Shown here: in pieces, positions 1 to 54,122 of the stretch | Layout: every line of letters begins with the position of its first letter | Position numbering within the stretch: the stretch's first letter is position 1 | NCBI GenBank assembly: GCA_026770575.1 | Contig: MU657264.1 | Span: 81,483-135,604 of the forward strand | DNA length: 54,122 nt | Origin: Pelagophyceae sp. CCMP2097 | Lineage: Eukaryota > Sar > Pelagophyceae | Reading direction: 5' to 3' | Notes under the pieces: model-generated | Told to the model about the DNA's origin: nothing | What the model saw: the letters and a program-made list of their open reading frames with translations, nothing else | Databases searched by the model: none | Made by a program: the position numbers and the translations under genes

Positions 1-1057
1 AAGATAAGGAGGATTTGAAGGTTCAGCGATTAGTTAAATAATTTTAAGGGCATTGCAATGGGATTTGGCTGTATCCTTCGGGTCCTCCGTGTGCCTCCGG
101 CGCGCTCTTGTAATTAAGATTTTGAATAATTGGATCGTTGTTCAAATGGCGTCTAAACGGGTCGGAAATAGGAAAATCGTCATCGCCGCGCCGGCGCGCT
201 TCCGAAATGCCTTTTGTTATCGAGAAACAGAAAAGATCCAAATTCATGTATGATGACAGTAACCGCTGTAATAAGTAAAATACGTAATTCGCAACGTGCC
301 TAAGTTTTTCGGACTCGCCGCGCCGGCGCGCTTCTGAAACGAGCACTCATAGCAAACTTTGCGAATAATCCAAATCCTTTTCAATGTAACCGTGATAGCT
401 GAAAATGCAACATTCGTTTTCTGCTCGGAGAATGTTGTAATCGTCATCGCCGCGTCGGCGCGGTCCCAACGCGCTACCCTTCAGCAACAGAACCAAAAAT
501 TCTAAAGTAAACGAAAATGACCGAAGTTGATGGAATTGCACATGGAAGGAAATCAACGCTGAAAAATTGTTCGACTCCGGAGACGGAGCGCCAGCTCCGG
601 AGGCCGCCGGCGCCGCCGGCGCCGGAGTGTCCCGTGAGCTGCTCTGGGCATGCGGTTCCTCTTAGAAGGCAGGGTCTTAACGAGGAGCCGACGGGGGCTA
701 AATATAGTCCTCTCCTCGAGGGCACCTACGGTGGCTACGAGCGTTCCCGGCGCGCACAGCGCGCTGGATTGAAGCCACGTCCTTCCCCGATCTAACCCAG
801 CCAACGCCGAGCATCACAGGCCGCCGCAACGCCTCGAACTGCTCCTTAGGGCCTTTAAAACTGCAAGGACGGACCGGTGTCCTCCGGTTTGCGAGAGAGG
901 GGATCGTTTTGGGCCATCCGAGTCTCCAATAGACTCTTTTTAGTAAACACACGGGGGCATTAGGCGAAGCTCGGGGTAATCGGCGATACTTCAGCGCGTC
1001 CGAGTCGGGGGAGCCTGAGTCTTCCCGGCTCGCGCACACCTTCCGGGCACCCTTTGG
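1..1057. other. Gene-poor left flank with repeats
   Basis: I see no convincing gene here. Bases 1-115 match a dispersed repeat seen again at about 23238-23375 and, more diverged, at 53085-53175. A GC palindrome (CGCCGCGCCGGCGCG and a one-base variant) occurs three times, near 187, 320 and 451, inside otherwise AT-richer DNA. From about 560 onward the base composition turns GC-rich. The open frames in this stretch lack recognisable domains and overlap on both strands. The promoter of the downstream DUF501 gene should lie near the right end, but no clear TATA box is visible. Confidence 0.5.
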
Positions 1058-2031
1058 ATGCTCCGCGGTGTCCTGCTGATCGCGATGGTTGGTCCGTTGC
1101 GAGCCTTGTCGCACGTGACGGCGGCCGGCCGGCGCGCGTCGCTGAAAGTGGCGCTGGAGACGGCGGACGCGCGCGCCTTGGAGGCCGTGCCGCGTGCGGC
1201 AGCCGTCCCAGACCACCTCTGGGCGGTGCGGCCGCCGACGGCGGACGATCTTCTGGCAGTCGAACAGCACCAAATCAAACATTTGACGCACACAGTAGCA
1301 GTCCCACTTTCAACAAGGTGCAAGTACGGCTACCCCCAAGCAGTATTAACGGACCCGACGGCGCGAGACCAGTTTCAGGGCGCCTCTTTGTTACGGCTCA
1401 CGTGCCCGCACCTCTGCGAGAAGATTGACGTTTGGGAGGCCGAAGGCGCGGTCAAAGACATGTCGCACGAACTCTTCCACCGCGAAGACGCCGACGAATC
1501 GCATAAACAAGACATGGCGAAGACGAACGCGCGCCACGCAACTACGCGCAACGCTTTGGTCGCAGGGAACGACGCTGCGCAGCGAGACGGCCAGAAACGG
1601 TTCGGCGACGGATACGATCTCGTCCTCTCTTCCGGCCTCGCGGGCCTCACGCAAATCGACGACCTCAAGTGCGTCCACGCGCAGGTGCGTCTTTGAAATG
1701 CGGGGGAGCCCCGTAGACGCCGTCGTAGGTCGCCGACGAGCTCCTCTCCGGCAGCAACGTCGTCGGCCAGCGCCTCCTCTCCGAGCTGGAGCGACGCGGC
1801 GTCGACTGCGGCGGGTCGGACGTCTGCCGCGAGCAGTGCGGTGGCGTCCCAGACGGGTGGGAATATTTGCCGACGAAGAACAAACAAAAGCTCTGGCAGA
1901 CGAGGCAGAGGCGCAAAGAGCAAAAGGCGACTACCGCCGCCGTGGACGCCGAATACGCAGCCATGCAAGGAGAGCACGTCGGCGACGCCGAAGAAAAACA
2001 TCGCGCCCACGAGCCTCGGACGAAACAATGA
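1058..2031 (+). CDS. DUF501 family protein, N-terminal targeting sequence
   Basis: Two exons, 1058-1684 and 1729-2031, joined in phase 0 across a 44-bp intron (CAG|gtgcgt ... gtag|GTC), give 309 residues. The core matches DUF501: HQIKHLTHTVAVPL, then CKYGYPQAVLTDP, then LLRLTCPHLCEKID and WEAEG. After the acidic middle come IDDLKCVHAQV and SGSNVVGQRLLSELERRGVDC. These follow the family order of a Cys-Gly-x-Pro stretch, an LTCP motif and a K-C-x-H-A motif. The first ~25 residues are hydrophobic then Arg/Ala-rich and look like a signal or transit peptide. The last ~70 residues are charged and low in complexity, an extension absent from the short bacterial proteins. The biochemical role of DUF501 is unknown to me. 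The first ATG of the open frame was chosen. The gene is convergent with the Ctr-HMA gene, 156 bp away. Confidence 0.8.
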
Positions 2032-2113
2032 CGGTCCCTCTATTAGTTAACATTGACACGCCCCAAAAGGCTCTTGATGGTGGGCTCTATAGATATCGTA
2101 TGTGCAGTGACCC

Positions 2114-2160
2114 TTGAATAGGCGCCCTTCAGAGAGCGTACCCCCTACGGGGGGGCCTGT
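2114..2160. repeat. Dispersed segment with CCCCCTACGGGGG palindrome, copy 1
   Basis: About 45 bp that reappear inverted at about 19447-19491 with few changes. The shared part includes ATAGGCGCCCTTCAGAG and a poly-C/poly-G palindrome. It lies just past the stop codons of the DUF501 and Ctr-HMA genes, where the two transcripts converge. The other copy lies about 190 bp past the VAC14 stop. Confidence 0.6.
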
Positions 2161-2187
2161 AGGCTTCGGGACGGGGGCCCCTTCAAA

Positions 2188-3305
2188 CTAGAGCGTGGCG
2201 GAGATAGACCGGAGCGGCGCCGACCCGAAGCCGCAGCCGTCGAGTGCGTGTACCATGTCGCCAAGGCGCGCGTCGCCGTAGACGATTGCGCGTCCTTCCT
2301 TGAGGTCGACTTGCACCGCGCGGACGCCCTTCACGGCCGCGAGCGCCGCGCGCACGGCGAGGACGCACGCCGCGCACTGCGAAGAAGCAAAGTCGAAAGG
2401 GGCCCAGGGGGTAAGACAACCACTTGATCCAAAGGAAAGGGCTCCAGGGGGGTAGGCGGCCGACGCACAGTCATGCCATGCACGGGGAGCTCTGTCGTGT
2501 TCACCGAGCCGTCGCCGACGTCCAGCGGGCTGCTCAGCGACATGTACCCGGATTCGTTCTCGAGGCCCGCGCAGCCTAAAGGGGCTCCGGTCCACCGAGG
2601 ACAGCGCGCCGGCTTGACGCACACGTCTCGGTTTCGGCGAGGAAGCCGAGCTTTGCCTCTTTTCGGGATCGAAATAAGACGTGGCCGGCGACGACGCCGG
2701 CGAGGGCGCAGCCAAAGAGCTCAATAGAATACCTAGTTCGGCAGGAGAGGTCCGGGTCGATTCCGCGTCTTCCCCGCCGTGCCCCAGCTGCAGCTTTCCG
2801 ACTCTGGAACCGCCGCTCGCTGCACGGTCTTGTTTTTTACGCGGTAAAAAACGTCATTATGATGAGCATCAAAATGTAGCCGAGCAACAACTGCGTTCCG
2901 TACAGGACAGCCTCCTCGGCGCGCTTGAAAAGCGAGACGCTGTTTCGGCATTGAGAGCGGCACCGGCGAAACGCCCCAAAAGATTCCGTCAGCACCCCGA
3001 GGCAAAAGACGCCGAGACACGCGGCGCCAAAGCGGCCGCAAGTGTCGAGTTTCAAAGTGTCGAAAAAAAGGTTCAGGCACGTCCTCCGCTGGCCGAGACT
3101 CCACTGGAATCCACTCATGAACATGGTCATGCCTACGTCGCGGTCCGAGGAAGAACGGCCGCGCGAAGAAGACGCTGGCTTCGCGCCGCCGCCGGTGCAA
3201 AACTAGTTTTAAGGCAATGTCACGCGGGACCACAGGGCGGGGGGGACGCACGCCGCTTTCGGCCCCGCCTCCGTCGTCCATCGTCATCGCGTCGTCCATG
3301 TCCAT
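2188..3305 (-). CDS. Ctr-type copper transporter fused to C-terminal HMA domain
   Basis: Five minus-strand exons: 3305-3254, 3132-2843, 2719-2623, 2575-2469 and 2376-2188; 244 residues. The Met/Asp-rich N-terminus (MDMDDAMTMDD, then MTMFMSGFQW) is typical of the extracellular copper-binding end of Ctr proteins. Three membrane segments follow: TM1 CLGVFCLGVLTESF; TM2 with the MxxxM copper-selectivity motif in GYILMLIIMTF; TM3 with GxxxG in GCALAGVVAGHVLF. After a hydrophilic linker a heavy-metal-associated domain begins at HGMTCAAC (about residue 179), carrying the MxCxxC copper site and running to the end. The GMT|CAAC junction is formed exactly by splicing of a gtgcgt...cag intron, which supports the model. 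Introns 1 and 2 need GC donors to keep frame. Established: Ctr trimers import Cu(I) and HMA domains bind or hand over Cu(I). Inference: the fusion captures copper at the cytosolic mouth of the pore. Confidence 0.8.
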
Positions 3306-3560
3306 CACCCTCAGGAAGATGCTTCTTGCCACTGTCGAATTAGATTATCACCGGAAATTATTTAACTTTTTTTTGCCCTTGAATGATGAGTGGCGCCACG
3401 CCAACCACCACCACCACGAGACGCCCTGGAGGCGCTTGTTGGCTTTTCATGAACTACCCTAATTTTGGCGAGTCTCTGCGAAAGCTGCTTAATTTAGTAG
3501 TTAATCAAGTCTAAACCCTCAGTACCCAAATTAAAAGTCGATAAAGGCGCCAAGGACAGT

Positions 3561-3623
3561 GCGTACAACTTGGACAGTCGTGATGGGGCACCGTGCCCGA
3601 TCGCGACTGTCCAAGTTGTACGC
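3561..3623. repeat. Perfect 20-bp inverted repeat with inner palindrome
   Basis: Arms 3561-3580 and 3604-3623 are exact reverse complements (GCGTACAACTTGGACAGTCG and its complement). The 23-bp loop holds a further palindrome, GGGCACCGTGCCC. The structure spans the start codon of the predicted small gene at 3583. It may be a fold-back insertion, a structured 5' leader, or a site for a dimeric factor. Confidence 0.85.
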
Positions 3624-3888
3624 CCTTTCCTTGCTTCCTTTAGTGTTTTTTGGTTTTTCGCGGTTTGGGAAGTTTCTTCTTCGCGCGCTGGTCTCCGAGG
3701 CGGCGACTAGTACGACTGGAGGGAGCGGCAAGAACGCACGCGCTAAAAATAGTTAAATTTGGCGATTTCTGTTAGGCGAATTCGACAGTGTCGACGACGA
3801 CGACGTCTACGACGAGCGCGACGACGCGCGCAGCTTCGTCTCACAGTTCTTTGAGCTGTGGCGCTGGGCCGACGCCGCGGTCACATAA
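3583..3888 (+). CDS. Predicted small single-pass membrane protein
   Basis: Model: exon 3583-3727, 48-bp intron (gcaaga ... gttag, a GC donor), exon 3776-3888; 85 residues, no known family. The N-terminus is basic (MGHRARSRLSKL), followed by one hydrophobic helix (YALSLLPLVFFGFSRF). Next is a short Ser/Thr/Gly linker. The C-terminus is acidic, with EFDSVDDDDVYDERDD, and ends in SFVSQFFELWRWAD. The second exon reads like genuine coding sequence, starts right after a TAG acceptor and stays open to a TAA. The start codon lies in the loop of a perfect inverted repeat whose right arm is coding. Divergent from the Ctr-HMA gene. An alternative is that only the second exon is real and belongs to a differently spliced transcript. 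No function is assigned. Confidence 0.45.
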
Positions 3889-4141
3889 GTGGCTAGGGTG
3901 GTGGCTTGTCGCTTGCTGATGCACGCTCTCCCGCCGCCGCTGCCTCCGCTCTTCCCCTTCCCTCCATTTCCTTTTGCGAATGCCCACGCTGCTTGCTATA
4001 GTCGGTAAATAGAAACAGTGTGTCAGTAAATATAAACAGTGTGCCATCAGGGCCGTTCTGCGCGGATTTCGCTAAAATAAAAGTCTTTAGCGACACCAGG
4101 GTTGGACATCATCGGACTCTTCAGGGCGCCCCTGCGCGAGG
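3889..4141. other. Intergenic spacer upstream of selenoprotein F
   Basis: Pyrimidine-rich sequence (3925-3975) and a short direct duplication (AAACAGTGTG at 4012-4040). No gene and no clear TATA box. It must hold the selenoprotein F promoter and 5' UTR. Confidence 0.4.
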
Positions 4142-4699
4142 ATGTGGCTGTTTCGCGCCGCGGCGCTGGCGGCCCTCGCAGTGGTCCACGGCGGCACTTG
4201 CCTGGACAAGGGCTTTACGGCGTCTCTGCGGTGCAGCTCGTGCGACAAGCTTGTCCGCGGCGGCGTCCTCGTATTCCGCGAGCGCCCGCGCGGCCGGCCG
4301 ACTCGGCGGCGTAGGCGACGATCTTGAGCGACGCAGAGTTCGTGTCTGACTGCGTCGGGTGCTGCGCGACGGACGCGCGGGAGACGCGGTCGTTCGTTTC
4401 GGCGCGTCTCGAAGTCTGCGAATGAAAGCTACGGTCTTTCCCGTCGATCAAGGACTTTATCGACGGGCAAGCCACAGCCTTCGCCGGCCACCTCGAGGTC
4501 AAGTTCAAGCAGGGCCAAAAGTACGCCCTCGCCTTATCATCAAAAGGGCCCGAATGGGGAATTCCGCCCGAATGGCACCCGCCCGCGTAGGCCGCAGCTC
4601 GTCATGATCGGCGCCGACGGGGCCAAGGACGTCGTCTCCGTCGCCGGCTGGAGCGCAGAGACCGTCGCTGAATACCTCACCGACAACCTTGCGCAGTAG
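4142..4699 (+). CDS. SELENOF: Selenoprotein F (Sep15), ER thioredoxin-like selenoprotein
   Basis: Three exons, 4142-4252, 4315-4520 and 4591-4699, give 141 residues counting selenocysteine. A signal peptide (MWLFRAAALAALAVVHGG) leads into the Cys-rich region with CSSCDKL and CVGCC, which in animal Sep15 binds UDP-glucose:glycoprotein glucosyltransferase in the ER. The thioredoxin-fold part starts with the redox motif C-E-U: an in-frame TGA at 4423-4425 (residue 74) sits in LEVCE-U-KLRSFPSIKDF, exactly where Sep15 proteins carry Cys-x-Sec. It continues through PQLVMIGADGAKD and ends AEYLTDNLAQ. Both introns (62 and 70 bp) start GTCCGC or GTACGC and end TAG. Reading TGA as stop would cut off the conserved thioredoxin-like half. 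A SECIS-like hairpin follows the real stop by about 50 bp. Role by family knowledge: thiol-disulfide quality control of glycoprotein folding. Confidence 0.9.
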
Positions 4700-4749
4700 C
4701 CCCCCCCCAAACCATTGCCCGGAACCGGCACAGCCGCTGAGGAAGCCAC

Positions 4750-4816
4750 GGCGAGCCCAATGACGCTCCGAGCCCGGCCCCAACCAAAGCCGACTCGAGC
4801 CGACGCACCGCTCGCC
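4750..4816 (+). promoter_or_regulatory. SECIS element in the selenoprotein F 3' UTR
   Basis: The parts of a eukaryotic SECIS are present in order. A lower stem pairs GGCGAG (4750-4755) with CTCGCC (4811-4816). The 5' side of the core is ATGA (4760-4763). An upper helix pairs GCTCCGAG and CGGC with GCCG and CTCGAGC, one base bulged. An apical loop carries the AA pair (4782-4783), and the 3' core is GA (4802-4803). In eukaryotes this recruits SBP2 and EFSec so that UGA is decoded as selenocysteine. Folding was done by eye. Confidence 0.75.
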
Positions 4817-5480
4817 CCATCGCCCTCCTACTCCGCCGGAACCCGCCAGATAAGATGGCACTCGCGGGAGCGGAGCCTCATCCCGGTGCGACGGGCGAAT
4901 GTTACAACCTCGGGCGCGCGTGGACCTTGATGCGGCCGGCCCAGGCTACGGAATTTTCGTTTCGAAAAAGCACACGGCCGAGCTCGGGCTCTCAGAGATG
5001 ATGTGCGCGTCTGGTTGCATGTTGGAAACGCCTGGTGGGAGCCGCCCCGTCTTCGGCTTGACAGATGATTGGACGCCGGTTCGGACCATCTCGGTTAGGG
5101 CCCCGTCAAAGGCGTACTCGAGGGAGCCGAGCGCAGAGGCGTGCGCCGAGCGCAGAGGCGGGCGCCGCGTGGGTGCGGTGGACGGTCTCGAGGGCTCCGA
5201 GCGTGGTGGTGAACATGGCCGCGGGGGCCGCCATTGTCCCGCCTCCACGTAGAGGCACCGGAGCCACGAATCGGCAAGATCTAGGTACATATATCTTGAG
5301 AAAGGTCGACGAGGCACAGACGGTCGCAGGCGCAGTTGCGTCGGCCGTTGTGGCCGTCGACGGGCCTGGAAGGATCCCGGAGCGTGGCAGGGTTCCCGTC
5401 CGATTTCGGAACGAATTTAAACGTTTCGGACTCTTCGGGATCTTCGGGTTTCTCCGCCATATGGCATGCGGCTCGCCGCC
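4817..5480 (-). other. Possible minus-strand coding fragment, unresolved
   Basis: On the minus strand an ATG at 5234 opens MAAPAAMFTTTLGALETVHR and, in another frame, the protein-like stretch SLEYAFDGALTEMVRTGV continues towards 4960. The two frames are separated by a near-exact 17-19-bp direct duplication (GCCTCTGCGCTCGGC twice, about 5126-5165). The duplication either breaks a gene or belongs to a very short intron. I recognise no domain, and the plus strand is also open, so this is only a candidate. The interval 5235-5480 shows nothing further. Confidence 0.25.
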
Positions 5481-5660
5481 TCAGGCTCCTTCGCCGAGGT
5501 CTAGGGCGCGGCTGAGGCGGGAAGCGAGGATCGTGGCGTGGGAGGCGGAAGAAGCCTCTTCCCAAGAGTCCATAGCAGCCCTCAAAGCCTGGGCAATCTG
5601 GGAAGCCCGACTCAGGTCCAGCTACGCCCGAACCAACGACGCCGCCCAGACAAGGCGCAA
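5481..5660 (-). CDS. Possible 3' end of an unidentified minus-strand gene
   Basis: Two putative terminal exons, 5660-5628 (after a TTTAG acceptor) and 5597-5481, are joined in phase 0 by a 30-bp GC-AG intron. They encode LRLVWAASLVR then IAQALRAAMDSWEEASSASH and a helical, Ala/Leu-rich C-terminus ending in a TGA. The composition looks coding, but upstream exons between 5661 and 5830 could not be joined in frame. The implied intron is shorter than any other here. No family recognised. Confidence 0.25.
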
Positions 5661-5830
5661 CTAAAGGCCGAGCCCGCGCGGGCGCCGCTTGAACCCTCCC
5701 GGCCGACCAAGCGGGCCGGAGGCTGCCGACGCAGCGGCACCGCCTCGACGCGCCGACCTCTGTCAAGACTCCCCACGCACGTCGCTCCGGCGCCGGGCCG
5801 CAGGCGGCTGTCCTAGTATCAATCATAATA

Positions 5831-6126
5831 CACGGGCCTACAACACGGCCCCTTGTCTGTCTCTGCTCCTCCGTAAAGAATCATAATACACCAACACCTT
5901 GTCTGCCTCTGCTCGTCCACGCCCTGCTCGCAAGCCTACTAACGCCCATCGTCGTGCACCCCGCCGCGCCCCATGCCGCCGCCGCGCCCGCGCGGTGCGG
6001 CGCGGCTCGCCCCGGGACGTTGCTCGGACGCTCGCCTCGGCTCAAGTGGTAGCGAGCCGCGTCCGGGGGGCGCGTCGAGCAGGTGGGTGTGACCAAGCTG
6101 GTCCGGCGTCGCAGACGGACAGTCCG
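5831..6126. other. Intergenic stretch, nothing recognised
   Basis: Pyrimidine-rich on the left, CpG-rich on the right; it contains a small duplication (CTTGTCTGYCTCTGCTC near 5853 and 5897). No gene or RNA seen. Confidence 0.4.
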
Positions 6127-6430
6127 GAGACGGTCCCGGAGAAGGTCCTCTGCGGGCCCTCAGCGGTCCCGGGGACGGTCCCTTTCGACGGTTTCAGAGG
6201 CGGTCCCCTTTTCGACAGTTTCGAAGACAGTCCCTTTTAGATCCTGAGACGAGGAGTCAAAGGTCCTAGAGACGGTCCCAGAAGCGGACCTGGAGACGAC
6301 CCCGAAGACGGTCCCGGAGACAGCCCCAGAGACGGTCCCGGAGACGGCCCCAGAGACGTCTCCGAAGACGGCCCCAGAGACGGTCCCGAAGACGGCCTTG
6401 GAGACGTCTCCGAAGACGGCCTTGGAGATG
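6127..6430 (+). repeat. 12-nt degenerate tandem array upstream of VAC14
   Basis: About 25 units of a 12-mer close to GAGACGGYCCCN, with variants such as GAGACGTCTCCG. It shares the ACGGYCC core with the arrays that fill the long introns further on, but here lies 200-500 bp before the VAC14 start codon. It may be in the 5' UTR, in a 5' UTR intron, or in the promoter. Confidence 0.8.
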
Positions 6431-6626
6431 GGCATGCGCGCCGAGCGGGGGGGCGGAGAGACGGGCCGGCGGACGACGCAGCGCAGCGTCCGCGTGCGCG
6501 TGTGTTGTCACAGTTGTGCGCGGATCCGGAGTGATTCGCATGCGGTTCCGCGGTGTCCTCCTTTTAGCGACGCGCGGAAAGAAGTCACGCTCACGGCGCC
6601 TCGCGTGTGGATCGGCTGTTTCAGGG

Positions 6627-9600
6627 ATGGACGAGGCTTCTGAGTCTCCGCTGCCGCCTGCGCTGCTTCGGTCGCTGGGGGACCGTTCGTACGACAAGCG
6701 TAAGGGTGCCGCCTTAGAGATCGAAGCATTAATCAAGGCATCCGACCGGCGTCCAAAGCGATGAGTCTTTCGCCCCTAGACCGAAACTCGACACGCGGCC
6801 AACCGGCGCCGGCGGGGCGGGACAACCGGCGCCGGCGGGGCGGCGCTCAACCGGCGCCGGCGGGGCGGCGGCCGGACCGGCGCGGCCTCGCGGGGCGGCG
6901 CGTCTCCCCTTTGCTTCCGCGTCTTTGCGGGGCCTCCACGCGGCGCTAGGCGCTGGCGTTGGGCAAGGAGACGGACCGCGTCTGCAGCGTTCTCGCCCTT
7001 TTGGGTGCGTGTCCTTTCGGTTGGTGCCCTCTCATATCCTTTGTCCTTTCCGAGTCGGTTGGTCCCCTCTCCTCTTTTCAGGGCGTTTGCGACTCGACAG
7101 ACAGATTTCGTTTGCGACTCGACAGAGGCACACTAGGCCAAGATTTCGCGACGAGCACAAACTCCAACCACCGCAAAGGTGCATCGATTGTCCTTGGATT
7201 GTGGAGTGATTGTCCATTATCCATCCAACGAATGTCTTGTTCACCCCAAAAGATTTACGTCGCACCGGCCTCGCCAGAGCGACCTCGTCACAGGGTTCTC
7301 GTCGCAGAGACATTGTCGGTGCTTGTCACGGGGACCTTGTATCAGGGACCTTGGAAGAGAGACCTTTTCACAAGGACCTTGCCAGACGGGACCTTGTATC
7401 AGGGACCTTGTCACGGAGACCTTGTCACGGAGATCTTGACGCAGGGACCTTGGCATACGGACCTCGGGTGTTCTTGCCATAGGGTTCTTGTCACATGGTT
7501 CTTGTCGCGGGAACCTTGTCACGAGGACCTTGTCACAGGGACCTTTCACGGGGACTTTGTCACGGGGACCTTGTCACGGGAACCTTGTCACGTTCCCACG
7601 GTGGTCTTGTCACGGGGGCCTTGTCACAGTGACCTTGGCACAGGGACCTTGTCAAAGGGATCTCGTCGAGGAAATTTGTCAAAGGGACCCTGTCACGGGA
7701 CCTCGTCGCAGCGACCTCGTCGCGGAAACATCGTGAGCCCTTGTCTTACGGATCTCGCCGCGGGGCCCGTGTCACGAGGTTCTTGCCACAGAAACCGCGT
7801 CACGAGGACCTTGTCGCACGGGCCTCGTCACAAATGACTCGTCAGATGGTTCTCGTCGCAGGGACCCTGTCAGATCTTGTCGCAGGGACCCTGTCACAAG
7901 AGTTCTCGACGCAAGATTCTCGACACGGGGGACTTTATCACACGGACCTTGTCGCACGGGGCCTCGTCGCACGGGCCTCGTCACGGGGAATTTATCACAC
8001 GGGCCTTGTAAAGGGGAATTTATCAGAGGGTTCTTGTCACACGGCCCGTGTCACACGGGCCTTGTAAAGGGGACAAGTCGTCTGGATTCTGCTCCCGAAA
8101 ACCTGCCACATGAGGTTCTCGTCAAAAGGATCTTTGCACAGAATTATGAGTCACAGGTTCCTTGCCACAGGGACCTCTGGGTTTACAGGGCTCTTGTCGC
8201 GGGGGCCTTGTCACAGGGTCCTTGCCACTGAGAAGTGGCCACGGGGTCGTCGTCACAAGAGCTTTGTCACGACGACGTTGCCACGGGGTCCTCTAGTTCT
8301 TGTCACGGGGTCCTTGCGGTGGGGACCTTGTCACAGGGTCCTCGCACAGGGACTTTTCACACGGGTCTGTCACACGGACCTCGCCACACGGTCCTCGTCG
8401 CACGGTCCTCGTCGCACGGACCTCGTCGCACGGACCTCGTCACACGGACCTCGTCACGGGGGCTTTGTCAGAGGGACTTTGTCAGAGGGTTCTTGTCACG
8501 AGGACCTTGGCATAGGGACCATCCAATAGGGACCTTGTCACGGGGACCTTTGTGACAGGGACCTTGTACCACGGACCTTGTATCAGGGACCTTGCCACAG
8601 GGACGTTGCCACGGGGACGTTGTCCCGGGGATGTTGTCGCAAGGACGTTGCCACGGGGACACGGGGGCATGCCTTTGGGTGGATAAGGCAAGTGGTCGGA
8701 GACCTGGCCCAAAGGAGAGGCGGCATTGCAAGAGCTTTGCAGATTCTGACTGGCCACCCCTCGTCGATCCGGCCCCACTTTAGGCGGCCTCATCGGCCTG
8801 GCCGCGACTGCGATTGGGCTGGCGAAGCACGTCTCCGACTATCTCGACGCGCTCCTGCCGCCGGTCCTCCACTGCCTCGACGACCCAGAGTCGCGCGCGC
8901 GTTGCGGCGTTGCGCCTTTCCGCGTTTTCGGACCGTCGGGCTGGCGGGGTTCCCCAGGGGCTTTGTAGGTGCGTTACTACGCGTGCGAGTCGTTGTACAA
9001 CATCGCAAAGGTCGCGCCGGCGTCGGGCCTTTGCTTAAAATCCACTCTGCGTTTGTGCGTTTGTGCCTTTCACCGAGGATTTGAATTAGGTGGCGAGAGG
9101 GGCCGCGCTGCCGTACTTTAACCAAATCTTCGACGGCGTCGCGAAACTCTTCGCCGACGCGCAGAGCCGCGTCTTTCTTCGCGTCTTTCTTCGCGTCTTT
9201 CTTCGCATGTTGCGCGTCGACGCGTCGAAAACGCACCCCACAGTTTTGGGGGGTGGGAATACGGGTTTCCGCAAGAGGCGGGAACCCAGGCGGCGCAAAG
9301 GCGGGTGCGTTCTGGGTCGAGCCCGTCACGGGGACCACCCGTACGGCCCTCGAAGCTTGTGATCGCCCCCGAGACGACCCCTTGATACGGCCCTCACTCA
9401 AGACGGCCCCTTACGGCCCTCGAGACGGTCCGAAGAGACGGTCCTGCGAGGCAGTCCGGTCCAAGACTGCCTCGAGAACGGCCCTGGTGTACGGCCCTTG
9501 ACAACGGCCGGAGAGACCGCCTCGATACGGCCCCTGGACAAAAGCCTCGAGAAGGGCCCCTGTGTAGAATCCTGCAGGTCGTCCGAGAGACGGTCCCTCG

Positions 9601-12600
9601 GCCCTCTGGAATGTCTCTTTCGATGCGGCCCAAAAAGACGCACTTAACGGCCCAAAAAGACGCACCTCACGGCCCAAAAAGACGCACCTCACGGCCGCGT
9701 ATGGCCCTCCAGCTACAACTCGAGACGGTCCGATGAGACGGTCCGATGAGACGGTCCGATGAGACGGTCCGATGAGACGGTCCGATGAGGCGGCCTCTAT
9801 TTAGCCATCTCAACGGCCCCTTGCCCCTTGCAGACGGCCCTCGAGACGGTCCCCCTCGAAAGGCCCCTCGAGACGGCCCCTCGAAACGGCCCCTCTCGAA
9901 CGATCCCAAGAAGGCGGTCCCTCGTCCCTCGAGACGGCCCCTCGAGACGGCCTCGATGGACGGCCCCTCGAAACGGCTCCTCGAGACGGTCCCTCGAGAC
10001 GGTCCGAAGAGACGGCCCTTTGAGGCGGCCACGAGTCCTCGAGGCGGTCCTTTGAGACGCTCCCTCGAGGCGGCCCTTTGAGACAGCCCTCTCGAGGCGG
10101 CCTCTGTACGGCCCTCTCGACGGTCCCTCTGGAATTCCTCGAAACGGCCCAACGGGGCTCTACGGCCCAACGGGGCAGTCCCGTCTTCGAGGCCGTCTCT
10201 GTACGGCCCTCCACGGTCGCTTGATACGGCCCTCTTGAACGGCCCTCTTTATACTGTCGCGGCCCCTCGAAACGGCCCCTCGAAACGGTCGCCGACCCGC
10301 GGACGGAGCACCGGCCTCCGGTCTCAGGGCGGCGGTCCTTCTGGACGGCACCTCTGGGCGGCCCCTTCTCGGCGGTCCCTTCTCAGGCGGTCCCTCGAAA
10401 CGGCCCTCTGTAAGGTCCCTCGAAACGGCCCCGTCCCAAGGGCCGTTTGGACGCCCAAAGTGTTCTGGACACGGTTCCTCGAGATGGCCTCTGAGTTTCT
10501 TCTCGAAAAGGCCGCTGTCCTTCTCCGCGGTCCCGTTGATGCCTTGAGACGGTCTTGACAAACCCTCGAGACGGCCGAGGACGACCCCTCTGTATGGTCC
10601 GTGGAGCCGGTCCCAAGAGACAGCCCCTTGAGACAGCCTCTTGTCCCGCTGTACGATCGTCGGTCCCTCTGGACGGCCCTTGGAAACGGCCCCGCTCGAC
10701 AGTTTCCTCTCAGAGGTGCCTCTGGGCGGCCCTTGGAGGCGGTCCCTCTGGCCCAAAGACAGCGGCCCAAGAAGAGGGTCCTCTCAAACGGCCATTTTTA
10801 AAGGCCTCGAGACGGTGGCCTTTCCCGGGCGCAACACAACCGCCTGCAACGCGGTGCAATCCAACGCGGTCAAGGGGCACCGGGTTTTCATTCGCGCCGG
10901 CCGCGGCGTGCAGGCGCGCGAGTCGGCGGCGGACCCGCTATCGGCGCCGCTCAGAGTCGGTTCCTGCCCACTGCCTTGGTGCTGCGGCGGACCCACCCAG
11001 AGCCTTCGGGGCATTCGGACGTGGGGGCATTCGGACATGGCGGCTCGCAAGGCCGTCTGCTTAGAATACGTGGGCGGAGATGGCGGCCGGAACCCAACTC
11101 GAATTCGCAAGCCTCCGTGGACAAGGCTCGAGATTTGTCGATAGGTCGACATCGACGTGAAGAACGGCGCCAACCTCCTCGACCGCCTCGTGCGCCGGCG
11201 ATGCGGGGGGTGTGCGCCAGGACCCACTGTTCCAGAGTTGGAACTGGCGCCATGTCCCCAAGGATTGACAATTCGCTCTCCAAGGATGGATCGGCACGTA
11301 GATCAAAGACATCGTCACGGAATCGCCCACCTTTGAGATCGCGCCCTTTATCCCGCTCCTCCAAAAATACATCCGCCGAAGCAACCCCTACATCCGCCAG
11401 CTCGTAGTCGGGTGGATCACCGTGCTCGATTCCGTAAGTCGCAAGTCTCCAACATTTGAGTTTTAAAACCGAAAGCCGCAGGTCCCCGACATCACCATGC
11501 TCGACTGGCTGCCCGACTTTTTGGACGGCCTCTTCGCAATGCTCTCCGACTCGAACCGCGAGATCCGGTCGGCGGCCGAGGCGGCCATAAACGGCTTCCT
11601 CGTCGACATTGCCAACTCCAAGACGGTCGAGTTCGGGCCCATGGTGCCCATCCTCGTCGATCAATGCAGAGCCCAGGACCGCGCGAGGCGCTGCACCGTG
11701 CGCCGTGGCTCTTTTTTTCGACTTTTTCGAACTTTGGGAATCTTGAAACCGTAGGCGGTGACGTGGGTGCGGCAGTTCATCGAGCTCGGCAAGTCGGCGC
11801 TGCTCTTGTTTTATTCTGAGCTGCTGGGGTCCATCATGCACTGCATCGCCGACACCGATGTCGAAATCCGTAAGAAGCTTTGCCCGACGAGAGGGCAGAT
11901 TCGGAATCCAACGGTCCTCGATGGCATTGCGGATCATCACCTCGCAACGGCTTTTTGACGGGCCCTTGCTCCATCGGAACATGGACCGGCCCTGAAAGCG
12001 GCCTCAAGAGACGCTTTTTGACGCGGTTCAGAGAGGCGCGGGCCCGAGGAGCGGCCTCAAAGAGACGCGGTTCAGAGAGGCGCTTCTTCTCTCGAAGACG
12101 GCCCCCGCTCGTCCACGACACGTTTCGACACGTGGAAATGCTTCCCGCGGCCTCTTGGATCAAGTGGGGATCTCACCCCCGGAAATCCCGTTTGCCAGGG
12201 CATACGTCAGTGACAGATGGTGTCATATTTTCATGTCAACAGCCGCTCCTCGATGCGCAGTTGAGAACTGCGACCTTGGATTCAGTGGGGTTTCACCCCC
12301 GGTGCGGCCCTTGTCGAACAAGGTCCTTTGGTCTCTTCTCAACGGCCCCTCTCAACGGCCCCTCTCAACGGCCCCTCTCAGCGGCCCCTCTCAACGGCCC
12401 CTCTCAACGGCCCCTCTCAACGGCCCCTCTCAACGGCCCCTCTTCAACGGCCCCTCTCAAGGGCTCCTCGAGGGCAGCCCCTCTGAAGGGCCACTCGAGA
12501 GTGACCCCCAGGTTTCAAGGGAGCCTCTCGAAACGGGCCCTCGGGAAGGGTCCCCAGGGCGGTTCCCTGAGTCCGCCCATCGAGGGGTTGATCGACTCGG

Positions 12601-15600
12601 CATTCGAGACAGACGAGTCTGGAGGGCCTCTCGAGAACGGCCCCTGAACAGGGGACGGTCCTTCGAAACGGAAACTCGACTGCGCAAATCGACGTGGTCG
12701 CGCTGGACGGCCCCAAGCGAGGTCGATGGCGCCTTGGAACGGCCCCTCGAGTCAAGGCCTTTCTTGCCTTTGAGACGAGCGCGGCGCACGAGTCGACGGG
12801 TCTTTGGATGTGGGAAATTCCCTCGAGACGGGGCCCTCGAGATGGTCCTTTGGCATGCGAAAACGGCATTTTTGAAAACAGCCCCCCTTGAATTTGGCCC
12901 CGACTGAGTTCATCGAGCGAGTCGAGACGGTTCCAAAGGGGCGGTTCCAAAGGGTCTTCTTCCTTCAACGGCCCCTCGTACGGTCCTTGGTATCAAGCGG
13001 CCCCTCTCGAGGCCGCTCTCAAGTCGAACCGTCCCTGACGATGCCCTTGCAGTCTCTCTGAAAGGGCTTCGAGTTCGGAGACGCAACGGCCCCCAGTCGA
13101 GGCCTGAAGACGGTCCTTCAAGGCGGCCCCTCGAGAGGCACTTTTTCGAGCTACTTGTTCGAGGCGGCTTCTCCAGGCGGTCTTCCCGTCGACGGCCTTG
13201 CTTCAACGGCCTTGCTTCAACGGCCCAGAGGTCCACAAGACGGCCTTGCCAGGCGGTCGCTCGTACGGCCCCAAAGGCGGTCCCGAGTTGGCAGGTTCCG
13301 AGTTGGCGGGCCCCGTTTCAAGCGTCTCTCTTTGGCCTTATTGGGCGGCCCCACCTCTCCGGATCTGGCCTCGATGGGCGGCCTCTTGACCGGGAACGGC
13401 CCCTCTGCAAGGCCCTTGAGCCAAGGCCCGTGTGCGAGGTCCAAGTCCCAAAGAAACGGAGAAACGGGTCATCAGCACCATCTCGAAGAGGCGGCCCCGA
13501 GACGCACCGTCCGAAGGGAACGGTCCGCAAGGGAGGCCAATCGAAGAGCGAGTCGATGGAGACGGGCCCTCGAAGCGGGGAACAGTCCATCGAGGCGCAC
13601 CGTCCTTGGGCACGACGTTGCACGACGCCCCCTCGAGACAAGGCCCTCCAAAAGCGAGCCTCTCTTTGTTGACGCGCCCTCTTCTCGGCGGTGCCTCAAA
13701 ACGGCCCTTGCAGGACGGCCCCTCCTCGTCGAGTCGGCCCCGCCGGACGGCCCCTCGGAAGGGTACTGAGACGGCAACCGGCACTTGCAACGGCCTCGCT
13801 CTCGAGGGTTGTGCTGCTGAAAAAAAAAGCCTTTGAGGCGGGGCCCTTTTGAGACGGTGCGCCCCTCTGGATTGCGGCGGATTGGGCGGCTTCTCCGGAC
13901 GAGACACCTGCGACAGGCCTTTGAATGCTTGGAATGAGACGGACACCCTCTCTGCAATGTGGCGTACTCGGACCGGGCAGGGGCCTCTGCAAGGCAGAAA
14001 CCGGGCCCTCGCAGAAGAGGCAGAAGAGGCGGCTTTCAACTCGAGGCGGCTTGCTCGAGGCGGCCTCTCGAGAAGACGGCCCCTCAAAGATCCGCGGCAA
14101 CGTCTCCAGGTCATGCACACGCCCCGGACCCGCGTGGCAGAATGCCGGTCGCGGGTCCGCGGACAAAGGGGTCTTGCGCGTTTGATTCGACTCAAAGATA
14201 GTCACTCGAGACAGCTCCTCGTCGACAGCTGAACGGTCCTCTCCGGGCGGCCCCTTGACCCCCTCTGCAACGGCCTCGAAACGCACCCCTCTGCAACGGC
14301 CTCGAAACGCACCCCTCTGCAACGGCCTCGAAACGCACCCCTCTGCAACGGCCTTGAAACGCACCCCTCTGCAACGGCCTCGAAACGGACCTCTCTGCAA
14401 CGGCCTCAAAGTCCGCCTTTCCCGGACCGTGCGGCGGCGGCCCCTCGTGCCTTGCAACGGATTTGGGGAACGGCCCCTCGTGCCTTGCAACGGATTTGGG
14501 GAACGGTCCCTTCTCGAGGGCCTTTGGAGGGTCGACGGAGACGGTCTCGAAGTCGAAGGGTCCTCGAGACGGCCTTGTGGCACCTTGATACCTCAACGGC
14601 ACCTTGATACCTCGACGGCATGGGGATTCGGAAGTGGTCCCGAGGGCTGACGTAGGCGCGGTGGCCGGGTCGGCGGACGCACGCTTATTATCCTTGGTCC
14701 GCGAGACGACAGACGAGTTCGAGCTGAGCCCCCTCGTGCAGACGCTGACGCAGGAGCTCCAGTCGACGCACGTCCCGACTAGACTGGCGGCGCTCAAGTA
14801 AGTGCACCCTTGTATTGGAAAATGTGCATCCCTCGACTGAAAACCCCGAGGTGGCTCACCATGCTGCTGGCCAAGGCGCCCGTGGCCATGGCGCGCTTCA
14901 TCGGCGAGGTGCTGCCGTATCTGCTCGTGGCGCTGTCGGACGACTCGGATGACGTCGTCCTGCTTGATTTGGAGGTTTTGGCGCGCATCGCCGTCTTGGA
15001 TGCCGCCGAGTTTAAGAGCGTCCTCGGCGCCATCGTCCGCCTCTTCCGAAACGACCGCCGGCTGCTCGAGACGCGCGGGTCGCTCATCATCCGTAGAGGG
15101 CCGCGTCCGGGCATTGGGCCGAAACTTTGGAGGCCACGGCGGCCGCGGAAGACGGGCCCCTTTCGAGGGCCCCGCGGCGGTCCGAGCATCGCAGGCCCAA
15201 GGGTCCCTTTGAGACGGTCGCTTGGCCGGTTTCCCTCGCGCGGTCAAAGTGCGTCCTCCTTGGACCATCTTCGGCGAACCGGACCCGAGGCCGTCTTTCG
15301 ACGGCCCGTTGTCGGCCTTTCGAGAGCGTCCGCCCTTGCAAAGCAGGCCGGGGCCAGAGGGACCGTCAAGAAGGCGGTCCGAATCGGTTCGGAGACGGTC
15401 CTGGAAAAACCCAAAAGTTTGCCCTCGTCGAAAAGACGCCTCCGGGCTGCGTGCGGCCCTGGAATCTTCAGCCTGCAAGATTCGGCCTGCAATCGACGTT
15501 TATCAGCCCCGTCTTTGTCTTTCGACGGTTTGGGGCGGCCCCCTCTACAGCAGTTGCGACTTTCAATCCAAAAGTCCAAAAGCAAAAGCAACGGCCAAAA

Positions 15601-18600
15601 GCAAAAGCAACGGCCAAAAGCAAAAGCAACGGCCAAAAGCAAAAGCAACGGCTAAAAGCAAAAGCAACGGCCAAAAGCAAAAGCAACGGCCAAAAGCAAA
15701 AGCAACGGCCAAAAGCAAAAGCAACGTCCAAAAGCAAAAGCAACGGCCAAAAGCAAAAGCAACGGCCAAAAGCNNNNNNNNNNGTCGCTCATCATCCGTA
15801 GAGGGCCGCGTCCGGGCATTGGGCCGAAACTTTGGAGGCCACGGCGGCCGCGGAAGACGGGCCCCTTTCGAGGGCCCCGCGGCGGTCCGAGCATCGCAGG
15901 CCCAAGGGTCCCTTTGAGACGGTCGCTTGGCCGGTTTCCCTCGCGCGGTCAAAGTGCGTCCTCCTTGGACCATCTTCGGCGAACCGGACCCGAGGCCGTC
16001 TTTCGACGGCCCGTTGTCGGCCTTTCGAGAGCGTCCGCCCTTGCAAAGCAGGCCGGGGCCAGAGGGACCGTCAAGAAGGCGGTCCGAATCGGTTCGGAGA
16101 CGGTCCTGGAAAAACCCAAAAGTTTGCCCTCGTCGAAAAGACGCCTCCGGGCTGCGTGCGGCCCTGGAATCTTCAGCCTGCAAGATTCGGCCTGCAATCG
16201 ACGTTTATCAGCCCCGTCTTTGTCTTTCGACGGTTTGGGGCGGCCCCCTCTACAGCAGTTGCGACTTTCAATCCAAAAGTCCAAAAGCAAAAGCAACGGC
16301 CAAAAGCAAAAGCAACGGCCAAAAGCAAAAGCAACGGCCAAAAGCAAAAGCAACGGCCAAAAGCAAAAGCTAGAGCTTTTTGCAAATGCGAGATGCGACC
16401 GGCGAGCGTCGCCGGCGAGCGCCGCAAGCGAGCGCCCGGCGAGCGCCGCGGGCGAGCGCCGCGGACGTGGGCGCGAGCTCGCCGGCGGGCGCGAACGTCA
16501 CGGAGCGCGCTCGCCGCGTCCCAGACTTGCTTTTGCTTTTGGCCGTTGCTTTTGCTTTTGGACGTTGCTTTTGCTTTTGGCCGTTGCTTTTGCTTTTGGC
16601 CGTTGCTTTTGCTTTTGGCCGTTGCTTTTGCTTTTGGACTTTTGGATTGAAAGTCGAAAGTGCTGTACGGACCTTTGCCTTGCGAAGACGCTCCGCAAGA
16701 CGCTCCGAGACGGCCCCTCGTTTAGGGACGGTGTCGATTGCTCAATTTGTGCCGAAGCCTCATGGTCGATGCCAAACGCGTCTTCTTCAGAGCCACGACC
16801 CACTCGAAGACGAGTCGGCCAAACCGAACCGGCAAACCCGCAGGTTGAAGGGCGAACCCTTAGCTGCTCCGATCTCCGGCTCCGAAGAGACGGGCCCCCG
16901 AGACAATCTTTTCTTTACTGCGAGACGACCGTTCGAAAACCCCCAAGAGACGACGCCTTTCAACGGGCATTCGAAACGGCGCCGTGGAGAACGGCCCCAA
17001 GAGAGGACGATCTCTTGGGCGGTCGCTTGGGCGGGCCCTTGTTCCGTTGGACAGTTCCTTGGGCGGTCCCTCCATCTGTGACGGTCCCTTGAACGGCGAC
17101 CCCTATACGGTCCCTTGGTCACTCGGCTGCCGGTCCCTCGACTTGAGCCCCTCTGCGACGTCCGCTGGACGGGCCCGAAGGACAGACGCTCGGGCGGCCG
17201 CAAAGGACGGCCGCAAAGGACGGGCCCATTCGTCGTCGCGGCGGCCCGGTCTCTTGCGAGGAAGGCTGCGTGGGTCTTGAGATGGAAAGACCTCGCAAGC
17301 GACGGCGCATTCGGCCGTGGGCGCAGGTCTCGCAGGGGCTCAACAAAAGGGCTCTTCAAATGCCCTTCAAAAGAGCTCCATCAAGCCCCTCTCAAGCCCC
17401 CTATCAAGCCATGGCGCATTCGACCAAGGAGCCACAAAAGAGGGCCTTGCGCAGAGGCCGCGAAAAGAGGCCTTGCGCAGAGGCCGCGAAAAGAGGCCTT
17501 GCGGGGCCCGTACTGTCGAAGACGCGGCGCAGGAGCGGGGGCGGTGCTTTCGGGTTTTCATGTTTTGGCCCCTCGCGTCGCGGCGACGCATCTTCTCGGG
17601 TCTGGTTCCGGTTTGTGCCACGGGCCAGACGCACTCAAAGACGGGCCAAAACGCGCAGGTCTTATACCCCTGCTCCTGCCGCACGGCCCCTCGACTCGGC
17701 CCCTCTCGACGGCCCCCTAGATGTCCCCTGTGCGGTTCTGAACGACAACGGCCCTCTATCCAGACCCAACGGCCCTCTATCCAGACCCAACGGCCCCGTC
17801 AATGGACCCCGAACGTCACTACCCCAAAGACGGGCCGTCCAAGTGGCAGACGGTCCTCATTGCCAAGACCCCAAAACGGCAAACGCCCGCCTCAGGCCGC
17901 TTATGCGCTCTCCTGGACGCGCGCGCCATCTTCGTTTCTCTGGCCGGAATCGTCTCGAGCGACGTTCTCGTCTCGACGGACGTGTCAACGTCCGTCGAAG
18001 AGGCGGAATTCCGGTCGATTATGGTCCAGACGCTGTCTCTCATCCTCCTCACCGCGCGCGAGCTCGACGAGCTCCGCGTCGTGCTCGTCGGCGCCGTCGA
18101 TTTCGACGCGGACGAGGACGCGCGAGGCGTTTTTGTCAATCTGTTTCTCCAACACGCGTCTTTCTATGAAAAACCTCGCGGTGCCTTCGGGACGGCCCCT
18201 CTTTCAACGCAGCATGGGGGAGTTCACGCACGGGCACGTCTATGAAAAAGCCCGCATCCGCCAGGTTCAACTGCTGGGCCCATAACCCCGTCGCCACGCT
18301 CGCGCTCTGCCTCGTCTCGCAGGTTGTAATTTTTGGCGAGGGGTTTTTCGAGGGGCACTTTCCCAGAGAATGCGAAACTCTGCAAGGCTTGGTCGACAAG
18401 GCGGACTCCAGGCATACGACCTCTCCGCCCACCTCGTGCCCGAATTCGCGCACGTCGACGTCACGGTGGGATTTCTTATGGGCGTCGATAAACTCGTTTT
18501 TCGGCCGCGTCCGACGTTTGGGAAAATATTCCAGGCTCCCGAAGGGAGCCGAAGTAGTTTGCACCAGGGCACGTCGCCGAAAAGAATCGCCTAAAAAAGT

Positions 18601-19259
18601 CGTCCAAATCGCATTCTGTTTTGGTGCAAAATCCGGAACTGGCAATTAATTTTTGGGCGCCTCGCAAAGGGCCTCGTCGTTCCATGCTGAGCGCAAGCCG
18701 AGCTTCCTCGCACTGCCCTCCCGCGAGGCCCTCCTCGAAAGAGGCCCGTGCGAGCGGCGGTCCCTTGCGGGCATGCCTCGAAAAGCAAAGGATAGCTGAC
18801 ATAGACTCAACCGAGAGTTAAACTTCTAGGTCCAACTCCTAGAGTCGCCCGTCTTCTTGCAGCTCCGCCTCCAGCTCCTCGACGTCGACTCGCCGCGGCA
18901 CGGCGCGCTGCTGAAGAGCCTGTACGGCGTGCTCATGCTCTTGCCCCAGTCGACGGCGTGCGTCTCAGCGTCCGAGACGCGGGACGTCCCCACAAGGGAA
19001 AAGGCGTTTCCGAAAGAAAAAAACACGCGTCCGGAAACGGCGCCGCCCGTGTAGGTTTGCGATTCTGGCGAACCGTCTCGCGACGGTGTCGTCGCTGAAG
19101 ATGCACTTTGGCGATTCAAGGGCCCCGAAACTTCCAACGGCAACGGCGCCATCCGACCTCCACGCAAGGCTCCTCTCCACCTTTGCCAGAGTCCAGCTCG
19201 CCCACGCCCGCGCCAAGGCCCAAGGGCAGACGCGGGCGCTGAAATTGCTGCCAAAGTGA
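6627..19259 (+). CDS. VAC14: VAC14, scaffold of the PIKfyve/Fab1-Fig4 complex
   Basis: Seventeen exons give 690 residues in one open frame: 6627-6737, 6950-7004, 7137-7178, 8784-8896, 8969-9010, 9090-9170, 11145-11189, 11302-11433, 11482-11697, 11755-11869, 14656-14797, 14851-15092, 17896-18157, 18265-18322, 18412-18495, 18830-18957, 19055-19259. The N-terminal HEAT-like half (residues ~10-320) shows [74 protein letters not shown] and [11 protein letters not shown], all at Vac14 positions. The C-terminal half (~340-640), the Fig4-binding region, shows [52 protein letters not shown] and [17 protein letters not shown]. Vac14 oligomerises and holds the lipid kinase Fab1/PIKfyve and phosphatase Fig4 on endolysosomes to control PI(3,5)P2. 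Only 2.07 kb of 12.6 kb is coding. Introns 1 and 4 use GC donors. Slightly shorter than the animal protein (about 780 aa). Intron 12 contains an assembly gap and false duplication. Confidence 0.93.
6789..6900 (+). repeat. GC-only minisatellite in VAC14 intron 1
   Basis: Four units of about 25-30 bp around ACCGGCGCCGGCGGGGCGG, self-complementary because of the CCGGCGCCGG core. It fills most of the 212-bp intron 6738-6949 and could form stable hairpins in the pre-mRNA. Confidence 0.8.
7179..8783 (+). repeat. VAC14 intron 3: GGGACCTTGTCAC 13-nt array
   Basis: From about 7270 to 8665 nearly everything is a degenerate 13-mer, GGGACCTTGTCAC, with variants (CTCGTCACACGG, GGTTCTTGTCAC, GGGACGTTGCCAC). 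About 100 units. The dialect differs from neighbouring introns but keeps the AC(A/G)GG step. Incidental reading frames across it give repetitive proteins with no family; these are not genes. Confidence 0.9.
9171..11144 (+). repeat. VAC14 intron 6: CTCGAGACGGTCC-type array
   Basis: Begins with three 12-mers GTCTTTCTTCGC directly after the donor, then from about 9345 to 10815 a degenerate 13-mer CTCGAGACGGYCC (five clean copies of GAGACGGTCCGAT at 9722-9786; AAAAAGACGCACCTCACGGCCC near 9640-9690). The last 330 bp before the acceptor are non-repetitive and CpG-rich. Confidence 0.9.
11870..14655 (+). repeat. VAC14 intron 10: mixed 13-nt arrays with 26-nt higher-order units
   Basis: Contains about ten near-perfect units of ACGGCCCCTCTCA (12336-12470). 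Long degenerate CTCGAGACGGCCC tracts fill 12480-14230. At 14262-14410 there are six units of a 26-mer made of two different 13-mers (CCCTCTGCAACGG plus CCTCGAAACGCAC). Two 33-bp repeats follow at 14440-14505. Confidence 0.9.
15774..15783. other. Assembly gap (10 N)
   Basis: Ten N bases inside the 19-nt array of VAC14 intron 12. The bases right of the gap (from 15784) repeat those starting at 15079, including the last 14 bases of exon 12, so two overlapping contigs were probably set end to end. Confidence 0.95.
16735..17150 (+). repeat. Composite intronic element, copy 1 (VAC14 intron 12)
   Basis: Head: GCTCAATTTGTGCCGAAGCC, then AAACCCGCAGGTTGAAGGGC and GCTGCTCCGATCTCCGGCTC. Middle: ACGG-core repeats. 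Tail: GGTCGCTTGGGCGGGCCC then TTGGACAGTTCCTTGGGCGG and CACTCGGCTGCCGG. The same order occurs in two RPA2 introns, in the same orientation. Confidence 0.75.
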
Positions 19260-19994
19260 CCAGTATGCCTATTTACGCCACACCTCCTCTCTGCTGCTTC
19301 ACTCCCCTCTCTGCTGCTTCACTCTCGCGGTGGTTCTCTCTCTCTTTCTCTCGGCGATTCTTGCTCTTCTCTTTTTCTGCTGCTTCACTCTCGCGGTGGT
19401 TCTCTCTCTCTTTCTCTCGGCGATTCTTGCTCTTCTCTTTACAAGGGGCCCCGGTAGGGGGTACGCCCTCTGAAGGGCGCCTATTCAAGGGCGCAAGAAC
19501 GTTCTGAGGAACGTTCTTGACGTTTTTTTTTAAAAGTCCGATTTGGGCCGTGGGACCCTCTTCACTCGTCGTAGGCCTATTTGAACGCGTCGGTGCCTTG
19601 GCTAGTTTTTGCACCCCGAGCCTTGGCGGACCGCGGATAACACAGTAGCGCAAAAGCCGTTGTAAAACACATCAAATGGCGATTATCGCTGAAATTGCCG
19701 TTTCTCGCGGGGCGATGCCTCCTGCGTCCCGATGTTGAGCATGCGCTCCGTTGGCTTGGAGGCGGCGCGGCGCAGTCCGAAAGCAGCTGGCCCTGCCTCC
19801 GGCGGGCGGGCGTGTTTCGCGTGCTGATTCGTCGATGGCCGCCATCGGCGGACTGTGGCACATTCAAGAGGCAGAATCCAATAGGGACACCCTCTCCCCT
19901 CTGCGCCGAGGCGGATTCAGCGTCATAAGACGCGCCCTGCTCCTGTAAGGGCCCCCGGAAAGGCAAAGGCCGAGGCGCTGTTGGACTTGTTCAG
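19260..19994. other. 3' flank of VAC14 and intergenic DNA
   Basis: Holds two 67-bp tandem copies starting CTGCTGCTTCACTC (19311 and 19378), which are CT-rich, and then the inverted copy of the 2114-2160 segment (19447-19491). Two AACGTTCTTGA(C) motifs near 19497-19522 form a short palindrome. No gene recognised; open frames in 19640-19960 lack known domains. Confidence 0.4.
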
Positions 19995-20467
19995 CAGTCC
20001 AAATCAAATCAGCCTCCAATGACGTTAACATTTTTTAGGTCCGTTCTGGTTTTCTCGTGAGATTTTTAGTGGGTTTTATTGTTTTTCAATCAAGTCCAAG
20101 TTATCGACCAAAAGGGCAATGTATTTTAGCGACGTCCTATCAACCCTATCGACCGGAAAGTGTAGGAGGCCTGGCTCGAGGGAGGTTTACGACGGTCGCA
20201 TGGGGGGCAGCTTACGCGACGCGTGTCGTGGACGAGCAGGGCGCGGACGAGCAGAGTCAGATAAGGAGTCACAGAGGCCGTTCGGTTTCCAAGGGCAAAG
20301 GACGCCGCGCTCCGAGTAAGCGCACGCGACGCGTGTCGGGGGGGCGCCCCTCCATGTCACCGTCGAAAAACCTTCCTCGAGCTAGGCCTCCAACACTTTC
20401 CGGTCGATAGATTTTGGGCAGGATGATCTCAAAAAATCGCCAAAAACGGCAGATCGAATTTGGACTG
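19995..20467 (+). mobile_element. Non-autonomous TIR element, copy A
   Basis: Ends are imperfect terminal inverted repeats: CAGTCCAAATCAAATCAGCC at the left and the complement of CAGTCCAAATTCGATCTGCC at the right. Inside is a second inverted pair (CTATCGACCGGAAAGTGTAG ... CACTTTCCGGTCGATAG) at 20144-20410. A homologous 340-bp copy lies inverted at 50438-50777. No transposase is encoded. Termini starting CAG and an adjacent hAT remnant at the other copy hint at hAT mobilisation; no clean target-site duplication was found. Confidence 0.7.
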
Positions 20468-20689
20468 ACAGGCCGCCGCGCCGGGCGTCGAGGAAGTGGT
20501 CGCTGAAAGAGATAGGGTCGCCGGGCTTTGGGGCTGGTGGATTTGTTTTGGGAATGGGAGAATGATGCGGCTCTGCGTACTTCAACTGCCAGGCGCCGAG
20601 GACGGAGGGGAGTTCCGGGGGTGCGCCGGAGCAACTTTACCGACGACGGGAATCGGATTCTGGACCGTACAATTCCAGGATTCCTATCC

Positions 20690-21150
20690 ATTTTTGGATC
20701 ATAGGATGTATGGGTGCCCTCGTCCTATTGGTCTATAGAGCGAGTATCGGATATCGAGCTCTTTCGCGCGTTTGCTACCGGGGAGTGCCCCCCCCCCCCG
20801 GACCCCCCTCATCGCCGCTGCGCTTCACCAAAAGCGCTTCAAAAGAAACATAAAAAAAAACAGCCGTCAAACAAATCTTTGACGACGACGAGATTCGAAC
20901 CCGCGACCCTGCGCTTTTTCGGATCACAGGATCTACGAGTACCCACGTACTATCGGTCTACTGGGTGAGTATCGGACATCGGGCTCCTTCGCGCGTTCTC
21001 TCCGGGGGATGCCCCCCGGACCTCCCTAATCGCCGCTGCGCTTCATCAAAAACGCTTCAAAAAAACATAAAGAAATATGAGCCACCGAACAAATCCTTGA
21101 CGACGAGGGATTCGAAACCGCGACCCTGACTTTGAGCGATCGCATCAGTC
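20690..21150 (-). mobile_element. Tandem tRNA-derived SINE-like relics
   Basis: Roughly two tandem units of about 220-240 bp. Read on the minus strand, the 20880-20970 segment has tRNA-like blocks: an A-box-like TAGACCGATAGTACGTGGG and a B box GGTTCGAATC within GGTCGCGGGTTCGAATCTCG. A second, decayed B box lies at about 21108-21125. Shared body sequences include CGCCGCTGCGCTTCA and a poly-C tract. Acceptor-stem pairing is not evident, so these are relics and not tRNA genes. Confidence 0.5.
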
Positions 21151-21221
21151 GCTACTCGCGACCTGGAAAAAAATCTGTTGCAATGGGCAAAATAAAAAAA
21201 TTGAAACATGCCTCCTGACCG

Positions 21222-21290
21222 GATCGCACTGATGACCTTCAGATAACGGGACTACCGCTCTATCGTCTAGGGTCTCTGAAAGGCAGCTTT
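21222..21290 (-). other. tRNA-like relic
   Basis: On the minus strand the order AGACCCTAGACGATAGAGCG, CCGTTATCTGAAGG and CAGTGCGATCCGG resembles D-arm, anticodon arm (loop bases TTATCTG) and T-arm blocks of a tRNA. Stem pairing is incomplete. Likely another SINE head or a decayed tRNA pseudogene. Confidence 0.3.
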
Positions 21291-21765
21291 ATTTTGGTCT
21301 GAAATTTCATGCGAGACTTGGGCAACAGTTGGGGTTCAAAAGTGTATATAAAGCCGCAGCTTGACCTTTAACGGCCATTCAACGGACTGAAAAAACAGTA
21401 CTCGATTGTGATGAAGGAAGCCTGGGTAGATGGCAACGGGGCGCGCGGGCGCACGCGGAAGCGACGTTGCCCGCGCGGGCGACGGACCTCGGCGCGGATC
21501 GGTGGCTCCAAAGGAGCGACGAAAACGGTTGGCTGTGGACTCAGAAAGGCCTGAGAAAGGGAAACGCGCGGAGCAAGAAATGCTTCGCGCGCCGGTCACA
21601 GGAGTCGGGGGGACAAACGGTCTGTTGCAGAAGCTAGTTCATGGGCACCCGCAACCAGTTCCGAGGCGACGGGACTATCGGAGGTCGACTGCGCTCACAC
21701 TCTCAAAACTAAACCGAGAAACATGCGATTGACGGAACCTATTATAGCACTGGAGAGCTGATGGT
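21290..21765 (+). repeat. Dispersed TATA-containing repeat with small open frame, copy 1
   Basis: Strongly similar over about 475 bp to 48920-49400. Both start with a TCTGAAATTTCATGCG block, carry GTGTATATAAAGCC (a TATA box), then AACGGCCATTCAACGGACTG and a shared open region. In this copy the frame 21430-21732 runs ATG to stop for 100 residues (basic, with GTNGLLQKLVHGHPQPVPRR). The TATA box lies about 85 bp upstream. It could be the 5' end of a mobile element with its own promoter. Confidence 0.65.
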
Positions 21766-21899
21766 AAATCCACCAGAATACATTTGAAATATTCGACGTT
21801 TTGCATGGAATATATATCACCAAAAAGAGACTTGAAACCACAGCCAGTGATTCAGAAAAACATATGCTAAAAAAAGAGACTTGAAACACAAGTCTCTTC

Positions 21900-22105
21900 T
21901 GGGGCATAGGAATTATACTAGCAGGAAGTTCCACCCCCAATTAGAATCAGCTTTCCCGGAAATCCCCCGATTAGAATCAACCTTTTTCTGAACATATTCT
22001 GCTCTATCGGAGCAACGTGATTTCCTTTTTCTGGACATATTATATTTCCAAGCTCCCTGATTGGTCAGAAACGATTCTAGTTGGGGGTGGAATTTCCTAT
22101 GCCTC
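21900..22105. repeat. Imperfect inverted repeat
   Basis: GCATAGGAATT...TTCCACCCCCAATTAGAATC (about 21904-21950) is mirrored by GATTCTAGTTGGGGGTGGAA...CCTATGCC (about 22073-22104). Probably a fold-back or nested MITE relic. Confidence 0.6.
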
Positions 22106-22875
22106 CGATTTAAGAGCCTTATTTTGCCTCGAATATTTCAAATGCATCTCTTTCAGCGACCACTTCCTCGACGCCGTACACAAGCACCAACGACAGGCTA
22201 CCTTCCTACCGACCGATAATTGCCAACATTTCGGAACCGAAAAGTATCGTCGATACTTCGTCGATATTTGCCGGGGTTGGAGGTCGAGAGGCACTTTGCA
22301 GCTAGGAAGTTCCTATAAAGTGCCGCTTGAAGCCCGAAGAAACCCGTAATCTTGTTAAATTTTAACAAAATTTATGCTCTTAAGTTTCGTCATGTGCCCG
22401 TTTGAGGTAAAATACTCGCATACCGACGAAGCATCGATACTTCGTCGATATTTGCCGGGATTATTGTCAATCCTAGTTGCCGATATTTGCCGGGATTCCC
22501 GTCCACCCCTGTCGTTGGTCCTTGGCCGTACAGTCCAACAACACCTTTGCCTTAGCCCCTACGGGGGCCCTTATCGAGGATCAAGGTGACGCGGGAGCCC
22601 CGCGCCGGCGGCTCTAAGTCCACCATGTAACCCACAACGGTCTCGCTTCGGAGCCTCCGGATGGGAGCGCTGGTTGGGTGCGAACAAGGGAAGACCCGCC
22701 AAACTCGGAAGTGCAAACGGAGGCCGCCGAGTGCCCTTCATCGTCGGGAGTTGTTGAGGCGCTTTAGTCCAAAACGTTTCGATGCCCACGGATTCGGCCT
22801 CGCCTGAAGGGGATAAGGCAGCGGCCGCGGGGCGTATAAGAGCTCTTCCCCAACCATGCCGGTATTTTACTCATT
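22106..22875. other. Intergenic, dispersed repeats
   Basis: Three occurrences of CGATATTTGCCGGG (about 22262, 22448, 22482). The stretch 22527-22590 (ACAGTCCAACAACACCTTTG then CCCCTACGGGGGCCCTTATCG) is homologous to 50195-50250. No gene seen. Confidence 0.5.
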
Positions 22876-22879
22876 TTTG

Positions 22880-22942
22880 AGGACCCGAAGGGTCCTTGCC
22901 GTTTAATCAACTTCAGTTTACGGCAAGGGCCCTTCGGGTCCT
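22880..22942. repeat. Fold-back, 23-bp arms
   Basis: Arms 22880-22902 and 22920-22942 are complementary except for one base (AGGACCCGAAGGGTCCTTGC and its partner), with a 17-bp loop. Directly downstream, 22973-23027 is a GTCY/GTCT tetranucleotide-rich tract. Confidence 0.85.
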
Positions 22943-23049
22943 TTGATTGAAGGATTACCAGGGGCAATTTTTGTCTGTCCGTCTGTCCTTCTGTCTGTAT
23001 GTCCGTCCGTCCTTCTGTCTGTCCACGGGTAAATCAGTGAGGTTCCGCC

Positions 23050-23375
23050 TTTGGGAAGAAAAGGGCAGCAACTCGGCCAATTCCGCGATTGGTGGTTGAT
23101 GCGATCGCTAAAATTGGGAGTGGAGGTCGAGCAGGAGCCTCATTGGAATCATCATAGAAGATGTTTTTGGTCACAGGTTCGAATCTGGTCGACCGCAAAA
23201 AAAAAAATCTCAATAAGAAATAAAAAAATAAAAATAAAGATAAGGAGGAATTGAAGGTTCAGCGATTAGTTAAATAATTTTAATTATTTAACTGGGCATT
23301 GCAATGGGGTTTTTCTGTATCCTTCGCTCGAAGTTGGGTCCTCCGTGTGCCTCCGGCGCGCTCTTGTAATACACG
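23050..23375 (+). mobile_element. SINE-like unit plus dispersed repeat, copy 1
   Basis: 23083-23200 is homologous to 52971-53090: both share GGTCGAGCAGGAGCCTCATT and GGAATCATCATAGAAG and end in a pol III B-box-like GGTTCGAATCTGGTCG. An A-rich tail (23199-23240) follows. 23238-23375 is then homologous to the left end of the window (1-115), including AGCGATTAGTTAAATAATTT. An internally promoted SINE with A-rich tail inserted beside another repeat would give this layout. Confidence 0.55.
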
Positions 23376-23615
23376 CCAGGTTTTTTCCGAGGTAAATTAT
23401 TGCTAATCGGAATCGGAAAGGCTTACGTGGCGCGTGTCGTGGACGATCAGGGCGTGCACGGCGCCCTCGGGTCGGAAATTGTGATTTTCTTAATCACACA
23501 CCCACTTTTGTCACAAATATCCCAATAAATCAATTTTGGGACCTACTCAAATCTTGTAAATCCCTCATTGAGAGGCAAAAATGGAGCCAGAGCTGCGCGG
23601 GGGCCCGTAGCGCCT

Positions 23616-23716
23616 CCCCAGTGATCGTGGGAGGTGCCTCGTTATAAGCAAGATTGTGTGTCTCGACGAGATGAGCAATCTTGCTCATAACGAGGGACCT
23701 CCCGCGATCACTGGGG
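23616..23716. repeat. Long near-perfect hairpin, 41-bp arms
   Basis: Arms 23616-23656 and 23676-23716 pair with few mismatches (CCCCAGTGATCGTGGGAGG ... CCTCCCGCGATCACTGGGG), loop about 19 bp. Hairpin length suits a fold-back element or a small-RNA precursor. Confidence 0.85.
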
Positions 23717-24164
23717 GCGACTTCGGGCGCGGGCACTGAAAGCCGATATTCCAATCTTGCCGCAGACGAGCGGCCCAGAGAGAAACTGAGGGTACCAGCG
23801 CAGAGTGCATCGCGGGTGCTTTGCCGCGGGACCCAGTTGTGGGCCCGACTCTCCGCCAGCGTGAAGATCGTCTTAAACTCGAATGCTCCGTGAGCAAATT
23901 GCTTTCGCCGAACATGTAACGCCGCCGGGCCACGGGTGAGCTTTGCGGTCGACTGTCCGTCGAACCGAGAACCCGGCTCGGCCCTCGGCCTTGAAGCGTG
24001 CTGCGCCCCAGGAAGCCTGAACGCTCCGGACCTTCGACGGTGTAGTGCCCAAAGGCTCGGCAGTGCTGGCAGAGATGGGACACCTTCAGCCATGATGCGG
24101 CGCAGGGGACGCACAGGTACTCATGCACAAACTTGTGCCATGCTTGTGCCACAGTGCCATCCAT
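23685..24164 (-). pseudogene. Possible degenerate element-derived coding sequence
   Basis: On the minus strand, from about 24164, the frame reads AWHKFVHEYLCVPCAASWLK then HLCQHCRAFGHYTVEG, with two CxxC pairs like a small zinc-binding module. A second overlapping frame down to 23530 is also protein-like. No family could be named, and the segment ends in a long hairpin, so a decayed transposon gene is the likeliest reading. It is divergent from RPA2. Confidence 0.25.
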
Positions 24165-24257
24165 GGTAAATTATCGCTAATCGGCATCTCGAGGCGATAA
24201 CTTCGTGCCTCGGTCAACTCTTGCTCGCGCTGCGCGCCGCGCTTTGCCCGCCTCGAT

Positions 24258-27200
24258 ATGATCGGCATGGCGGAGGCGACGGGCCCGCACCTGGAGTCGT
24301 TCGACCAGTTCATCAAGGAGTCGCTGGATGCCGGGATGGCTTCCATGCCGGAGCAAAAATTTATCGTCGAGGCCAATGGCTCTACGACCACCGTTGTCCT
24401 CCGCGCAGTCAACATCGAAGTCGGCGCGCCCGTAAGCATCCCTTCAGGAAGCGGACGGGGCGGACGCGGACGCGGACTGGAGAGGACGCGACAGGAGAGG
24501 CGGCACGCTCCAGCGGCGGCGAGGAGCATGCCGAGAGGCGGGGAGCATGCCTGGAGAGCATGCCGCGAGGCGGGGACTGACTGCCGCGGCCGTGCTCGGA
24601 TGCCTCATCGGCCGCGTTGCCTCGTCTGAGAGTTTGTGCTTTGGTGACCGATCTTTGATCGATCGACCGATTCCAACTTTGATCGATGAATCGACCGATT
24701 TTCCCGATATTAGGCGCGCGTCGACGAGGCCGGCGTGGACCGCCTCCTTCTGCCGCGCGAGTGCCGCGAGCGCGGGATGTCGTACGGCGCCCCGGCGGCG
24801 GTGACGTACGAAGCAGAGGTGGATGATCGTACTGTCAGCATGGTCAAGTCAGCCGGCCAGTTCCCCGTACGTCCCACCCTCCGCCGTCCCGCGCCGACGC
24901 TCCTTTAGATCATGGTCAAGTCGTCGAAGTGCCACCTGCACGGGCTTGGCGCCGAGGCGCTGATTCACTACAGGGAGGAGGATACCGAAATGGGCGGGTG
25001 CGTTGGTCTCGGACTTGCTCTCGAATTCCTCTCCGGTGCCTCTCGAATCCTCTCGACGGTTTCCGGCCAGGTACTTCATCGTCAACGGCCTCGAGAAGGT
25101 GATCCGCCTCCTCCAGGTGCGCTTTCGGTGGCGGGAGGTTGCGCAGCCGAGGGCACCTTGATTGCCAACCTCACTTGTTGAGCCGATTGGAAACGAGGAG
25201 ATTCGGGTCTCCGGTCGCTCAATCTCCGCCAAACCCCATCAGGTTTGTCCAAGCCCGTCTCGGAAGGGTCTGGGTCAAGGGCCAAAGGGCAAACCCAAAG
25301 GGCAGACGGCCAAAACGCGCAAACCCGACGCGCGGGTCTTCAGGGCAAACCCCAAGCCGCCGCGGCTCCTATCTCCGGCTTCTCGAGACGGCGCCTCGAG
25401 ACGGCGCCTTTTCGACGGTCCGACGGCCATTCGAAACGGCGCCTGGAAACGGCGCCTGGAGACGGCCATTCGAGACGTTGCCTATAGACGACGACGGCCC
25501 CTCGAGCGCATTGAGACGGCCCCTCGAGAAGTCTCCCGAAAGGCTTCTGGAGACGGCCCCTTTCGACGGCCATTCGAAACGGCGCTTTTGCGAGGCCTCT
25601 GGAGACGGCCATTCGAAACGGCGTCTTGAGACTGCCCCTGGAGACGGCTCCTCGAGACGATCCCTCGAGACGGCCCCTGGAGACGGCCCTTCGAGACGGC
25701 CCCTCGAAACGGCCCTTTCGATGGTCATTCGAAACGGCGCCTTGGGACGGCCCTTCGAGAGACCCGGACGACCCCTTGGACGGTCGCTTGGGCGGTCCCT
25801 GGGATAATGCCTTTGGACAGTTCTTTTGGAGAGCTCCTTTGAGGGGCCCTCGAGGGGCCCTCTGTGACGGTCGCTTTGACGGCGGCCCTCGACAGTCCCT
25901 TTGACGGCCACTCGGCTGCCGGCCCCTCGACTGCAGCCCCTCTGCGACGACCCCTCGATGGGCGCTCGGGCGGTTGCTTGGATGGTCCCTCGACGGTCTC
26001 TTGGGCGGTCCTTTGGACACTTCCTTTGGACACTTCCTTTGGACACTTCCTTTGGACTGTTCCGATTGTCGGGTCCCTTGGGCGGGCCCTCTGCGACGGT
26101 TTCGTGTACCGTCCCTTCGAGGGTCCTTTCGAGGGTCCCTTTGACCGATGCCTTGGATGGGCCCTCCAAGGTCTTGGATGAAAGGGGAAATCGCTCCGGC
26201 CTTGACCGCCGAAGCAACGGCCCGTCCGGAGAGCGATTTGTGCCAAACCCACGTCGCGGCTTGGTCGAGCGACGAAACCCACATTGGGGTTGCGGGAAAC
26301 CCACATTCGGCTTCCGGCGAAGGGCCAGACCCGCTCAAAGACGCGAATATTCGGCAAACCCGACGAGCGGGTTCAAGGGCCAGCCCGTTTGCTGCTCCTG
26401 GTCGCCAACCCCAGAGTTCACCTCGAGTCGCTCTGGATCATTTTTTGCGGTCTTGCGTCCCTCCAGAGTGGCATCGCCCACCCGCGCTGCTCGAGGTGCC
26501 GCAGCGCAACCACGCGCAAGCGATTCAGCGGTCTGCGTACTCGAAGCGCGGCCCCTTGTTCACGCAGAACGCGGTCATGATGAAGTGCGTAGTAACCCCG
26601 GCAACTCGTCCGAATTTGCAGCCACCGGTGGGTCATTTTCGACTAAGGTGCGTCCGCCCCGACCAGTCTTCCACCACGAACACGCTCCACTTCCTCATCA
26701 ACGGCGCCATCCGCCTGCGCGTCTCCGTCGCCAAGAACGAATTTATGATCCCGTTGGTCGTCATCCTCAAGGTCCGTTTGCAGCGTCCCGATTCGAACCG
26801 CGGCCAACCGATCGAGGCCGAGAAGACTTGCGGCAAAGGACGCATTTGGGGTCGCGGCGCTTCCGAACCGCCGCAGAGCCTCTGGCCTGGTCCGGAGGAC
26901 GGGCGCCCTGCGGCGGTGCGACTCTGCGGCGCCCGAGGTGGCCCCGGTGCCTCGACGGTATCTCGACCCTTTAGACGGCCCCGGAGGCATCAACGGAGAA
27001 AGACCCCTCGGCGGTCCCTTGGCCGAGGCGGTCGGCCCCCCGGCATTCCGGAGAGGGACCTGCTCCAAGCACGAGACCTCGACGAGACCAAAGGCAAACT
27101 CTGGAGACGGCCCTTCCCAAGGCCGGTCACGGTCCGACCTCGCACGGTTCCCCGTTTGCCCCGAGCCTGCGCGACGTTTGCGCTTTCAAGACGGCCGCCG

Positions 27201-30200
27201 CAGATGCCTGCCGGTGGGTTGCATGTCCACGGGATGCGCGTCTTTTTGTGCGCTTTTCGCCGCAATGCGGCGGACCCTCCGGCGGTCCGGCGTTGCGACG
27301 TGGGGTCCTCTGCAAACGGCCCGAAAAACGGTCCGAAAAACGGCCCGAAAAACGGCCCGGAGACGGGCCCGGGAAAAGGTCCCTCGACGGCCCCGGGACT
27401 GTGTCGACGACGGTCCGTTGACATTTTGTCGACGACGGTCCGTTGACATTTTGTCGACGACGGTCCTTTTGACATTTTGTCGACGACGGTCCTTTTGACA
27501 TTTTGTCGACGACGATGGCCCCGGAATCGGTCTCGAGATGACCCGGGAATCCGTTTGGCCGTCCCCTCGGTGGCCCCTCGGCCGGGTGCGACGCCGCCGG
27601 AGCTCGAGACGGTCCCGAAGCAATGGGCCTCTCGAGGAGAGTCAAAAAAGGTCCATCGGCATCGCCCCTCGACAGTCCCTTGAAGAGGCTCCAAAAAAGC
27701 GGCCCTTTGAAAGGGCCCCTTTTTGGAGTGTCGTTTGAAACGGTCCCGAAGCAACGGCCCCTCGTTGCTCCCAACGGGAAACCGACCCAGACGGAGCACG
27801 GGCCTACGGCGGTCCTTGAAGACGCCCCAAATGGGCCGTCCCCAAGGGACTCCCCAAGGGCAGCCCCCGAAGAGATGGTCCCTTGTTGGAGATGGCCCCT
27901 TGTTGGAGACGGCCCCGAGATGGACTGCCCCTTGGAGGGCGGTCCCTCGACGACGCCCCCCCTCTGTGCACCGGCCCCGAAGAAACGGCCCCTCTGTACA
28001 CCGGCCCCGCTCTTCCGAACACCGTCGACGAAACGGCACCCGCTCTTCCGAACCTCGACCCGGCTCCTATTGAGGGTCCCTCGCCTCTGGTTGGAGGGAC
28101 GGTCCTTCGAGGACGGTCTACGGCCCTGGGCCTTGAACAAGGCCCCTCTATACGACCCTCGAAGAAAGGTCCGACGAGACGGTAAGAACGAGACGGTCCT
28201 TTTCCCAATGGAGCCTCTCGATGGACCATTCTCCAGACGGCCCTTTGAGACGGTCCCGAAGAAACGGGCCCTCGAGAAATAGTCAAGGGCCTCTGGGCGG
28301 TCATTGGAGACTGCCCCTTGGAGGGCGGCCCCCGCAGGCGGTCCTTCCAAAGGGCCCGTCCTTTTCAACGGCCCTTTCCAACGGCCCATTTTTTTTGTTG
28401 CGGGGCTTTGGAACTTTGCGTTTTGCGGGGTCGAAAAACGGCGTTTGGCAGTCACAGCCGCGACCGAGGGTGCATCGTTCGGGACCACGGGTGCGCTCTG
28501 TGCGCCATGGCAACGTCGCCCGTCGGTTTCGGATCCCGCCCCGCCACGAGGGGTCGCCCGACGGCTTGCGACACTGGCAGGACGCCAGCCGCTTTGGGCG
28601 GCTTGGAAAGACGCTTTGGATCTTGTTCTTCCCACTGCCTTGCCGGTTCGGTTGCATAGTCGCGGCTCCCGAAGAGGCCATTCGCGCAAGTGTTCCTCGG
28701 GAGACGGAGCGGGAGACTTGGACGGGAACCGAGCGCCCGAAAAAGCAATGCGGCCCTTTTCGGCGAATGCGAAAAGGGCTTGGCCGCGCCAGAGGGGCCG
28801 GGCTTGGGCGCATCTTCCAAGGATTCGATCCAATTAGGCGCTGCGGCCCGAAGCCTCGGACCACGAAATCTACGCAAACCTCAACGTGGACCCCGACGTG
28901 GGCGCTTGCCTGGACTCGTTGCTGCAGGACCAAAAGTGCGCGACGGCGACGCCGGTGGCCTTCCTCGGGCTCATGTTTGCCGATCTGCTCCGCAACTATT
29001 TCCCAAAGTCGGAGGACCCGGCCGTTGTGGGCACCTTCTTCCTCGAAAACTACATCGCAGTCCACGTACGCGACTTGGCATCAAAGTTCGACGCCCTGGT
29101 CCACATGGCGCGCAAGCTCTACCGCTTCTCGCTCGGCAAGCGCGCAGACGGCGCCGCCCCGAACCGGAAAACCCGGCCCCAAGGTGCAGCGTCGCACGCC
29201 GCAAGGCCGCCTGGACCACGGCCAAAGGTCCCGAATGCAAGGTCTCTCGACGGCCCTCTTCGCCGAATCCGTGCCCTCGAGGATGCCCCCCTCTTGAGGG
29301 TCCCTTTATGCGGCCCCTTTCGAGGGCTCCTGTCGTTGTGAAAACCCGCGTCGAATTCGAGCGCCCCGGCGCGCGTCTAGCAAGCCCGCCCCCGGGCCGG
29401 AGACGGCCGCCTTTGGGCGATTTCAGTTCGCGGTCCTCAAAAAGCATGTCCGTCTCCTGGAGGACCGCCTGCGGGGCCCTTTTTACGGCCCGACAAGGGC
29501 CCCTCCAGATGGCAACTTGTCAACGAATGCGGACCCAAAGTCTCACGGCCCGAATGCGAGAGGAAGCCCGAAAATCGCAAACGCGAGACTTTGGCAAAGT
29601 TCAAAGGACTCAAGGGGTCCCGAAAGGCCCCGTGCTCCCCGACGGCAAGTTTTCCGTGAAAAAGGCACTCAGAAAAGGTTCCCCGACGGCAAGGTCCCCG
29701 ATCCCACGTCCCCGTGACGGGGTGGTGGCACCGTGCCGAGGTCCCTGCGACCGGGACCCCGATACACGTTCCACTCGGGTCCCTTCTTGTGACGGAGGAC
29801 CCCTTTGGCCCCGTGACGGCATCTGATGCATCTGTGCCACGGTCAATGTGCGACGAGGTGACAACGATGATGATGTCAATCCCCATGCGAACTTTTCCGT
29901 GAAAAAGGCACTCAGAAAAGGTTCCCCGACGGCAAGGTCCCCGATCCCACGTCCCAGCGACGGGGTGGTGGCACCGTGCCGAGGTCCTTGCGACCCCGTG
30001 GCAAATTCCGGATGACGAGGGACCTCTACGGGAATCAGAGGGCCCCAGGTCAGAGGGCCCCCGTCAGAGGGCCCGAAGTCAGACGGGTTGTGTCAAAATT
30101 CCGTGTCATCCATGCCATCTCTTGCCACCCATGCCATCTCTTGCCACCCATGCCGACGAAGGGTTGGCCATTTCCAAAAGTTGTCTTGATTTCCAAGGAC

Positions 30201-33200
30201 CCCCGTTGCGCAAGTCGGGACTGTCTCGGAGACGAGACCATAGGGATGTCAATCGATGCCACGTCTCACCGGGCCCCGTCCGAAGGGGCGAGTTTGCGGC
30301 TCGAGCAGGTTGGAGCCATCCTCGAGAGCAACAGTTCGTGGCAACAATGCACGTATTCCGGAAGCGATTCGAAAATTCAAAAAACGTAGGTGCCGCGAGG
30401 ACAACGTGGATTGCGTCGCGCACCACAACCTGCTGCTCCCGGGCCATTTGCTCTCTGCCTTTGTGAAAGAGAAGATCGACGAGGCGATGAGCGGCGCCGC
30501 GCAGCATGTCCAGCGATTGGCGCGCGCGGCGAACACCGAAAACGCCACGTCGGAGCAGCGTCTGGGATTGGCCGATTGGCATCGGCGATTGGCATCGGCG
30601 ATTGGAATCGGCGATTGGAATCGGCGATTGGAATCGGCGGAGCGCGGGTCGGAACCATTCTTTGGGGTCTGAAATGGACGAATCAATGTTGGAAAATCCC
30701 GGTAGCAACCTCCCCGGCTCCGCAGGGCCCTGCACATGACCTGCAAAGGACCCCAAGCCGGGCCCTCTGTGGAGACGGCCCCGAGAGAAGCTTGATGACG
30801 CAGCGTATGGACCCTCGCGCCGGTCTCACCGGCCTCTCGAAAGGACCCGGTGCGCGGCACCCCTTCGAAAGCTTTGATCGAGTCCCCGAATACGCTTCCA
30901 GAATCCTCCAAACCTGTTCAAGGGGCCTTTTCAACGGGCCCGCCAGAGGGCCCGGGAAGGTGTCTTTTGAGCGTCTCTTTTGCGTCGTGCGAAAGCCCCC
31001 CCGTCGCAAGAGGCTCCTTTTGCAAGGGCGCTCCATTCGGCGGTCGGAAGGACCTCTGATCAACCCGGTCGAACGTTGGAGAAAGCGCTGTGCTGCGGGG
31101 CCGATTCTTGGCCAAACCGGAGCTCAAAAGGGAGCGCTCTCCGCAGGCGGTCTGTCGGGACTCGCAAGGCGCCGAGACGGCCCTTCCAAATCGACGAAAT
31201 TGTGAACGACGTGAGACGGGCACAACGGCACAACGGCACAACGGGCCCGGCTAGGCCCGTCCAAAGGGCGCCGCTCAACTCTTGGAGCCATCCAAAGGCG
31301 ACGGACCCTCGTTCCCAACGTTGACGTTCCCCCCTCCAATGGCCTTTGCGGTGGGACCCTCGAAAGGGCCCTCGACGCGGCCCAATGCGCCCCGGAATTA
31401 CCCCGGAGTCGGAATTACCCCGGAGTCGGAATTACCCGGAATCGGAATTACCCCGGAGACGGAATTACCCGGAGTCGGAATTACCAGAGTCGGAACCACC
31501 CACCCGGCCCGAGAAGAGCGGCCTAGGGGCCGGAGGAAGGGTGCGGGCCTTTCAACGGACCTTTATGCGCCACCAGCCTCTTTCAAGGCCCCAAAACGGG
31601 CCTTGAAAACGGCTCCAAGACGGACAGTACGGACCTTGGTGACGGCCCCTCGAGGGACGGCCCCGGAGACGGACGATACGGCCTCGACGGCCCTCGTCTG
31701 CTGCGTTCCCGGCGTTCGACTCTTTCCTCCGCGGTGGCGCCGCCAAGCCCTCCGTTTCCGCGGTGGGCCTTTCAAGGGACCGTACCCTGTCCGGTCCAGC
31801 CCGGGGGATTCAAAGAAATCCAGAGCCGGGCCCGAGAAGGCGGCCAAAGTCTCCAGGCAGGCCCCGACGCTCTCAATGCGCCAAAGTGCAAACCGGAGGC
31901 GCATCTATGGATGAAGGGCACTCTTCCCCAAAGGTCATAGGGGCCGTCGCAATGGCCCGGCAAGGTGGGAGTTTGAGCGATACTGCCGGAGAAAGGTCGA
32001 GGCGAGCGTCACTTTGCAGAGCCCCTCTCCCCTCGAAAGCTCGCCGCTCCTCTCCAACGGCCTTTTTCCAGAAAACGGGTCCAGAAAACGGGTCCAGAAA
32101 ACGGGTCCCGAAAACGGGTCCAGAAAACGGGTCCCGAAAACGGTTCCCGAAAACCCAGAAAAAAGCCTCGGACGGACGCCTCCTTCCGGGCCTGCGACTT
32201 TGTGCGGCGACGTTTCGGGTTGCCGACAATGCACACGCCAAGTCTCGTAGGTTCGACGTCGCCGCGACGGTGCCCAAGATGGTCGAGCGGTATTCCAGGT
32301 CGATCGGCGCCAAGATTGCAACCTTCTTGGCCACCGGCAACCTCGTCTCCTCCTCCGGCTTGGACCTGCAGCAAGTCTCCGGCTTCGTCATCATCGCCGA
32401 AAGACTGAACCAGTGGTGCGTCGCCGAGGCGGGGCGCCCCTTTTCTTACGCGCCACCCCGTGAACAGACGCGCAGGCGTTACCTGTCTCATTTCCGGTCG
32501 GTGCACCGAGGGCAGTTTTTTACGACGATGAAGACGACGGCGGTTCGAAAGCTCTTGCCGGAGAGCTGGGGCTTCCTCTGCCCGGTACGTGGGCGCGTCT
32601 CGGTTGTCTTCTTCGTCTTTGTATTCTTTGATTCGCCGTCTCGACGCTCTTGTTGCGAGATACGGGCCCAAAGCTCCCAAAGAGGCGCCGCCCCGGAAGC
32701 AAGGTCGCGAAAGGCCCCTTGAATGCGACCTCTCCAAGGCCACGTCTCGCGCGAGTCGGAATTATACGGCATTCGAGACGGGCCGCTGGACGATGAGTTG
32801 GTCTTTCGATTGCCTCGAAATGCGCCGCATTGTCCCCTCTACGGCCCCGCTGGACCCGCAAAGGTCGACGACGGCCCCATGCCTCGATCGAGGGCCCGGT
32901 CAAAGGCCCCGTTTCGAATGAGACGCCCCGAATGGAGTCTGGATGAAGAGACCCTCGAAACGCTCAATTGCAACCAAATGCACCCTCGAGAAACATGCCC
33001 TCGAGACAAGCGGCGGGCCCCTCGAGGCGGTCGCTCTCGACGGTCGCTCTCGACGGTTCCTCTCGACGGCCCCAACGGCCCCATCTCCACGGCCCCTCTC
33101 AAAAACGGCCCCTTCAAAAGTGGCAAACACGGACAGTGCGCGACTGCAGTCTCTTAAGACAATCCCTCTCGACGACGGTCTTGATAGACGGCCCCTTGAT

Positions 33201-36200
33201 CGACGGCCCCGTGTCAACGGCCCCGTGTCAACGGCCCCTTGTCAACGGCCCCCTTGTCAACGGCCCCCGTGTCGACGGCCCCCTTGTCGACGGCCCCGAT
33301 GGCAACGGCCCCGATGGCAACGGCCCCCGTGTCGACGGCCCCCTTGTCGACGGCCCCCTTGTCGACGGCCCCCTTGTCGACGGCCCTGATGGCAACGGCC
33401 CCGATGGCAAGGTCCCAAGAAGACGGCTCCGATCGAATGCGGCCTCCCGCGGACCGAGAAACGCGGTCCGAGAGGCGGCCGTTGAGGACGTTGGAGAAAG
33501 GGCCCTTGAGGACGTTGGAGAAAGGGCCCTTGAGGACCTTTCGGCTGTCTCTCGCAACTTGGTCTGCACAGCCTCGACAATGCCTCCCGAGGGCCTCAAA
33601 GAGGGGGTCCTTTTCTCCCTTTGCGAGCCTCTCCAACGGTCCTCTCTCAAACGTCCACGACGCGGCAGAGGGGGCGGTCTCAAAGAGGTGCTTATTGGAC
33701 GGCCTTTCCGAGGGGGTCCTTCGGGCCGGTTCCTCGACGGTCCCGAAGGCCCCTCGAAGCGGTGGCCTCCCGCGGACCGGGCGGCGAACGGGATTTGGGC
33801 CTGGGGCGGGACCCTTGCAAGAAGGCCCCTCGACGGCATTTTTCGAGAGAAAGAACACTCCGGCTCCAAAGAAGCGGCTCCTCAGCGGCTCCTTGACGCG
33901 GCCCCAAGGAGACATGCTCCGACAAGACGCGGCCCCAAAGAGATGCGACATTCCCGAGAAGAGGCTCCGAGAATCGAGGGCCCTCGAAATGGGCCCCGAC
34001 GAGAATGCGAACGATCGAGTGGCTCCATCTCCACGGCCTTTTGGGCGGCGCCTCGAAGCAGCCCCTCGAAACGGCCCCTCTGGACGGTCCCCTGGAACGG
34101 GTCCTTCCGACGGACCCGAGGCAACCTCAAGAGCGAGTTGATGGAAAAGGCCCTAACCCGAACCCTAACCTCTCAAGACTGGGTTTTTTTCGAAACGGGG
34201 CCCGTCCACCGCACCCTCGTCGGACGGGAACGTTGTCAAAGGGTCGCGGGACGTGGTCAAAGTGTGGCGTCGTCTGATGCGGGCCTCTTCAACGGACCTC
34301 GCAAGGGCCACCGGCCCTCGTCCTGGGCTCGCCACGGGGATCGTGTCACGGGCGCTTTGTCACGGGGCCAAACGTCGAACGGGCCTTTAAAGGGACCGTG
34401 CCACGGCAAACGAGTTGATTTTGCCACGGCGCGCTTTGTCACACCTTACCACGGGGCCCCCTCAGAGAGACGTCGCCAAAGGGACCTCGCGACGGGGGCC
34501 TCGCGACGGGGGCCTCGCGACGGGGGCCCAAGTCAAAGGGACCTCGCGACGGGGGCGTCGCGTCAAGGAAACGTGCGAGGGAAACGAGCGTTGGAATCGT
34601 GTCGAAAAGAGCTTTGTCATTGTACAATGCCACTGGGATCTTCCTTGTCGGGGCGACGTTGCCACAGGGACGTTGCCACTCTGACCGTTGCCACTGGGAC
34701 GTTGCCACAGGGACCGTTGCCACTCGGGCACCGGCCCCAAGCTCCAGGGACGTCTGGAACTCGAGTCTTGAAAAGCAGTGTTTTGAGGGTCAAAATCGAA
34801 TGGAAACGGACCGTGTCCAAGGGGCCCTTGTCACTGAGACGTCGTCAAACTCACGCGCACCCGAATCCAACAAACGCGAATTCGAGGGACAAGAGTGCCC
34901 TTGAAAAGAGGCTGGCGGAAAACCGCGGCTTTGAATAGGTCCACACGCCCGACGGCTCGCCCTGCGGTTTGCTCTCGCATCTCACGGCAAAGGTGCGGGG
35001 GCCATCGGAGAGAGACCGTCGAGAATTCGCCGCCCGACTGTTGCAAACATCCTAGGTCAAAATCGTCTGTCATCAAGCCCAAGCGCCCAACTTGAAACCC
35101 GCGGACCTGGCGGCCAAGCTCGTCGAGGTGCTCGTCTCGCTCGGCGTGTCGCCGCGCGATGGCGGCGTCGATGCCGATGAGACGTTTGGCACGGAAGATG
35201 CCCGTCACAACGCGGCGGCGCCATGGCGGGGGGAGGCTGAGCCGCCAAAGTGGGATCCAGGCAGACTCGCCCAGATACGGGAGTGAGAACAGGCCAAACT
35301 TGCCCCGGTCCTTAAAAAGCCGTTGGGGGTCCTTGACGAGCCGTTGAGGGCCCGGAGTTGAAAAGGCGGCATACATCCCTTGTCAAGTGGCCCTGGCAGG
35401 GTCCCTTGTTACGGGCCCTCTGTCCGGGACGGCCACTATTCGCATGCGCTCCCCGTCGTAAACGGCCCTCTATTCCACGCTTGCGGGTTCCAAAATGCCT
35501 TGTGGAGGGCTCTGAAGCGCGGGCATAGGGCAACCCCGACGAGAATGGCATCGAGTAACAAGGCACGAGTCTCCCTTGTTTCCTGAACCTTTTGGGAGGC
35601 CCTGTCTTACGGGCGACGGCGCCTCGAAAAGGGCCCTCGCGCAGCTGACTCGTTGCACTATCTACGGCCCAAAGGACGGACCCCTTGCCACGGCGTCGCT
35701 TGTTGAGGCCTGCCATGCGGGTCTTTGCACGGGTCCGTTGAAGGCCCCGTCTCAAAGTCCGTTGAAGGCCCCGTCTCAAAGGCATCTCTTGCGGAGGGCC
35801 CCTGAAAAGTCTCCCGGCAAAGCCTCGGACGGGCATTGGGTTTCAAAGGGACGAATCCCCTCGGGGGCCAGACCAGGGAGGACAGGTTTCCTTTGAAAAG
35901 CCGTCGCACTTTTGCCAAAGAAACTTCTTGGTACGGCCCCGGGCCTCTTTCAAGAAGAAGTTGCCTCGAAGCACCGTCTCGCATAAAGGCCTCAAAGGGT
36001 CCTCGGGAATGCCCCTTTCTGCAACGGCTCGAGGCAAAACCCTCGAGGCAAAACCCTCGAGGCAAAACCCTCGAGCCGAGGCCCTCGAGTTAATACCTGG
36101 AGACGATGGTCCTCGCTCCGGCGCCCAAAGCAAGGAGGCCAACAAGGAGGCCAACAAGGAGGCCCCAAAGTCAGGCACTTAGCACAATCGAACAAGGCCC

Positions 36201-39200
36201 CTCTCTTCAACGGAGAGTCGTGGGTCCGTTGAAGCACGGTCCCTTGCAAAGGTCGCTCGAAAAGGGCCCTCTGCGCGCGAGGCCCCAAGACGCCGTCTGG
36301 AGACTACTGGTCGTACGGGCCACGATGCCCTGAATTCGCCGAGCCGCAGAGCCTGTCCGGGGTGGATCCCAGACAGCATTCGCGTGGCCCCTTTTCGGCG
36401 GCTGGCGGTGTTCCCCTGCGACCGCCAGAGGAGCCTCTGTAGAGCGTGGACCGTTGAAGCGCGAACCCAAAGGCCCTCGGGGGACCGACGCAGCGCACGT
36501 TGACCCCAGACGTCACGCCCCAGAGGCGTGCCTCGGACCGGGCCGTCGCTATTACCGGCGTGTCGGACAACTCGCAGATCGCCTTGCCGCAGACGGTTCA
36601 AACGCGCCCTCGCAGATTGCCTCTTCGCCCCTTGAATTGCCCCTTGACATGCCCCTTGACATGCTCGCGCATCCCGCGCACCCGCAAGCACCAAGGCCGC
36701 ACGATAGGTGCCACGCCGGCTATGTGGCCTTGGGCCAAGCCAAGCACGCCGGGGCGCCGCGCCACGGCGCCGACGCGGAAGCGCTGCCTGTGATGCTCGA
36801 CGGCGCCGTAGTTGGGTGCGTTTTTGAAAACACGCAAAACACCGATTTTATAAACCAACAAGGTACGCCTCGGACGCCGTCTGCGCCGCCGCCGTCGCCG
36901 TCCTCCGCCACCTGAAGACGCGCCTGGTATTCGGCTTTGAAATCGACGCCACGCTGGAGGTCCGTTTGGGCGAAGCGGGTGCCGTTGAAAAAAGCGGGGC
37001 CGATTGGGCCCTTTTCGTTCGAGCCCAGTCAAAGGTGCTGTCCGACGAGGCCCGTCTCTCAGGTGGCTCACGTGCGCCCTGGCTCGGCGCACGACCCGGC
37101 GGCGCCGGCGGCCGGCTTGTTCCTCTTCTCGCAACCGTCGCGTTTCTTGAGGCCCGTGGTGCAATGCGCGCGCGTGCCCAGACTGGTGAGCGCGGCTTGC
37201 CACAGTGAGCAAATGACCAAATCTGCAAAAAGTTTGAGCAAATAAACGTCCCGGAGAAGGTCCGTTGACGGGCGACGGTCCCGGGGACGGTCCGTCGACA
37301 GTCTATCGACAGTCTATCGACGGCCCCGGAAATGGTATCGGGCCATCGTCGGTCCGTGGATGGTCCCGGAGACGGCTCCAGAGACGGCTCCAGAGACGGA
37401 TCGAGAGGAGGCGCCACCCTGACGTCGTGCCGTCCAAAAGACCCGCTTTGCGGGTCCAGGGCCGGAGAACGGCGGCCTCTGTAAAAGTCCCGGAGAAGGG
37501 CTCTGCGGCCGGGGGGCGGTTCAGAGAGGGGCCCGGAGACGGGCCCGGAGACGGTCAACTGGCGTTCTATTGGCGTTTCCGGAGACAGGCCACGGTCTGC
37601 CCGTTGGAGGGCCCCATTCAACGGCCCCGGAAGCGGCCCGGAGACAGCCCGGAAGCGGTCCTTGTAGAGGCCCCAAACGTCGGCTCGAGGCCGACGTTTG
37701 AGCAAGATTGAAAATGATCCATCTTTTTAGGAACTCATCGGCTCCTTTGAGCAGACGACGTTGCAAGTCGCCGTGACCGCGGAAGCCACGGGCGCCTCGC
37801 TCGGCGCCCCGTCCACGCACGCCGAAGTCGACGCGGTCGGCATGCTGTCCATCTTGGCCTCTCTCACTCCCTTTTCCGACTACAACCAGTCGCCCCGAAA
37901 CATGTACCAGTGCCAAATGGGCAAGCAGACGATGGGGTGCGTCTCCCGACGGCGCGGGTTCGAATTTGAAAAGAAATGAACCCCCCGCGCCGTTAGGTCG
38001 CCGGCGCACGGCCTGGTGCACCGGTGCGACAATAAGATGTACCGCATTCTGTTCCCGCAGACGCCCATCGTCCGGACGGGAGCGTACGACTCGTTTGGGT
38101 TCGACGAGTACCCGCAGGTGCGGCTTGGACCTTGTATTTGGTACTCTGAAAATACAGCGCTTGCCTCTCAAAGAGCCCCCGCTCGCCTTAGGGCTGCAAT
38201 GCGGTCGTGGCGGTCATCTCCTACACGGGCTACGACATGGAGGTCCGTCGGGGATGCAAGCTTTGGAACTCGCGTGGCGCCATCGCCGTTGAAATTTCAA
38301 AAGTCGCCCAACAGGACGCGATGATCATCAAGAAGTCGTCGTACGAGCGCGGCTTTGGGCACGGGGTGGTCTACAAGACGCACATCGTCGACATCGACGA
38401 GGTCCGTCGGAGTTTTTGGAGTTTTTTCATTTTTTTTTCATTTTTTTTTCATTTTTTTCGTCGGAGTTTTTTTCATTTTTTCATTTTTTCATTTTTTTCG
38501 ATTTTTTCATCTCCACGACGGGGCTTGCGAGGGGAAGAGAGGGCCCCCCGAAACGGCGAAAAATGCGGTTTCGAGAGAGTCGCTCGAGATGGTGCCTTTC
38601 GAGAGTGCGCCGTTCCAAATCCTTCGAGAGTCGAGGCCCCTCGAGAGTCGAGGCCCCTCGAGTCCAGGCCTGTCTTTGCGCTTCCCGGACGGTCCCGAGT
38701 GGGTCTCGCCAGGCGGCTCTGATTCGCCGGCCCGCTCCCTCGCCGGTCCCTCAAAGGGCTCCGATTGACGGCCCCTCGGCGGCCCAAAGGGGCGTTGAAA
38801 TGGGCAAAGTCTATGGAGACGGCATCGAGACGGCATTGAGACGGCATTACGGAAAGGGCCGTCTGGAATGCGGCCAAGGCGGCGGTCCTCGAGGTCCACG
38901 GGCCCGTCTGGAAGGTTTTTCGAGACAGTTTCGAGAACAAAGTGCCGAGGGGACGGTGCCAAGAAGACGCCTGGGCAGCTCCGAGAAGTTCTCAAGGCGG
39001 GTCCGAAGAGGCTTTCTGAACGGCGGCCTCGAGAAGGCCGCTGGACTCGATGGGCGCGCGCCCCGATGCCGGTGGACTCCTCTGCGAGGTCCTTGGAAAC
39101 GGCCCTTTGAAAACGGCGGCCGAGGGGCATTTGCGGCAAATCAGGCCGTTGCAAGGGTCGAAAACGGTGACTCTTCAAAAGTCCAATCGGCCCCCGAGGC

Positions 39201-42200
39201 GGGTCCAAGAGGCCCGTTTCTTGGACCAGGGAAGCGGTTCGGGCGGCGGCCAGGAGGGGCCCTTTTTGCGACGGCCACCAGGCCCGCATTTTCAAAGGGC
39301 CAAAGCAAGACGGGCCCAAGAAGCATCTTTCAGAAGGGGCCTCTCGAGTGTGCCGATGAACGAGGTCCCATTTCGACCGCTCCAGGGTCCTTGCCGGGGG
39401 TCCGAAGCCAAGGTCCCGAACGGAAGCCCTTGCCGCGAAGCTTCAAAAGTCGCTCGAAAGAGTTTCGTCGCCCCCCGCTCCAGGGTCCCTTCTCGACGGT
39501 CTTGAGCCCCCGCCGTTCTCGAGGGTCCGCGCGAGAGACGGCCCCTTCTGGAGGGCCCCTCGAAACGGCACACCAATCGAAACGGCCCTCGAAACGGCAC
39601 ACCAATCGAAACGGCCCTCGAAACGGCACACACATCGAAACGGCCCTCGTCTGCCTTTGGCACTTGGTCAATCTTCGCCGATTTGGGGCGGTTCCGAGCA
39701 AGTCCGTGTTTTCCGACGGCGCTCCGCTGGAATGCGGCACCGGCCTTGATACGGTCCTTGAAACGAGCCTCCATCTCTTTGAGGGTATCTTCTGGACCGC
39801 CCAGGAAAAGTCGCCGATCACCTTTGGGCGGCCCCATTGCCGTCCTTGAAATGGGCCCCTTCTTGAGACGCACCCGCCCGTCGATCTTTGGCGGCCTCTT
39901 CTTGGCAGCTGGGCCTCTTCTTGGCCGGCCCGGAATGCGACGTCAAGAAACGGCGGCTCCTCGAAACGGCGGCCCCTGAAACGCGGAAAATGGCAAATCG
40001 AGACTCGCTGAAAACACGGAAAATGGCAAATCGAGACTCGGCCCCGAGGAGACGGGCCCCTCGAGGCGGCCGATTCTCGCTGAGTCGATGCGGCGAGTCG
40101 GTGCGGAGGCGGCCAAACGGACAAACGAAAAGGCCCCTCTTGTGAAAACGTGTGCATTTATTTTAAAAAGCAGAGCCCACCCTCGGGAAACCCCCCGTCT
40201 AGGAAAAGACGCGGCGCGGCAAGCACGCCGACGGCCGCGCGATTGCCTCGCTGCGCTTCGCCAGGACGGCGCGCGGCGCGGGCGCGGCGGGGGCGTCGGA
40301 CGAGGCGCTGAAGAACATTGGTGACGACGGTGGGTTTCCGTTCATATTGGTCTTCTCTTTCGTCATACTCTTTCGTATGAACATCCGGCCACCCGCAGGC
40401 CTGCCGGAGGTCGGGTCCTTCATCTCGCCGGGCGAGCCGCTCTGGTGCGTTGCTCGGAGCGGCGACTTGCATGGGTTTTATGACGTCCCCTTGATGGATT
40501 TCATGAAATCCCCCTGATGGTCTTACCCCCGCTAGGTCGGCCGTGGACGACGCTCACGGCGACCTCATCGTCGGCCTCCTCAAAGACACAGAGCCGGCCT
40601 ACGTCCAGACGGTGCGCCTCGTCGGGTGAGTCTTAGCACCTTGCTGCGCTTCTCGGCGCTTCTGGCGCCGCCGGCCTTTGTCTCCGGGCCGGTGTGCGCG
40701 CCGTGGACTCTGCGGGCTTAGTCTCATGGGCCGCCCCTTCCTTTTGGAGCTGACGGGAGCTGGGGCGGTGTATTCGGATCGGGGTGCCAAAGCGTCGCGC
40801 CTTCGAGGCAGGCCCAAAGAACCAGGCCTTTGAGGCTTGTCGAGGCGGGCCCAAAGAGCGACGGCCCTCGAAGAGACGGCCCCTCGCAAGGTCCTTTGGA
40901 GGCCCGTCGGTCGAAACGGGCCCAAAGACTCGGAGGCGGCCCCTCTCTCACAAAGGATCGGCGGGCCCTCTCGGCCCTCATGGATACAGCGGTCGTTTGA
41001 GGCGGGCTATTGAGAGGCGGGTCCTCGAGACGGCCCCTCAACTGCCCCTTTGGACAAGGCCTCTCTATGCGGGCCCTCGAGACGAGCCAGTGAGACGACG
41101 CGCCAGTGAGACGAGCCAGTGAGACGAGCCCTCGAGATGGGCCTTTGAGACGGGCCTCTCACGAGGCGGTCTTTGAGAGGCGGTCTTTCTCTCAAGCGGA
41201 TCGAGGGGCCCTCTCTCCTGCCGCTCTGAACGGCCCCTCTCTCCGGCCCCTCGCGGTCCTTCTGCAGCCCCTGTCGTCCACGGCCGCTCCGACGGACCCT
41301 TGAGACGGCCCCTCTCCAAGGACGGGCCCTCGCAAAGGGTTGATGAGACGGACAGCCCCTCGAGCAGGATCTTGATGGTTTCTCGGAAAGCTTCGCACCC
41401 TCTTGGCGGACCCCTCGAGACGGGCCCTCGGGAGACGGGATCCAAGCAGACGGCCCCGAGAGACGGGCTCTCGAGACGGGGCCGGGCAAGCGACCGCCGA
41501 AGAGGCCTTACAGAGGCCCGCTCGGAGAGCTTTTTAAGGGCCCTTGAAAGAGGCCTCGCAAGTGACCGCCAAAGAGGCCTTGCAGAGGCCCGCTCGGAGA
41601 GCTGTTCAATTTGTGCCGCACCCTCGGGTCGCGGGTTTGTCGAGCGACCATCGGGTCCGGGTTTGGGCCACGGCCAAACCCACTCAAAGACGGGTCTGCC
41701 AAAACGCGCACACACGTCAAACCCGACGCGTGGGTTGAAGGGCGAACCCGCCGCTGCTCCTATCTCCGGCTCCTCGAAACGGCGTCTCGAGGCGGCGTCT
41801 CGAGACGACGCTGGAGGCGGCCACTCGAAACGGCGCCTTGGGACGGCGCTCCGAGAAGGCCCCCCGAGACGACCCCTTTCGACGGCCATTCGAAACGGCC
41901 CCTCGAAATGGCGCCTCGAGGAGGCTCTCTCCGGCCCCTCGAGACGGCCCCTGGAGACGGCCATTCGAAAAGGCCCCTCGAGGAGGCTTCTCGAGACGGC
42001 CCCTCGAGATGGCCCTTTGGATGGCCATTCGAAACGGCGCCGTTTCGACGGCCCGAAAGACTCGGACGGCCTCTCGGATGGTCGCTTGGGCGATGACTTG
42101 TTCCTTTGGACAGTTGCTTGAATTGTCCCTCGAAGGGCCCCATGTGCGCTTAGATCAGGAGCTTCAAACGGTGTATTCGGGTTGCTCAATTTGTGCTGAA

Positions 42201-45200
42201 CCCTCGGGTGGCGGGTTTGTCGAACGATCAAACCCGTCTTCGAAGGGTTCGGGTTGGGGCCACGGCCAGACCCGCGGGTTTGCTCGTCGACGCACGCAAC
42301 AGTTCGGGTCGGGTCGACCCGTACTTTAAAGCCCCTTTCCGGAGAGCCACCGTCCCGCGGCGTCGATGTCGCCCGCGACCGCGCGGTCCGAGTTTCAATG
42401 TATGATTCACACGACAATTGCACACTATTAGAAAGCCGAGCGGAGAAACCCCGGTTCGATCCTGGATGGTTCGGCCTTGCAGGGCGCGATGCCGGCGCCT
42501 GCCAGAACCCGCGGTTTGTCGGGGACCCGCGGGTTTGCCACCCGGCGCGCCCGCGCGGGTTCGGGTTTGTACCCGCGGGTCGACGGGTCGTCCAAAACGC
42601 GCAAACCCGGCAAACCCGACCCGCGGGTTTCGGGTAAACCCGGACCCGTTTAAAAAGGCCCCGCAAGCGACGGCGCAAGTGGCCGCGAAAGAGGCCTTGC
42701 AGGGGCCCGTCCGGAGGGCTCTTCAAGGGCATCTGAGAAGAGGCCTCGTAAGTGATCGCGCAGAGGCCGGGCGAGTGGCCGCGAAAGAGGCCTCGCAGGG
42801 GCCCGCACTGTCGAAGATGCGGTGGCGGCGGTGTTTTCGGGTTTTCAATTTGTGCAGCACCCTCTGGTGGTGGGTTTGGCAAACGCCCGAGCCCGTCTTC
42901 GAAGGGTCTTGAGGGGCGAACTCGAAGGTCGGGGCCTCGCCTGGCATACCAAGTTGCCTGGCATACGGGGCCTCGTTTCCGAAAGGCTCCGCACGGACCT
43001 CGACGATGTACGGGCCTCGCAGGGTCGAAGAGGGGTCGGCGCCCTTTTGGCCGTTTGAAGAACCGGAGACGGGCCTCTCCGGTCCGGGACGGACCCTCCC
43101 CGGCAGCGGGGTTTCGGGCCGTTTTTTCCCACCGGGGTGTGGACCTCCGGGTCCTTTTGGAGGGCGGAGTCGGCTCACTGGCCGTCCGATTCGGCCATCC
43201 GGGGGCGTTTGAAACGGCCCTTGTCCGTGTGGATACTACGGTCCTTGGAGAGGGCCGAGGACGAGCGTCCTGTGGAGACCTTCCAAAGGGGTCGTCGATG
43301 GGAAATGGAAGGGCCCTTTCGACGTGCCTTGAGAGGCGGCCGACGCCGTCTCCGGGGCGGTCGCTTTAGTCTGGCCCGTCTACGTCGACGCGCTCCGAAT
43401 CCTCCAAAGGGTCCTGGAGACGGTCCAGAACCGGAGACGGCCCTGGGTTTTCTCGCTGGGTTTTCTCTCTGGGCCCTTTCTGGACAAACCTCTCCGCAGC
43501 CGGGGCACTGTCCCGACACGCCGGTCCTCCGCCTTGATAGATTCTTCCTTTTCGCGGAGCATTTTCTTCTTCAGGTGCGGCCAGCAGTCGCTCAGCCGCA
43601 AGGCCGTCATCACGTTGCGGTACCCGCGCAACCCCGTCATCGGCGACAAGTTCAGCTCGCGGCACGGCCAAAAAGGCGTCTTGAGCATCTTATGGCCAGA
43701 GTGAGCGGCCCCTTGAGCGGCCGCGCGTGGATTGCGGCACCAGGGGCCTGCGCCAAACGGCCCCCACGCTCCACGTAGGTGCGACATGCCCTTTACCGAG
43801 TCTGGCATCTCGCCCGACGTGATCATCAACCCGCACGCCTTCCCGTGAGCGCCCTTTCTTGAAAACTTTTGAAAAACAACCTCGCCCTGGAAAACATGCA
43901 CACTTTTGAAAAACAACCTTGCCGGGCATGGCCGCAGGTCGCGCATGACCATCGGCATGTTGCTCGAGTCCATGGCGGGCAAGTCGGGCGCGCTGCACGG
44001 CGCGCCGAAGCACGACGGCACCCCCTTTGCCTTCCACGAGAAAGACAGAGCCGTGGATTACTTCGGTCCGTTTTCGTGGCCGTTTTGGATGACTTGGGTC
44101 CGTTGCCGTTTTCGAGAAGCGCTCTCCTCAGGCGAGCAGCTCCGCGCCGCGGGCTACGAGTACTTCGGCGCCGAGCCTGTGTACTCGGGCTTCTCCGGCG
44201 CTCTCCTCCAGGTCCGTGCGGTTCCGGGGCGCCTCGTAGCCATGGCAACTGGCCGTTGCGTGGAAATGCGCTTAGGTGGACATTTTTGTTGGCGTGGTGT
44301 ACTACCAGCGGCTGCGGCACATGGTGTCTGACAAGTCGCAGGCGAGTTTCGGAGAGGCCACGTCGAGAACGACGTCGAGAAACGTCGAGAATCGGACCCT
44401 CAAACCCGCGGAGAAGGCACCCTTTGAGCCCACGCACCCGTTGGCGCTCCAAAGTCGGAGGAGGCCCTTTGGACGGTCGGGCTTTGCGAATGCCCGTCCT
44501 GATGACGGTCCTCTTGACAAAGGCCCTCTTGACAAAGGCCCTCGAGAGGGGCCCTCCTGAAGCACAATGCCCTCGACGCGGGTCCCGAGAACGGGCCCAC
44601 TGCTACGTCTGGAGAGCCCCGAAATCTGAGCCCGAAAAAAGGACGGAATGTCCATCTCGTCCGAGCCCCCCGACGCAAGATTGCACGGCCCCGAGAGCAA
44701 GGCCCTCGGTACGGGCCCTTTGGACACGGTGACGGCCTTGAACCCGGTGCAAGGTCCCTTCGGACGGCCCCTTTACAAGGCCCCTTTAAAAGATCTGGAC
44801 GGCCCCTCCTCGACGTCTCTCTGCAAGGTCCCGATAGCAAGATCCCTCTGGACGATGCCGATGAACGGGCCCTGTCGAAAGGCCCGATGAACGGGCCCTC
44901 TGGACACTCGCGGCGGAGAATCCCGGCGCAAGGTCCCTCGTCGACGGCCCCTCTGGGCCACTCTGGACGGGCCCTCGTCGACAGTCCCTGGATGCACCCC
45001 GATGCAAGGTCTCGATCGAGACCGCCTCCTCTGGACAGTCAATCAGCTCCGTCCCTTTGAAATGCCCTCCGGGCGGGCCCTCGTCGAAAGGGCCCTCCTC
45101 GACGGCCCCCTCTGGAGGGGCCCTCTCCAAGGCCTCTCTCTACATGTCTCTCTCTACATGTCTCTCTCTACCTGTCTCAACGGGCCCTCTGAAATTCCCT

Positions 45201-47860
45201 CTGGATGTGGCCCATTGGAAGTTGTCGATCGACCGGCCCGTCTGGAGGGGCCCAATGGACATGCCATTTGAAGGGGCCTGCAAGGATGACTCTGCAAGGT
45301 CCCTCCCGGCCTCTCTCGACAGTCCCAGTAGACGGCCCCTCTGGGCGGTTCTTCCGGAAAGTCTCTCTGGTCGGGGCCTTTGAGAACGGGGCCTCTGGAT
45401 GGTCCCTTTGGCGCCTCCCTTCTCTAGACGCACCCCCTCTGGAAGGTCCATCTCAACGGTCCCTCTCAAAGCTCCGATGGACTTTTTCTCTGCAAGGTCT
45501 CCATGGGCCCTTCTAGACAGTCCCTCTAGACAGCCCCTCTGCAAGGTCTCTCTGGAGCGCCCCTTTTTTTGGAGGGGCCCTCTGGATGGGCCCGTTGGAA
45601 CGTCTATACGGCGCCATTGGGGTTCCTTGGATTCTCGGCCTCTTGGACGGTCAAACTGAACGGCCCCCTCGACGGGCTCGATCGACCGGCCCCATCAGGA
45701 CGGTCCAACTCCGGACATTCCAAGAAAAAGGGCCCTCTCGACGTCCCCTTTGGACGGTGTCTCTGAAAGGTCGCTCTGGGCGGGTTTTTCTCGACGGTCT
45801 TCCTCCTGGATGGTCTCTCTGGACGGGCACTCTGGGCCCCTCTCGACAGTCCCTCTGGACGGGCACTCTGGGCCCCTCGAACAGTCCCTCTGGACGGGGC
45901 ATATTGAAGGTCCATCCAGACGGCACCTCTGGACGGTCTCCCTGGAAGATGCCTCTCAGAGGGGCAGGCCCTCTGAAGGGCCACTCGAGACGATCCCTCT
46001 GCAAGGCCCCTCTGGGCAACTCGAGGCAGTCCCCTTGGATGGGCCCTCTGGACGGGCCATTTGGAATGTCTCTATGCGGCCTCCTCTGGACGGTCCAACC
46101 GGCGTTGCGTTTGAAAAGTCCATTCAAGACGGCCCCCTTTGAACGGTCTCTCTGGATGATCTTGCTGCAAGGGCCCTCTGCAAGGGCCCTGTGTATGGTG
46201 TTTCGACGGTTTGATCTCTGAGAGGCCTATTTTGACGCTCCTTGGAGACGTTGCCTCTCCACGACGCTCAATGTCCCTGCAAGGTCCCTCGAAAGGGCCC
46301 CGAGAGGCGCCTTGCCAAAGGCCCTCGGGGACGCTCGAGACTGGCAATCGCGGTCTCGCGAACGGCCCTTTGCGGAGCGAAACGGCCCTTTGCGGAGCGA
46401 ACGGCCCTCGATGCGGGTTTTTTGAAACGGGCCCCGAATGGACGGCCCTCGGAGACGGCCCCGACGAGACGGGGCCGCCCTCTATACGGCCCCTTGGTCC
46501 ATGTTTCAGACGGTCCCGCGAAACGGCCCTTGGAAGAAACGGTCCCAAGAAATCATCGAGACGGTCCTTCAGGGACAGTCGGACGGCCCTCGATGGACTC
46601 GGCTTTTCCGGAAACGGCCCCTCTGGACTGCCATTCGACGTGGTCTGTACGGGCTAAAACGGCCCCGGTCTACGGCCGTCCGGACGCATCGAGCCGGCCA
46701 TCGAGTCCTCGTCGACGATCCTTTGAGACAGCCCTCGAGCCAGCCCCTCGAAACTGCCTCTATACGGCCCGTGGAGTCGGCCCTCTAAACGGGCCCTACG
46801 TCAATGACGGTCCTCGAAACGGTGAATCGAGATGATCCGAGAGATGGTCCTTTGGGACAGTCCTCTCGGCGGCCCTCAAGCGGGCCATCGAGTCCTTGTT
46901 GAGGGTCCTTCGAGACGACTGCCCTCTATTGCAGAAGCGGTCCCCCCCCCCCGAGACGGTGACTACCAACGGCGGTCCCCGGCCCTCGAGACTGCCGCTC
47001 GCTGCTCTGGAAGACCCCTCTGGGCGGCCCTTGTGAAGAGCCGTTCGAACAGCGAGGCTTGATATGGAACAGTGGGACAGTCCATGGAAAGTCCCTTTGC
47101 TGCTCTGCAACGTCCCTGTCCTGCAGACGATGCTCTCGAATGACCCTCTACATTCGGCCCCTCTGGACGAAGTTAATTTCGACCCTCTGACATTGGGAGA
47201 CGAAAATGGAGAACGTCTCACTGAGAGTGGTCGAGAATACCGAGAAGACTCTGAAGAATCCCGAGAGAAAACCAACTAGGTCCGGTCGACTGGCCCAGTG
47301 CATCAACTCACTCGCCAGCCTATCAAAGGCCGCAAGCGCCACGGCGGCATTCGCTTGGGCGAGATGGAGCGAGACGCGCTCCTCGTGCGAAGCGGCGTCG
47401 GCACGATGCAACGGCAAAGGGATCGCCGAAGAAGCAAAAGTTTCCGACTTTGGCAAATGGCGGAATGGCGCCTGTTGGGAAGCGGCCTTTGTGGGACTGG
47501 TGGGCCTTTGTGGGATTGTCGGAACGAGGGCGCGCCGATCTCGGGCCCGCTCTAGGCGCACGGCACGGCCTTTTTGCTGCACGATCGCCTTTTTGAGTGC
47601 TCGGACAAGCACACGGCGGGCTTATGCGTCTCGCCCAACGGAGAGGGGTCCATCCTCGTGCCGATGCGCACGAACCACGACGAGGAAAAGGGCGAAAAGG
47701 TCTTCTCCACGCTCGTCATGCCCTACGTGTACAGGCGCGTTTATTTGCGCCTTTGGGCCTCGACGACGCGGCGGAAAGCCCAAAGTGCCCCGCCAGGTAT
47801 CTCGTCAACGAGCTCGTGGGCATGAACGTCAAGATCCAGCTCCGCACAAAATCCGTTTAG
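24258..47860 (+). CDS. RPA2: RNA polymerase I second-largest subunit (RPA2/RPA135)
   Basis: Thirty exons, about 1,153 residues: 24258-24431, 24714-24866, 24909-24997, 25071-25116, 26496-26584, 26648-26771, 28838-29139, 30390-30548, 32251-32415, 32476-32584, 34939-34992, 35056-35183, 36708-36815, 36863-36959, 37063-37185, 37731-37936, 37997-38117, 38192-38242, 38315-38401, 40203-40329, 40399-40444, 40536-40625, 43575-43700, 43779-43844, 43938-44065, 44132-44211, 44276-44341, 47280-47384, 47556-47734, 47797-47860. Pol I hallmarks: [61 protein letters not shown] (~691-709), [16 protein letters not shown] (~760), [12 protein letters not shown] (~905) and [15 protein letters not shown] (~1066). 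With the largest subunit it forms the catalytic centre for rRNA synthesis in the nucleolus. The C-terminal zinc-ribbon cysteines are absent. GC donors at introns 7, 27 and 29; intron 8 could alternatively start at 30522 (GC), 9 residues shorter. Exon 12's end (35183) is the least certain. Coding is 3.5 kb of 23.6 kb. Confidence 0.95.
25117..26495 (+). repeat. RPA2 intron 4: composite element and ACGGCCC array
   Basis: From 25250 the composite-element head appears (GGCCAAAACGCGCAAACCCG, then GGCTCCTATCTCCGGCTTCT). An array of CTCGAGACGGCCC follows (25382-25770), then the tail (GGTCGCTTGGGCGGTCCCTG, TTTGGACAGTTCTTTTGG; later CACTCGGCTGCCGGCCCC at 25909). 26020-26060 has three 17-mers TTTGGACACTTCCTTTG. 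A second partial head lies at 26215-26410. Confidence 0.88.
26772..28837 (+). repeat. RPA2 intron 6: ACGGTCC repeats and a 25-nt array
   Basis: CGAAAAACGG 12-mers near 27318-27360 lead into four 25-26-mers (GGTCCGTTGACATTTTGTCG plus ACGAC) at 27408-27512. Long degenerate ACGGCCCCT/ACGGTCCCGAAG tracts then run to about 28390. The last 450 bp before the acceptor are not visibly repetitive. Confidence 0.85.
29140..30389 (+). repeat. RPA2 intron 7 with 105-bp direct duplication
   Basis: 29649-29751 and 29887-29993 are nearly identical (TTTTCCGTGAAAAAGGCACT ... GGTGGTGGCACCGTGCCGAG). Shorter local repeats include AGAGGGCCC (30040-30085) and CCATGCCATCTCTTGCCACC (30108-30150). ACGG-type repeats dominate the first 500 bp. 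Confidence 0.85.
30549..32250 (+). repeat. RPA2 intron 8: several unrelated short arrays
   Basis: GGCGATTGGAATC 12-13-mers at 30570-30645; GGAATTACCCCGGAGTC 13-17-mers at 31393-31498; GGGTCCAGAAAAC 13-mers at 32070-32150. ACGG-core repeats lie between them. The three dialects in one intron suggest independent local expansions. Confidence 0.85.
32585..34938 (+). repeat. RPA2 intron 10: GTCGACGGCCCCCTT array and CACGGGGAC repeats
   Basis: A clean array at 33195-33410 uses GTCGACGGCCCCCTT with GTGTCAACGGCCCC and GATGGCAACGGCCCC variants. 33485-33540 has two and a half copies of a 27-mer. 34300-34860 uses a CACGGGGAC / TTGCCACAGGGACG dialect like VAC14 intron 3. A telomere-like CCCTAACCCGAACCCTAACC sits at 34150. 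Confidence 0.88.
35184..36707 (+). repeat. RPA2 intron 12: mixed short repeats
   Basis: Includes GAGGCAAAACCCTC 14-mers (36028-36075), AAGGAGGCCAAC 12-mers (36133-36165) and paired CCGTTGAAGGCCCCGTCTCA units (35737-35780). Fewer ACGGCCC cores than other long introns. Confidence 0.8.
37186..37730 (+). repeat. RPA2 intron 15: 12-nt GACGGTCCCGGA array
   Basis: 37255-37640 is dominated by 12-mers of the type CCGGAGACGGTC and CCAGAGACGGCT, the same dialect as the array upstream of VAC14 (6127-6430). The shortest repeat-filled intron (545 bp). Confidence 0.85.
38402..40202 (+). repeat. RPA2 intron 19: poly-T tract then ACGG repeats
   Basis: Starts with a T-rich region of ATTTTTTTTC units (38425-38515), followed by CTCGAGAC/ACGGC repeats. 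Four units of a ~29-mer (GAAACGGCACACCAATC plus GAAACGGCCCTC) lie at 39560-39650. Confidence 0.85.
40626..43574 (+). repeat. RPA2 intron 22: longest intron, composite element copies
   Basis: 2.95 kb. A CTCGAGACGGGCC array occupies 40990-41480. A full composite element follows at about 41600-42130. Partial heads lie at 42180-42640 and 42790-42930, each starting near a TTCAATTTGTGC or TCAATTTGTGC block. Much of 42500-42650 is GCGGGTTTG/AACCCGC repeats. Confidence 0.85.
41600..42130 (+). repeat. Composite intronic element, copy 3 (RPA2 intron 22)
   Basis: Head: TTCAATTTGTGCCGCACCCT, GCGGGTTTGTCGAGCGACC, CCACTCAAAGACGGGTC, CAAAACGCGCA, GTTGAAGGGCGAACCC and GCTGCTCCTATCTCCGGCTC. Then 13-nt ACGGC repeats (41770-42060). 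Tail: GGTCGCTTGGGCGATGAC and TTTGGACAGTTGCTTG. The cleanest copy; same orientation as the gene. Confidence 0.8.
44342..47279 (+). repeat. RPA2 intron 27: CTCTGGACGGTCC-type array
   Basis: 2.94 kb, GC donor (CAG|gcgagt). Nearly all of 44480-47060 consists of degenerate 13-16-mers in a CTCTGGACGGNCCC / CTCTGCAAGGTCC dialect, with three TACATGTCTCTCTC units at 45141-45180. The sense-strand bias of ACGG is retained. Confidence 0.88.
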
Positions 47861-48919
47861 CCAAAGCCGCACAATTGCGAAATTCGCACTAAGCAGGCAC
47901 GATTCCTGGCCCTCGATGGGGTCGCACTGGTCTGGGAATGGCATCTTCTCGCAGAGAGGGCCCTCTTTCGAGCCCCGGAGCCCCGACGACGGCTCGCACG
48001 GCCGAAGGAGCCATTCCGGGACTGCTTCGACGCTGCAACGTCGGCCCGCGGCGCGCCTTGCGACAGAGGCGGGCCACAGGGAGCCGCCGACGCGAAGAAT
48101 GCACCGCGGCGCAGACGGCGCCTCGCAGCCGCGTGGCGGGCCCGGCGCGCCCTGAAGCCCCTTGCCCGACGCGGCACTGTCCTACGCGGCACTGTCCTAC
48201 GCCGCTCGCGTCGCCGTACGAGGCTCGTAGAGGCGGGCTGGGTTTCGAGGCGCCTTTACACGGATAGTCACACGCATATAAACGGCGCCTTCAAACGGCC
48301 CCTAGAGGAGGCCTCTCGAGAAGGCCAACCTCGCCGGCCCCTCGAAGCCGTCCCTTGAAACGGCCCTTGGAGACGACCACTCGAGTCCTCAAGACGTGGA
48401 CCGTGGCTCCAGAGGCCCGATCCGCGCCGCGGGCGCCTTTCGGAGGGCGCCACTCGAAAGGCGCGTGGTTCCAGAGCCGTGCGATCCAATTAGCCTTGCA
48501 GGGACAGGCGAGGCTGCCAAGGACCTTTGTGGTAGACCTTGGATCCGATGGCAAGTTTTGAGTGCTCCGCAGGGAAGGTCCCCTCGTCACCCAGACGAGT
48601 TTCCTTCGTCTCAGAGACCGCCTCTGAGACGCCGAAGGACATACAGAGGTGGCCCTTCGAGGCCTCGATCTCGAGAGAGGCGCCTCTGCGAAGCGATATG
48701 GCCGCCCGAGGATGCGAGGCCCCCAGAGGCGAGCAGGCTGGGCCCATAACCCGCAATGCCCACAGCCAGAGTAAGAAGTGTGTTAGGGATGTGCGAGGGT
48801 TAGGGTTCCCTCGGAAATGAAATCTTCCGCATGGGTTAGAGTTCCCTCGGCGGAACGGCGAGATGCCGCGATGCTAACGCTCTACTTACTGTCAGGGGTC
48901 ACTGCATTTTATCTTGATT
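47861..48919. other. 3' flank of RPA2
   Basis: CpG-rich; a 16-bp tandem GCGGCACTGTCCTACG near 48171-48200; an ACGGCCCCT/CTCGAGAAGG tract (48285-48380) like the intron arrays but outside the coding gene; degenerate telomere-like TTAGGGTT motifs at 48783-48840. No domain could be assigned to its open frames. Confidence 0.4.
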
Positions 48920-49400
48920 TATGATCTGAAATTTCATGCGTGATTTGACATTCAGCTGGGGTTCGCAAGTGTATATAAAGCCCTAGCTTGACCTTTAACG
49001 GCCATTCAACGGACTGAAAAAAAAGTACCGTTTGTGATGAGGAAGCCTTGGTAGATGGCAACGGGGCGCGCGGGCGCACGCGGAAGCGACGTTGCCCGCG
49101 CGGGCGACGGACCTCCGCGCGCATCGGTGGCCCCAAGGAGCGACGAAAACGGTTGGCTATGGACCGAGAAAGGCCCGATCAAGGGAAACGCGCGGAGCAA
49201 GAAATGCTTCGCGCGCGGGCCACGGGAGTCGGGGGAACAAACGGCCTTTTGCAGAAGCTAGTTCATGGGCACCCGACACCAGCTCCGAGGCGACGGGACT
49301 ATCGGAGGTCGATTGCGCTCACACTCTCAAATCGCGACCGAGAAACATGCGATTGAGGGAACCGATTATAGCACTGGAGAGCTGAGTGGCAAATCCACCA
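48920..49400 (+). repeat. Dispersed TATA-containing repeat, copy 2
   Basis: Second copy of the 21290-21765 family, with GTGTATATAAAGCC at 48970 and the same downstream open region. The reading frame shared with copy 1 is shifted near its start by a small indel, so at least one copy is decayed, but the C-terminal part (GTNGLLQKLVHGHP) is kept in both. Confidence 0.65.
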
Positions 49401-50437
49401 GAATTTGTTGGACTGTATCATTAGAAAACGCCCCTGGGAACGACCCTGTGAGGCGTTATTTTACAAGTTTGGATTTGCCGATGTTGGTGCTTTGCACATG
49501 GTAACGGTACCCGAATCGGCGTTGGTCCTCTTTTCCCCATTCGCGCTTCTGACGAGCCTCGGACCATGGCGGCGGCGCGAGACTCTAAAAAGGTCCAAAA
49601 GGGTCCAAAAGACGTTTATCGCTAAAAAGTAACTTTCTCAAATGACGTTAAGAAGAGCGTTTTCGGACTCGCCGCTATAGCGTCGAATGCGCTTGGTGGC
49701 GTCATTAATCTCGAAACGGTCAATTTTTGAGATTTTGAATCATTGCACTCAATTTTGTAGTTTGAATCATCGCACTCGATTTTTTATTTTGGTGGAGAGG
49801 GCTTGTCGCAGAGGGCTTGTCGCAGAAGCAGCAGGGCTTCGGGACGGCGGCCGGTGGCGGCTTGTCCATCGCGCCGTGGCAGTCCGTGGCCGCGCTGCGC
49901 GTTCAACGCCCGGGTGCTCGCTCGAGAGGCACCATTCAAAGACAAGAGTCTTTGATTTGTGGCAATCGCCACCGCGCCGGAGCGGGATCCCGCCGGAGAT
50001 GAACCTCTCGACGGCCCGCAGCCGGAGTTGCTCAAGGCGGCGGTGCACCCAACGGCCACCGCCGCCGCGGATGTCGAGGCGGCGGTGCCCCCGACTTCCA
50101 AAACGCTCACTTTTATCAACATAAATAATTTTGAAGTTGAAGTTGAACTTCACTTTAAAATATTTGACAGCAAGCGAACAAGCCACTCTCAGCCGTACAG
50201 ACCAACAACACCTTGGCCTTGGCCCCTACGGGGACCCTCATCGCTCCTCCAGGTCGCGTGTCCATAGGATCCTACAACAGAGCTCTTTGCCACAGGCGTC
50301 GGACAGAGCGTGCCCTTGAGTCTCCGGGCCTCGACTGTTCGTCCGGGGTCCTCCATGGCTAAGGATTTCCCGTAGTATCGTTTCAAGTCCTCTCAAATGT
50401 CGTTTGCCAATGTCGTCGCGATGTCGAGGTCTCCACT
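49401..50437. other. Intergenic, no gene recognised
   Basis: Mixed composition; 50195-50250 repeats the 22527-22590 segment. Open frames on both strands at 49780-50190 overlap each other and lack known motifs. Confidence 0.4.
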
Positions 50438-50777
50438 CAGTCCAAATTAGATCAGCCGTTTTTGGCGATTTTTTTGGGCGAACATCCTGCCAAAAGACTA
50501 TCGACCGGAAAGTGTAGGAGGCCTAGCTAGAGGGAGGTTTTTCGACGATGACATGGGCCCCCCCCCCCATGTGACCGTCGTAAAACCCCCCTCGAGCTAG
50601 GTCTCCTACACTTTCCGGTCGATAGGGTTGATAGGACATCGCTAAATTACATTGTTCTTTTGGTCGATAACTTGGACTTGATTGAAAAACAATAAAAACC
50701 CAATAAAACCTCACGAGAAAACCAGAACGGACCTAAAAAAATGTTAACGTCATTGGAGGCTGATTTGATTTGGACTG
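50438..50777 (-). mobile_element. Non-autonomous TIR element, copy B (fold-back core)
   Basis: TIRs CAGTCCAAATTAGATCAGCC (left) and GGCTGATTTGATTTGGACTG (right). The core 50497-50624 is a nearly complete hairpin between CTATCGACCGGAAAGTGTAG and its complement, with a poly-C loop. Inverted relative to copy A at 19995-20467 and lacking most of its internal spacer. Flanks show CACT on both sides, a possible short target duplication. Confidence 0.75.
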
Positions 50778-50849
50778 CACTGCAAATGTTGTTTTCGGAA
50801 ATATCGGAATTATCTCCAAATAAAGTTTCAGCGAGCTCCACGTCACAAA

Positions 50850-51275
50850 AAAATTGAGGCCGAGGGGGACGTCGTCAAAGCGATGATGTGCCGCGGCGAC
50901 CTCTTCATGGCCGAGGGCGCTGCGATGCTGGAGATCCGCGCCGTCTCCGACGGCATGAAGTCCGAGCTCGCCACCTACGCGGCCCACCTCGAGCTGATCC
51001 CGCCGCTGTCGCGCCGCAAGGACCCCGAGGGCCACGACACGTTCAAGACGCTCCGCTGGTGGCGCGGCAGGATCGAGTCGCTCCCGAACTGAGTCCTCGC
51101 CCTCCGCGGCGTGCTCGCGCACTCGCCTTCCTCCGCCGCGGCGGAGCGGGTCTTCTCGATCCTAAAAAACTCGTTCGACAACGACCAGAAGCGAGCGAAG
51201 GCCGACTACATGGAGATCAGCCTCCAGCTCCAGAACAACAAGCGCGGCCGCTCGTGCGACGACGACCACGAGTGA
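50850..51275 (+). pseudogene. hAT-family transposase C-terminal remnant
   Basis: One frame, open across a single TGA at 51090-51092, encodes the hAT dimerisation region: DTFKTLRWWRGRIESLPN, then (after the stop, where the family has Trp) VLALRGVLAHSPSSAAAERV and FSILKNSFDNDQKRAKADYM, ending DDDHE-stop at 51273. The order W-W-x(n)-P..L..LA...LS.P.SSAAAERVFS is diagnostic of hATC. The N-terminal catalytic part is missing or unrecognisable upstream. It lies 70 bp from TIR element copy B. Confidence 0.85.
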
Positions 51276-51839
51276 GAGAGGCCAACGGGTGGATTCTGAT
51301 GACAAGGCCCCCTAAAAATCGGAAGTTTTTGCTCGCCTGTCCACCCTGGGAGGGGCTGCATCCCGAGCCGGCCCATGCCGGCCGTCTATCGTCATATTCG
51401 GTGTAAATGTCGTCGGAAATATCGCCTTGTTTGAGCCCCTCAAATGTCGAAAAATATATATCTAATCCTACGGGAAATCCTTATCCATGGCCGGGGATAT
51501 GGCGAGGCTCCGGCGTCGCTGCGTGAAAGAGCAGTTCGCCCCGAGCCGCTCCATCGCCGCCCCCCCTTTGCATTCCCGCGCGCCGCTCCGTGCGCATCCC
51601 AAAGGGGCCCGGGGACGCCGCCGGAAGAGACACCAGCGTACGAATTGTGGCATAAGGTGCGCTGGGAAAGGGCCGTCGATCAATCCGGGCGCAGTAACAA
51701 CGGCGCACCCACCCCGTACGCGGCGGACCTCCCGTCGGGGCCCCGCGCCGACCCCTCTTCAAAACCCAGGACCCTTGGGAGGGGGCTCATGTCGATATTT
51801 GCAAAGAGCTCTCTATGTTTAGGCGCAATCTTTTGATAA
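51276..51839. other. Between hAT and LINE relics
   Basis: No gene recognised. Several overlapping frames on both strands at 51480-51836 are CpG-rich without known motifs. Confidence 0.4.
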
Positions 51840-52880
51840 AATGGGCTGCCATCCTCTTGGACTCCCAACATACATTTCGAAACAAGTCGCCCAAACCTTT
51901 TGGTTTTATCGCACGCATTATCAGATTCTGAAATTTGGCAAAACGGTTTTGAATGCGAATCAATACAACAAGAAATGGATATAATCTATAGGAGGCTCTT
52001 GGGCGTGCCAATTAAAACTAATAAAACTGCATTTCACTACGAACTTGGACTTATTGATCAAAGGTTCCGTGCCCTAGTGGCTGCCCTCAAGTTTCGTAAC
52101 CATATTATAGGGCTCCCTGATCACCGTCTCGTTAAACGCATGTACGTTGCACTGCGTTCGGAAGTCAGTATCAATTCTGGCGATCCCAAGTATATCAAGA
52201 ACAGTGTCACTCATTTCCTCGAACCCTTAGCGATCGACCTAGACTGGTGTGAACACATCTCCGGTACCGCAACTGCAAAAGCTAAGGCACACGACATTTT
52301 ATGCTATCTACAGATGAACAAAATCTAAACTCAGCCAGCATCTTCTGTTACAATCCAAACGCTCATGAGATGGTCAACGTCTTACCGTTCGGCCCCATAC
52401 CTTCTTCGTAACCCACACGCTTCCTGGGATCTTCGTGAGGGTCGAATTTTTGAAAACTAAGCTTCGCCTCAGTTGCTTCGAGGCACTGGGCAAAGGGCAT
52501 AATGTCAAAGATTCTAGCGATTCTAGTGGTCGCATTACTCGAACTAAGTCCATTCCGTACACCCTGTGCTGTCGCCAGCGGTACACGGAATCTATATATC
52601 ATATTTTGGGGGATTGTGCTACTTACGCTATACCTCGTGAGGACTGTTTTAGCAGAATAAGTGAGAAAATTCCTCTTTTTGATTCTCTGTCCATCCATGC
52701 AAAGGTTGACTTCATCGTGCATGAGAATACTCCCCATTTCGTGGATACTTTCATTTATCGTTACTTACTTAAATTAAAACCTATCAAATTCGTGCTCAGT
52801 TGGTTGATCTGACTAGGCCAGGAGAAGATCCTCCGGGACTGGACATCCTGTGATTTTAATTACATTACATTACACGACAG
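51840..52880 (+). mobile_element. Non-LTR (LINE-type) retrotransposon 3' remnant
   Basis: AT-richer than its surroundings. Broken frames resemble the region after the reverse transcriptase of LINE polyproteins: QQEMDIIYRRLLGVP and AFHYELGLIDQRFRALVAAL (51976-52100), then, in a shifted frame, CCRQRYTESIYHILGDCATY (52567-52627), which fits the terminal C-C-x(n)-E-x(n)-H-x-L-x(n)-C zinc-like motif. The element ends with a TTACA short tandem tail (52858-52873), typical of LINE 3' ends. Stops at 52326-52328 and frame changes show it is dead. Confidence 0.7.
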
Positions 52881-52902
52881 TACGAATCCTAAATAAAAAC
52901 CA

Positions 52903-53528
52903 CGAGTGCGGCCTGTTTTTCGAGGGTGAAGGGCTTTTTAAGAAACGCTGGCGACGTCGCGGCGCATGACCGATTCAGCGATTGGCGGTTGATACGATCG
53001 CTATTGGGAATAGAGGTCGAGCAGGAGCCTCATTGGAATCATCATAGAAGAAGAAGGTGGTCGCGGGTTCGAATCTGGTCGGCCGTAAATTAAGCGATTA
53101 TTTTAAATGATTTTAATTATTTACGTGGGCATAGCAATGGGATTTGTCTGTATCCTTCGCACAGAGTCGGGTCCTCTGCGCCGCGGCTACGCCACCTGAG
53201 GCGGCTGCGCCGCCTGCGGTAGTAAAACAGCCGGCGACGGCTACGCCGCATGAGGCGGCTGCGCCGTGTGTTGCGGCTACGCCGCCTTAGGCGGCTACTC
53301 CGCCTTAGGCGAAAGCTCCGACGCTGCGCAGCCTACTGCGGCTACGCCGCTTGAGGCGGTTCAGATCCTATTCTCCTCCGGGCGCCGGGGGGGACCCCCC
53401 GTACCCCCCCGCCGCTTCGATCCCGAGGAGGGCGGTACATACCCTAATCACGCACGGGCGCAGTGCGGCCAGTTTTTCGAGGGGTGAAGGGCTTTTTGAG
53501 AAACGCTGGCGACGTCGCGGCGCATGAC
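52903..53528. repeat. 68-bp direct repeats flanking SINE-like and hairpin-rich DNA
   Basis: GTTTTTCGAGGGTGAAGGGC ... GACGTCGCGGCGCATGAC occurs at 52903-52970 and again at 53460-53528. Between them lie the second SINE-like unit (52971-53090, B box GGTTCGAATCTGGTCGG), a diverged copy of the window-start repeat (53085-53175) and a hairpin cluster (53160-53360). The direct repeats could be the ends of one composite insertion. Confidence 0.65.
53160..53360. repeat. Cluster of GGCGGCTACGCCGCC hairpin units
   Basis: At least eight palindromic units of the type GCGGCTACGCCGC or GGCGGCTGCGCCGCC, separated by TGAGGCGG or TTAGGCGG. Each can form a small stem, and neighbouring units can pair with each other. 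Confidence 0.85.
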
Positions 53529-54122
53529 GATATGGCGCGGCCAGTGAAGTAAGGGACGAAGGGCGTTCACGACTTTGCATGTAGCTTGGCGGCGTAATTT
53601 TGGCGGCGCATGACGCGCGGCCGCGGCGCATGAATGTCGCTGAGATTTTTCCTTAAATATCGTAAGTAGGGACAAAAAAAAATCCCCCCGGCTCGAACCC
53701 AAGTCTCGCCACTACACCGACTTGAATCTTAAATTTATTTGGATTTAATTGATTTTCCGTTTGTGCTGCCTCCGGGGCTCGAATCTGTCTAGCTTCAATC
53801 CGTAACGACCGATTACATTGACCGACGACATCATGGACGTGCGGTTGACTCGGGCAGGTGCTGTCTACCACACATTAGACCGACGCCTCCTGAGCGGTGC
53901 GGATGATGGGTATCGGCCTGTTTATTTTTAGAGGTGGTTAGAGTTGGTGGTAAATGACGTGATGACCCGCTGGGGGCAAAAGGGGATTCACCGGATCATT
54001 ATCCTTAGAGGTGATTGTGGGGCCCGGTATATATACCGCAACGCTCCCCCACACGCATACCGTAGGAACGGGAGGTTTAGCGTGGAGAAAGGCAAAATAC
54101 GATAATGCACCGGGCCTTGGTC
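53529..54122. other. Right flank: tRNA-like relic and TATA palindrome
   Basis: On the minus strand 53680-53735 contains GTGTAGTGGCGAGACTTGGG and the B box GGTTCGAGCC followed by a T tract, like a SINE head or tRNA pseudogene. At about 54030-54043 a palindromic CGGTATATATACCG may be a core promoter for something beyond the window. No coding sequence recognised. Confidence 0.4.

Follow-up and report, generated by a model that had tools for sequence, protein, structure and literature searches.

Tandem arrays with an ACGGYCC core and a sense-strand bias in the long introns of VAC14 and RPA2 of Pelagophyceae sp. CCMP2097

The questions why introns lengthen, and why they sometimes do so only on certain chromosomes, are raised by a stretch of 54,122 nucleotides (G000:C101:81483-135604, hereafter the window) of the 66.2-Mb, 638-contig assembly of Pelagophyceae sp. 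CCMP2097, because essential genes of this alga include some with long introns swollen by repeats that share a core and mostly face in the sense direction, and such genes lie on part of the genome only. A coding model was trained on 30 DEAD-box loci of the same genome, which were located by Pfam, and a two-strand gene model was run on the window, with a small number of VAC14 exons added by visual inspection; all gene models were ab initio and derived from sequence alone. Two plus-strand genes are discussed here. VAC14 (approximate CDS span 6627..18957) was identified by the exon model and by Pfam matches of most of its joined predicted exons (Vac14_Fig4_bd, 1.1e-24; Vac14_Fab1_bd, 8.1e-16), and RPA2, the gene for the second-largest subunit of RNA polymerase I (24258..47860), by the match of its joined exons to PDB entry 7aoc_B (E=3e-220, residues 48-1022). 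Together they contain 39 introns, 26 of them in RPA2; 14 are 500 bp or longer (range 545-3214), including ten in RPA2, and 25 are shorter. The initial annotation of this DNA also gave 14 long introns, but 38 short ones, and the figure of 25 is that of our own gene model, by which some may be missed. Among the 86 modelled splice-site pairs of short introns from the control loci and the window, donors were of forms such as GTGCGT, GTGAGT, and GTCCGT, and acceptors read (T/C)AG followed by G.

Over the whole window, ACGGCCC occurs 161 times on the plus strand and 10 times on the minus strand, and ACGGTCC 63 and 12 times. Within the 14 long introns ACGGYCC is present in 209 sense and 15 antisense copies, compared with 8.1 (sd 3.0) sense and 7.25 (sd 2.5) antisense copies in dinucleotide shuffles, and the coding-strand bias reported by the initial annotation is thereby borne out. 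The 25 shorter introns contain 2 sense copies and 1 antisense copy, in agreement with the statement that short introns mostly lack the repeats. The 5,048 exon bases of the two genes contain 0 and 1, and the 18.2 kb outside the genes 13 and 5, with 8 of the 13 immediately upstream of VAC14; within the window, arrays are confined to long introns and are not equally common between genes. The density in 36 control loci (126.7 kb) was 0.31 per kb (39 copies, both strands summed). Since ACGG is enriched in the long introns (543 versus 157 by shuffle) and CCGT stands at shuffle level (139 versus 142), the asymmetry consists of an excess of the sense word and not of a lack of the reverse word. Avoidance of G runs was rejected as the sole cause, as CCC and GGG are present in a ratio of 1180/741, or 899/728 after masking of the motif, versus 209/15 for the motif itself. 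The spacing from one ACGG to the next has maxima at 13, 26, 39, and 52 nt, the repeat unit is approximately CTCGAGACGG(C/T)CC (13 nt), and the sequence profile round the core is approximately CCCTCGAGACGGYCCCTCGAGA.

Sense copies outnumber antisense copies in all 14 long introns, weakly so in four (3/0, 3/0, 5/2, and 4/2). In VAC14, the intron at 7005..8783 (3/0) carries a 14-nt array of GGGACCTTGTCAC, which had been listed among the ACGGCCC-type dialects but is not clearly derived from ACGGCCC, and its orientation was left uncalled. The following introns are those at 9160..11301 (39/1; top lag 13), 11870..14655 (29/1), in which the 13-mer TCTCAACGGCCCC is repeated 10.2 times from position 12337, and 15105..17895 (14/3). 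The last of these contains an N gap at 15774-15783 that is flanked on both sides by a near-copy of about 600-700 bp (seen in translations and a 26-bp match, unaligned); its count may therefore be partly doubled, probably by the assembly. In RPA2, the long introns are located at 25117..26495 (10/0), 26772..28837 (24/1), 29140..30389 (3/0, weak), 30549..32250 (5/2, mixed), 32585..35055 (25/3, with the 15-mer GACGGCCCCCTTGTC repeated 13.5 times from position 33187), 35154..36707 (4/2, mixed), 37186..37730 (4/0), 38402..40202 (8/1), 40626..43574 (14/1), and 44342..47555 (27/0). The description of intron-specific dialects as local expansions of a common seed is upheld by the 13-nt periodicity and by the recurrence of the ACGG core between flanks particular to each intron.

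Tandem Repeats Finder (TRF) covered 22.5% of the long-intron bases; its cover was 4-5% outside the genes and, for the 36 control loci, 5.1%. The long introns are thus rich in repeats, and the term 'largely', which the initial annotation had applied to them, holds only if very degenerate copies are counted. Young arrays were defined by a match of at least 85% and a unit of 8-45. Of 59 such arrays in the window introns, 29 contained only ACGG, 2 only CCGT, 1 both, and 27 neither word (29 versus 2, p=5e-7). The corresponding numbers for 59 arrays in 20 introns elsewhere that were taken as sense were 17, 5, 1, and 36 (17 versus 5, p=0.017), and those for 13 arrays in five introns with antisense arrays were 1, 6, 2, and 4. 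The best matches between introns were from array to array, at about 70-80%, and some extended over 1 kb. Transposition of whole arrays was not taken as proven by these matches, because a pair of tandem arrays built from the same unit could match each other in register.

The orientation was followed beyond the window in 14 modelled regions of 10 kb. Thirteen (L039-L045 and L052-L057) were picked for an array word on either strand before the strand of the gene was known, and one (L058) for a polymerase exon adjoining the array word. A strand-neutral non-coding model was used for the outside genes, and some regions were redone with looser settings after the motif counts had been seen. Homology support from Pfam or PDB was obtained for RtcB, an esterase, a SNF2 protein, a dynamin, and RPB2, and of ten outside proteins searched against Pfam, five had no match and one had weak matches only. 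Introns for this count were hand-picked from the gene models, and those of at least 500 bp were called if they contained at least four motifs with at least 75% on one strand, a cut-off chosen after the counts had been seen. By this measure, the 14 window introns comprise 10 sense, 0 antisense, 2 mixed, and 2 with too few motifs, and the 34 outside introns (from 13 of the 14 regions) comprise 20 sense, 5 antisense, 4 mixed, and 5 with too few. Window and outside introns together give 30 sense to 5 antisense (p=2e-5), although introns of one gene may share their orientation by descent and are not fully independent. Counted by gene, the ratio was 12:2 (p=0.013), with RtcB (11/39) and the gene of L056 (11/19) on the antisense side, and outside the window alone it was 10:2 (p=0.04). 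When the outside count was limited to genes with a homology match, it came to 11:4 (p=0.12). A stricter list, in which introns with doubtful exons were dropped or merged and whose make-up was also fixed after the counts had been seen, contained 14 sense, 4 antisense, 2 mixed, and 3 with too few among 23 outside introns (p=0.03), and 24:4 with the window included (p=2e-4). The doubtful flanking exons are those at L041:4884, L042:5996 and 7446, L044:5523, L045:7684, L052:7372, L053:2028, L054:6688, and L056:3737.

Antisense arrays were found in two introns of RtcB and in one each of the dynamin gene, the esterase/ADH gene, and the gene of L054. Region L057 (1/37) is probably another such case, with a weak gene model, and with it included the totals would be 30:6 for introns and 12:3 for genes (p=0.035). 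Minus-strand genes were few: L039 and L055 contributed one sense array each, and RtcB its two antisense arrays. Excluded from both counts, in addition to L057, were L040:7581-9773 (17 sense/7), L042:253-2359 (7/15), the DNA between L043:9905 and L044:1422 (13/0), and the flanks at L041:7082-10000 (28/0), L040:1-532 (11 on the plus strand, antisense to RtcB), and L039:9285-10000 (7/1 on the plus strand, with no gene). Loci L001-L008 did not enter the analysis. Strand domains extending over whole regions were rejected as an explanation, since adjacent arrays in L040, L042, L045, and L054 point in opposite ways. The proposal that array orientation is tied to transcription is thus retained as a strong bias, and not as a law, on account of the antisense exceptions; of the 34 outside introns, 9 were undecided.

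The distribution over contigs was followed with exact words, for which places were taken from the first 100 listed in contig order, out of 444 for a 17-mer, 745 for a 15-mer, and 119 for a 24-mer. Genome-wide, the 17-mer ACGGCCCCTCGAGACGG has 221 forward and 223 reverse occurrences, and 0 when read backwards. Its first 100 places, which extend to C24, include none on C2-C6, C8, C10, C11, C13, C14, C18, C19, C22, or C23; C9, C16, and C21 have one place each. The first 100 places of the 15-mer are on C1 (67), C7 (26), C9 (1), and C12 (6), and those of the 24-mer are spread over 37 contigs within C1-C136, with none on C2-C6. Among the matches listed, exact array words are accordingly present on C1, C7, C12, C15, and others and absent from C2-C6, a partition that is based on exact words, so that other dialects are possible on the contigs that appear free. 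This confinement to a subset of contigs, among the matches listed, is what is new relative to the initial annotation. For the 20 contigs of known size, all 29 listed places of the 24-mer were within 4.4 of 15.9 Mb; they form 19 clusters, and the chance of all falling in 4.4 Mb was estimated at about 2e-11, for contigs that were not randomly chosen. We infer that the two contig classes would correspond to chromosomes.

Such a partition could also arise if the array-rich contigs belonged to a second organism or a contaminant, and the sharp division of exact words among the matches listed is what this reading would predict. It is considered highly improbable and was rejected on the strength of a single RPA2 locus and a common codon usage. 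RPA2 was matched at high identity only at its C101 locus, on the array side; the further matches on C65 and C9 are paralogs at 40-53%. Since RPA2, the one gene tested for duplication, was found once, the array contigs look like a compartment of one algal nuclear genome. GC3 is 0.874 for RPA2 and 0.865 for the control genes, and the coding model trained on control loci reads genes on both contig sides. The paralog on C9, a contig with hardly any copies of the word, is RPB2. Over the part of the gene that was read, 16 introns were modelled; two of them are at least 500 bp, and one of these two carries a small sense array (4/1); the proportions of long introns are thus 10/26 in RPA2 and 2/16 in RPB2, for two genes only and with a partial RPB2 model. 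At 36 DEAD/LHC loci, 4 of 71 modelled introns were at least 500 bp, and the small size of these loci, about 3.5 kb, causes long introns to be under-counted there. Two light-harvesting proteins had multi-domain LHCI chains as their best matches, followed mainly by chains from red-lineage algae.

A possible cause of the sense bias is suggested by the splice sites. In reverse, the core reads GGRCCGT, which differs by one base from the modelled donor GTCCGT, and the array variant ACGGACC becomes GGTCCGT, so that selection acting on the transcript may underlie the bias. Words were taken as donor-like if their score reached the 75th percentile of the modelled donors. The long introns of the window contain 4 on the sense strand and 24 on the reverse complement, compared with 4.7 by shuffle (3 versus 18 with the first matrix). 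A set of 20 outside introns contains 5 and 15 (shuffle 7.7); this set, also used for TRF and ACGGACC, is a hand list that overlaps the 20 introns called sense, three being undecided there. The five antisense-array introns contain 1 and 2 (shuffle 1.6); the second RtcB intron was taken as 2192-4378 for TRF, donors, and ACGGACC and as 3090-4378 in the orientation count. With the bar at the 25th percentile, the antisense-array introns have 21 donor-like words on the transcribed strand versus 40.9 (sd 4.8) by shuffle, and the other introns are close to shuffle (120 versus 112; 223 versus 215). Among ACGGNCC words, 39 of 677 are ACGGACC in the 34 introns of the sense set, compared with 1 of 88 in five antisense-array introns, a difference that is not significant (Fisher p=0.07). 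The sense strand of the long introns showed no depletion of donor-like words, with CCGT at its shuffle level and GTCCGT present 14 times versus 8.8, and acceptor-like sites showed no clear strand asymmetry. The reverse-strand excess, the shortage of donors in antisense arrays, and the ACGGACC split fit a splice filter acting against arrays that breed donors, which would be the likeliest cause of the sense bias.

The explanation that we regard as best, at about an even chance, is local tandem growth within introns of one genomic compartment, with a shared core and a sense bias imposed by selection on nascent RNA. Short segments would be duplicated repeatedly in tandem and locally ('stuttering'), over older, decayed arrays. 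A 13-nt seed resembling CTCGAGACGG(C/T)CC would be common to many arrays, with the ACGGYCC core recurring as the flanks drift into dialects. The arrays, boxed into introns presumably by selection that keeps exons clean, would bring intron length from some 40-340 bp up to 0.5-3 kb. Reversed arrays would tend to create cryptic donors and would be lost more often, and sense arrays would remain. A wider and more tentative version, which we think possible but doubtful, is that the alga independently evolved 'stuttering chromosomes', comprising about a quarter of its larger contigs (at least 37 of C1-C136), core-driven and polar with respect to the transcript, with ACGGYCC and not GC alone triggering or licensing the instability and splicing picking the orientation.

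The initial annotation had offered two causes for the orientation bias, RNA selection and transcription-linked expansion, of which the former may hold, on indirect evidence. The latter, in which slippage or repair at exposed single strands would depend on the direction of the core without any RNA selection, is considered fairly unlikely. It would account for the presence of arrays in transcribed introns, for their near absence from the other 18.2 kb of the window, and for the single orientation kept by young arrays (29 to 2), but five antisense-array introns lie within genes and are at least as repeat-rich as the 20 others outside the window (TRF cover 44.8% versus 30.6%), which speaks against a strictly transcription-directed expansion, and the long window introns have almost no GC skew (C 9086, G 8671). 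Alternatively, ACGGYCC in the pre-mRNA could be a putative binding site that aids the splicing of long introns and for which the arrays are retained. The core is constant as flanks change, and all 14 long window introns have at least three sense copies and the short ones almost none; even so, we judge such a function unlikely, given that introns of at least 500 bp occur with no core on either strand (L045:6915-7589, L052:3250-3936, and L058:2117-2847), that the four long introns of control loci have counts of 0/0, 0/0, 1/0, and 0/2, that introns with antisense copies only occur, and that sense copies are scarce in the first 200 nt (8) and the last 200 nt (10) of the introns versus 20.6 expected. 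Quite unlikely, finally, is an origin as ordinary minisatellites, in which tandem copies are co-oriented, seeds spread from intron to intron within a gene, and the excess of sense arrays is a matter of sampling. Motif counts are indeed non-independent, the evidence by gene is of the order given above (12:2, 10:2 outside, 12:3 with L057), and the near equality of the 17-mer on both strands genome-wide is expected under either view, but the ratios of 30:5 by intron, 24:4 on the stricter list, and 29:2 for young arrays in the window argue against sampling.

Among described phenomena, the closest found would be the 'sequence stuttering' of avian dot chromosomes, which appears to work alike and is treated here as an analogue and not as the same thing. 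Introns of one chromosome class in birds contain imperfect local tandem expansions with coding exons intact, and PHF8 is affected while its paralog PHF2, elsewhere, is free, according to the available part of the account (PMC12954441). The alga is similar in its imperfect intronic tandem repeats, its intact exons (0/1 motif), the restriction to one class (here of contigs, by exact words among the matches listed), and a nearly free paralog (RPB2 for RPA2). According to the same available part, intergenic DNA is also affected in birds, repeat units measure from tens to hundreds of bases, individuals differ in the length of their introns, some genes copy exon edges into the adjacent intron, stuttering is associated with high GC of the affected genes, and no other vertebrate case was found by its authors save a gerbil gene group (PMC12954441). 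The alga differs in that its window's intergenic DNA is unaffected, GC is not raised (0.625 in long introns versus 0.645 in control-locus introns, with GC3 alike), and a 13-nt unit, an ACGGYCC core, and a sense bias are common to many introns, orientation not being remarked on in the available part of the bird paper. When exon-edge copies were sought in the introns of VAC14 and RPA2, one proximal 26-bp match exceeded the bit-score bar of that paper, at the probable assembly duplication by the N gap, and the rest were no better than shuffled.

In human 'core' minisatellites, different arrays have a common short GC-rich core with drifting flanks and units mostly of 12-30 bp. The algal arrays resemble these in that a GC-rich core is common to tandem units in the range of 10-60 bp, as seen in the 13-nt ladder and the core profile, and differ in being intron-boxed, in the window, and biased in orientation by gene. 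Introners are homologous copies that span whole introns, including splice sites. Many introns of a genome have a common sequence, as set out in the available part of PMC9860276; here the best matches between introns run from array to array, and copies are sparse by the splice sites. Tandem-repeat densities on the sense and antisense strands differ in Daphnia introns for short T-rich motifs, in a survey that, in its available part, also covers coding regions of three arthropods (PMC3152781); here the unit is long and GC-rich, and the excess seen in two genes is 14-fold. Gigantic introns filled with satellite DNA are described for Drosophila Y genes in the available parts of PMC6508621 and PMC12965833, and are alike in being tandem-repeat introns in genes of a particular chromosome but differ in size, the introns here being 0.5-7 kb by our own models and not megabases. 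The remark that the arrays had not been described is too broad for the general phenomenon, given the available parts of the bird and Daphnia papers; for the narrower one, no shared-core, sense-biased, compartment-restricted algal case was found in a literature search mostly outside subscription papers. Intronic tandem repeats may also be mentioned in the Emiliania genome paper. The available part of an alga genome paper (PMC5966456) contains nothing relevant.

A comparable syndrome in a compact alga, with a shared core word and a measurable strand polarity, would allow GC content, recombination, transcription, and splicing to be separated as causes. Natural controls are provided by the polymerase-subunit paralogs on both kinds of contig and by sense and antisense arrays within one gene. 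A further sense-oriented array lies upstream of the VAC14 start at 6174..6421 on the plus strand (TRF rows 6174-6238 and 6262-6421), where eight plus-strand ACGGYCC copies are present in 6130-6380; it may belong to a 5' UTR, a promoter, or a missed first intron.

The length of the VAC14 intron at window positions 15105-17895 is probably artificially inflated by an unmerged assembly overlap, which would account for a doubled stretch at 15079-16370 where near-identical copies of approximately 600-700 bp seemingly flank a 10-base N gap (15774-15783). The doubled stretch begins within the final 26 bases of the exon at 14851-15104. A second repeat family, GGGACCTTGTCAC, was found in another long VAC14 intron (7005-8783), where TRF reported a 14-mer in 97 copies, and words related to it also occur in the RPA2 intron at 32585-35055. 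This family may be a diverged or reversed version of the ACGGYCC family. Immediately upstream of the VAC14 start, an ACGGYCC-family array was located at 6174-6421, partly within an open frame in which the encoded repeats read P-E-T-V/P-E-T-A; the array may belong to the promoter or the 5' UTR, or to an initial exon or intron that the gene model missed.

Elsewhere in the genome, the RPB2 region (L058, G000:C9:33001-43000), which lies on a compact contig, carries a single small sense array in a 700 bp intron, with four sense copies of ACGGYCC and one antisense. This was the sole place on C9 of the exact 17-mer array word among the matches listed, and the array is perhaps at an early stage. Repeated W-A-F helical units, FAST-kinase-like in character, were observed in proteins of two array-rich 10-kb regions, L039 and L054; the L039 protein gave a weak Pfam match (FAST_1, 6.4e-05), and the L054 protein had no FAST_1 match in Pfam.

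Splice signals were unusual among the modelled short introns of the assembly (n=86), with C frequent at donor position +4, GTGCGT as the commonest donor (19/86), GC donors in 10, and an acceptor AG followed by G in 75. GC content is lower in the flanks at approximately 19-24 kb and 48-54 kb of the window, which by impression look rich in mobile elements. At 50886-51275, the C-terminus encoded by predicted exons appears to resemble the hAT transposase dimerisation region.
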